Source of the DNA: an uncultured Eubacteriales bacterium
Lineage (GTDB): Bacteria; Bacillota; Clostridia; Oscillospirales; Acutalibacteraceae
Length of the DNA: 39,223 bases
Assembly: GCA_900316025.1 (NCBI GenBank)
Contig: ONBJ01000007.1
Coordinates: 1-39,223, forward strand
Reading direction: 5' to 3'
Positions 1 through 39,223 of the stretch are shown one piece after another. A program made the translations under genes and the position numbers. The notes under the pieces were generated by a model. The model was not told the DNA's origin. It saw only the letters and a list, made by a program, of their open reading frames with translations, and made no database searches. Within the stretch, counting starts at the first letter, position 1; each line of letters begins with the position of its first letter.

Positions 1-90
1 CTTCGGCGCCTCCATCGCCGCGGCGGTCCATGAGGACGCCATGACGGAGGCGGAGCGGCAGTTCTCGGAGAGGGTGACGCACTTCTTTCA
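1..90. other. GC-rich segment at window start, compositional outlier
   Basis: The first ~80 bases are far richer in G and C than anything else in the window. Frame 2 is open from base 2 to a TAG at 92-94 and would encode a 30-residue C-terminal fragment rich in Ala/Glu/Arg that I cannot assign. Frame 1 has a TGA at 31-33 and then stays open into the fabH frame. Possible explanations are an assembly chimera at a contig end, a recombination junction, or sequencing error in fabH. FabH-like residues (DGGGAAVL, compare GDGAGAAVL in the family) may begin near base 43, so the break could lie close to base 40 rather than 90. Confidence 0.45.
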
Positions 91-537
91 ATAGAGATTA
101 CCGCAAAAGGTGATACCGATGTCCTGAAATGTCCTCACGGAGAAAACACCTCGCCTTTCTACAAGCACCCTTCCGAACACCCCTATCTCTATATGAACGG
201 CCCTGAGGTCTACAAATTTGCGGTTGTTTCTATGGTAAAGGGAATAAAACGTGCAATAAAAGAGGCAGGTCTTAAAGAAGAGGATATAGACTGGGTTATA
301 CCTCATCAGGCTAATATAAGAATAATAGAAACAGCCGTTTCTAAACTGAAAATACCGCCCGAAAGATTTATACGCACTATTTCGGAATACGGCAATACAT
401 CAGGCGGAAGCTGTGCCATAGCTCTGGCTGACAGCGTAAGTCAGGGAAAATTCAAAAAGGGCGATAATATAGCATTCTGTGCTTTCGGCTCAGGTCTTAC
501 AACGGGAAGCTGCGTTATAAGATGGGATAAGGACTGA
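34..537 (+). CDS. fabH: 3-oxoacyl-ACP synthase III (KAS III), 5' part missing
   Basis: C-terminal part of beta-ketoacyl-ACP synthase III, which condenses acetyl-CoA with malonyl-ACP to start fatty-acid synthesis in the cytoplasm. The frame is open from base 34; confident homology begins around the ATG at 193 (MNGPEVYKFAV), which is an internal Met of the family and not a true start. Visible catalytic residues are the His of PHQAN and the Asn of GNTSGGS; the active-site Cys lies in the missing N-terminal half. The C-terminus ends with the usual FGSGLTTGS...IRW pattern. The gene is first in a fab/acc operon, 45 bp before fabK. The upstream 40-90 bases have foreign composition and an in-frame TGA at 31-33, so the gene is either interrupted or joined to unrelated sequence at a contig end. 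Identity as FabH is firm; the 5' limit is not. Confidence 0.85.
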   Translation, partial: GRHDGGGAAVLGEGDALLSIEITAKGDTDVLKCPHGENTSPFYKHPSEHPYLYMNGPEVYKFAVVSMVKGIKRAIKEAGLKEEDIDWVIPHQANIRIIETAVSKLKIPPERFIRTISEYGNTSGGSCAIALADSVSQGKFKKGDNIAFCAFGSGLTTGSCVIRWDKD

Positions 538-582
538 AAGCTCGTTTAATGATAATCTCGATTTGAAAGGAATTTATATATT

Positions 583-1533
583 ATGATTAGTACCCCTATA
601 AATGAGAAGCTCGGAATAAAATATCCGATATTTCAGGGCGGTATGGCTTGGGTTGCAGATGCTTCTCTTGCATCTGCCGTAAGCAACGCAGGCGGTCTTG
701 GAATAATAGCGGCTATGAACTCAAACGGAGAACAGCTCAGAGCCGAAATCAAAAAATGCAAGGAGCTTACGGACAAGCCTTTCGGTGTAAACATTATGCT
801 TATGAGTCCGTTTGTAGAGGAAACCGCAAAGGTTGTTGCAGAGGAAAAAATCCCTGTTGTTACAACAGGAGCAGGAAATCCTGCAAGATTTATGGAAATG
901 TGGCTTGAAGCAGGCATAAAGGTTATACCTGTAACCCCCTCGGTAACGCTTGCAAAAATGGCTCAGAAAAACGGTGCTTTTGCAGTAATCGCAGAGGGCG
1001 GAGAGTCAGGAGGTCATGTCGGAGATATAACAACTATGGCACTTGTTCCTCAGATATGTGACGCTGTTGACATTCCCGTTATTGCAGCGGGAGGAATTGG
1101 CGACGGAAGAGGCATAGCGGCTTCCTTTATGCTTGGAGCAGTCGGAGTTCAGGTAGGAACACGCTTTTTGGTGGCAGATGAATGTACTATCAGCCCCGAA
1201 TATAAAAAGAAAGTAATCAAGGCTAAGGATATAGATACAGTAGTAACAGGAAAACGTTTGGGACACCCTGTACGTTCGATAAAAAATGCCTTTACAAGAG
1301 CATATACAAAGTGTGAATACAACAGCAGTGAGTACTCCGACGAACAGCTCGAACAGATGGGTATAGGAGTTCTCAGAAAAGCCGCAAGAGAAGGCGATGT
1401 ATCAAACGGCTGTGTTCTTGCAGGTCAGATTGCAGGTATGATAAAGAAAGAACAGCCTGCAAAGGAGATAATAGAAGAAATGTTCACAGAGGCTGAACAG
1501 GTGTTAGGCGGTGCTTCAAAGTGGGTAAAATAG
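583..1533 (+). CDS. fabK: Enoyl-ACP reductase II (FMN-dependent)
   Basis: FabK reduces trans-2-enoyl-ACP to acyl-ACP with FMN and NAD(P)H, the last step of each elongation cycle, in place of FabI. At 316 residues it is normal length. The TIM-barrel signatures are visible: FQGGMAWVADASLA near residues 18-30, and AEGGESGGHVG with His145, the position of the catalytic His in the pneumococcal enzyme, then AAGGIGDGRG binding the FMN phosphate. The related 2-nitropropane dioxygenases share the fold, but the position between fabH and fabD and the His motif favour FabK. The start ATG at 583 has GAAAGGA about 12 bases upstream. The 3' end overlaps fabD by 13 bp, suggesting translational coupling. FabK carriers are often insensitive to triclosan (known for the family). 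Confidence 0.95.
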   Translation: MISTPINEKLGIKYPIFQGGMAWVADASLASAVSNAGGLGIIAAMNSNGEQLRAEIKKCKELTDKPFGVNIMLMSPFVEETAKVVAEEKIPVVTTGAGNPARFMEMWLEAGIKVIPVTPSVTLAKMAQKNGAFAVIAEGGESGGHVGDITTMALVPQICDAVDIPVIAAGGIGDGRGIAASFMLGAVGVQVGTRFLVADECTISPEYKKKVIKAKDIDTVVTGKRLGHPVRSIKNAFTRAYTKCEYNSSEYSDEQLEQMGIGVLRKAAREGDVSNGCVLAGQIAGMIKKEQPAKEIIEEMFTEAEQVLGGASKWVK

Positions 1534-2423
1534 CATTTGTTTTTTCAGGACAGGGTGCTCAGTATACAGGTATGGGCAAGGAACTTTATGAATGTTCCCC
1601 TGCCGCAAAAGCCGTTTTTGATATGGCAGACAGCATACGTCAGGGTACTTCAGCTCAGTGCTTTGAAGCCGATAAGGAAACTCTGAGCATAACCGTAAAT
1701 ACTCAGCCCTGTGTGTTTACGGCAGACCTTGCAGCGGCGGCAGCAGTTGCCGAAAAGGGAATAAAACCCGATTATCTTGCAGGATTTTCACTGGGAGAAA
1801 TCGCCGCTTTAGGCTTCGGCGGAGTTATGAGCTATGAGGAAGCATTCCGTCTTGTCTGCAAAAGAGGCGAGCTTATGGACAAAGCTGCAAAGGAAAATGA
1901 GGGTGCTATGGTAGCCGTTATGAAGCTTACTCCCGAAAAGGTTGAGGAGCTTGCAAAGCAGTTCGACAATACATACCCTGTAAATTACAACAGTCCTGCA
2001 CAGACGGTTGTAGCTACCACTAAGGAAAACGCTGACAAGCTTGTCGAAGCCGTAAAGGCTGAAAAAGGAAAGGGCATTAAGCTTGCTGTAAGCGGAGCAT
2101 TCCACTCACCGTTTATGAGAAGTGCCGCTGAGGGTTTAGGAGAATATCTTGCCGATAAGGAACTTGAAAAGCCTTTAATACCCATATACAGCAACGTTAC
2201 TGCACAGCCCTACGGTGAGGATATAAAGCAGCTTATAAAATCTCAGGCAGAAAGTCCCGTACAGTGGCAGAAAACAGTAGAAAATCTCATAGCTGAGGGT
2301 GTGGATACCTTTATAGAGGTAGGTGTCGGAAAGACGCTTGCAGGTCTTATAAAGAAAATAAATAAAGATGTCAGGGTGTTCAATGTTGAAAACAGGGAAA
2401 CACTGGACGCACTTAATATTTGA
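1521..2423 (+). CDS. fabD: Malonyl-CoA:ACP transacylase
   Basis: FabD moves malonyl groups from CoA to ACP, feeding extender units to the condensing enzymes. The 300-residue protein opens with the hallmark FSGQGAQYTGMGKELYE. The nucleophile is Ser90 in GFSLGE (GHSLGE in many homologues; the residue before Ser is variable) and the catalytic His is His195 in SGAFHSPFM. The start is GTG at 1521, inside the last codons of fabK; an in-frame alternative would remove the conserved MGKIAFVFSGQG start, so GTG is chosen. It is followed 20 bp later by fabG with its own GTGGAGG ribosome site. Function is clear from motifs and context. Confidence 0.96.
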   Translation: MGKIAFVFSGQGAQYTGMGKELYECSPAAKAVFDMADSIRQGTSAQCFEADKETLSITVNTQPCVFTADLAAAAAVAEKGIKPDYLAGFSLGEIAALGFGGVMSYEEAFRLVCKRGELMDKAAKENEGAMVAVMKLTPEKVEELAKQFDNTYPVNYNSPAQTVVATTKENADKLVEAVKAEKGKGIKLAVSGAFHSPFMRSAAEGLGEYLADKELEKPLIPIYSNVTAQPYGEDIKQLIKSQAESPVQWQKTVENLIAEGVDTFIEVGVGKTLAGLIKKINKDVRVFNVENRETLDALNI

Positions 2424-2443
2424 ATTTGTGGAGGACGTAAAAA

Positions 2444-3187
2444 ATGAGTTTTGAAAATAAGACAGCGGTAGTAACAGGTGCTTCAAGAGGAATAGGTCTT
2501 GCTGTTGCAAAGAAGCTTGCAGCTCAGGGAGCAAATATTGCCATTCTTTATGTCGGAAAAGAAGAAGAGGGCGAAAACGCTAAAAAAGAGGTTGAAGCTC
2601 TCGGTGTAAAGGTTGGTCTTTACTACTGCGATGTTTCAAGCTTTGAAGACTCAAAGGCAACAGTCGCTAAGATTATAGAAGAATTCGGACAGATAGATAT
2701 TCTCGTAAATAACGCAGGTATCGTAAGGGATAAGCTTGTTCTCAAAATGGAAGAGGCAGACTTTGACGCTGTTATAAACGTAAACCTCAAAGGTACTTTC
2801 AATATGATAAAGCACACTTACAGTCACTTTATGAAAAAGCGTGCAGGAAGAATTGTCAATGTGGCTTCCGTAGTAGGTATAAACGGAAACGCAGGTCAGG
2901 CTAATTATTCAGCCTCAAAGGCAGGAGTAATCGCACTTACAAAATCCGTTGCAAAAGAACTTGCAGGCAGAGGCGTAACTGTAAATGCGGTAGCTCCCGG
3001 ATATATAACAACAGATATGACAAACGCTCTCAGTGACAAGGTAAAAGAGCAGATTGAAAGTTCTATACCTATGAAAAAAAGAGGACTTCCCGAAGATGTT
3101 GCAAATGCTATTTCATTTTTGTGTTCGGACGATGCCTCATATATCACAGGTGAGGTTATCCGTGTAGACGGCGGTATGGCAATGTAA
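2444..3187 (+). CDS. fabG: 3-oxoacyl-ACP reductase
   Basis: NADPH-dependent short-chain dehydrogenase that reduces beta-ketoacyl-ACP. The 247-residue length is typical. Visible are the dinucleotide-binding TGASRGIG (residues 11-18), NNAG (89-92), and the catalytic triad Ser142, Tyr155, Lys159 in YSASK, plus the C-terminal ITGEVIRVDGGMAM that is characteristic of FabG among SDRs. The ATG at 2444 follows GTGGAGGACG at good distance. It lies between fabD and fabF in the usual Firmicute order. Confidence 0.96.
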   Translation: MSFENKTAVVTGASRGIGLAVAKKLAAQGANIAILYVGKEEEGENAKKEVEALGVKVGLYYCDVSSFEDSKATVAKIIEEFGQIDILVNNAGIVRDKLVLKMEEADFDAVINVNLKGTFNMIKHTYSHFMKKRAGRIVNVASVVGINGNAGQANYSASKAGVIALTKSVAKELAGRGVTVNAVAPGYITTDMTNALSDKVKEQIESSIPMKKRGLPEDVANAISFLCSDDASYITGEVIRVDGGMAM

Positions 3188-3219
3188 TATGCTTTGCCGT
3201 TCTGGAAAGGAGATTTGAT

Positions 3220-4452
3220 ATGAGGCGAGTAGTAGTTACGGGAATCGGGTGTGTTACACCTGTCGGAAATGATGTTGAAACAACCTGGAATAATCTTGTA
3301 AACGGAGTATGCGGTATAGGAAAAATAACCGCTTTCGATACAGAAGACTGCAAGGCTAAGGTCGCAGGTGAGGTAAAGGACTTTGACCCCCTTAAATATA
3401 TAGAAAAAAGAGAGCTGAGAAAAACCGACAGATATGTTCAGCTTGCTATTGCTGCGGCTCAGCAGGCAGTTGACGACAGCGGCATTATTGGAAACATAGA
3501 TGAAAACCGTTTCGGTGTGTATGTAGGCTCAGGCATAGGCGGTATGCAGACATTCTACGACAACAGCGTAGCATTTTATACAGGCGGTTCAAGAAAGGTT
3601 TCACCTCACTTTATACCTATGATGATTTCAAACATAGCGGCAGGACAGGTTGCTATAAGATTTAAGGCTAAGGGTGTCTGTATACCCATAGTTACAGCCT
3701 GCTCAACGGGTACTCACGAACTTGGAGAAGCTTATCTTGCCATTAAAAACGGTCTTGCAGATGCAATCATAGCAGGCGGCAGCGAAGCTGCCATAAACCC
3801 TCTGACCGTTGCAGGCTTCGCAAACTGTAAGGCTCTGACCCTTGTTGATGACCCTGAAAAGGCTTCCATACCTTTTGACAAGAACAGAAGCGGCTTTGTT
3901 CTCGGAGAGGGTGCAGGAATACTTATACTTGAAGAGTATGAACACGCAAAGGCAAGAGGTGCAAAAATCTATGCCGAATTTGTCGGATACGGCAATACCT
4001 GCGATGCCTACCACGTTACACAGCCCGACCCCGATGCGGAAGGAAGTGCAAGAGCATTCAGCCTTGCTTTCGAGGACGCAGGTCTTAAGGCTGACGAAAA
4101 ATTATATATAAACGCTCACGGAACAAGTACTTCGCTTAATGACAAGGGCGAAACAAAAGCTATAAAAATGGCTTTGGGTGACAAGGCTTATGATACCCTC
4201 ATAAGCTCTACAAAATCTATGACAGGTCATATGCTCGGTGCTACCGGCGGTGTTGAGGCTATTGCGGCTGTGCTTGCTCTTAAAAACGGAGTTATACCTC
4301 CTACTATCCACCTCAATGAACCCGATGAACTTTGTGACCTCAACTATGTACCCAACAAGGCGGTAAAGGAAAATATAGATGTTTCCGCTTCGTCTACACT
4401 GGGCTTCGGCGGTCATAATGCCGTTATCGTATTCAGAAAGCTTTCAGAGTGA
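3220..4452 (+). CDS. fabF: 3-oxoacyl-ACP synthase II (KAS II)
   Basis: Elongating condensing enzyme that joins acyl-ACP and malonyl-ACP. The 410-residue length matches FabF. The Cys-His-His triad is visible as Cys161 (TACSTG), His300 (NAHGTSTSLND) and His337 (TGHMLGATGG); Lys332 of the STKSMTGH loop and the C-terminal GFGGHNAVIVF are present. The ATG at 3220 follows AAGGAGATTTGAT. A three-armed inverted-repeat element lies 26 bp downstream, between this gene and accB, the largest gap in the operon. Confidence 0.97.
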   Translation: MRRVVVTGIGCVTPVGNDVETTWNNLVNGVCGIGKITAFDTEDCKAKVAGEVKDFDPLKYIEKRELRKTDRYVQLAIAAAQQAVDDSGIIGNIDENRFGVYVGSGIGGMQTFYDNSVAFYTGGSRKVSPHFIPMMISNIAAGQVAIRFKAKGVCIPIVTACSTGTHELGEAYLAIKNGLADAIIAGGSEAAINPLTVAGFANCKALTLVDDPEKASIPFDKNRSGFVLGEGAGILILEEYEHAKARGAKIYAEFVGYGNTCDAYHVTQPDPDAEGSARAFSLAFEDAGLKADEKLYINAHGTSTSLNDKGETKAIKMALGDKAYDTLISSTKSMTGHMLGATGGVEAIAAVLALKNGVIPPTIHLNEPDELCDLNYVPNKAVKENIDVSASSTLGFGGHNAVIVFRKLSE

Positions 4453-4478
4453 TTTATGCACTTTGCTGCGTCTTTATC

Positions 4479-4585
4479 GGTGCGACCCGCCTGACAATTT
4501 TGCAAAGGAAAATTGTCGGAAGGAATTTTTAAATTCCTTCCATAAAAAATTTTCAAAGAAAATTTTTTATACGGCGGGTCGCACC
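4479..4585. repeat. Three-armed cloverleaf inverted repeat, copy A
   Basis: A 13-bp perfect closing stem (GGTGCGACCCGCC at 4479-4491 with its complement at 4573-4585) encloses three abutting hairpins: 4493-4517 (9-bp stem, 7-base loop), 4518-4541 (11-bp stem) and 4542-4570 (12-bp stem, loop CAAAG). Only single or double bases are left unpaired at the junction. The arms are AT-rich and the outer stem GC-rich. It sits between fabF and accB in the fatty-acid operon, so it would be transcribed within the polycistronic message unless it stops or processes it. No T-run follows, so it is not a standard terminator. It shares its architecture with copies B to E, and the TGCGA of its stem with most of them. 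Confidence 0.9.
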
Positions 4586-4635
4586 TGTGAGGCGGTATAT
4601 CCATACCTTAAATAAAAAACAGGGGAATTGAAAAA

Positions 4636-5085
4636 ATGTATAATATAAATGAAATAAAGGAGCTTATACAGGCTCTTGACAATTCAAAGCTTACGGACTT
4701 GGAGATTACGGGAGAAAACGGAGAAAAGCTTTGCCTTAAAAAGAAAACAGAGAAAGCGTATTCAGCACCTGTTGTGACGGCGGCAGTTCCCACACAGGAG
4801 CTTCAGACGGAAGAAAGAGCCGCTGATGACAGCGTTAATGAAAAATCTGATGTAAGAACAATAGACTGTCCTATGGTCGGAGTATTTTATGCAGCATCAT
4901 CGCCTGATGCAGAGCCTTATGTAAGCATTGGTTCAAGAGTAAAGAAAGGCGATGTAGTTTGCATAATAGAGGCTATGAAGCTTATGAATGAGGTAGTTGC
5001 TTCTGAGAGCGGAACAGTTACCGAAGTTCTTGTCAAGAACGGAGATTTGGTTGAATTCGGACAGCCGCTTTTTGTGATAGAATAA
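4636..5085 (+). CDS. accB: Biotin carboxyl carrier protein of acetyl-CoA carboxylase
   Basis: BCCP carries CO2 on biotin between biotin carboxylase and the carboxyltransferase. The 149-residue protein has a short N-terminal dimerisation part, an Ala/Pro/Thr/Glu-rich linker (about residues 41-72), and a C-terminal biotinyl domain with the biotin-accepting Lys115 in EAMKLMNE. The start ATG at 4636 follows AGGGGAATTG. It is 50 bp after the cloverleaf repeat and 42 bp before fabZ. Standard member of the operon; it may also donate biotin to other carboxylases or decarboxylases, but that is inference. Confidence 0.95.
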   Translation: MYNINEIKELIQALDNSKLTDLEITGENGEKLCLKKKTEKAYSAPVVTAAVPTQELQTEERAADDSVNEKSDVRTIDCPMVGVFYAASSPDAEPYVSIGSRVKKGDVVCIIEAMKLMNEVVASESGTVTEVLVKNGDLVEFGQPLFVIE

Positions 5086-5127
5086 TTACCGTATTTAAAA
5101 ATATACAGCTCAGAGGTAAATAAAGAT

Positions 5128-5547
5128 ATGAATCAGGAAGAAATAAAGAAAATAATTCCGCACAGGGACAATATGCTTCTTGTTGAAGAAGCCGAAAAAA
5201 TAGACGATGTAACGGCAAAGGGAAAATACACTGTAAGGGGAGATGAATTTTTCCTCAAGGGACATTTTCCCGGAAATCCTGTAGTACCGGGTGTAATTCT
5301 CTGCGAGATGATGGCACAGGCAAGCTGTGTACTTATTTCGGGTGAAGGTGTAAAGTCCACACCATATTTTTCAAAGATGGACAATGTAAAGTTCAAGAAT
5401 AAGGTTTTGCCGGGTGACACCTTGGAAACTACCTGTACACTTACAAAGAGCAAGGGTGTATTCTATTTTATATCCGCAAAGGGATATGTAAGAGATAAGC
5501 TTTGCGTTCAGGCAGATTTTACGGTTGCGGTTATTCCTGAGGAGTAA
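5128..5547 (+). CDS. fabZ: 3-hydroxyacyl-ACP dehydratase
   Basis: Hot-dog fold dehydratase that converts 3-hydroxyacyl-ACP to trans-2-enoyl-ACP. The 139 residues are normal for FabZ. It starts with the family pattern IIPHRDNMLLVE, and the catalytic His46 is in GHFPGNPVVPGV with Glu60 in LCEMMAQ. The ATG at 5128 has AGAGGTAA upstream. Its location between accB and accC is the standard order in streptococci and Clostridia. Confidence 0.96.
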   Translation: MNQEEIKKIIPHRDNMLLVEEAEKIDDVTAKGKYTVRGDEFFLKGHFPGNPVVPGVILCEMMAQASCVLISGEGVKSTPYFSKMDNVKFKNKVLPGDTLETTCTLTKSKGVFYFISAKGYVRDKLCVQADFTVAVIPEE

Positions 5548-5590
5548 AAAAACCGCAGCTGCGTTAATCTTAATACAGTTGGGAGTGTAG

Positions 5591-6946
5591 ATGTTGTTTT
5601 CAAAGATATTGATAGCCAACCGTGGAGAAATTGCGGTAAGAATAATAAGAGCGTGCCGTGAAATGGGTATATCTACAGTAGCGATATATTCTGAGGCAGA
5701 CAAAGATGCAATGCACGTACAGCTTGCAGACGAAAGCTACTGTGTCGGCGGAGCATCTGTTTCGGAAAGCTATCTGAATATGGCTGCGATACTAACTCTG
5801 GCAGTTGCTACGGGAGCACAGGCAATCCACCCCGGATACGGGTTGCTGTCGGAAAATGCAAAGTTTGTTTCATTATGCGAACAGTGCAATATAAAGTTCA
5901 TAGGGCCTACTTCAAAAATGATAAGCCTGCTCGGTGACAAGGATACGGCGAGAAAAACGATGAGAGCGGCAGGAGTTCCCGTAACTCCCGGCTGCGATAT
6001 AGTCGAAGATTTAAGTACAGCCCGTGAAAAAGCAGCGGAAATAGGATTTCCACTGCTAATAAAGGCACGTTCGGGAGGCGGCGGAAGAGGAATAAGGCTT
6101 GTAAATTCTATGGAGGAGTTCGACAATGCCTACAATTCGGCATCAAGCGAGGCACAGTCTGCATTCGGCGATGGTGCTGTATATATGGAGAAGTTTCTCA
6201 AGCCTGTAAAGCATATAGAAATGCAGCTTCTGTGCGACAGATATGGAAACGTTATCTGTCTTGGAGAGCGTGAATGTTCTGTTCAGAGAAAAAACCAGAA
6301 GCTTATAGAGGAAAGTCCGTCCCCTGCGGTTACGCCCGACATCAGAAAAGAAATGATGGAGGCTGCCAAAAAGGCGGCACTTGCGGTAAATTACGAAAGC
6401 GTAGGAACAGTAGAATTTCTGCTCGACAGCGACAATAATTTCTATTTTATGGAAATGAATACAAGACTTCAGGTTGAACACCCTGTTACGGAGATGGTAA
6501 CGGGACTGGATTTGGTTCAGTGGCAGATAAGAATTGCCGCAGGAGCTATTCTTACAATAACGCAGGACAGGGTTTTTATTCACGGACACGCTATAGAGTG
6601 CAGAATAAATGCCGAAAATCCCGATGAAAACTTCCGTCCGTCATGCGGAACAATAACGAAGCTGCATATTCCCGGAGGTCCTTCCGTAAGGTTTGATACT
6701 GCGATATATCAGGATTATTCCATACCGCCGTATTATGACTCTATGATAGGAAAGCTGATAGTTCAGGCACGTACAAGGGATTACGCAATAAGGAAAATGA
6801 AGATGGCTCTCAGTGAGCTTAATATTCACGGAGTTGAGCATAACAGAAATCTGCAGATTGATATTTTGTCCGACAGGAAATTTGTGGACGGTACTTATAC
6901 TACAGATTTTATGGAAAATCGTGAAAATAATAAAAAGATAAAGTAA
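5591..6946 (+). CDS. accC: Biotin carboxylase subunit of acetyl-CoA carboxylase
   Basis: ATP-grasp enzyme that carboxylates biotin on AccB using bicarbonate and ATP. The 451-residue length equals the family's norm for a stand-alone subunit. Visible are the N-terminal KILIANRGEIAVRIIRACRE, the glycine-rich ATP lid SGGGGRGIR, the ECSVQRKNQKLIEESPSP region and the metal and active-site stretch EMNTRLQVEHPVTE. The start is ATG 5591 with GGGAGTG close upstream. The gene is followed by accD after 49 bp. Confidence 0.97.
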   Translation: MLFSKILIANRGEIAVRIIRACREMGISTVAIYSEADKDAMHVQLADESYCVGGASVSESYLNMAAILTLAVATGAQAIHPGYGLLSENAKFVSLCEQCNIKFIGPTSKMISLLGDKDTARKTMRAAGVPVTPGCDIVEDLSTAREKAAEIGFPLLIKARSGGGGRGIRLVNSMEEFDNAYNSASSEAQSAFGDGAVYMEKFLKPVKHIEMQLLCDRYGNVICLGERECSVQRKNQKLIEESPSPAVTPDIRKEMMEAAKKAALAVNYESVGTVEFLLDSDNNFYFMEMNTRLQVEHPVTEMVTGLDLVQWQIRIAAGAILTITQDRVFIHGHAIECRINAENPDENFRPSCGTITKLHIPGGPSVRFDTAIYQDYSIPPYYDSMIGKLIVQARTRDYAIRKMKMALSELNIHGVEHNRNLQIDILSDRKFVDGTYTTDFMENRENNKKIK

Positions 6947-6995
6947 ATAATATTTGATACATATTATTTATATGATATAGATTGGATTGTGGATT

Positions 6996-7898
6996 ATGTT
7001 TAACAGTGATTTTTTTACGTTCCTAAAGCCTAAAAACGAGCTTGAAAATATACCGTCCGACAAATTGTCAGGTGAGAACAAGCCGTATATTCCCGATTCG
7101 CTTCTGATAAAGTGTCCCGAATGCAAGAAAATGCTGCTTGTATCGGATTTGAACGAAAACAGCAAGGTATGTATTCACTGCGGACACCATTTCAGGATAA
7201 ATGCAAGGCGTAGAATTGAGCTGATTGCCGATGAAGGTTCGTTCGAGGAGAAAAATCAGGAAATGACCTCAAAGAATATTATAGGTTTTCCCGATTACAA
7301 CAGAAAGCTTGCCACGGCGAAAAACAGAAGCGGCGAAAATGAATCGGTTATCACGGGAGTATGTACCGTAAACGGATACAGAACGGTTGTATTTGCTATG
7401 GAATCAGGCTTTATGATGGGTTCAATGGGAACGGTTACAGGCGAGAAAATTACAAGAGCGTTTGAATATGCAACAGAACACAGGCTTCCCGTAATAGCGT
7501 TTACAGTGTCGGGAGGAGCAAGAATGCAGGAGGGTGTTCTGTCGCTTATGCAGATGGCAAAGACAAGCGGTGCTGTAAAGCGTCACAGCGATGCAGGATT
7601 GCTGTATATAACTGTTCTTACAGACCCCACTACGGGAGGAGTTACCGCAAGCTTCGCTATGGAGGGAGATATAATATTATCCGAACCCGGAGCATTGGTA
7701 GCTTTTGCAGGACCGAGAGTAATAGAACAGACTATAAGACAGAAGCTTCCCAAGGACTTTCAGACTGCTGAATTTCTGCAGGACAAGGGATTTGTCGATG
7801 CTGTAGTTGACCGCCGTGAGATGAAAAAGATACTTTCGGACTTGCTGTTTATGCACGGCATTGAAAAGACTGAAAACAAGGAGGACGAGGTTAAATGA
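6996..7898 (+). CDS. accD: Acetyl-CoA carboxylase carboxyltransferase subunit beta
   Basis: Half of the carboxyltransferase that moves CO2 from carboxybiotin to acetyl-CoA. Counting from the ATG at 6996, a four-Cys zinc ribbon is visible (Cys40, Cys43, Cys59, Cys62), followed by the crotonase-fold core with SGGARMQEG and the GPRVIEQTIRQKLP region. An in-frame TTG at 6987 could add three residues; the ATG is preferred because the family usually begins with a short MF... segment. The ribosome site is weak. The stop overlaps the accA start as ATGA (7895-7898), so the two subunits are probably translationally coupled, fitting their equal stoichiometry. Confidence 0.95.
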   Translation: MFNSDFFTFLKPKNELENIPSDKLSGENKPYIPDSLLIKCPECKKMLLVSDLNENSKVCIHCGHHFRINARRRIELIADEGSFEEKNQEMTSKNIIGFPDYNRKLATAKNRSGENESVITGVCTVNGYRTVVFAMESGFMMGSMGTVTGEKITRAFEYATEHRLPVIAFTVSGGARMQEGVLSLMQMAKTSGAVKRHSDAGLLYITVLTDPTTGGVTASFAMEGDIILSEPGALVAFAGPRVIEQTIRQKLPKDFQTAEFLQDKGFVDAVVDRREMKKILSDLLFMHGIEKTENKEDEVK

Positions 7899-8722
7899 GA
7901 GCGTTTGACAGGGTTACTGCGGCAAGAGCGGCAGACAGACTTACTGCGTCTGACTTTATAAAGGCATTGTTCGGAGATACATTTTTCGAGCTTCACGGTG
8001 ACAGAAGATATGCCGATGATAAGGCAATCAAGGCAGGTATAGGAATGCTTGGAGATATGCCTGTTACGGTAATAGGTCTTGACAAGGGAAAAAATACCAG
8101 AGAGAGAGTTGAGAAAAACTTCGGAGCAGCTCACCCCGAAGGATACAGAAAAGCGTTAAGGCTTATGAAGCAGGCTGAGAAATTCAGACGACCTGTTCTG
8201 TGTCTTGTAGATACAAGCGGAGCATTCTGCGGAATAGGTGCAGAGGAAAGAGGTCAGGGACAGGCTATAGCAGAAAACCTTATGGAGATGATGACGCTTA
8301 AAACTCCGATACTTTCTATATTTATCGGAGAAGGCGGAAGCGGCGGAGCGTTGGCACTTGCAGTAGCAAACGAGGTATGGATGCTTGAAAATGCCGTATA
8401 TTCTGTAATATCGCCTGAGGGCTGTGCAAGCATACTGTGGAAAGACCCTGAAAAAATGGCAGATGCAGCACAATGTTTAAGACTTACAGCTAATGACCTT
8501 TTCACAATGGAGGTTATCGAAAGGATTATAAGAGAACCTAAGTCGGCAGACAATCCTATTTTTGACAGCCTCAGAAACCTCATAGTAAATACGTTCAATA
8601 AATATATGAATATGAGCGATGATGAGCTTCTCGAACAAAGGTATAAACGCTTCAGAAAGTACGGAAGAACAACCAAGGTTTTCAGCTTTGGTGACAGCAA
8701 AGAGGAAGCAAAGGAAAATTAA
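7895..8722 (+). CDS. accA: Acetyl-CoA carboxylase carboxyltransferase subunit alpha
   Basis: Partner of AccD in the alpha2-beta2 carboxyltransferase. At 275 residues it is shorter than the E. coli protein, because the N-terminal helical extension is reduced. Hallmarks are FFELHGDRRYADDKAI, the HPEGYRKALRLM helix, DTSGAFCG, and the oxyanion-hole glycine stretch FIGEGGSGGALALA followed by SPEGCASILWKD. It is the last gene of the operon; a strong hairpin lies 20 bp after the stop. Confidence 0.95.
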   Translation: MRAFDRVTAARAADRLTASDFIKALFGDTFFELHGDRRYADDKAIKAGIGMLGDMPVTVIGLDKGKNTRERVEKNFGAAHPEGYRKALRLMKQAEKFRRPVLCLVDTSGAFCGIGAEERGQGQAIAENLMEMMTLKTPILSIFIGEGGSGGALALAVANEVWMLENAVYSVISPEGCASILWKDPEKMADAAQCLRLTANDLFTMEVIERIIREPKSADNPIFDSLRNLIVNTFNKYMNMSDDELLEQRYKRFRKYGRTTKVFSFGDSKEEAKEN

Positions 8723-8741
8723 ATATATTTATATTGAAAAT

Positions 8742-8784
8742 AAAAAGACATTGAGTTATTTGTAATTATACTCAATGTCTTTTT
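8742..8784. terminator. Bidirectional intrinsic terminator after accA / ypeB
   Basis: A 15-bp perfect stem (8742-8756 with 8770-8784) begins with five A and ends in a run of six T, so it has the tail needed on both strands. It separates the + strand fatty-acid operon from the convergent gene at 8814-10163. Confidence 0.9.
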
Positions 8785-8813
8785 TATAAAATTTAAATGG
8801 TGATTTTATTTTG

Positions 8814-10163
8814 TTACATAACAAGCGTTCCGCCGTCGCTCTGGAGAAGTATATAAATCTGTTCTTCCATAGCGGTTCGGGCATTTATATAGACAAGAAC
8901 ATTTTCGTTATCCTTGCCCTTGCACTTGAACTCATAACAAAGAACTTCCTTTCCGTTCTGCATAGGGATAAGTGCTTTCTGTGAGGAAATTATATCAAGC
9001 TCACTGCTTACGCTTTCACAAGCCTTTTGTTCTGATATTAAGTTGTTTTCCGTATTCCTTTCGGTATGGTTCATAATATAACCCTCTGCATTATAGATTA
9101 CGACATCTCCTGTAACAGTCGAAACACCAACCTTTATCAAATCGCCGTAACAAATAATATCGTTCTGACTGTAAGCAAAGTTTATTGTGCATACCGAATT
9201 GTGAATAACATAATAGCTGTCCTTCATATCATATACTTTTTGACGCTTTAAGAAATCTTCTGCTTTCTGAAGAGTTTCTTTATATTTGATTTTGCTGTCA
9301 TCTGACGGATAATCCGTATTGTATACCTCGCATACATAACCTCCTTTTACCGTGACAGTACCGTAAAGATTATCACCATCAAAGACATATACAGGTAAAA
9401 CTCCTTTTCTTTTTTCTCTGTAGGTTATTTCACGGTAATCCCTGTTTACGAAATCAGCAAGAATTTTTTGTGCCTGCTGAGCGGAACATTCCTTTGAATT
9501 TTCTGTAAACTTTGGCTTTTTCTGCTGAACACTGTCCGCAAAAGGGCCGTCATAAATAAGGCTTGGATAGTCAACAAAGCTTTTGCTTACTGTCAGAAAG
9601 CTGTTGTCAAAGCTCGATTTCTGATTAGGTTCTGTATCTGAACCGAAGTTGCTTTTTAAAGCAACGGCATTTCCGATATTTTCTTCACCATCTCCGAATT
9701 TTGCCGAAAGCTCCTCTATTTTGGGGGCGATATTGTCAGCATATTCGGAAAGCTTTTTAAGTGCGGATTTGTTATCCTTACTCAGTGTTTCATTTCTTGA
9801 GAGCTTTCCTATCGAAAATGAAGCGAAATCTCCGACCTGAGTCAAATATTTCTGAATACCCTCGCCGTCATTCTGTGAAACAGGAAGCTGGCTCAGTGCA
9901 TTTTTTGCACCCTCAGCCTCAACCATAAGCTTGGACGCAAGTCCGTACTGCTGGGGAGGGGTATTTGCGTATGAGCTTTTTTCAAGTGTCGTTTTTATGG
10001 ACGAGCAGTAATCCGAAAGCTGACTTAGTGACCTCTGGTATGAATACTGTGTTCTGGTACGATAGTTTTCAGCCATATTGAAGCCTACTATGCCTGCTCC
10101 GAATATGACAAGTACAGATGCACTTATATAGCTTATAAGCTTTACTCTGGCTCTTAATCTCAT
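8814..10163 (-). CDS. ypeB: Spore germination protein YpeB
   Basis: YpeB is needed for the stability and localisation of the cortex-lytic enzyme SleB in spores (known from Bacillus). The 449-residue protein matches in layout: an N-terminal membrane segment (about residues 9-28), a helical N-domain with the family-like phrases SYQRSLSQLSDYCSS, YANTPPQQYGLASKL and KNALSQLPVSQ, and C-terminal PepSY-type repeats. The start is the ATG complement at 10161-10163 with GGAGGTT upstream. No sleB is adjacent on either side, although the two often form an operon; it may lie elsewhere. The upstream side holds copy B of the cloverleaf repeat. Confidence 0.88.
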   Translation of the reverse strand: MRLRARVKLISYISASVLVIFGAGIVGFNMAENYRTRTQYSYQRSLSQLSDYCSSIKTTLEKSSYANTPPQQYGLASKLMVEAEGAKNALSQLPVSQNDGEGIQKYLTQVGDFASFSIGKLSRNETLSKDNKSALKKLSEYADNIAPKIEELSAKFGDGEENIGNAVALKSNFGSDTEPNQKSSFDNSFLTVSKSFVDYPSLIYDGPFADSVQQKKPKFTENSKECSAQQAQKILADFVNRDYREITYREKRKGVLPVYVFDGDNLYGTVTVKGGYVCEVYNTDYPSDDSKIKYKETLQKAEDFLKRQKVYDMKDSYYVIHNSVCTINFAYSQNDIICYGDLIKVGVSTVTGDVVIYNAEGYIMNHTERNTENNLISEQKACESVSSELDIISSQKALIPMQNGKEVLCYEFKCKGKDNENVLVYINARTAMEEQIYILLQSDGGTLVM

Positions 10164-10275
10164 TTTATATAAACCTCCGTTTAATACTTTCAGTGTTAAT
10201 ATTTACATAAAATTCGGATTTATTACCGAAAAATTTCTGCACATACTTTTTGTTTGCAGAATGTACTCCGGCAGT

Positions 10276-10368
10276 GCGATTGCAGACCACGGCAGCATTT
10301 GCTGCCGTGAAATTCAAAGCAAGGCTTTGAATTTGACAAAAGCTTCAGCTTTTGTCGTCTGCAATCGC
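10276..10368. repeat. Three-armed cloverleaf inverted repeat, copy B
   Basis: Closing stem GCGATTGCAGAC (10276-10287) pairs perfectly over 12 bp with 10357-10368. Inside are three hairpins with no unpaired base between them: 10288-10309 (10 bp, 2-base loop), 10310-10334 (11 bp, 3-base loop) and 10335-10356 (10 bp, 2-base loop). The stem can extend imperfectly outward, TACTCCGG at 10264-10271 against CCTGAGCGTA at 10371-10380. The element fills much of the 421-bp divergent gap between ypeB and the yqzL-like gene; the rest holds one likely promoter and otherwise nothing I recognise. The closing stem and right flank match copy D nearly base for base, while the arms differ. Confidence 0.93.
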
Positions 10369-10406
10369 ATCCTGAGCGTAGCCGTAAGTATTTTTTAAAT
10401 ATCATA

Positions 10407-10435
10407 TTGACGCTGATATTTTTATTGTATATATT
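10407..10435 (+). promoter_or_regulatory. Sigma-A-type promoter, likely for yqzL-like gene and recO
   Basis: TTGACG (10407-10412), a 17-bp spacer and TATATT (10430-10435). Transcription would start near 10442 and give a leader of about 140 bases before the ATG at 10585. It begins just outside copy B of the cloverleaf repeat. Confidence 0.6.
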
Positions 10436-10584
10436 ATTGGTATGGAGTGCCGCAGAAAATGTAATTATTTATTCCGAAAATTACACCCGATATTTCCGCA
10501 GATAATGAGCAATACTGTAAATATAAGCTATTGTGAAATCATATAGTTGTAATTGAGATTATTTATGCAGAGGTGTGTAATGAT

Positions 10585-10770
10585 ATGGATATATATGATG
10601 CGTGGTCGGGGTTTATTGAAACAGGAAGCGTTATAGACTACCTGAAATATACGTCGCTCAGAGATGCTCAGAAGGAAAGTATGCCTGAGTATTTCAGAAG
10701 CGGTAATGACGGCACATTGGTGCAGGAGGATAAAAATGAAGATACTGACGGACGGACTGATAATAGGTGA
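10585..10770 (+). CDS. YqzL-like small protein upstream of recO
   Basis: A 61-residue ORF beginning MDIYDAWSGFIETGSVIDYL. This resembles the short YqzL family, which has the pattern W..F..TG.i..YL.yk and which also precedes recO in Bacillus; the role of the family is unknown to me. The ATG at 10585 is preferred over the in-frame GTG at 10573 because AGAGGTG (10569-10575) is spaced nine bases from it. The last 35 bp overlap the recO start, so recO translation is probably coupled. The C-terminal half is hydrophilic, acidic and longer than in Bacillus YqzL. Assignment rests on a short motif and on position. Confidence 0.65.
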   Translation: MDIYDAWSGFIETGSVIDYLKYTSLRDAQKESMPEYFRSGNDGTLVQEDKNEDTDGRTDNR

Positions 10771-11479
10771 ACAAAGTGTAGGAGAAAAAGATCGTCTTGT
10801 AACAGTTCTCACAAGAAAATCAGGCGTTATAAGAGCATTTGTCAAAAACTGTAAAAGTCTGAAAAGTGCCAAAGGAGCGGCAACAAGACTTTTGTGTTAT
10901 TCCCGACTTTCGATATACTTTGGTCGGGATACATACATAATAGACGATGCCGTATGTGAAGAGATGTTTATAAATCTGAGAAACAACATTGAAGATATGT
11001 CGCTTTCTCAGTATTTTTGCGAGCTTTCGGAGCATTTTGCACCAAAGGAAACAGATGCCGAAGATTTTCTCAGGCTGATACTGAATGCACTGTATTTTCT
11101 GAATAAGAAAAAACGTCCCGCACAGCTCATAAAGTCTGTTGTGGAGCTAAGAATGATGTGCATAAGCGGATATATGCCTGGTTTGATATGCTGCACTTTC
11201 TGCAAATGTTACGAAACTGAAAAAATGTACTTCCTGCCATACTCGGGAAAGATTGTATGCTCCGACTGTATATCAAAATCAGACGTACACAGCATAGAAA
11301 TACCACGCAGTGTCGTTACCGCTATGCGTCATTGCGTATATTCGGAATTTAACAGGCTTTTTAATTTTAAGCTTTCCTCCGATGGTATGGAGCTTCTTGA
11401 ACGTTGTTCAGAGGAATATCTTCTCTGTATATCCGAGCATAATTTCAGAACACTTGCATTTTATAAAAATATAAAATAA
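10736..11479 (+). CDS. recO: DNA repair protein RecO
   Basis: RecO helps load RecA on SSB-coated single strands in gap repair. Starting at ATG 10736 (behind AGGAGGA at 10724-10730) the protein has 247 residues, begins KILTDGLIIGEQSVGEKDRL as expected for the OB-fold N-domain, and has a four-Cys zinc site in the helical C-domain (CCTFC...CSDC). Upstream in-frame Mets lie inside the overlapping yqzL-like ORF and are unlikely starts. A terminator hairpin follows directly. Confidence 0.93.
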   Translation: MKILTDGLIIGEQSVGEKDRLVTVLTRKSGVIRAFVKNCKSLKSAKGAATRLLCYSRLSIYFGRDTYIIDDAVCEEMFINLRNNIEDMSLSQYFCELSEHFAPKETDAEDFLRLILNALYFLNKKKRPAQLIKSVVELRMMCISGYMPGLICCTFCKCYETEKMYFLPYSGKIVCSDCISKSDVHSIEIPRSVVTAMRHCVYSEFNRLFNFKLSSDGMELLERCSEEYLLCISEHNFRTLAFYKNIK

Positions 11480-11483
11480 ACTG

Positions 11484-11520
11484 ACCTCAGGTATTTTCAA
11501 AGACCTGAGGTATTTTGTTC
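11484..11520 (+). terminator. Intrinsic terminator after recO
   Basis: ACCTCAGGT (11484-11492) pairs with ACCTGAGGT (11503-11511) across a 10-base loop and is followed by ATTTTGTT. It starts five bases after the recO stop. Confidence 0.8.
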
Positions 11521-11663
11521 TGCCTGAGATTTTTTACATAGTATTTTGATGAACAGATGAACGATTATAATTATTTTTACTGTTAAAACGCTGTAATACA
11601 AAACAAAAAACTGTATATTTTGACGAAGTTATTACAACGGCTTAAAATGAATATGAATAATTG

Positions 11664-11692
11664 TTGAAAATAAATTTTGAGTAGGTTATAAT
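11664..11692 (+). promoter_or_regulatory. Sigma-A-type promoter of decarboxylase operon
   Basis: TTGAAA (11664-11669), 17-bp spacer, TATAAT (11687-11692). It lies about 75 bp before the first decarboxylase subunit gene. The 290-bp gap after recO holds only this promoter and the recO terminator. Confidence 0.8.
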
Positions 11693-11767
11693 AATATACA
11701 GATTTATAGAGTGGCATTTTTTTGCCATTGTATTAAAAAATTAATTTTATAAAGGAGTTGAACCATA

Positions 11768-12166
11768 ATGCCAATGAATGAAAGAGTTATTATTTCACTG
11801 ACAATTCTGATTACAGGATTTGTAGTGGTATTTTCTGTTCTTCTTTTGCTTATAGGTCTGATTAAGCTTTACGGAACGGTTGTAAGCAAGGCTCTTGAAA
11901 GTGCCGAAAATAAAAAGAAGCTGCAGCTTGCCGCAGTCACAACAGAAAACACTTCTGAGAACAAACCTGAAATTGAAGAAACGGCAGGTGATGTGTCACA
12001 GCTCGATGAAAACGGTCTGAATGATGAGATTGTTGCTGTCATAGCCGCTGCAGTAGTCGCTGCTTACGGTGAGGGCAATGTCAGAGTCAAATCAATCAGA
12101 AGAGTTCCACAATCACGACCTGTATGGAGTACGGCGGGAATATTCGACAATACAAGACCGTTTTAA
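11768..12166 (+). CDS. Na+-translocating decarboxylase gamma-type (OadG-family) subunit
   Basis: Small membrane subunit that anchors the decarboxylase complex and stabilises it. The 132-residue protein has one N-terminal hydrophobic helix (about residues 8-33), a charged linker, then the Clostridial C-terminal pattern EIVAVIAAAVVAAYG...VKSIRR ending near W..AGIF. The ATG at 11768 follows AAAGGAGTTG. The beta subunit gene follows after 38 bp. Family is clear; whether the complex acts on oxaloacetate, methylmalonyl-CoA or glutaconyl-CoA cannot be read here because no alpha subunit is nearby. Confidence 0.85.
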   Translation: MPMNERVIISLTILITGFVVVFSVLLLLIGLIKLYGTVVSKALESAENKKKLQLAAVTTENTSENKPEIEETAGDVSQLDENGLNDEIVAVIAAAVVAAYGEGNVRVKSIRRVPQSRPVWSTAGIFDNTRPF

Positions 12167-12204
12167 TGTGCTTTGATATATCTGTTATGAAAGGAATGTG
12201 TTGA

Positions 12205-13449
12205 ATGGAAATTTTGAACGGATTTTTACAGTCATTACAAGGTTTGCTTCAGAACTCAGGTATATGTTATCTGGCGTGGCAGAATTATGTGATGATTTTA
12301 ATTTCTATACTGCTTCTCTACCTTGCTATAAAAAAGCAGTATGAGCCTATGCTTTTGCTGCCCATAGCATTCGGTATGCTGTTGGTTAATCTTTATCCCA
12401 ATATTATGGGTGCACCCTCTACCGAGCTTATTGCTGTAAAGGATTATATGGCGGCTCACGGAGGAGAAACTGCAAATTATGCAATAACCACTATGCAGGG
12501 TGTTGATTATTACAATATACCTCATACAGGCGGATTGTTCTACTATCTGTATCAGGGTGTAAAGCTCGGTATATACCCTCCGCTTATATTCTTAGGTGTA
12601 GGTGCTATGACAGATTTCGGCCCTCTTATAGCTAATCCCAAAAGCTTTATTCTCGGAGCTGCCGCACAGATTGGTATATTTATAACCTTTACAGGTGCTA
12701 TATTCTTAGGCTTTACTGCACAGCAGGCAGGTGCTATAGGAATAATCGGCGGTGCTGACGGCCCGACAGCTATATTTGTTACATCAAAGCTTGCTCCTGA
12801 GCTTCTCGGCCCTATTGCGGTTGCGGCATATTCATATATGGCACTCGTTCCTATAATTCAGCCTCCCATAATGAAGGCTCTCACAACAAAAAAAGAACGT
12901 GCCATAGAAATGGTTCAGTTAAGACCTGTTTCAAAACTTGAAAAAATTATATTCCCTGTTCTTGTTGTAATAGTAGTTGCTATATTCCTCCCCGATGCGG
13001 CTTCACTGGTAGGTATGCTTATGCTCGGAAACCTTTTCAGAGAAAGCGGCGTTGTTGACAGGCTTTTCAAAACAGCTCAGAACGAGCTTATGAATATCAT
13101 TACAATATTCCTTGGAACTACTGTAGGTGCTACCGCTACAGGAACAGTATTTCTGAATATTAACACCCTTAAAATTATACTCCTTGGTCTGATTGCTTTC
13201 TGTATAGGAACTGCATTCGGTGTTCTGTTCGGAAAGCTTATGTGCTTCGCTACAGGCGGTAAGGTCAATCCTCTTATAGGAAGTGCCGGTGTATCTGCTG
13301 TTCCTATGGCTGCACGTGTTTCTCAGAAAGTAGGTCAGGCTGAAAATCCCACAAACTTCCTGCTTATGCACGCTATGGGTCCTAACGTAGCCGGTGTTAT
13401 CGGTTCGGCAGTTGCTGCAGGTGTACTGCTCAGCGTTCTGGGTCATTAA
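12205..13449 (+). CDS. Na+-translocating decarboxylase beta subunit (OadB/GcdB/MmdB)
   Basis: Integral membrane subunit that decarboxylates carboxybiotin and pumps Na+ out. The 414-residue protein has many hydrophobic segments and the family signatures [15 protein letters not shown], the strongly conserved [20 protein letters not shown] (about residues 174-195), the ATATGTVFL helix and the C-terminal [19 protein letters not shown]. The ATG at 12205 has AAAGGAATGTG upstream. Without an alpha (carboxyltransferase) gene next to it the substrate is undetermined; the biotin carrier could be a separate protein. It is followed by tandem hairpins and a strong terminator. Confidence 0.92.
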
Positions 13450-13483
13450 ACATATTTATGACATAAAAACATAAAGTTTAGGT

Positions 13484-13556
13484 CAAGCCTTTTCAAAGGC
13501 TTGCGGTTTCCAAAGGCAGAGCCTTTGGTGGGATTTTTAAGGGCAACGCCCTTAAA
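13484..13556. repeat. Tandem block of three short hairpins
   Basis: Three consecutive inverted repeats: 13484-13503 (9-bp stem, 2-base loop), 13510-13528 (8-bp stem, loop AGA) and 13536-13556 (9-bp stem, loop AAC). They are spaced by 6-7 unpaired bases, and there is no convincing closing stem, so this is not a cloverleaf copy. From memory, similar purine/pyrimidine hairpin blocks are common between genes of gut Firmicutes; that is recall, not a search. Confidence 0.7.
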
Positions 13557-13569
13557 CTCACAGTTATTC

Positions 13570-13610
13570 AATGCACAAATGCCATAGGCGGCATTTGTGC
13601 ATTATTTTTT
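13570..13610 (+). terminator. Intrinsic terminator of decarboxylase operon
   Basis: A 14-bp perfect stem (13570-13583 with 13590-13603) with a 6-base loop, followed by ATTTTTT. It lies 120 bp after the beta-subunit stop, beyond the tandem hairpin block. Confidence 0.85.
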
Positions 13611-13672
13611 GATAATTCTGCAAAAACAGGACAAAATATAATTAAATAAACTTTTGCAAAAGGGTGATTTTT

Positions 13673-14017
13673 ATGAGCAGAAGGGTTAATGCCTTTGTAA
13701 CTATGGCATTTATTATGTTTATGTCGGCTGCCGTAATATCTACATTTTTAAGCTGTCAGAGAAATGACAGTGCTTCTGCACATACACCTACCGAAGAACC
13801 TACAGCAAGCTCAGATACCACAGTATACAGAACGTATGTTGTCAGAGAATATAACGGTATGGTGGCTGTCTTTGAAAAAGGAAACTCCAAGCCCTTAAAG
13901 GTAACCGCAAGATGTGTTTCAGCGTTGCCAGAAGAGGACAGGTTCAGACTTGTAAGTGGTATAGAAGCTGTTTCTGATACCAAGCTTAAAAGACTGCTGG
14001 AGGATTTGTGTAGCTGA
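13673..14017 (+). CDS. Small exported/anchored protein, BofC C-domain-like
   Basis: A 114-residue protein with an N-terminal hydrophobic segment (about residues 8-27) that ends LSC, which could be a membrane anchor or a lipobox-like site, then a Ser/Thr-rich linker and a small domain reading YVVREYNGMVAVFEKG ... ALPEEDRFRLVSGIEA ... LKRLLEDL. This pattern resembles the C-terminal domain of BofC, an intercompartmental sporulation checkpoint protein of Bacillus, and widespread Clostridial small proteins of the same type. ATG 13673 is chosen over the in-frame GTG at 13664, which lies within the ribosome-site region AAAGGGTGA. The following genes are spore-related, which fits. Function is inference. 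Confidence 0.6.
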   Translation: MSRRVNAFVTMAFIMFMSAAVISTFLSCQRNDSASAHTPTEEPTASSDTTVYRTYVVREYNGMVAVFEKGNSKPLKVTARCVSALPEEDRFRLVSGIEAVSDTKLKRLLEDLCS

Positions 14018-14044
14018 CGGCAGTACGTGGTTTTAACGTATACG

Positions 14045-14183
14045 GAGGTCGTGCGGTTCGCTGCGGTGCGATTTCAACATCAAAATACAAAGTATTTTGA
14101 TGCAAAAAGTGCTGAAGCACTTTTTGGCTTCGTGACCTTGTTCACGAAGCTTGAAATCGCACCGCAGCAAACCGCACAACCTC
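14045..14183. repeat. Three-armed cloverleaf inverted repeat, copy C (longest stem)
   Basis: The closing stem is 33 bp (14045-14077 with 14151-14183) with only two mismatches, which would be G.U pairs in a minus-strand transcript. It encloses three hairpins with no bases between them: 14078-14102 (11 bp, 3-base loop), 14103-14126 (11 bp, 2-base loop) and 14127-14150 (9 bp, 6-base loop). The inner end of the stem is TGCGATTTCAA, matching the GCGATTkCA core of copies B, D and E. It occupies most of the 257-bp gap between the BofC-like gene and the DUF421 gene. A short ORF across it is an artefact of the repeat. Confidence 0.93.
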
Positions 14184-14227
14184 TTTCTTTATCTCAGACA
14201 GAGAATATGAAATGCTATCCAAAGCAG

Positions 14228-14257
14228 TGAATAATATGTTTTATTTTCAGCAAACTA
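14228..14257 (+). promoter_or_regulatory. Sigma-G-like (forespore) promoter before DUF421-DUF4363-ger operon
   Basis: TGAATA (14228-14233), 17-bp spacer, CAAACTA (14251-14257) closely match the Bacillus sigma-G consensus TGMATA-17/18-CATWMTA. The start site would fall only about 11 bases before the ATG at 14275, leaving just the GAGGTG ribosome site as leader, which is tight and lowers confidence. Confidence 0.5.
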
Positions 14258-14274
14258 AGAGAGAGGTGAAAAAG

Positions 14275-14946
14275 ATGGCAGTTTCCGTAATAAGAACTAT
14301 TATACTTTACGCAGTTATTCTGACAATGCTTAGAATTATGGGAAAAAGACAGATAAGTGAGCTTCAGACCAGTGAGCTTGTTGTTACTCTTTTAATATCA
14401 AATATAGCGGTAATACCTATGCAGGAGCCTACGCTTCCGTTAATAAGCGGTATAATACCGATTATGTTGCTGGTAGGCTGCGAGGTAACTATAAGCTTTA
14501 TAATGATGAAGAGCAGCAGATTCAGAGGCTTAGTATGCGGACATCCGCAGGTAATAATCGAAAACGGAGTTATAAATCAGAACAAGATGAAGATGCTGAG
14601 AATGACTACAGAGGATTTGACAGAGCAGTTAAGGCAGGCAGGAGTATTTTCGTTAAGCGATGTTGAGTATGCCATAATTGAAACCAACGGAAATTTAAGC
14701 GTACTTAAAAAGACTCTGAAGGACAATGTAACGGCGGAACAGTTGGGAATAAAGGACGAAACAGTTTCGTTTGAGTTTGTGGTTATAAGTGACGGCGAGC
14801 TTGCCGAAAGTTCGATGAAGCTTTGCGGAGTAGACAGAAAATGGATAGAGAGTAAGCTTAAAAAAAGCAGTTTAAGCATTGAAGATGTGTTTATTATGAC
14901 CGTAAATCTTGAAAAAGGATACAGCATAATAAAAAAGGAGATTTAA
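14275..14946 (+). CDS. DUF421 (YetF-family) membrane protein
   Basis: A 223-residue protein of the DUF421/YetF family. It has three N-terminal hydrophobic helices (about residues 5-85) with the typical RTIILYAVILTMLRIMGKRQ and ELQTSELVVTLLISNIA, then a soluble C-domain with IIENGVINQNKMKMLRMTTEDL and VEYAIIETNGNLSVLKK. DUF421 proteins of Bacillus spore operons (for example in the spoVA-2mob cluster) influence spore heat resistance; here the gene begins an operon with DUF4363 and Ger genes, which suggests a spore membrane role. ATG 14275 with GAGAGGTG is chosen over an upstream Met at 14212 that lies before the promoter-like sequence. Confidence 0.88.
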   Translation: MAVSVIRTIILYAVILTMLRIMGKRQISELQTSELVVTLLISNIAVIPMQEPTLPLISGIIPIMLLVGCEVTISFIMMKSSRFRGLVCGHPQVIIENGVINQNKMKMLRMTTEDLTEQLRQAGVFSLSDVEYAIIETNGNLSVLKKTLKDNVTAEQLGIKDETVSFEFVVISDGELAESSMKLCGVDRKWIESKLKKSSLSIEDVFIMTVNLEKGYSIIKKEI

Positions 14947-14950
14947 TATT

Positions 14951-15328
14951 GTGAAAAGATTGTTGGCAGCGATAATTTTATTTACAGCAGTTGCAGGAAC
15001 AGCACTTTTTGAAAGTATCTACGTTATAAACGTATCCGAAAAGACCGAAAATGAATTAAAAAAAGCATTGGTTCAGTATCATAAAGGTAATGTCAGTCAG
15101 ACGGAGGAAAGCATAAAAAGAGCAACAGGTATATGGGAGCAAAGCAGCGAAATACTTAATTCAATGCTGATTCATAACAATACCGAGTCCATTGACGAAG
15201 AAATCACTACTGTAAAGAATGTACTCATATATGACAAGGACACATTTGTCACAGAATGCGAGAATACCATAAATGATATAGAATTTATAAAAAATTCTAT
15301 GATACCCTATATTTACAATATTTTATAA
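14951..15328 (+). CDS. DUF4363 family protein
   Basis: A 125-residue protein with an N-terminal transmembrane helix (about residues 4-22) followed by an extracytoplasmic helical domain with repeated amphipathic helices, matching the DUF4363 family that is found next to DUF421 in many spore-forming Clostridia. The GTG start at 14951 follows AAGGAG at 14935-14940 and lies four bases after the DUF421 stop, so the two are surely co-expressed. Molecular function is unknown. Confidence 0.8.
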   Translation: MKRLLAAIILFTAVAGTALFESIYVINVSEKTENELKKALVQYHKGNVSQTEESIKRATGIWEQSSEILNSMLIHNNTESIDEEITTVKNVLIYDKDTFVTECENTINDIEFIKNSMIPYIYNIL

Positions 15329-15356
15329 ATGATTTTTTGCAAGAGGAAGAGTAAAA

Positions 15357-16445
15357 ATGAAAACGCTTGAAAGACTTTCGGCAGGACAGCTTTTTATGAT
15401 GCTTTATATAAGCCGAATGGTAGTAAACGTAACGTACAGCAGTTACAGTTCCGATGTAGGAAGTCTGAGATACGGAGTTACGGCATCTGTCATAGCTATG
15501 GTTATTACATTTTTTATGCTTGTTCCTGTATATTTTATGATAAGAACAAATAAAAACAGAAATGTAACGGATAATGCCTTTTCTGTTTTCAGGTGGCTGG
15601 GAAAAGCTGTGGCATTAATATACGGTCTGTATTTTTTATGGATACTTATAAATACAATATCATTTTTTGATATTATGGTAAAAAACGCAGCAAATCCGAA
15701 TACATCTGTATTCATACTTTCGCTGGCGGTTGTGGGAGCGGCGGTTTATGCGGCGTACAAAGGCATAGAGGCATTGGGAAGAGCTTCTTCGCTTATATTC
15801 ATAATTATTGTGGCAGCACTCATAGTCCTTATATTTTCACTTATACCTGAAGCAGATATTCTGAACACTGAACCTCCGTCTATGGAAAACAGTACGGATA
15901 TTATGGAAACTGTTTTTAATGCCATTGCCAAAAACTCATGTATTCCTGCGATGGCGTTTCTTCTTCCTTTAGCATCGGGAAATTTGAAAAGGGGAGCTGT
16001 CTGCTGGGCTTTTGGAGTATATTTATCAATGGCGGTTATGATTTTTATGATTACAGCGGTACTCGGAGATTATCTCGATACACAGGTATTTCCCGTATAC
16101 ACCGTAACAGCGATTGCATCACTGGGAGTTACAAGGCGGCTTGACGGAATTTTTCTGGGTGTCTGGACGGCAGGAATGTTTGTTAAAATATCACTTTTCA
16201 TATACCTCATATCCGTATGCGTAAAAAGAATTTTCGGAAACAAAGCCGCAAAGCTTTCAATTATTCTGTCGGGAGCGGTTATAGTATTTGTTTCAACCGC
16301 AGTATCGGGAACAAACGGAATATTTAATTTATTGTTTGATGTAAAGCTTCTGTTCATATTTACAATGCTGACAGGGGTTATAATACCGCTTGTATTAGGA
16401 GTTGTAAACATACGCAGAAAAAAATGCAGCGGTATGCAGATATGA
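15357..16445 (+). CDS. Spore germination permease-like protein (GerAB/GerKB family)
   Basis: A 362-residue APC-superfamily membrane protein of the endospore germination permease family, with about ten hydrophobic segments and family-like phrases at the start (SAGQLFMMLYISRM) and around the middle helices. In Bacillus the B subunit of Ger receptors binds amino-acid or other germinants in the inner spore membrane. It is followed 18 bp later by the C-type lipoprotein subunit. No A subunit gene is present in the operon, which is unusual for a classic Ger receptor. Confidence 0.88.
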   Translation: MKTLERLSAGQLFMMLYISRMVVNVTYSSYSSDVGSLRYGVTASVIAMVITFFMLVPVYFMIRTNKNRNVTDNAFSVFRWLGKAVALIYGLYFLWILINTISFFDIMVKNAANPNTSVFILSLAVVGAAVYAAYKGIEALGRASSLIFIIIVAALIVLIFSLIPEADILNTEPPSMENSTDIMETVFNAIAKNSCIPAMAFLLPLASGNLKRGAVCWAFGVYLSMAVMIFMITAVLGDYLDTQVFPVYTVTAIASLGVTRRLDGIFLGVWTAGMFVKISLFIYLISVCVKRIFGNKAAKLSIILSGAVIVFVSTAVSGTNGIFNLLFDVKLLFIFTMLTGVIIPLVLGVVNIRRKKCSGMQI

Positions 16446-16463
16446 TGTAAAGGAAAGTGTTTA

Positions 16464-17495
16464 TTGTTGAAAAAGGTGCTTGTTGTTTTATTTATGTTTG
16501 TGGCTGTATTATCCTTGCAGGGTTGTAATATAAAGCAGCTTAATGAAAAAATGATAGTACAGGGTATGGGCATAGATTTTGCGGACGGAGATTACAAGGT
16601 AACTGTTATGTATATAAACACGCATAATGATGAAAGCGGAAATTCTCACAAAACCGCAACAGGAAAGGGTAGAACAATAACCGAAGCTGTATCTGATATA
16701 GTAACAGGCAACGGTCTTGAGCCTTTGTACAGTCACAATTCATTTGTTATTCTCGGCAGAAGCTTGTGCGAAAGCGGAGTAAATGAAGCTATGGAATTTT
16801 TTGCGGGATATTATCAGTTCAAGCCGTCTATAAGTGTGCTTGCGGCACAGGACAGTGCGGCAGAAATTATGAAGCAGGACAGTATTACTCCCGAAGTTAT
16901 CACGAGAATTTCCGATAATGAGAGTACAGTCGGACTTAGCATAACAATGCCGCTGTATACATTCTGGGGAGATATACGCAGCAGGTCATCATCAGCCTGC
17001 ACAGCGTTCATATCAGCAGAGGATAATAAGATAAAATCAAATGGAATAGCTGTTTTTGACGGCGATAAGCTGAGCCATATCCTTAGCAGCAGTCAGACTA
17101 TGGGGGTAGCGGTTATAAGGGGAAAAACCGATATGTCAGGAGAAGCAATACCTGTAGAGGGAGAGCAAAAAAGCTTTTCTCTCAGCAATATAAACACGGA
17201 AACAAATGTAAAGGCTGAAAACGGCGTTATGTACTGCAATATAGTTGTAAAAGCTGAGGCGAATATGTATGAATATATTTCCGATAAGAAAAACATAGAG
17301 GAAAAAATTGAGAAAAGCATAAACAGTATAACACGTGATGCCGTGAAAGAATGTACCGAAAACGGAAGTGATATATTCGGTTTTGGAAAAAGGCTGAGAT
17401 TTAGTGACAAAAAGATATATAATACCGTTAAAGACTGGAAAAAGTTCATAAAAAACGGAACATACAATATATCCTCAGAAATATCTGTGAGATAG
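16464..17495 (+). CDS. Ger(x)C family spore germination lipoprotein
   Basis: A 343-residue lipoprotein with signal peptide and lipobox LQGC (lipidated Cys21), then the GerAC-type N-domain opening LNEKMIVQGMGIDFADGDYKV and a later domain with internal repeats typical of the family. C subunits sit on the outer face of the inner spore membrane with A and B subunits. Two consecutive TTG codons (16464 and 16467) can start it; AAAGGAAAG lies just upstream. It is the last gene before a strong terminator. The length is at the short end for GerAC proteins. Confidence 0.88.
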   Translation: MLKKVLVVLFMFVAVLSLQGCNIKQLNEKMIVQGMGIDFADGDYKVTVMYINTHNDESGNSHKTATGKGRTITEAVSDIVTGNGLEPLYSHNSFVILGRSLCESGVNEAMEFFAGYYQFKPSISVLAAQDSAAEIMKQDSITPEVITRISDNESTVGLSITMPLYTFWGDIRSRSSSACTAFISAEDNKIKSNGIAVFDGDKLSHILSSSQTMGVAVIRGKTDMSGEAIPVEGEQKSFSLSNINTETNVKAENGVMYCNIVVKAEANMYEYISDKKNIEEKIEKSINSITRDAVKECTENGSDIFGFGKRLRFSDKKIYNTVKDWKKFIKNGTYNISSEISVR

Positions 17496-17507
17496 AACAT
17501 CAGGCTT

Positions 17508-17548
17508 AAAATGCCCGAATACCCGAAAACGGTATTCGGGCATTTTTC
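17508..17548 (+). terminator. Intrinsic terminator of the ger operon
   Basis: A 16-bp perfect stem (17508-17523 with 17531-17546) with a 7-base loop and a closing T run, 12 bp after the GerC stop. Confidence 0.9.
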
Positions 17549-17640
17549 AAAGTAAAGATTAAGTACTTCAAAAAAAGGTTATCTTTTATAAAATTTCAAA
17601 AATATAATAATAAATTTCTTACTAAAAAGTAAAAAAGTTC

Positions 17641-17669
17641 TTTAAATTTAGGCGGAGTTTTGTTATAAT
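17641..17669 (+). promoter_or_regulatory. Sigma-A-type promoter of hprK
   Basis: TTTAAA (17641-17646), 17-bp spacer, TATAAT (17664-17669). The leader to hprK would be about 105 bases and AT-rich. A second TATAAT at 17744-17749 has a poorer -35 and would give a very short leader. Confidence 0.55.
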
Positions 17670-17779
17670 TATCATCAGGGACTTCAGAAAGCTTATGAAA
17701 TGTATTTTGTACAGAAAAATTTTTTATGTTATTAAGAGTAAGTTATAATTATTTTATATAAAAGTGGGTGTATTCATTT

Positions 17780-18742
17780 ATGAAAGGAAATACGGGATTT
17801 CAGGTGTCGCTCGCAAAGATAGCGAAGGAGCTTCAGATGGAGATTATATATACTCCGTCAGATGCAAACAGCATATACATAAAATCACCGAATGTAATCC
17901 GTCCGGGAATTGAGCTTACGGGATTTCTTGAATTTTACACTCCCGAAAGGCTTATACTTTTGGGAAATACAGAGTACGCATATTTAAAGCGTTTCGGAAG
18001 CGAACAAAGAGCATATGTTCTGAACAATATTCTGCAAAGAAAACCGCCTGCGGTAATAGTTTCCAGAAATCTGGAAATTTTAGATGAGCTTATGAAGGTA
18101 GCAAAGGTATGTGAGGTATCAATATTAAGGTCTGACGAGTCAACCTGTGATATAATGGCATCGCTTATAACATTCCTCAATACTGAACTTGCTCCGAGAA
18201 TTACAAGACACGGAGTTCTTGTCGAGGTATACGGCGAAGGAATACTTCTGACAGGTGACAGCGGAGTAGGAAAAAGTGAAACGGCAATCGAACTTATGAA
18301 AAGAGGTCACAGACTTATTGCCGATGATGCGGTCGAAATAAGAAGAGTATCAAGCAAGACGCTTATAGGAAGTTCACCCGAAAACATACGCCACTTTGTA
18401 GAACTGAGAGGCATAGGAATTATCAATGCAAGGCGTATATTCGGTATGGGTTCTGTAAAGGTAAGCGAAAAGATTGATATGGTAATCACGCTTGAAAACT
18501 GGGATAAAGCCAAGGTATACGACCGTATGGGAATAGATAATGAATATACTGAAATCCTTGACGTTGAAGTACCCTGTCTTACAATACCCGTAAAGCCCGG
18601 AAGAAACCTGTCAATTATCATAGAGGTTGCAGCTATGAACAACAGACAGAAGAAAATGGGATATAATGCCGCACAGGAACTTCTGGCAAATCTGGGTATG
18701 GACATAGGAATAGAGGATAACAAAAGAACGCTGGACTGGTAA
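17780..18742 (+). CDS. hprK: HPr kinase/phosphorylase
   Basis: Bifunctional enzyme that phosphorylates and dephosphorylates Ser46 of HPr, setting carbon catabolite control in Firmicutes. Taking ATG 17780, the protein has 320 residues. It shows the N-domain (SLAKIAKELQMEIIY), the catalytic His144 (TRHGVLVEVYG), the Walker A loop GDSGVGKS (159-166), the ADDAVEIRR segment and the family signature LRGIGIINARRIFG. A GTG at 17768 could add four residues, but it overlaps the only purine-rich ribosome site (AAGTGGGTG). It heads the hprK-murB-rapZ-whiA-dnaE-pfkA gene string. No HPr gene is in the window. Confidence 0.95.
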   Translation: MKGNTGFQVSLAKIAKELQMEIIYTPSDANSIYIKSPNVIRPGIELTGFLEFYTPERLILLGNTEYAYLKRFGSEQRAYVLNNILQRKPPAVIVSRNLEILDELMKVAKVCEVSILRSDESTCDIMASLITFLNTELAPRITRHGVLVEVYGEGILLTGDSGVGKSETAIELMKRGHRLIADDAVEIRRVSSKTLIGSSPENIRHFVELRGIGIINARRIFGMGSVKVSEKIDMVITLENWDKAKVYDRMGIDNEYTEILDVEVPCLTIPVKPGRNLSIIIEVAAMNNRQKKMGYNAAQELLANLGMDIGIEDNKRTLDW

Positions 18743-18830
18743 TCTGATTTTATTTAAAGCAGAATATCATTCATACAGCACAGCTTTATTGCATAAATAA
18801 AAAATACATTGAACGATATACGGAGGAAAT

Positions 18831-19745
18831 ATGTACTACGTGAACAGTATTATTGAGATAGCGGGAAGATATGGGTTTGAGGTAAAGAGAAATGAAAGTA
18901 TGAGCAGACATACTACATTCAAAATAGGAGGAAATGCCGACGTTTTTATAACAGTAAACAATATAGAGGGTCTTATTGATATTCTGCAAAGGTGCAGGGA
19001 AAATGAAGTTCCTGTATTTATACTTGGAAAAGGCTCAAATCTTCTTGTTTCGGATAACGGTATTGAGGGTATCGTGATAAGGCTTGACGGAGATTTCAAC
19101 AAAATAAAAATGCTTGACGATGAAACCGTATATTGTGCATCGGGAGTAAGTCTTGCAAAGCTTTGCAGCTATGCCGCCGACAAGGGACTGAGCGGTCTGG
19201 AATTTGCGTGGGGAATACCCGGAAGCGTGGGCGGAGCAGTATATATGAATGCAGGTGCTTACGGAAAGGAAATGAAAGATGTAGTTGCAAGCAGCAGCTA
19301 TATTGATAAAGACGGAAAAACAGGCAGCTTCGGAATATCTCAGATGGATATGAGTTACAGGCACAGCATATATACCGAAAACGGCTATGTGATAACAGGA
19401 GCGTCATTCAGACTTCACAGGGATTCGCCTGTTGAGATAAGAAACCGTATGGACGAAATTATGCAGAAAAGAAGAGATAAGCAGCCCATTGACTTTCCCA
19501 GTGCAGGAAGTGTTTTCAAAAGACCTGAGGGGTATTTTGCAGGAACTCTCATACAGGAAGCAGGACTTAAAGGAAAATCAGTCGGAGGAGCACAGGTAAG
19601 CGAAAAACACGCAGGCTTTATTATAAATAAGGGAGAAGCTACCTGTAAGGACGTTATGAAGCTTATAAAGCTGGTACAGAAAACAGTTAATGAGCATTCA
19701 GGGATTGAGCTTGAATGTGAGGTCAAGCCGATAGGAAAATTTTAA
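18831..19745 (+). CDS. murB: UDP-N-acetylenolpyruvoylglucosamine reductase
   Basis: FAD enzyme that makes UDP-MurNAc for peptidoglycan. The 304 residues include the FAD-binding opening RHTTFKIGGNADV, LGKGSNLLVSD, the GIPGSVGGAVYMNAGAYG stretch and the active-site SAGSVFKRPEG, with AGLKG and the C-terminal Glu-containing LECEVK of type II (Firmicute) MurB. The ATG at 18831 follows ACGGAGGAAAT. It is 88 bp after hprK and 31 bp before rapZ. Confidence 0.96.
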   Translation: MYYVNSIIEIAGRYGFEVKRNESMSRHTTFKIGGNADVFITVNNIEGLIDILQRCRENEVPVFILGKGSNLLVSDNGIEGIVIRLDGDFNKIKMLDDETVYCASGVSLAKLCSYAADKGLSGLEFAWGIPGSVGGAVYMNAGAYGKEMKDVVASSSYIDKDGKTGSFGISQMDMSYRHSIYTENGYVITGASFRLHRDSPVEIRNRMDEIMQKRRDKQPIDFPSAGSVFKRPEGYFAGTLIQEAGLKGKSVGGAQVSEKHAGFIINKGEATCKDVMKLIKLVQKTVNEHSGIELECEVKPIGKF

Positions 19746-19776
19746 CTGAAAGACATTGAAAAGGTGGCAGACATAT

Positions 19777-20640
19777 ATGGATTTTGTAATAGTTGTAGGC
19801 TTGTCGGGAGCAGGAAAGTCAAGTGCATTGCATACTCTTGAGGATATAAACTATTATTGCGTGGATAATATTCCGCCTGTAATGATTTCCACATTTTATG
19901 AGCTGAGTAAAAATTCATCAGACCAGAAACTGTCAAAGATAGCAGTAGTGACAAACGTCAGGGACAGTTCAGACTATAAGGAGCTTTCAAAATCCCTGAC
20001 AAGTATGAAGCTGGACGGTGCAAAGTATGAGCTTCTTTTTCTCGACAGCCGAGATGACGTTCTTATAACAAGATATAAGCAGACACGAAGAAAACACCCG
20101 CTTCTTGATGTCTGCAACGGTTCTACAGTAGATGCCGTAAAGCTTGAAAGAGAGCTGCTTTCATATGTAAGACAAAAAGCCGATTATGTAATAGACAGTA
20201 CACTTCTTAACGCAGCACAGCTCAGGGAAAGAGTTCAGACGCTTTTCCTCAAAAATCAGGAAAAAGGAATAACAATATCCTGTATGTCATTCGGGTTCAA
20301 GTACGGCATTCTTTCGGAGGCGGATTTGGTTTTTGATGTAAGATGTCTGCCAAATCCGTACTATATAGACGAACTGAGAAATAAAACAGGTCTGGATAAA
20401 GAAGTAAGAGATTATGTAATGTCCAAAGAGGAGAGCGTAAAGCTTTACGAAAAGATAGTGGATCTGATAGACTTTTCACTTCCGCTTTACGAAAAAGAGG
20501 GAAAAAGTCAGATTATTATAGGAATAGGCTGTACAGGCGGTCATCACAGAAGCGTGACGTTTGCGTTTATGCTGTATCATTACCTTACTGAAAAGGGATA
20601 TAAGGTTATAATAAGCCACAGGGATATAAGAAAAGGCTGA
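19777..20640 (+). CDS. rapZ: RNase adapter / nucleotide-binding protein RapZ (YvcJ)
   Basis: P-loop protein of the RapZ/YvcJ family; in E. coli it guides GlmZ sRNA to RNase E, and in Bacillus YvcJ affects competence. From ATG 19777 it has 287 residues, with Walker A GLSGAGKS at residues 8-15, a Walker B-like LLFLDSRDD, the conserved SFGFKYG and VFDVRCLPNPYY, and the C-terminal GCTGGHHRSV. The start is chosen because AAAAGGTGG lies nine bases upstream; a TTG at 19756 is less likely. whiA follows after 32 bp; the yvcK gene usually found in between is absent. Confidence 0.94.
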   Translation: MDFVIVVGLSGAGKSSALHTLEDINYYCVDNIPPVMISTFYELSKNSSDQKLSKIAVVTNVRDSSDYKELSKSLTSMKLDGAKYELLFLDSRDDVLITRYKQTRRKHPLLDVCNGSTVDAVKLERELLSYVRQKADYVIDSTLLNAAQLRERVQTLFLKNQEKGITISCMSFGFKYGILSEADLVFDVRCLPNPYYIDELRNKTGLDKEVRDYVMSKEESVKLYEKIVDLIDFSLPLYEKEGKSQIIIGIGCTGGHHRSVTFAFMLYHYLTEKGYKVIISHRDIRKG

Positions 20641-20672
20641 ACGGACTATTTTTGACGGAGGTGGATTTTGAA

Positions 20673-21602
20673 ATGTCCTTTTCGTCTGATACAAAAAAGG
20701 AGCTTTGCAGAACAGAAATAAACAGCAGAGAGGAAATGACATCTGAATGCTATGGTATGCTTTTATACTGTAAGCGTTTCGGTGCGGATAATATAGTTTT
20801 CAGTACGGAAAATGCTTTTGCCGCAAACAGATTTTGTGAGCTTATGAGTGCAGGCTTCGGAGTTATTACAGAAAAAACGTCCGTTCTTACCGAAAGGCAC
20901 GGAGGAGGAAGTATTTTTACCGTATCGCTTCCTGTAAAAAGTGAATGTGAGCGTGTTTTCAAGTATTTCGGATATGTCGGTAACGAAATAAGCAGACGTA
21001 TAAATAACGCTATGCTTGAAGATGATGTTTCCGTTTCCGCATTTTTAAGGGGAGCTTTTATAAGCTGCGGTTCTGTGAATAATCCCGAAAAAGACTATCA
21101 TCTGGAATTTGCAGTTCCGTACAGAAATCTTTGCAGGGATTTGGTAAAGCTTATAAGCGGTGTGGACAGACTTATGTATACGCTTAAAATAGTTGAGCGT
21201 AAAGGTATATACGTTGCCTATCTCAAGGACAGCGAGCAAATCTCGGATTTGCTCGCATTTATGAATGCTCCCATAGCTTCAATGAACATAATAGAAACAA
21301 AAATCATAAAGGAAATACGCAACAATACAAACAGAAAAATCAATTCAGAGGTTGCAAATATGAAAAAAACCATAACAGCCTCTATGAAACAGATAAAAGC
21401 CATAGAAAAAATCCGTGATTGTGCAGGTCTTGAAAGTCTGAGCGGTGAGCTGCGTGACGTAGCGGTTATGCGGCTTGAAAATCCCGATATGTCGCTGAGG
21501 GATATAGGAAAAAATCTGAATCCGCCGATAAGCCGAAGCGGAGTTAATCACAGGCTTCAGAAGCTTATGGAGCTTGCGGAGGATTGCAGTAAGCAGAAAT
21601 GA
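20673..21602 (+). CDS. whiA: DNA-binding protein WhiA
   Basis: WhiA combines a degenerate LAGLIDADG homing-endonuclease fold with a C-terminal HTH. In Streptomyces it controls sporulation genes; in Firmicutes it affects division and fatty-acid composition. From ATG 20673 (after GACGGAGGTGG) it has 309 residues: FSSDTKKELCR at the start, FLRGAFISCGSVNNPEKDYHLEF in the middle as expected, and the C-terminal RLENPDMSLRDIG and SRSGVNHRLQKL of the HTH. The upstream Met at 20652 would lie before the ribosome site. Confidence 0.95.
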   Translation: MSFSSDTKKELCRTEINSREEMTSECYGMLLYCKRFGADNIVFSTENAFAANRFCELMSAGFGVITEKTSVLTERHGGGSIFTVSLPVKSECERVFKYFGYVGNEISRRINNAMLEDDVSVSAFLRGAFISCGSVNNPEKDYHLEFAVPYRNLCRDLVKLISGVDRLMYTLKIVERKGIYVAYLKDSEQISDLLAFMNAPIASMNIIETKIIKEIRNNTNRKINSEVANMKKTITASMKQIKAIEKIRDCAGLESLSGELRDVAVMRLENPDMSLRDIGKNLNPPISRSGVNHRLQKLMELAEDCSKQK

Positions 21603-21642
21603 GCTTATATCTGATATTATTATGAAAGAGGGTGATAAAGGA

Positions 21643-24600
21643 ATGTCTTTTGTACATTTGCACATTCACAGCGAATACAGTCTGCTTGACGGTGCGTGCA
21701 GAATTGACAGGCTTATCGACAAGGTTAAGGAATACGGCGGAAATGCGGTTGCGGTTACCGACCACGGAAATATGTATGCGGCGGTGGATTTTTATAAGGA
21801 AGCTCTGAAAAAAGGAATAAAGCCGATAATAGGATGTGAAGTATATGTGGCATCTGGAAGCAGACTGAAAAAAATCGGAAGCGGTGAAAGAAAAAATTAT
21901 CACCTTATACTCTTATGCCAAAACAATACAGGCTATCAGAACCTTATAAAGCTTGTATCCAAAGGCTGGACAGAGGGTTTTTACGGTAAGCCTAGAATAG
22001 ACAGAGAGCTTCTGGAGGAATATCACGAGGGACTTATATGTCTTTCGGCGTGTCTTGCAGGAGAAATACCGCAGGACATTCTTGCAGGGGATTACGACAG
22101 AGCAAAAAAGACAGCCTGCTATTACCGTGAGCTTTTCGGTGAAAACAATTTTTATATAGAGCTTCAGAACCATAATTTAAGGGAACAGCTTATTGTACTG
22201 CCTCAGCTTATACGGCTTTCAAGGGAAACGGGAATACCGCTTGTCGCCACGAATGACTGTCACTACATAAATAAAGAGGACAGCGAGCTGCATTCAATTC
22301 TGTTGTGCATACAGACCAACCATACAATAAATGACCCGAATAAAATAGAGTTCGGAACAAATGAGTTTTATGTGAAGTCGGAAGATGAAATGCGTGAAAT
22401 TTTTGCCGAAGTTCCCGAAGCCGTGGATAATACCCAGCTTATCGCCGACAGGTGTAATGTAAGTTTTGAGTTCGGAAAAACAAAGCTTCCTCATTTTGAT
22501 GTACCCGACAATCAGAACCATTTTGAGTACTTCAAAAATCAGTGCTATAAAGGACTTTACGAAAAATACGGAAGAAATCCCGAAAAAAGTCTGACAGAAA
22601 GGCTTGACTATGAGCTTGGCATAGTAAATCAGATGGGTTACGTTGACTATTATCTTATAGTCAATGATTTTATACAGTATGCAAAAAGGCACTCAATACC
22701 CGTAGGGCCGGGCAGAGGTTCGGGAGCAGGAAGTCTTGCGGCATACTGCATAGGAATTACGGGCATAGACCCGATAAAATACAATCTTATCTTTGAGCGT
22801 TTTCTTAATCCCGAGCGTGTGAGTATGCCCGACTTTGATATAGATTTCTGTACGGAAAGACGGCAGGAGGTTATAGACTATGTTGTCAGAAAATACGGAA
22901 AGGAACACGTAGCACAGATTGTCACATTCGGAACGATGGCGGCAAGAGGTGCTGTGAGAGATGTTGCAAGAGCTATGGCGGTATCTTATTCTGCGGCGGA
23001 CGCAGTTGCAAAGCTTATACCGAACGAGCTTCATATAACCCTTAAAAAAGCACTTGAAGCTTCAAAGGAGCTTAAATCAAGATATGATACCGATTCCACG
23101 ATACATAAGCTTATAGATACCGCAGCAGCTATAGAAGGAACTCCAAGACACGCTTCAAAGCATGCGGCAGGTGTTGTTATTACCGAAAAACCTGTAAACG
23201 AGTATGTACCGCTTGCCAAAAATGATGATGCGGTAGTCACGCAGTATACTATGACCACTCTTGAAGAGCTGGGACTTCTCAAAATGGATTTTCTGGGGCT
23301 TAGAAACCTTACGGTAATAAATGATGCCGAAACTATGATAAAAGCTTCAAATCCGAATTACAGTGAAGCTGAAATCGATGAAAGAGATAAAAAAACATTC
23401 AGTATGCTTTCACACGGATATTCCGAGGGTGTGTTCCAGTTTGAAAGCGGCGGTATGAAAAATATGCTCATACAGCTTAAACCCGAAAGCGTGGAGGATT
23501 TGATAGCGGCAATATCGCTTTACCGTCCCGGCCCGATGGATTCAATACCCAAATTTATAGAAAACCGTCACAATCCTGACAAGGTAACATACAAGCACCC
23601 TCTGCTTAAAAATATACTTGACGTTACATACGGCTGTATAGTCTATCAGGAACAGGTTATGCAGATATTCAGGGATATGGCAGGATATTCTCTGGGACGT
23701 GCTGATATAGTAAGACGTGCGATGTCCAAAAAGAAAAAGGACGTTATGGAGCGTGAAAGGGATATTTTTATAAACGGTCTTACCGATGAAAACGGAAATG
23801 TTGAGGTTGATGGCTGTTTAAGACGTGGTGTCAGCAAAAAGATTGCAGAGGAAATATTTTCTGAAATGGAAAGCTTTGCATCATATGCCTTCAATAAATC
23901 ACACGCCGCCGCCTATGCAAACGTTTCATACAGGACGGCGTGGCTTAAATGTCACTATCCCTGTGAATATATGGCGGCACTTCTCACCTCCGTTCTTGAT
24001 AACTTCGGAAAGCTTGCAGTATATACCGAGGAATGTGCAAGACTTAATATAAAGGTGCTGCCTCCTCATGTGAACCACAGTATGAAATCTTTTACTGTAG
24101 ACGGTAAAAATATACGTTTCGGACTTGTTGCCGTCAAAAATATCGGTAAAAGCTTCATAGATGATATTATATCTGAAAGAGAAAACGGTGAGTTTACTTC
24201 ATTCTACGATTTCTGCAAAAGAATGTACGGAAGTAATATGAATTCAAGAGCTTTGGAAAGTCTTGTAAAATGCGGTGCTTTCGATGGTATGGGTAATAAC
24301 AGAAGGGAAATGGTAAATTCACTTAAAACCGTGATGGAAAGCTGTGAGCGTGACTATAAAAGAAATATTACAGGGCAGATGAGCTTTTTTGATGATATTA
24401 TTGAACAACAGGATAATCCTGTAAATCAGCTTGTAGCAAGTGCCGATGACTTTTCCGTTCCCGAAAAGCTGGCTATGGAAAAGGAAATAACCGGAATGTA
24501 TCTTTCGGGACACCCTGTAGACCAGTATAGTGATATAATAAAAAGAATTAAGCCTGATAAAATTATCGGTATATGCGATGCTGACGAAAATAAAAAGTAT

Positions 24601-25194
24601 TCGGACGGTGACAGGGCGGTCGTTCTGGGAGTTCTTTCAAACGTAAAGCTCCGTACCACAAAAAATAATCAGACTATGGCAACTGCCGTTATAGAGGACA
24701 GGAGCGGAAGTATAGAGATTATGGTATTTCCGCAGGTATTCGACAAAAGCGGAAGGCTTTTGTCAGACGGAAGCGTAGTAAAAATTACAGGTACAGTGAG
24801 TATGCGTGAGGACGAAAAGGTAAAGCTTTTATGCAACGATGTAATGAGCATAAAGCAGCTTTCTCAGGAGATTAAAAACAATAAATCCGATGAAGGCAGA
24901 CGTTCACGAAGTACCGAAACAAATACCGAAGAAAAAAACAAATCAGACAATATATATGACAACAGAAACAAAACACATCTTCTGTATATCAGAATTGATA
25001 ATCTTCAAAGCGAAAAATTTAAGAAAGTAAGAAATCTGCTTGAAATATTTGACGGAAATACTCAGGTTGTTTTCAGACTTACGGATACAGGAAAAAAGGT
25101 ATCTGCCCCGAGAAATCTTTGGGTTATGCTTAATGAACCGCTTGTCAGAGAGCTTAAATACATACTTGGAGATGAAAATGTTTTTGTACGGTGA
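21643..25194 (+). CDS. dnaE: DNA polymerase III alpha subunit (DnaE)
   Basis: Replicative C-family polymerase; in Firmicutes it extends primers before PolC takes over. From ATG 21643 it has 1183 residues. The PHP domain opens HLHIHSEYSLLDGA and VTDHGNMYAAVDFY; catalytic aspartates lie in PDFDIDFC (about residues 396-402); the palm and fingers contain GPGRGSGAGSLAAY and YRPGPMDSIPKFIENRH; an OB-fold follows near the C-terminus (VLSNVKLRTTKNN). GAGGGTG lies eight bases before the ATG. The earlier in-frame Met overlaps whiA and is rejected. The length is typical for DnaE1 and no exonuclease domain is inserted, so it is not PolC. Confidence 0.97.
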   Translation: MSFVHLHIHSEYSLLDGACRIDRLIDKVKEYGGNAVAVTDHGNMYAAVDFYKEALKKGIKPIIGCEVYVASGSRLKKIGSGERKNYHLILLCQNNTGYQNLIKLVSKGWTEGFYGKPRIDRELLEEYHEGLICLSACLAGEIPQDILAGDYDRAKKTACYYRELFGENNFYIELQNHNLREQLIVLPQLIRLSRETGIPLVATNDCHYINKEDSELHSILLCIQTNHTINDPNKIEFGTNEFYVKSEDEMREIFAEVPEAVDNTQLIADRCNVSFEFGKTKLPHFDVPDNQNHFEYFKNQCYKGLYEKYGRNPEKSLTERLDYELGIVNQMGYVDYYLIVNDFIQYAKRHSIPVGPGRGSGAGSLAAYCIGITGIDPIKYNLIFERFLNPERVSMPDFDIDFCTERRQEVIDYVVRKYGKEHVAQIVTFGTMAARGAVRDVARAMAVSYSAADAVAKLIPNELHITLKKALEASKELKSRYDTDSTIHKLIDTAAAIEGTPRHASKHAAGVVITEKPVNEYVPLAKNDDAVVTQYTMTTLEELGLLKMDFLGLRNLTVINDAETMIKASNPNYSEAEIDERDKKTFSMLSHGYSEGVFQFESGGMKNMLIQLKPESVEDLIAAISLYRPGPMDSIPKFIENRHNPDKVTYKHPLLKNILDVTYGCIVYQEQVMQIFRDMAGYSLGRADIVRRAMSKKKKDVMERERDIFINGLTDENGNVEVDGCLRRGVSKKIAEEIFSEMESFASYAFNKSHAAAYANVSYRTAWLKCHYPCEYMAALLTSVLDNFGKLAVYTEECARLNIKVLPPHVNHSMKSFTVDGKNIRFGLVAVKNIGKSFIDDIISERENGEFTSFYDFCKRMYGSNMNSRALESLVKCGAFDGMGNNRREMVNSLKTVMESCERDYKRNITGQMSFFDDIIEQQDNPVNQLVASADDFSVPEKLAMEKEITGMYLSGHPVDQYSDIIKRIKPDKIIGICDADENKKYSDGDRAVVLGVLSNVKLRTTKNNQTMATAVIEDRSGSIEIMVFPQVFDKSGRLLSDGSVVKITGTVSMREDEKVKLLCNDVMSIKQLSQEIKNNKSDEGRRSRSTETNTEEKNKSDNIYDNRNKTHLLYIRIDNLQSEKFKKVRNLLEIFDGNTQVVFRLTDTGKKVSAPRNLWVMLNEPLVRELKYILGDENVFVR

Positions 25195-25232
25195 GATTAA
25201 GAAATAAATTACAAAAGGAGAGATATATACCT

Positions 25233-25442
25233 ATGGCTGTAGATTTAGAGGGCGTGATAAGAGTTTTCTGCCTTGTAAGCGGAGCATCTATGCTTCTTAC
25301 AGGAATTTTAAGACTTATTTTTTCTCTGCGTGGCGATGCATCAAGAAAAAAGGATATTGTTCCTGCATTGGTATCATTAATTATGGGAGTTCTTGTAATA
25401 TTATTGCTGCCGACGCTCATTATGATGATGATTTTCAAGTAG
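25233..25442 (+). CDS. Small two-helix membrane protein, unknown
   Basis: A 69-residue protein with two hydrophobic helices (about residues 7-29 and 41-66) joined by a basic loop (RGDASRKKD). The ATG at 25233 follows AAAAGGAGAG; a longer form from 25191 overlaps the dnaE stop and is less likely. It lies 38 bp after dnaE and before the pfkA promoter. I do not recognise the family. Confidence 0.65.
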   Translation: MAVDLEGVIRVFCLVSGASMLLTGILRLIFSLRGDASRKKDIVPALVSLIMGVLVILLLPTLIMMMIFK

Positions 25443-25510
25443 CATTTATAACGCATATTTTTATTCGGCAGATATCTGAATAATATTTACATATCTTTTT
25501 GAAAAAAGAC

Positions 25511-25539
25511 TTGAAAATTATGGCGAATATAACTATAAT
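25511..25539 (+). promoter_or_regulatory. Sigma-A-type promoter of pfkA
   Basis: TTGAAA (25511-25516), exactly 17 bp, TATAAT (25534-25539), giving a leader of about 35 bases to the GGGGGGC ribosome site and ATG 25581. Confidence 0.8.
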
Positions 25540-25580
25540 ATAGATTAGGTAATATTTAGACAATTATTGGGGGGCTTAAA

Positions 25581-26549
25581 ATGTCAGAAAAAGCTATAGC
25601 AGTGTTGACAAGCGGCGGCGATGCACCGGGAATGAATGCGGCTGTCCGTGCTGTTGCACGAGCTGCTTTGTGCAAAGGAATGAGAGTTATAGGAGTTCGC
25701 AGAGGTTACAACGGACTTCTTAACGGTGATGTCTTTGAGATGAATCTTCGTTCCGTATCAGATATTATTCACAGAGGCGGTACTGTTCTTTATACTGCAA
25801 GAAGTGAGGAGTATAACACTCCCGCAGGTGTGAAGAAGGCTGCTGATACGTGCAGAGAGCTTGGTGTATCAGGTGTTGTTGTTATCGGCGGAGATGGTTC
25901 TTTCCGTGGAGCAAGAGATTTGACAGGTCAGGGAATACTTTGTGTAGGTATCCCCGGAACTATAGACAATGACATAGCTTGCAGTGAGTATACTGTAGGT
26001 TTTGATACTGCTATGAATACCGCTATGGATATGATAGACCATATACGTGATACGGCTCAGTCACACGACAGATGCAGCGTAATAGAGGTTATGGGCAGAC
26101 GCTGCGGCGATATTGCTCTCCAGACAGGTATAGCTGTCGGTGCAACCGCAATACTCGTTCCTGAAAAAGAGTATGACCTCGAAAAAGATATTATACAGAG
26201 AATGATTGCAACTCAGAAAACAGGCAAGAAGCACTTTATAGTTATCGTAGCAGAGGGTGTAGGCGGTTCTGCCGAAATCGCAAGGCGTATAGAGGAAAGA
26301 ACCGGTGTTGAAACCAGACTTACTGTTCTGGGTCATGTTCAGCGTGGCGGTATGCCTACACTGAGAGACAGAGTTGTTGCAAGTGCTATGGGTCATAAGG
26401 CTGTCGAGCTTCTTTCAAACGGCATAGGCAACAGGGTCGTTGCTATGACTAACGGAAAGATAGTAGACTATGATATTACTGAGGCTCTCAATATGGAGAG
26501 AGTGTTCGATAATGAGCTTTATCAGCTTGCTCTTGACATATCAATATAA
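25581..26549 (+). CDS. pfkA: ATP-dependent 6-phosphofructokinase
   Basis: Phosphorylates fructose 6-phosphate in glycolysis. The 322-residue length is standard for bacterial PfkA. Visible are GGDAPGMNAAVRA (12-24), the ATP-type GGDGSF (103-108; a PPi enzyme would carry Asp after GGD), catalytic GTIDNDI (126-132), the substrate-binding MGRRCGDIA, and GHVQRGG near the C-terminus. It has its own promoter and is followed by about 150 bases without visible signals, then a long hairpin and a cloverleaf repeat. Confidence 0.97.
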   Translation: MSEKAIAVLTSGGDAPGMNAAVRAVARAALCKGMRVIGVRRGYNGLLNGDVFEMNLRSVSDIIHRGGTVLYTARSEEYNTPAGVKKAADTCRELGVSGVVVIGGDGSFRGARDLTGQGILCVGIPGTIDNDIACSEYTVGFDTAMNTAMDMIDHIRDTAQSHDRCSVIEVMGRRCGDIALQTGIAVGATAILVPEKEYDLEKDIIQRMIATQKTGKKHFIVIVAEGVGGSAEIARRIEERTGVETRLTVLGHVQRGGMPTLRDRVVASAMGHKAVELLSNGIGNRVVAMTNGKIVDYDITEALNMERVFDNELYQLALDISI

Positions 26550-26697
26550 CTGATTATTTTCTTATTTCTGCAATTTGAAACGCTCTTTTAAACGTAAACA
26601 CGGATTGGATTTGACCGTTCTTAAGGTCTGCGGTTTATGATTGAAAGTTCCGCATATAGTATTGTCCTGTAGCTTTGCGTTGATGGGAACGTTTGGT

Positions 26698-26751
26698 ATA
26701 AAACAGCGGAGGGGGAAGTCTTTTTAAAGACTTCCCCCTCCGCTGTTTTAT
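26698..26751. terminator. Perfect 26-bp hairpin between convergent pfkA and DUF1275 genes
   Basis: 26698-26723 pairs without mismatch with 26726-26751 across a two-base loop. The stem has a G/C-rich centre (GCGGAGGGGGAAG) and A/T ends, so a T tract is present on either strand. It lies 150 bp after the pfkA stop and is a likely bidirectional terminator, though much longer than needed. The 398-bp gap 26550-26947 holds only this and cloverleaf copy D. Confidence 0.8.
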
Positions 26752-26788
26752 CAAAATATATAAATACCATACCTCCGTGTACGCTTAT

Positions 26789-26884
26789 GCGATTGCAGAC
26801 GGCAAAAGCGTTCGCTTTTGCCAAATTGCAAGGTATACCTTGCAATTTCGTTTCAGACATTTGTCTGAAACGGTCTGCAATCGC
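26789..26884. repeat. Three-armed cloverleaf inverted repeat, copy D
   Basis: Closing stem GCGATTGCAGAC (26789-26800) pairs perfectly with 26873-26884 and is identical to copy B. Three hairpins fill the interior without a single unpaired base between them: 26801-26822 (10 bp, loop TT), 26823-26848 (a perfect 26-base palindrome) and 26849-26872 (11 bp, loop TT). The right flank CCTGAGCGTAG (26887-26897) is shared with copy B and pairs imperfectly with TACGCT at 26780-26785. It lies between the convergent pfkA and DUF1275 genes. Confidence 0.94.
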
Positions 26885-26947
26885 AGCCTGAGCGTAGATA
26901 CAGAGCTGAATTTAAATCACTGAAATTTAAAAAGCTTTGCAGAAAGC

Positions 26948-27601
26948 TTATGCTTTCTGTTTTTTGGCTTTCCCGAATGATACAAGTATAAAAGCACTTG
27001 TTATGGGAATAAGTACAATGAAAATACAGTTTTTTCCTATAAAAAGAGAGCCTGTAACAGCTATTAAAGCTCCGAAATGATAACTAAGCAGAGTAAGTCC
27101 GTAAAATTTTGCTTTTTTCAGCATAGCCTTTTCTTTGCTGAAAACAAATTCGGTTAATGAGGTTGAAAACTGTCTGAAATTATTAGTGGAAAATATACAG
27201 GAGCTTGCAAATCCGAAAGCTCCCGGAAAAGCTGTCCACTGAAATGCCATAGAAAAAAACAGTGGATATGTATAGAAGCTGTTTTCTACATTGGAAGGCA
27301 TAAAAGCAATAGCCGCAACAGACAGGGTATTAAATATAAGTGACAGATATTTAAGGTTTATTCTGCTGTAATGAGGAATGATAACTGAAAGACTAAGTCC
27401 TGAAAAATATACAATAAGTCCTGCCATACGCAGAAAAAAAGACAGGAAATCACCTCTTGCAATATCGTTTATAATTTTTATCATATTGGTAGTCTGTGCG
27501 TTTGCAAATACATCACAAAAGCTGATTATAGCGAAACACCCGAAAAAACCTCCGATTATCGACATATTGAAATGCGTATATGCCTCTGTATGTGCCTGCA
27601 T
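26948..27601 (-). CDS. DUF1275 (YoaK-family) membrane protein
   Basis: A 217-residue membrane protein with about six hydrophobic segments. The phrases IIGGFFGCFAIISFCDVFANAQTTN near the start and a later FASSCIFSTNNFRQFSTSLT match the DUF1275/YoaK pattern of an N-terminal helix with NaQT.N and a central NNlRQ. Function of the family is unknown. The ATG complement at 27599-27601 has AAAAGAGGG upstream and a clear promoter further out. The gene converges on pfkA. Confidence 0.8.
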   Translation of the reverse strand: MQAHTEAYTHFNMSIIGGFFGCFAIISFCDVFANAQTTNMIKIINDIARGDFLSFFLRMAGLIVYFSGLSLSVIIPHYSRINLKYLSLIFNTLSVAAIAFMPSNVENSFYTYPLFFSMAFQWTAFPGAFGFASSCIFSTNNFRQFSTSLTEFVFSKEKAMLKKAKFYGLTLLSYHFGALIAVTGSLFIGKNCIFIVLIPITSAFILVSFGKAKKQKA

Positions 27602-27625
27602 AAAATCCCTCTTTTCCGTTAAAAG

Positions 27626-27654
27626 ATTATATCATTTAAGAAATCTGTTGTAAA
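27626..27654 (-). promoter_or_regulatory. Sigma-A-type promoter of the DUF1275 gene
   Basis: On the minus strand TTTACA (27649-27654), a 17-bp spacer and TATAAT (27626-27631), about 25 bp before the start codon. On the + strand a TATAAT at 27806-27811 may serve the divergent HAD gene but its -35 (TTTATT, 27783-27788) is weak. Confidence 0.7.
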
Positions 27655-27882
27655 CTTAAAAATATAACATACATAATGCGGGATTTTAATACATTAATGT
27701 ACATTTTTCTGCAATAGTAATAATAGTTACAGATAAAATCTTTTTTATCAATAATATAACAAAACTTTAATAATAAAATGTATTTATTCTGACGGTGTTT
27801 TATGATATAATCATCGGGAAAGGCTGTAAAAGGTCGGAATATGTATTATAGAAATTTTCATCAGAACGGGAGAAATCATATT

Positions 27883-28611
27883 ATGTACAAAAACTATCTT
27901 TTTGATTTATACGGAACGCTGGTTGATATAAATACAAATGAATGGAAAAGCTATCTCTGGAAAAAGATGTCTGAGCTCTACGGCTTTGAAGGTGCATTTT
28001 ACTCAGCCGCAGAACTTAAAAAGGCATATTTCGAGGAAGTGGAAAGAGAAAAGGAAATGGTAAGAATAAAAAATCCCGTATATGAGCATATTGACATAAG
28101 AATAGAGAATGTATTTGATAATCTGCTGAAATTCAAGGGGATAGAAGTTCCTGACGGCTTCGGAGAATATACGTCAAAGATATTCAGAATAATATCAACT
28201 AAATATATAAAGCTGTATAACGGAGCGGAGGAACTGCTTACTGCTCTGAGAGAAGCAGGAAAAAATGTTTATCTGCTTACAAATGCACAGAGAAGCTTTA
28301 CTGTTCCCGAACTTAAATTTCTCGGGTTATATGATAAGTTTGACGGCATAGTAATATCATCGGACGAATATGTCAGCAAGCCTGATAAGGAGTTTTATAA
28401 TATAATTATCGACAGATATTCCCTCAAAAGAAACGAAACAATAATGATAGGCAACGACTGTACAACAGATATAGAGGGTTCGTATAATGCAGGGCTGGAT
28501 TCCCTTTATATACACAGCAATATATCGCCCGAAGTAAGGGGAGAACTTAAAAGTAGATTCAGCGTTATGGACGGAGATGTAAAAAAAATAAAAGATATGA
28601 TTATAAAGTAA
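27883..28611 (+). CDS. HAD-superfamily hydrolase (YjjG/haloacid-dehalogenase-like)
   Basis: A 242-residue HAD hydrolase with motif I FDLYGTLVD (nucleophile Asp8), motif II LLTNAQ, motif III Lys in SKPDKEFYN and motif IV IGNDCTTDIEGSYNAG, plus a helical C1 cap between motifs I and II. The second Asp of the usual DxD is Tyr10, as in haloacid dehalogenases, although Clostridial members of this clade are generally annotated as phosphatases. ATG 27883 with CGGGAGA is preferred to the in-frame ATG 27841. Substrate unknown. Confidence 0.85.
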   Translation: MYKNYLFDLYGTLVDINTNEWKSYLWKKMSELYGFEGAFYSAAELKKAYFEEVEREKEMVRIKNPVYEHIDIRIENVFDNLLKFKGIEVPDGFGEYTSKIFRIISTKYIKLYNGAEELLTALREAGKNVYLLTNAQRSFTVPELKFLGLYDKFDGIVISSDEYVSKPDKEFYNIIIDRYSLKRNETIMIGNDCTTDIEGSYNAGLDSLYIHSNISPEVRGELKSRFSVMDGDVKKIKDMIIK

Positions 28612-28651
28612 ATTTCTTCCAAGAATATTTGTGGAAAGGAATGTGATTTGA

Positions 28652-30394
28652 TTGAAGCTTGAAAATTCAAAAAAAAGACTGTTGGTAATTATCGGAGTTT
28701 GTGTGGCAGTTCTTTTGGCGGGAACGGGAATATTCTATGCAGTCAGCGGCGGTACGTTTGATATTACAAGGCTTGCAAATTCAAATGTCGAGGGAGAAAC
28801 AAGACCGACCGAAAAGCCGAAGCCTACTGAACCCGATAAACCTGAACTGGAAGCAAGTATTTCAGCTCAGACCCTGAATTTAGTCGAAAATCAGACTGCA
28901 CAGATTAAAGCTGAACTCAAAAACAAGGAAAAAAGCAAATATAATGTACGTTATACCACATCAGACGAAAATATCGCCGCCATAGATACAAAGGGAAAAA
29001 TTACTCCGATGAGCAAGGGCGAATGTCAGGTAGGGGTTTATGTGGAAGGATATGATACTTCTATAAAGAACTTCAATATAAAGGTGGAAGATTATCGTAT
29101 AGACCAGATAAGTATGCTGAGCTCGTATGTTTTCGGACTTAGTACAAAGGAGGCATATACCTACGCAGGAAACAGAAAGGGTAATGCAAAAATTACAGGC
29201 TGCAAAATAGATGATTTTGACGGTGACGGAAATTATGAGCTTTTTATAAAATATAATCTGTCAAATAAACTGCAAAAAATATTTGTTGTAACTTCATACG
29301 GAGATGGCTACACTGTCCACCAGTCGGAAAAAAGCTTCAGCGATATAGCAGGAGGCGGCTATGCAAGCTATATTGAGGACGTTTACAAAGATGCAAACGG
29401 CGGTATAAGCATAATAGCAGAGTCAACAAAGGCGGACGCTGTATTCTCGGAAAAAATTACGGCTTTGTATTCAGTTAACGGAACAATGGAAAAACAGGCT
29501 GAATACTACTGCAAAGAACCTTTTAATCTTACAGATATGGGTAAGAAGTCTGAGTATAAAATAGATAAAGTAAAGAAAGAGCGTGATGAATTTACATTGC
29601 TCTATACATCCCTGAAATCTTCAAGAGAGATTTTCGACAATTATATAACAATAACAGCGAAGCTTTCACAGGGCAACTATGTAAAAGCCGAACTTCCGTC
29701 CAATATAGGACAGGCATACTATAACAGACTTCAGTGGACAACAACAGATGACGGAGTTGCAAAGGTAAGCAATTCGGGAATGATTACAGGCGGAAGCAAA
29801 GCAGGAAACTGTGAAATTACAGGCTTTATTCCCGGTATGACAGTTCCGCTTTGCAAAATGACAATAGAAGCCAGCAATGTTACAGATGATTTTGAAAGCT
29901 ATGTGGAATCCATACAGGGCAGCGAAATAATGGGTCAGGCAGGCAACAGAATGAAGCTCTACGGATATTATGTAACCGATATTGACAGCGACGGTATTTC
30001 GGATTTGCTGCTTTATTATGTCGGAGGAAACGGCTGTCAGCTTGAAGCTGCACACTATATAGGTTCTCAGGTAAGCCGAAAGGTAATAAAGAGTGTTGTT
30101 ACCGAAAACGGTACAAGCTGCCTTCTCGATTTGTACAATGACAGTATGAACGGAAATGCTCTGGTTTTATATGTTGGAAAAATGACAAAGACAAACTCTT
30201 CACTGACAACGGATTTTCACTATGAAACTTATGAGAACGGCGAATTTACCGATATTAATTCAAGTCAGTATACGGTTATTTCTTCAGACTCCAATAAAAA
30301 TGAGTGCAAGGTTGCAGGCGAAAAGGTTGAAGAAGATGATTTCAATACTATGCTTAACAGATATGTGAAAATGGGAAGCTGGCATCTGGTATAG
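28652..30394 (+). CDS. Membrane-anchored protein with duplicated Ig-like and DxDxDG modules
   Basis: A 580-residue protein with an N-terminal transmembrane anchor (about 9-31), a Pro/Thr/Lys linker (50-65) and an internal duplication. Each half has a BIG2-type Ig-like domain (TTSDENIAAIDTKGKITPM near 102-120; TTTDDGVAKVSNSGMITGG near 363-381), then a segment with AGNR followed by a Ca2+-loop-like motif (DFDGDG at 188-193; DIDSDG at 443-448) and Leu/Tyr-rich strands. It is probably exposed on the cell surface and may bind polymers or calcium; this is inference. TTG 28652 is the start, with GGAAAGGAATG upstream. The gene ends 37 bp before cloverleaf copy E. Confidence 0.75.
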   Translation: MKLENSKKRLLVIIGVCVAVLLAGTGIFYAVSGGTFDITRLANSNVEGETRPTEKPKPTEPDKPELEASISAQTLNLVENQTAQIKAELKNKEKSKYNVRYTTSDENIAAIDTKGKITPMSKGECQVGVYVEGYDTSIKNFNIKVEDYRIDQISMLSSYVFGLSTKEAYTYAGNRKGNAKITGCKIDDFDGDGNYELFIKYNLSNKLQKIFVVTSYGDGYTVHQSEKSFSDIAGGGYASYIEDVYKDANGGISIIAESTKADAVFSEKITALYSVNGTMEKQAEYYCKEPFNLTDMGKKSEYKIDKVKKERDEFTLLYTSLKSSREIFDNYITITAKLSQGNYVKAELPSNIGQAYYNRLQWTTTDDGVAKVSNSGMITGGSKAGNCEITGFIPGMTVPLCKMTIEASNVTDDFESYVESIQGSEIMGQAGNRMKLYGYYVTDIDSDGISDLLLYYVGGNGCQLEAAHYIGSQVSRKVIKSVVTENGTSCLLDLYNDSMNGNALVLYVGKMTKTNSSLTTDFHYETYENGEFTDINSSQYTVISSDSNKNECKVAGEKVEEDDFNTMLNRYVKMGSWHLV

Positions 30395-30430
30395 AACTTT
30401 GGGAAACTGCATTTTTCAGGTATGCACATA

Positions 30431-30528
30431 AGGCGATTTCAGAAACAGCAGATTTCATCTGCTGTTTGCGGCAGACAGTATGTCTGCCTTCATAAACAGA
30501 CTTCGTCTGTTTATGTCTGAAATCGCCT
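30431..30528. repeat. Three-armed cloverleaf inverted repeat, copy E
   Basis: Closing stem AGGCGATTTCAGA (30431-30443) pairs perfectly over 13 bp with 30516-30528. Inside are hairpins 30444-30466 (10 bp, loop of 3), 30470-30488 (8 bp, loop GTA) and 30491-30515 (11 bp, loop TTC), with two or three unpaired bases around the middle arm. The stem core GCGATTTCA equals that of copy C. It lies between the Ig-like gene and the next HAD gene, both on the + strand; no T-run follows. Confidence 0.9.
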
Positions 30529-30574
30529 GCTCTAGTAAAGCTGAAACCAAAATTTAAAACAGGGAGATGAAACA

Positions 30575-31243
30575 ATGGAGAAAATAAAGGGTGTTATTTT
30601 TGATATGGACGGTGTTATAACAGATACCGAAAAATGGCTGCAAAGGTATTATATGAAAGCTGCGAGGGAGCTTGGATTTACTCAGATAAAGGCGGAGCAT
30701 ATACTGGAAATACGCAGTCTGCCTGCCGAAATAGCCGAAAAAAAGATGAAGGCTCTGGTGTGTGATGATTTTGATTTTTACGCAGTAAGAGAACTCAGGA
30801 AGAAGTATATGAGCGAGCATATTGAAAAATACGGACTGGAAAAGAAAAAAGGTATAGATGAGCTTCTCAGATACATAAAGGAAAAAGGGCTTAGATGTTC
30901 TGTAGCGACTGCCACACCTGTGGAAAGAACTAGGGAATATCTTACAAAGATTGGTATTATAGAATACTTTGATGAAATAGTTTGTGCTGATATGGTGGAA
31001 AAAGGCAAGCCTGAACCTGATATTTACATAGAAGCCGCTAAAAGACTTGGACTTCCCGAATCAAGCTGTATTGCCTTGGAGGATTCCCCGAACGGAGTAC
31101 TTTCAGCATACCGTGCAGGCTGTGTTACAGTTATGGTTCCCGACCTTACCCAGCCAGATGACAGTACGGCACAGATTATCTATACCAAAGCGGACAGCCT
31201 TTCAGATGTGATAGATATTATAGAAAAAATAAACTGCGGCTGA
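30575..31243 (+). CDS. HAD-superfamily phosphatase/phosphomutase-like (beta-PGM clade)
   Basis: A 222-residue HAD hydrolase with the full motif I FDMDGVITDTE (Asp10 nucleophile, Asp12 acid/base), a helical cap, motif II SVATATP, motif III Lys in KGKPEPDIYIEAAK and motif IV ALEDSPNGVLSAYRAG. This arrangement fits the beta-phosphoglucomutase/sugar-phosphatase clade. AGGGAGATG precedes the ATG at 30575. The substrate cannot be read from sequence. Confidence 0.9.
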   Translation: MEKIKGVIFDMDGVITDTEKWLQRYYMKAARELGFTQIKAEHILEIRSLPAEIAEKKMKALVCDDFDFYAVRELRKKYMSEHIEKYGLEKKKGIDELLRYIKEKGLRCSVATATPVERTREYLTKIGIIEYFDEIVCADMVEKGKPEPDIYIEAAKRLGLPESSCIALEDSPNGVLSAYRAGCVTVMVPDLTQPDDSTAQIIYTKADSLSDVIDIIEKINCG

Positions 31244-31301
31244 ACAATTACCTGAAAACAGATTTAATTTTGTAATTTAGTACTGTATCGTGATAAAGTA
31301 C

Positions 31302-31330
31302 TTTACTAATTGAAAAGATTGTGCTAAAAT
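31302..31330 (+). promoter_or_regulatory. Probable promoter of the yerC-like gene
   Basis: TTTACT (31302-31307), 17-bp spacer, TAAAAT (31325-31330), about 55 bp before the ATG at 31385. Confidence 0.5.
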
Positions 31331-31384
31331 CTAAGTAAAAAGAGAACTTTTCTCAGTTTATTTTGACAAGGAGAAATCAGTACA

Positions 31385-31708
31385 ATGAATTCAAAGATAA
31401 AAGACCCCAACACGGATTTGCTTTTCAACGCAATATTGAAGCTGGAAACCCCTGAGGAATGTTACAGATTTTTTGAGGATTTGTGTACGGTACAGGAGCT
31501 TAAAGCAATGTCACAGCGTATAGTGGTAGCAAGAATGCTTACACAGAAAAAGGTATACAGTACCATAGTAGAGGAAACAGGAGCAAGTACGGCAACAATA
31601 AGCAGGGTAAACCGTTCGCTTATATACGGCTGTGACGGATATGAAATGGTATTCGGCAGGATAGACAAGGAACTTGCGGATAAAGCTGAAAATCAGAGCG
31701 GAGAATAA
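31385..31708 (+). CDS. YerC/YecD-family TrpR-like regulator
   Basis: A 107-residue all-helical DNA-binding protein of the TrpR superfamily. It has the family-like start of ~20 residues, then ECYRFFEDLCTVQELKAMSQRI and the helix-turn-helix YSTIVEETGASTATISRVNRSL (split here at its centre). YerC-type proteins are common in Firmicutes next to various genes and their target is mostly unknown. The ATG at 31385 follows AAGGAGAAATC. The next gene begins six bases after the stop, so the two are one operon. Confidence 0.85.
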   Translation: MNSKIKDPNTDLLFNAILKLETPEECYRFFEDLCTVQELKAMSQRIVVARMLTQKKVYSTIVEETGASTATISRVNRSLIYGCDGYEMVFGRIDKELADKAENQSGE

Positions 31709-31713
31709 AAGTA

Positions 31714-32472
31714 ATGCTGAGTTATTCGTATTTTGCGGACTTTTACGATGAGCTTACGGCAAATGTAAACTATAAAGAAGCAGCACAGTATATCATAAAG
31801 CTTTCAGAAAGATACGGTCACGATATGGGAATAACGCTGGATCTTGCTTGCGGAACGGGAACTCTTACGGTTATGCTCAAAAAGCTTGGAGTTGATATAT
31901 ACGGCATAGACGCTTCGGCGGAAATGCTTTCCGAGGCTCAGGAAAAAGCAATGGAAAACGGTATAAGCGGTATGCTGTTTTTAAGGCAGAAAATGCAGAG
32001 CATAGACCTTTACGGAACTATAGATACCTGCATATGTACCCTTGACAGCATTAATCATATTACCGATATTGAAGATGTTCAGAAAACATTTTCAAAGGTA
32101 TCATTTTTTATGAATCCGCAGGCACTCTTCATATTTGATGTAAATACAGTCTACAAGCATCAGCAGATACTTGCAGACAATACGTTTGTATATGATACGG
32201 AAAATGTGTACTGCGTATGGCAGAACACTCTTTGCAGCGATAAAAGAACGGTTGATATATCGCTTGATTTTTTTGAAAGGCTTGAAGATAAAAAGAGTAC
32301 CTGTTACAGACGGTTCAGTGAAAGCTTTCGGGAAAAAGCGTATTCAGATGAAGAAATATGTACTATGCTTGATAAGGCAGGCTTTGAGCTTCTTGACAGA
32401 TTTGCGTGGAATACGTTCAAAGCTCCCGAACCCGATTGTCAGAGGGTTGTATATATAGCTAGAAAGCTTTGA
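31714..32472 (+). CDS. Class I SAM-dependent methyltransferase
   Basis: A 252-residue methyltransferase with the glycine-rich SAM-binding motif LDLACGTGTLT (about residues 42-52), the acidic loop end IYGIDASAEML and the motif around CTLDSINHI. It starts SYFADFYDELT, a common opening for this Clostridial family. The ATG at 31714 is immediately downstream of the yerC-like gene, whose final codons supply GGAGAATAAAAG as ribosome site. Substrate unknown. Confidence 0.9.
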   Translation: MLSYSYFADFYDELTANVNYKEAAQYIIKLSERYGHDMGITLDLACGTGTLTVMLKKLGVDIYGIDASAEMLSEAQEKAMENGISGMLFLRQKMQSIDLYGTIDTCICTLDSINHITDIEDVQKTFSKVSFFMNPQALFIFDVNTVYKHQQILADNTFVYDTENVYCVWQNTLCSDKRTVDISLDFFERLEDKKSTCYRRFSESFREKAYSDEEICTMLDKAGFELLDRFAWNTFKAPEPDCQRVVYIARKL

Positions 32473-32504
32473 TATAAAAAAGAAAACAAAAGGAAATAAA
32501 AATT

Positions 32505-33395
32505 ATGGATAAGATTATAAGATGTATAACGAGTGACGGAAGTATAGTTGCAAGTGCGATAGACAGCAGCGATATTGTAGCTGCGGCACAGCAGGTTCAT
32601 AAGCTTTCACCGATAGCAACCGCAGCACTTGGCAGACTTCTGACGGGAGCTTCACTGATGGGAGCTCAGCTTAAACAGAAAAAAGCCGCTCTTACTCTCA
32701 GAGTAAAGGGTGACGGAGCGTTAGGTTCAATGATAGCTTCCGCAACAAGTGACGGAAATGTAAGAGGGTTTGTACAAAATCCTAACTGTAAGACGGAGTA
32801 CCACTCAAACGGAAAGCTTAATGTAGGAAAGGCTGTCGGAAAAAACGGCTATCTTTACGTTATAAGGGATTACGGAACAGGTCAGCCTTACAACGGAGTT
32901 GTAGAGCTTGTAAGCGGAGAAATAGCCGAGGATATTACCGCATACTACGCAAACAGCGAGCAGATACCTACAGTATGTGCATTGGGAGTTCTTGTAGCCA
33001 AAAATGATGGAGGTGCTATGCTTTCGGGAGGAATGCTGATACAGCTTTTACCCGGAGCTGATATGCAGACAGCCGTAAAGCTGGAGAGCAATATAAAAAA
33101 GCTTGAGCCTGTAACTACTATGATGGCAAAGGGTATCAGTCTGGTTGATATGTGTAAAATGGCACTGGACGGATTTAATGTTGAGGTACTTGAAGAAAGA
33201 CCTGTTCATTATTATTGTACTTGCAGTAAGCAGAGAGTTGAACAGAGTTTTGCAACATTGACAGATGACCAGCTCAGGGGATTAGTCAACTCAAAGGGCA
33301 AGGTTGAGGCAATATGTCACTACTGCAATAAGCACTATTTGTTTGATAAGAAAGAAATAGATAATATTATTGAAAAAAGAAAATCGAAAAAATAA
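32505..33395 (+). CDS. hslO: Redox-regulated chaperone Hsp33
   Basis: Holdase chaperone switched on by oxidation. The 296-residue protein has the core domain with IRCITSDGSI, the conserved LRVKGDGALGSM and the C-terminal zinc-binding redox switch with Cys238 and Cys240 (CTC) plus Cys271 and Cys274 (CHYC). Release of zinc and disulfide formation activates the family. AAAAGGAAATAAAAATT precedes the ATG at 32505. Presence in an anaerobe fits a need to survive oxygen exposure. Confidence 0.95.
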   Translation: MDKIIRCITSDGSIVASAIDSSDIVAAAQQVHKLSPIATAALGRLLTGASLMGAQLKQKKAALTLRVKGDGALGSMIASATSDGNVRGFVQNPNCKTEYHSNGKLNVGKAVGKNGYLYVIRDYGTGQPYNGVVELVSGEIAEDITAYYANSEQIPTVCALGVLVAKNDGGAMLSGGMLIQLLPGADMQTAVKLESNIKKLEPVTTMMAKGISLVDMCKMALDGFNVEVLEERPVHYYCTCSKQRVEQSFATLTDDQLRGLVNSKGKVEAICHYCNKHYLFDKKEIDNIIEKRKSKK

Positions 33396-33439
33396 AAGAT
33401 ACATTTTAATTTTTAATTGAATTTTGCAGGTGGTGGATT

Positions 33440-33889
33440 TTGAAGAAATATGTTGTTTTGCTGATTATTGTAATTGCTATGATAACATTATCAGGCTGTT
33501 TAAAAGTAAATTATCCTGAATTACCTGAAAATCCTGTTGTCTTTGAAATGGGAGAGTACATCGACAAAAGCGATGATGAAGCAGGCTACAGTACGATAGA
33601 GTATAACGGAAGAATTTATATGCCTTATGGTACGATAAAGAGAGCAATAAATTCAGATGATATTGATAAGTGCATAGGGTATGTTGTTCAGGACGGACAA
33701 AAAGATACCGATGAAAGAATTTATACTCTGTCCGAAGATAAAGCTAATAATTATCTGATGATGTATTATGTCGGTGAAAGCTTAATGAACCAGCCTGACT
33801 TCTGGAGATCCGTTGATACAAACGGAAAAAATATTGATACTCCCATTTATATTGAAAGCTTTAATTATAACTACTGGAAAATTGACTGA
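33440..33889 (+). CDS. Hypothetical lipoprotein
   Basis: A 149-residue protein with a signal peptide and lipobox LSGC (Cys20), then an acidic soluble domain containing YSTIEYNGRIYMPYGTIKRA and CIGYVVQDGQKDTDERIYTL. I do not recognise the family, though similar small lipoproteins occur in Ruminococcus-like genomes. The start is TTG 33440 behind AGGTGGTGG. It lies just before an HTH regulator on the same strand. Confidence 0.75.
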   Translation: MKKYVVLLIIVIAMITLSGCLKVNYPELPENPVVFEMGEYIDKSDDEAGYSTIEYNGRIYMPYGTIKRAINSDDIDKCIGYVVQDGQKDTDERIYTLSEDKANNYLMMYYVGESLMNQPDFWRSVDTNGKNIDTPIYIESFNYNYWKID

Positions 33890-33935
33890 ATTATTTTACA
33901 AATAAATGTTTATCGGTTTGGAGAATTACAGGTTT

Positions 33936-34541
33936 ATGGAGTTTAATGAAAAATTACAGGAGCTGAGAAAACAGAAAGGTCTTACTCAGGAAGAACTTGC
34001 AGGAATGCTTTATGTTTCACGCACCGCAATTTCAAAATGGGAGTCAGGCAGAGGATACCCCAGTATTGATTCACTGAAAGCAATATCAAAATTTTTCTCG
34101 GTATCTTTGGACGAACTGCTTTCAAGTGACGCAATACTTACGATAGCGGAGGTGGAAAACAAAGAAAAGGAAAATCATTTCCGAAGTCTTGTTTTCGGAC
34201 TTCTTGACTGTTGTGCGGGAATATTTCTTTTTCTTCCGTTTTTCGGGCAGAAAGTCGGAAATGCCGTTCAGGAGGTTTCGCTTCTTTCTCTGACAGAAAT
34301 TCAGATTTATATGAAAACAGCATATTTAATTATTGTATCTGCTATTGTTATATGGGGGATACTGCTGCTGGCGTTACAGAATACCGAAGCAGGGTTCTGG
34401 ATGAAAAGCAGGTATAAAGCTTCGCTCGGACTCAGTGCGGCAGGTGTACTCATATTTACGGTCAGTTTACAGCCGTATGCAGCGGCTTTTATGTTCGTAT
34501 TTTTGCTTATCAAGGCATTAATGCTCATAAAATGGGCTTGA
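33936..34541 (+). CDS. XRE-family HTH regulator with C-terminal membrane segments
   Basis: A 201-residue protein: an N-terminal Cro/CI helix-turn-helix (LRKQKGLTQEELAGMLYVSR, then AISKWESGRGYPSIDSL; residues about 9-48), a charged linker, and three to four hydrophobic segments in the C-terminal half. Such membrane-linked XRE regulators are frequent in Clostridia and often sense envelope or peptide signals; here the target is unknown. ATG 33936 is chosen over an upstream TTT/ATG-like frame start at 33906 because the HTH family begins at MEFNEKLQ. The stop lies inside a 7-bp hairpin (34539-34555). Confidence 0.82.
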   Translation: MEFNEKLQELRKQKGLTQEELAGMLYVSRTAISKWESGRGYPSIDSLKAISKFFSVSLDELLSSDAILTIAEVENKEKENHFRSLVFGLLDCCAGIFLFLPFFGQKVGNAVQEVSLLSLTEIQIYMKTAYLIIVSAIVIWGILLLALQNTEAGFWMKSRYKASLGLSAAGVLIFTVSLQPYAAAFMFVFLLIKALMLIKWA

Positions 34542-34599
34542 TACGAAGCGTATCATTGATGTTACGCACAAATTCTTTATTTTATTTCGCTGTCCGCTT

Positions 34600-34615
34600 A
34601 GAATGTACTCAGGCA
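34600..34615. repeat. Possible remnant of cloverleaf-repeat left flank
   Basis: AGAATGTACTCAGGCA here matches AGAATGTACTCCGGCA at 10259-10274 (left flank of copy B) in 15 of 16 bases. No hairpin arms follow, so if related it is a decayed or solo end. It lies in the 106-bp gap between the HTH and PAP2 genes. Confidence 0.35.
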
Positions 34616-34647
34616 AAAGCCAATACATTTTAAAGGATTGATTGAAA

Positions 34648-35310
34648 ATGAAGAAAAAATTCAGAAAAAACATTTATGTAACACTCGCCTTATTTTTGTT
34701 GTTTGTATTGTGGACATTGGCAATAAAGTTTATTGATGTTCAGACCATAGGGCCGAGAGGTTCGGCTGTAGGCTTTGCGGCTTTGAACGGATTTATTCAC
34801 AATGTAACGGGCGTACATATGGAGCTGTATATCATTACAGACTGGCTCGGACTTGTTCCTGTGTTTATTTCGTTCGGATTTGCGGTTCTCGGACTTGTTC
34901 AGCTTATCAAGAGAAGAAGCTTTCTGAAAGTGGACTATAATATACTTGTTCTTGGCGGATTTTATATTCTTGTTATGTCGGCATATATTTTATTTGAAAT
35001 GTTTGCAGTAAATTACAGACCTGTTCTTATTGACGGTTATCTTGAAGCGTCTTATCCGTCATCTACAACCCTGCTTGTAATGTGTGTAATGCCGACATCA
35101 ATAATGCAGTTCAATACGAGGATAAAAAATGAAAGTGTCAGGAATATAATTTTTGTCGTTATTTCTGTTTTTACGGCATTTATGGTTATCGGAAGATTTA
35201 TTTCGGGAGTTCACTGGCTCACGGATATTATCGGAGGAATTATATTGAGTGCGGCACTTGTAATGCTTTATTATTCCGTAAGCAGTTTGCAGATAAAAAA
35301 CAAAAAATAG
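34648..35310 (+). CDS. PAP2-family phosphatase
   Basis: A 220-residue integral membrane protein with about six helices and the three PAP2 signatures in reduced form: NYRP (motif 1 end), YPSSTT (motif 2) and the SRxxxGxHxxxD-like GRFISGVHWLTDIIGG (motif 3). Family members dephosphorylate lipid or undecaprenyl phosphates at the outer face of the membrane. ATG 34648 is placed ten bases after AAAGGA; the TTG at 34642 would be too close. Confidence 0.88.
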   Translation: MKKKFRKNIYVTLALFLLFVLWTLAIKFIDVQTIGPRGSAVGFAALNGFIHNVTGVHMELYIITDWLGLVPVFISFGFAVLGLVQLIKRRSFLKVDYNILVLGGFYILVMSAYILFEMFAVNYRPVLIDGYLEASYPSSTTLLVMCVMPTSIMQFNTRIKNESVRNIIFVVISVFTAFMVIGRFISGVHWLTDIIGGIILSAALVMLYYSVSSLQIKNKK

Positions 35311-35381
35311 CCAAAATCTTTGAAGTGTCGGTAAAGCTGAATGAGGGAGTTAATTTCATATAATACCAGGGAGGAAATTTT

Positions 35382-35813
35382 ATGTTCTCTTACATATGGC
35401 CTATAGCACTTGTGGTGCTGTCAAATATAGTGTATCAGATTTGTGCAAAATCTGTACCTGCTGAACTTAACCCTTTTGCAGCACTGGCAGTTACATATTC
35501 GATAGGAGCTGTTGTCAGCATAATAATTTATTATTCCTTGAATAAAAATGCAAATATACTTAAGGAGTTTGGCAGTTTGAACTGGGCACCGTTTGTATTG
35601 GGACTGGTAATTGTGGGCTTGGAGGTAGGCTTTATTTACGCTTACAAATCAGGCTGGACTGTCAGCACAGCTTCTTTGGTTCAGGGAAGTGTACTTGCGT
35701 TGGCATTAATTTTTGTCGGCTGGCTGCTGTTCAAGGAAGAAATTACATGGAATAAGCTTGTTGGTGTTGCGATATGTTTGGTAGGTTTATTTTTTATTAA
35801 TTATAAATTCTGA
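35382..35813 (+). CDS. Single-domain EamA/DMT-like transporter
   Basis: A 143-residue membrane protein with about five hydrophobic helices, half the size of the usual two-domain EamA transporter. The end shows the EamA-like pattern LLFKEEITWNKLVGVAICLVG. Single-domain members work as dimers or heterodimers; the substrate is unknown. The ATG at 35382 follows GGGAGGAAATTTT. Confidence 0.75.
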   Translation: MFSYIWPIALVVLSNIVYQICAKSVPAELNPFAALAVTYSIGAVVSIIIYYSLNKNANILKEFGSLNWAPFVLGLVIVGLEVGFIYAYKSGWTVSTASLVQGSVLALALIFVGWLLFKEEITWNKLVGVAICLVGLFFINYKF

Positions 35814-35816
35814 TGA

Positions 35817-35845
35817 TTGTATCTTTGCAGTAAATCTGCTATAAT
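35817..35845 (+). promoter_or_regulatory. Sigma-A-type promoter for small membrane protein gene
   Basis: TTGTAT (35817-35822), 17-bp spacer, TATAAT (35840-35845), 35 bp before the GTG at 35880 and starting just after the EamA-like stop. Confidence 0.65.
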
Positions 35846-35879
35846 GAACAGACAAACGTAAAATAAGGAAATGTGTATT

Positions 35880-36206
35880 GTGAAAAAGTTTGTTAAAGAG
35901 ATAGTCATATTGCTGATACAGTCAGCGGTATTTTATTTGATTCCGCTGTTCGGAATGAATGAAAATCCTATGGGAATGGTATTGTTAATTATATTGCTGA
36001 CATTTGTTTTATCTTTGATACTGGGGGCTGTATCAAAAGAAAAAATCAAGTACCTGTATCCGATAGTTATTTCGGTATTGTTTATTCCGTCAGTTTTCAT
36101 ATATTACAATGAAACGGCATTAATTCATGCACTGTGGTATCTGGTTGTTTCAGCGGTCGGAATGGCAATCGGAGCATTAATAAATAAAGCTGTAAGTAAA
36201 GAATAA
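35880..36206 (+). CDS. Small membrane protein, unknown
   Basis: A 108-residue protein with about four hydrophobic helices and a basic start (MKKFVKE). GTG 35880 lies ten bases after AAGGA and is preferred to ATG 35871, which abuts that site. It has its own promoter. I do not recognise the family. It ends six bases before a bidirectional hairpin. Confidence 0.65.
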   Translation: MKKFVKEIVILLIQSAVFYLIPLFGMNENPMGMVLLIILLTFVLSLILGAVSKEKIKYLYPIVISVLFIPSVFIYYNETALIHALWYLVVSAVGMAIGALINKAVSKE

Positions 36207-36211
36207 AAATT

Positions 36212-36281
36212 AAACTGCAAATGAGCAATATATTGTTACTGTGACTGTGTACAGTTTTCAGGATTTGCTCATTTGCAGTTT
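36212..36281. terminator. Bidirectional hairpin between convergent genes
   Basis: A 17-bp perfect stem (36212-36228 with 36265-36281) encloses a 36-base loop that itself can fold. A/T runs flank both ends. It separates the small membrane protein gene from the spoVAD gene. Confidence 0.7.
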
Positions 36282-36306
36282 TGCTTTTTATTCAAGTGAT
36301 AAATTT

Positions 36307-37314
36307 TTACTGAGTTTGCAGGTGTATAAGATGTGCAATACCGGGGATACTCTCTCCCTGTTGGTTTGAAGTAGGCGACATAAGAGCTCCTGTTGCTATA
36401 ACAAGAATATTATTAAGTTCATGTCTGCACATCTTTTCCAGAATAATGCTGCACAGTACACTTGCACAGCAGCCGCAGCCGCTCCCTCCCGAATGTACGT
36501 CCTGCCTTTCAATATCGTATATCATCATACCGCAGTCATTGTGCCTTTCTGATATATCTGTATTTTCTTTCAGAAGCAGTTCTCTTAAAAGCTCCGAGCC
36601 TGTTTTTCCGAGGTCGCCTGTCAAAATCAAATCGTAGTCCGAGGGTAAAGTTCCTGTGTCCCACAGATATGACTTTATCGTATCGCTTGCGGCAGGTGCC
36701 ATAGCTGCTCCCATATTATTGATGTCCGTTATACCCATATCAGTAACCTTTCCGATGGTACAATGTTTAAGACATATTGGATTTCCCTGTTTTGCTACAA
36801 TAGCAGCTCCGCTGCCTGTTACCGTCCATTGTGCGGTAGGTGTTCGCTGTCCACCGTATTCAAGAGGAAAACGGTACTGCCTTTCTGCTGAACAAAAATG
36901 AGATGATGTAACGGCAAGTGCTATATCTGCAAAATTGCAGTCTACCATAATTCCAGCCATAATAAGACTTTGAACCATAGTTGAGCATGCTCCGTACTGA
37001 CCTAAAAACGGTATTCCGAAGCCTCTCAGACTGTAGCTTGTGCTTATGCACTGGTTAAGCAAATCACCCCCGAATGCTACCTGAACATCATTTTCCTTCA
37101 TAGTTGCTCTTTCCAGTGCAAGCTCTATGGCTTCACTCTGCATTTTGCTTTCGGCCTGTTCCCACGTTTCGCAGCCGAGCTTTGTATCAATCTCTTTCTT
37201 GTGAAACCACTGCGACAAAGGACCTTCGCTTTCTTTTTTTCCCACTACCGAGCCGAAACCTGCAATAAGAGGATTATTTTCATATTGTATTGTATAGCTT
37301 CCTATTCTTTTCAT
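36307..37314 (-). CDS. spoVAD: Stage V sporulation protein AD
   Basis: SpoVAD is a thiolase-fold protein that binds dipicolinic acid and helps load it into the forespore. Starting at the ATG complement 37312-37314 (MKRIGSYTIQYENNPLIAGF; AAAAGGAAG upstream) the protein has 335 residues, the usual length. Visible are EGPLSQWFHKK, the GGDLLNQ segment, FLGQYGACSTM with Cys110, and the C-terminal HSGGSGCGCCASVL. In Bacillus it lies in the spoVAA-F operon between spoVAC and spoVAE; here neither neighbour is present. An upstream Met at 37356 is rejected because it lies before the ribosome site. Confidence 0.93.
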   Translation of the reverse strand: MKRIGSYTIQYENNPLIAGFGSVVGKKESEGPLSQWFHKKEIDTKLGCETWEQAESKMQSEAIELALERATMKENDVQVAFGGDLLNQCISTSYSLRGFGIPFLGQYGACSTMVQSLIMAGIMVDCNFADIALAVTSSHFCSAERQYRFPLEYGGQRTPTAQWTVTGSGAAIVAKQGNPICLKHCTIGKVTDMGITDINNMGAAMAPAASDTIKSYLWDTGTLPSDYDLILTGDLGKTGSELLRELLLKENTDISERHNDCGMMIYDIERQDVHSGGSGCGCCASVLCSIILEKMCRHELNNILVIATGALMSPTSNQQGESIPGIAHLIHLQTQ

Positions 37315-37436
37315 AAGACAATATCTTCCTTTTAGAATTAAATATTTTAAAAGCAATCTGAAATTTTAAAAAGTTGTTTTTATACTGCTTCTTAATATTA
37401 TTTCAGAATTAAATATTAATTATTATGAAATTTCAA

Positions 37437-37473
37437 AAATCCCGAAATTCAGTTTATCTGAATTTCGGGATTT
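37437..37473 (-). terminator. Intrinsic terminator after fumarase beta gene
   Basis: A 16-bp perfect stem (37437-37452 with 37458-37473), 5-base loop, followed on the minus strand by T-rich sequence. It lies 12 bp past the stop of the dehydratase beta gene and before the spoVAD gene. The remaining 120 bases to spoVAD are AT-rich and show no certain promoter. Confidence 0.88.
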
Positions 37474-37485
37474 GATGCCTGTATA

Positions 37486-38040
37486 CTATTTTTCTTCTGT
37501 ATTATATTTAGGCGGTTCTGTTTCGTAAATATTGTTTCCTTTGCTGTCGATTACAACTATACAGGGAAAATCCTCTATGGTATATCGTCTTATAGCCTCT
37601 GTTCCCAAATCCTCATAACATAAAAGCTCTTCGGATTTAATGCTTTTGGCTATCAGGGCGGCAGCTCCGCCTATTGCGGCAAAGTATACACAATGATTTT
37701 TTACTATTGAGTCAATTACTTCCTGATTTCTTGCACCTTTTCCTATCATACCTTTAAGTCCCATATCAAGCAGTGTCGGTGTATATTTATCCATTCTGTA
37801 GCTCGATGTCGGGCCTGCGGGGCCTACTGCATAGCCGGGCTTTGCAGGTGCAGGGCCTACATAATATATAACCTCACCGTCTATTTTTACAGGCAGCTTG
37901 CTGCCATTTTCCGCAAGCTCGTAAAGTCTTTTATGAGCGGCATCACGTCCTGTAATGATTGTGCCTGTCAGAAGAACGCTGTCGCCTGCGTTCAGATTTT
38001 CTATAATGTCATCGGTTAAAGGCAATTTTATATTTTTCAT
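37486..38040 (-). CDS. Fumarate hydratase class I / tartrate dehydratase beta subunit
   Basis: Small subunit of the two-subunit [4Fe-4S] hydro-lyase that interconverts fumarate and malate, or handles L-tartrate. The 184 residues contain GRDAAHKRL, the conserved YVGPAPAKPGYAVGPAGPT and SYRMDKYTP, and IAAIGGAAAL-like residues of the FumC-terminal domain (seen as FAAIGGAAALIAKSI). It follows the alpha subunit by 25 bp. The substrate between fumarate and tartrate cannot be told from motifs alone; fumarate is more likely for an anaerobe. Confidence 0.9.
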   Translation of the reverse strand: MKNIKLPLTDDIIENLNAGDSVLLTGTIITGRDAAHKRLYELAENGSKLPVKIDGEVIYYVGPAPAKPGYAVGPAGPTSSYRMDKYTPTLLDMGLKGMIGKGARNQEVIDSIVKNHCVYFAAIGGAAALIAKSIKSEELLCYEDLGTEAIRRYTIEDFPCIVVIDSKGNNIYETEPPKYNTEEK

Positions 38041-38065
38041 AGCTTCCTCCTTTGCTGCAAATAAA

Positions 38066-38917
38066 TTATATTATAACTGTTTTATGTCTTGCTGCATGAC
38101 AGCATATATTCACAGCTACAGGCATACCAGCTATATGTGTAGGATAAGTTTCTATATTTACACCCAAAGCTGTTGTATTTCCGCCCAATCCTGCAGGGCC
38201 GAAGCCCATTCTGTTAATCTGCTCCAGAAGCTGTTTTTCCATTTCGGCATATCTGGGGTCGGGATTGTCGGTATCTACAGGTCTGAAAGTCGCTTTTTTA
38301 GCCAGAACAGCGGCTTTTTCAAACGTTCCGCCTATGCCTACTCCTACAATCATCGGGGGACAGGGATTAGGCCCTGCTTTTCTTACTGTTTCAAGAACAA
38401 AATCCATTACACCCTGTTTTCCGTATGAGGGAGTGAGCATTTTTATTGCTGACATATTCTCGCTTCCGAAACCCTTTCCGCCTGCCGTTATGGAAATTTT
38501 GCTTCCGGGAACTATCTCGGTATGTATTATTGCAGGTGTATTGTCTTTAGTGTTTATTCTGTCGAAAACAGGGTCATTGACAACAGACTTTCTGAGATAG
38601 CCGTCCTTATAAGCCTGTCTTACTCCGCTTTCCACGGCATTTCTGAAGCTTCCGTCCTCCACGATAACCTTATCTCCGTATTTTACAAACAGAACAGCCA
38701 TTCCCGTATCCTGACATATCGGTATCTGTTCTTCGGCGGCTATCCTGTTGTTTTCAAGAAGCTGCGAAATAACCTGCTTTCCTACGGGTGACTGCTCATT
38801 CTGATAAGCACATTCCAGAGCTTTGGTAATATCATCACCTATAAAATAATTGCACTCTTTAAAAAGTCTGCTTACGGCAGATGTTATTTCTTCTGCCTTT
38901 ATCACTCTAAGTTCCAT
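38066..38917 (-). CDS. Fumarate hydratase class I / tartrate dehydratase alpha subunit
   Basis: Large subunit with the oxygen-sensitive [4Fe-4S] cluster. The 283 residues contain the three cluster Cys positions: Cys68 in PICQDTGMAV, Cys186 in GPNPCPPMIVGVGIGG and one in NICCHAARH near 272. The latter segment also has GGNTTALGV. The ATG complement at 38915-38917 has AGAGGTAA upstream and a consensus promoter further out. Alpha and beta are separate polypeptides, as in many Clostridia, rather than the fused FumA of E. coli. Confidence 0.92.
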   Translation of the reverse strand: MELRVIKAEEITSAVSRLFKECNYFIGDDITKALECAYQNEQSPVGKQVISQLLENNRIAAEEQIPICQDTGMAVLFVKYGDKVIVEDGSFRNAVESGVRQAYKDGYLRKSVVNDPVFDRINTKDNTPAIIHTEIVPGSKISITAGGKGFGSENMSAIKMLTPSYGKQGVMDFVLETVRKAGPNPCPPMIVGVGIGGTFEKAAVLAKKATFRPVDTDNPDPRYAEMEKQLLEQINRMGFGPAGLGGNTTALGVNIETYPTHIAGMPVAVNICCHAARHKTVII

Positions 38918-38950
38918 AAAAATTACCTCTGATTTATAAATTATGTGTAT

Positions 38951-38979
38951 ATTATAGTATAAACCAATCCATATTTCAA
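38951..38979 (-). promoter_or_regulatory. Sigma-A-type promoter of the fumarase operon
   Basis: On the minus strand TTGAAA (38974-38979), 17-bp spacer, TATAAT (38951-38956), about 34 bp before the alpha-subunit start. Confidence 0.82.
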
Positions 38980-39029
38980 GAAGATAATGACAATGCGGAT
39001 TTACAGAGTGATTATTTATTCCGTCTGAC

Positions 39030-39223
39030 TTATTTTATTTTTTCAAGAAAATCTCCTGTTACTTTGGCAACCTCATCGGGCTTGTGCTTGAATATATAAT
39101 GATGTCCCGGAATATTTACATATGTTACGTTGCCAAGCTTGTCAATATAGGGCTTTATATCATATTCAAAGAACATTTTCATACCATCGACAAAATGTTC
39201 ATCAATGCTTTCTTCCAGAATTA
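39030..39223 (-). CDS. Alpha/beta hydrolase, C-terminal part
   Basis: Reading the minus strand from the window end gives 63 residues ending at a TAA (39030-39032). The end contains IPGHHYIF followed by KPDEVAKVTGDFLEKIK, the usual catalytic-His strand and last helix of alpha/beta-fold hydrolases. The remainder lies beyond the window. The type of hydrolase cannot be told. Confidence 0.65.
   Translation of the reverse strand, partial: ILEESIDEHFVDGMKMFFEYDIKPYIDKLGNVTYVNIPGHHYIFKHKPDEVAKVTGDFLEKIK

What the first reader, a model, noticed from the sequence alone, without database searches (positions are those of the whole stretch)
4479..30528. Family of five three-armed cloverleaf (four-way-junction) intergenic elements
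Seen directly: five intergenic elements (4479-4585, 10276-10368, 14045-14183, 26789-26884, 30431-30528) each have a 12-33 bp closing stem enclosing exactly three hairpins of 8-13 bp with loops of 0-7 bases. In B, C and D no base is left unpaired at the junction. The distance inside the closing stem is nearly constant (69-80 bases). Four copies share the stem core GCGATTkCA (B, C, D, E) and A shares TGCGA. Arms share almost no sequence between copies yet always pair. A mobile family copied as sequence would keep arm sequence; loss of sequence with pairing kept implies selection on, or a copying mechanism using, the structure. At one per ~8 kb there could be hundreds per genome (inference). I cannot name a described family with this layout. 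Candidate roles: cruciform bound by junction or nucleoid proteins, ssDNA substrate of a Y1 (RAYT-like) transposase, or a processed RNA.
Basis: partly seen in the sequence, partly recalled or inferred. Interest (0 to 1): 0.9.

Follow-up and report, generated by a model that had tools for sequence, protein, structure and literature searches.

The report
Three-hairpin DNA repeats in rumen bacteria
Two related uncultured gut bacteria each carry about 150 or more copies of a roughly 100-letter repeat that folds into three near-perfect hairpins on one closing stem, and the folding is kept while the letters change, so it looks like an old mobile DNA element whose folded shape still matters.

Summary
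All five elements fold as described. A strict pattern finds 153 copies in this genome and 160 in one congener, 0 for the reversed pattern. A structure-only scanner finds 145 three-arm junctions in 1.16 Mb of the two genomes; with equal limits it finds 2 separate two-arm and 0 four-arm ones.

A second genus (G127) has the layout with other sequence.

Of 24 copies whose place was found in the congener, 21 are intact there. Paired positions differ by 5.0%, flanks by 15.8%, four-fold sites (window genes only) by 33%, loop tips by 43%. Compensated pairs: 32 against 2.4 expected.

Tests disfavour ordinary RNA pairing: almost no G·U, no G·U route in compensations, little strand preference. No Y1 transposase found. 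Placement after stop codons is shared by an unrelated repeat. The three element-rich genomes lack recognisable SbcCD; four congeners have SbcC: suggestive only.

Best reading: an old MITE-like family whose folded core is maintained as DNA. New variant of a known kind.

The parts
4479..4585 (.). Element A: closing stem 4479-4491/4573-4585; arms 4493-4517, 4518-4541, 4542-4570; between fabF (3220-4452) and accB (4636-5085)
   Evidence: fold; scanner; intact orthologue in G005 (L154); G004 has 40 nt in the same fabF-accB gap; Pfam
10275..10369 (.). Element B: closing stem 10275-10287/10357-10369; arms 10288-10309, 10310-10334, 10335-10356; between divergent ypeB and recO
   Evidence: orthologue in G005; Pfam
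14045..14183 (.). Element C: 33-bp closing stem 14045-14077/14151-14183 (two mismatches); arms 14078-14102, 14103-14126, 14127-14150; starts 27 nt after the stop of ORF 13664-14017, before a DUF421 gene
   Evidence: orthologue in G005 with a strongly co-varied outer stem
26788..26885 (.). Element D: closing stem 26788-26800/26873-26885; arms 26801-26822, 26823-26848, 26849-26872; between convergent pfk and DUF1275 genes
   Evidence: identical copy at the orthologous place in G005 (L156 2845-2942)
30431..30528 (.). Element E: closing stem 30431-30442/30517-30528; arms 30443-30467, 30470-30488, 30491-30515; between a Big_2 gene and a HAD hydrolase gene
   Evidence: orthologue in G005 with compensated arms; no junction in the orthologous G004 stretch

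Best explanation
These are copies of one old, MITE-like (non-autonomous, once dispersed) intergenic DNA repeat. Its core is a closing stem with consensus GCGATTGCAG(A/C)C carrying three near-perfect hairpin arms; about a third of the copies also keep a decayed end word near TGAGCGAAGCCGCAGGCT just outside the core. SHOWN: common ancestry of the copies, dispersal mostly before the two species split, and strong constraint on pairing in the core while loop tips change faster than the flanks. INFERRED: what is maintained is the folded DNA (hairpins or cruciform on either strand) rather than one transcript strand, because stems are near-perfect Watson-Crick with almost no G·U, compensations do not pass preferentially through G·U, and loops and orientation show little strand preference. 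INFERRED and weaker: the element thrives where the host lacks the hairpin nuclease SbcCD. What the folded DNA does, and which enzyme dispersed it, is not known. My working model is a once-mobile element whose folded core is either still used by the host (a junction or nucleoid site, or a roadblock) or repaired arm against arm, with selection needed on top, because paired sites change about three times more slowly than the flanks.
For: 153 and 160 strict copies, 0 in the reversed control. 145 three-arm junctions against 2 two-arm and 0 four-arm with equal limits. Shared arm repertoire. End word within 5 of 18 letters beside 51 of 145 copies, against 2 of 145 random places. Of 24 G000 copies whose place in G005 was found, 21 intact, 1 decayed, 2 absent. 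In the reverse direction 2 of 22 G005 copies lack an intact partner: one is a single perfect hairpin, one is deleted with a remnant. In one of the two absences G005 keeps half a stem core. Orthologues are closer than any sampled same-genome copy in 19 of 21. Paired positions 97/1926 = 5.0% divergent, flank 280/1776 = 15.8%, four-fold sites 438/1328 = 33%, tips 66/153 = 43%. Compensated pairs 32 against 2.4 expected; 10 of 32 are of transition type, against 61.0% for rRNA in PMC8794818 (section 8 read), binomial p = 0.0008. G·U 2 of 4231 pairs on the mRNA strand, against 11 of 604 in terminator-like hairpins of the same stretches (p = 7e-9). Orientation relative to genes 39:34. SbcD not found in G000, G005 and G127 but over cut-off in G001, G003 and G004; SbcC strong in G001-G004, one 20-bit hit in G000, none in G005 and G127. 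Same layout in another genus.
Against: SbcD is below cut-off in 90 of 150 genomes sampled from the family, so its absence in three may be coincidence; G013, G014 and G021 also lack it, and their small sampled stretches hold no junction. Hairpin density outside the elements does not follow SbcCD. G003 has SbcCD and one copy. No target-site duplication, clean insertion or parent transposon was seen. Outer stems are only slightly more frequent than in mismatched flanks (>=7: 34 against 23 of 145). The scanner prefers near-perfect helices, so the G·U count is biased low; a relaxed search added 16 candidates, of which I judge six to be members by inspection. At helix ends of orthologue pairs the oriented non-standard cells are G·U 4, A·C 2, i.e. 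not against RNA there. Loops lean slightly to purines on the mRNA strand, 130:101. The pairs used for the compensation count were those intact in both species. No expression or in vivo structure data.
Confidence: 0.5

Rival explanations
1. RNA-level element: the cloverleaf in the 3' UTR or between genes of an operon protects, processes or attenuates mRNA, as proposed for other intergenic repeats, and pairing is selected in the transcript.
For: 93 of 121 classified copies lie between tandem genes and 10 between divergent ones (22 further copies overlap mechanical ORFs and 2 were unclassified); in the 93 tandem gaps the median is 33 nt after the stop, closer to the stop in 74; G127 copies are similar; element A lies in the fabF-accB gap; repeats of B. 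cereus are often part of transcripts (PMC3446304, passages read).
Against: An unrelated repeat family in the same stretches has similar placement (46 tandem, 19 convergent, 5 divergent; median 36 nt after the stop), so placement only shows tolerance. G·U is nearly absent, compensations show no G·U route, loops on the mRNA strand are 130 purine-rich against 101 pyrimidine-rich and GNRA/GNA 24 against 18 complements, orientation is 39:34.
Confidence: 0.25
2. Mutation alone: template switching or arm-against-arm correction during replication keeps hairpins perfect without selection.
For: Template switching can create and maintain hairpins (PMC8794818, abstract and section 8 read); tips are hypervariable; an extended closing stem turned over with pairing nearly kept (L140 14921 against L177 12280).
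Against: Correction without bias should let pairs change at the flank rate, but paired sites change about three times more slowly. Compensations are isolated (adjacent doublets 1 against 0.9 expected) and exact loop inversions (5) are not above control (3.65).
Confidence: 0.12
3. Still-active MITE or REP-like element moved by a Y1 (RAYT) or other transposase that recognises the fold.
For: 16 same-genome pairs at 90% identity or more whose flanks are unrelated apart from the end word, all in G005; the end word within two mismatches lies beside cores only: 12 beside listed cores and 1 beside a further core.
Against: No PF01797 in G000 or G005 (G127 not tested); no PF00078 reverse transcriptase in G000, G005 or G127; of the four places without an intact or decayed three-arm copy in one species, two read as deletions, one as a reduction to one hairpin, one could not be read.
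Confidence: 0.09
4. Transcription terminators.
For: T-rich stretch 12-40 nt beyond the core downstream in 32 of 93 tandem copies (and on the other strand upstream in 33); mild T/A enrichment 20-25 nt outside the core on both sides.
Against: T-rich stretch within 12 nt after the core in 4 of 93; the enrichment is the same on both sides, so not tied to transcript direction; element A lies between fabF and accB, which in G004 are 40 nt apart.
Confidence: 0.04

Closest known systems
BOX, RUP and SPRITE repeats of Streptococcus pneumoniae (PMC3049150, passages read)
   Same: Short, strongly folded intergenic repeats in many copies, proliferated in the past with slow present movement, nearly confined to closely related species.
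   Different: No three-arm junction is described in the passages that I read; SPRITE is terminator-like. Sequence comparison with BOX was not made.
REP/BIME elements with RAYT (Y1) transposases (PMC3733652, search listing and abstract start only; the RAYT link is recalled)
   Same: Palindromic, intergenic repeats.
   Different: REPs are 20-40 bp palindromes (PMC3733652 listing); here about 95 bp or more with three arms, and no Y1 transposase in the two element-rich congeners.
bcr1-bcr18 repeats of the Bacillus cereus group (PMC3446304, passages read)
   Same: Intergenic repeats, bcr1-bcr3 MITE-like, bcr10 and bcr18 with conserved secondary structure, often in UTRs.
   Different: No sequence comparison made here; no three-arm layout in the passages read.
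Stem-loop families surveyed by PMC2267715 (passages read)
   Same: Repeat families, some foldable on both strands; single or double hairpins.
   Different: 'cloverleaf', 'multi-branched' and 'three hairpins' occur 0 times in its text.

Membership tests
MITE | short, many copies, no coding capacity | tested here: met
   core about 95 bp; 153 and 160 strict copies; 121 of 145 outside mechanical ORFs and classified, 22 overlap one
MITE | terminal inverted repeats | tested here: inconclusive
   flank consensus with 42-61% per position in 109 oriented copies; end word within 5 mismatches beside 51 of 145, random 2 of 145; outer stem barely above control
MITE | target-site duplication at an empty site | tested here: inconclusive
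   two of the empty-like places look like deletions, one could not be read
MITE | parent transposon with the same ends | tested here: inconclusive
   end word only beside cores in 1.16 Mb of sampled stretches; the rest of the genomes not searched for it
REP/RAYT | Y1 transposase in the genome | tested here: not met
   PF01797 0 matches in G000 and G005; 3 in G001, 1 in G002
REP/RAYT | single 20-40 bp palindrome | tested here: not met
   three arms on a closing stem, about 95 bp
REP/RAYT | GTAG or CGTC tag | not tested
   tags not searched for
Known structured RNA (Rfam 15) | match at gathering score | tested here: not met
   0 matches in the window; only sub-threshold matches in 26700-30600
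Structured RNA in general | G·U tolerated more than other mismatches | tested here: not met
   G·U 2, A·C 4 of 4231 pairs; oriented orthologue cells: inner G·U 0, A·C 3; helix ends G·U 4, A·C 2
Intrinsic terminator | T run directly after the stem on the transcript strand | tested here: not met
   4 of 93 within 12 nt of the core; 32 of 93 further out, equal on both sides
BOX | boxA-boxB-boxC modules | not tested
   no sequence comparison made

The most novel reading that the evidence does not exclude
A repeat kept under selection as folded DNA: a three-hairpin cruciform whose layout, not its sequence, is shared between two genera, and which persists in genomes that have lost the SbcCD hairpin nuclease, with hairpin tips acting as mutation hot spots because the structure really extrudes in the cell.
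Probability: 0.25. Interest if true: 0.85.

Novelty: new variant of a known kind. Interest (0 to 1): 0.62.

Why it matters
Whether folded DNA as such (rather than a protein site or a transcript) can be selected in chromosomes is, to my knowledge, an open question. Here are about 150 natural copies per genome in two congeneric species, with congeners that nearly lack them and that have SbcCD, so the question becomes directly testable by comparison and by simple knock-outs in laboratory strains. It is also a warning for RNA searches: covariation in bacterial intergenic repeats need not mean RNA.

Tried and rejected
Loop inversion as a footprint of template switching looked striking by eye but is not above control (5 exact against 3.65 expected, 519 of 2000 controls reach it). 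Block-wise compensation: not seen. Outer terminal inverted repeat: clear in a few copies, barely above mismatched flanks overall. SbcCD loss raising hairpins in general: not seen. Y1 transposase (G000, G005) and reverse transcriptase (G000, G005, G127): none. Placement after stop codons as evidence of RNA function: rejected, because the second repeat family shows much the same. R3 matches in nine further genomes of the family were not confirmed as this layout by the scanner in eight; in the ninth, G118, the match lies in a 178-base structure with a 43-bp stem that the scanner does read as three-armed but with 9 unpaired bases and other sequence; I did not pursue it. Model R2 had too few pairs and was not used. 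The single pattern hits in G014 and G053 do not match R1. Literature: the searches listed no paper that I recognised as describing this layout; most subscription journals are not held, and I read passages, not whole papers.
Full report
What is there. No Rfam family reaches its gathering score in the window. The window is contig 12 of an unnamed 2.08 Mb, 98-contig genome, G000.

Copy number and layout. The pattern GCGATTKCA-N58..88-TGMAATCGC occurs 153 times in G000 and not once read backwards. Of 79 genomes searched (G000 included), 5 match: G000 153, G005 of the same genus 160, and one each in G003, G014 and G053; the last two do not fit covariance model R1. Contig lengths identify G005 with ONDU01, isolate RUG213 (inference). 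I wrote a scanner that uses structure only. In the first 397,889 bases it finds 49 three-arm junctions, 0 two-arm, 0 four-arm and 4 one-arm structures, and 0 three-arm in shuffled sequence of 11 of the 21 sources. With more stretches and relaxed limits it finds 63 in 610,758 bases of G000 and 82 in 549,623 bases of G005; 75 of the 145 leave no base unpaired at the junction. With the same relaxed limits there are, separate from these, 16 one-arm, 2 two-arm and 0 four-arm structures. The stretches were partly chosen for holding pattern hits, so density should be taken from the pattern counts. Model R1 agrees (260 matches over both strands at E <= 0.01 in 64 sources).

One family, not five unrelated folds. 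Oriented by arm type, the copies share arm words: an outer arm mostly around CAAAAGC, the other outer arm around TTTCGGAC, CGGCAGC or TTGCGGA, and a middle arm around TTCAAGC, AAAGTGC or TTAAAGG (139 copies). Sixteen same-genome pairs, all in G005, are 90% or more identical, with flanks unrelated apart from an end word; this is dispersal rather than segmental duplication. In 109 oriented copies one flank has a consensus AGccTGaGcg.AgcCGcA with 42-61% agreement per position. Beside 51 of 145 copies the word TGAGCGAAGCCGCAGGCT is found within 5 mismatches, against 2 of 145 random places. Within two mismatches it occurs beside cores only: 12 beside listed cores, and the one other beside a further core. 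A matching outer stem is retained in few copies.

Another genus. Searching 150 genomes of the family with R1 gives matches in G000 and G127 only (G005 was not in that sample, and at most 27 candidates per genome were scored). G127 elements have the same layout with their own sequences: 16 junctions in three stretches of 20 kb chosen for hits (one of the 16 at the score limit) and 0 in shuffled sequence, while 17 other stretches from G001, G004 and 13 further genomes hold none. A further 39 stretches (572,887 bases, five of them wholly masked) hold only the one known G003 copy. A model built from G127 alone (R3) finds G000 copies, including element A at E = 2e-7. In 398 genomes R3 matches 12: G127, G000 and G005 are confirmed; eight of the other nine show no junction in the scanner, and one (G118) lies in a different, long-stemmed structure that I did not pursue.

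Age and maintenance. For 24 of the 63 sampled G000 copies the place in the sampled part of G005 was found: 21 hold an intact copy, 1 a decayed one, 2 none; two more had one flank only and the rest no match in the sampled part. All five window copies are among the 21. In the reverse direction 2 of 22 G005 copies lack an intact partner: one is a single perfect hairpin in G000, one is deleted with a remnant. In one of the two absences in G005 half a stem core remains; the other could not be read. Orthologues are closer to each other than to any sampled copy of the same genome in 19 of 21 cases. So most dispersal predates the split.

Constraint. Over the 21 pairs of orthologues, 963 base pairs compare as 900 unchanged, 32 changed on both sides with pairing kept, 29 changed on one side and 2 otherwise; 25 touching gaps were left out. 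If sides changed independently, 2.4 double and 92 single changes would be expected. Paired positions differ by 5.0%, the flank within 60 nt (cut at the gene where genes were called, 40 nt otherwise) by 15.8% (280 of 1776), four-fold sites of 11 window genes by 33% (438 of 1328) and codon positions 1+2 by 4.4% (303 of 6918). Unpaired positions overall differ in 79 of 189; loop tips of equal length in 66 of 153 (43%), and tips change length in 11 of 61 arms. Tips therefore change faster than the flanks (p = 4e-14) and paired sites more slowly (p = 5e-28, computed with 96 instead of 97 changed sites). The pairs were those intact in both species, which favours constraint; the retention of 21 of 24 copies does not depend on that choice. 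The four-fold figure comes from window genes only, whereas some other loci have flanks 95% identical.

RNA or DNA. On the mRNA strand of 93 copies between tandem genes there are 2 G·U, 4 A·C and 6 other mismatches among 4231 pairs; terminator-like hairpins in the same stretches, found with the same hairpin routine, have 11 G·U, 5 A·C and 9 others among 604. Of 32 compensations 10 are of the A-T/G-C type that can pass through G·U, about the one third expected without preference, against 61.0% of instantaneous compensations in rRNA (PMC8794818, section 8; p = 0.0008). In orthologue pairs the oriented non-standard cells are G·U 0 and A·C 3 inside helices, G·U 4 and A·C 2 at helix ends. Loops on the mRNA strand are 130 purine-rich and 101 pyrimidine-rich, a slight lean, and the element's orientation relative to genes is 39:34. 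This fits structure kept as DNA, or on both strands, better than structure kept in one transcript. It is not proof: the scanner favours perfect helices, although a relaxed search added only 16 candidates, six of them members by my inspection.

Placement. Of 121 classified copies 93 lie between tandem, 18 between convergent and 10 between divergent genes; 22 more overlap a mechanical ORF. In tandem gaps the median distance is 33 nt from the stop before and 65 nt to the start after. By itself this would suggest a 3' UTR function, but a second repeat family in the same stretches (76 copies) shows much the same: 46 tandem, 19 convergent, 5 divergent, 6 overlapping, medians 36 and 86 nt. In the fabF-accB gap G000 and G005 have element A, G004 has 40 nt with neither, and G001 has what looks by eye like the second repeat. 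Such gaps seem simply to tolerate insertions.

Machinery. No Y1 transposase in G000 or G005 and no PF00078 reverse transcriptase in G000, G005 or G127. SbcCD, which cleaves hairpins (PMC6265447, abstract start in the listing), gives a contrast. SbcD is not found in G000, G005 and G127 but is over cut-off in the congeners G001, G003 and G004; among ten further genera four are over cut-off, three have weak hits and three none. SbcC matches at E 1e-42 or better in G001-G004 (in G002 as two pieces), at 20 bits in G000, and not in G005 and G127; no genome reached that model's curated cut-off. Against reading too much into this, SbcD is over cut-off in only 60 of 150 genomes sampled from the family, and general hairpin density does not follow SbcCD. 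In G004 the sbcD-sbcC pair directly follows the orthologue of the window's HAD gene 30575-31243, which in the window is followed by other genes, so a breakpoint lies close to element E.

Verdict. A real, abundant, lineage-specific repeat family with an unusually regular three-hairpin core. It resembles MITE-type repeats in dispersal and placement; membership is unproven because neither a parent transposon nor a target duplication was seen. The surprising part is the strict maintenance of a largely strand-symmetric fold. The cause (selection on folded DNA, a host use, or correction plus selection) is inferred, not shown.

Noticed in passing
window 13473-13559: A second repeat family of about 87 bp with three hairpins and no long closing stem (read by eye), with matches in all five other genus members searched; 76 copies in the fetched G000 and G005 stretches, median identity 86.5%. 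It shares the placement after stop codons.
   Followed up: partly
window 31243-31385: In congener G004 the genes sbcD and sbcC directly follow the orthologue of the HAD gene 30575-31243; in the window other genes follow, and in this genome SbcD was not found and SbcC only as one 20-bit hit.
   Followed up: partly
window 26698-26751: A 26-bp perfect hairpin with AT-rich ends beside pfk, possibly a terminator shared by the convergent genes.
   Followed up: no
L156 2943-5813 (G005): About 2.9 kb present in G005 directly beside the orthologue of element D and absent from the window.
   Followed up: no
L140 14921-15045 and L177 12280-12397: At one orthologous place the outer part of the closing stem has different sequence in the two species, nearly or fully paired in each.
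   Followed up: partly
L304 3445-3529 (G003): The single G003 copy begins 9 nt after an ORF's stop codon, in a genome that has SbcCD.
   Followed up: partly
L257 (IMG/VR): A contig listed as viral carries three copies with arms identical to those of G000 contig 24, so it is probably chromosomal.
   Followed up: partly
L268 1417-1594 (G118): A 178-base structure with a 43-bp stem that the scanner reads as three-armed, with 9 unpaired bases and other sequence.
   Followed up: no
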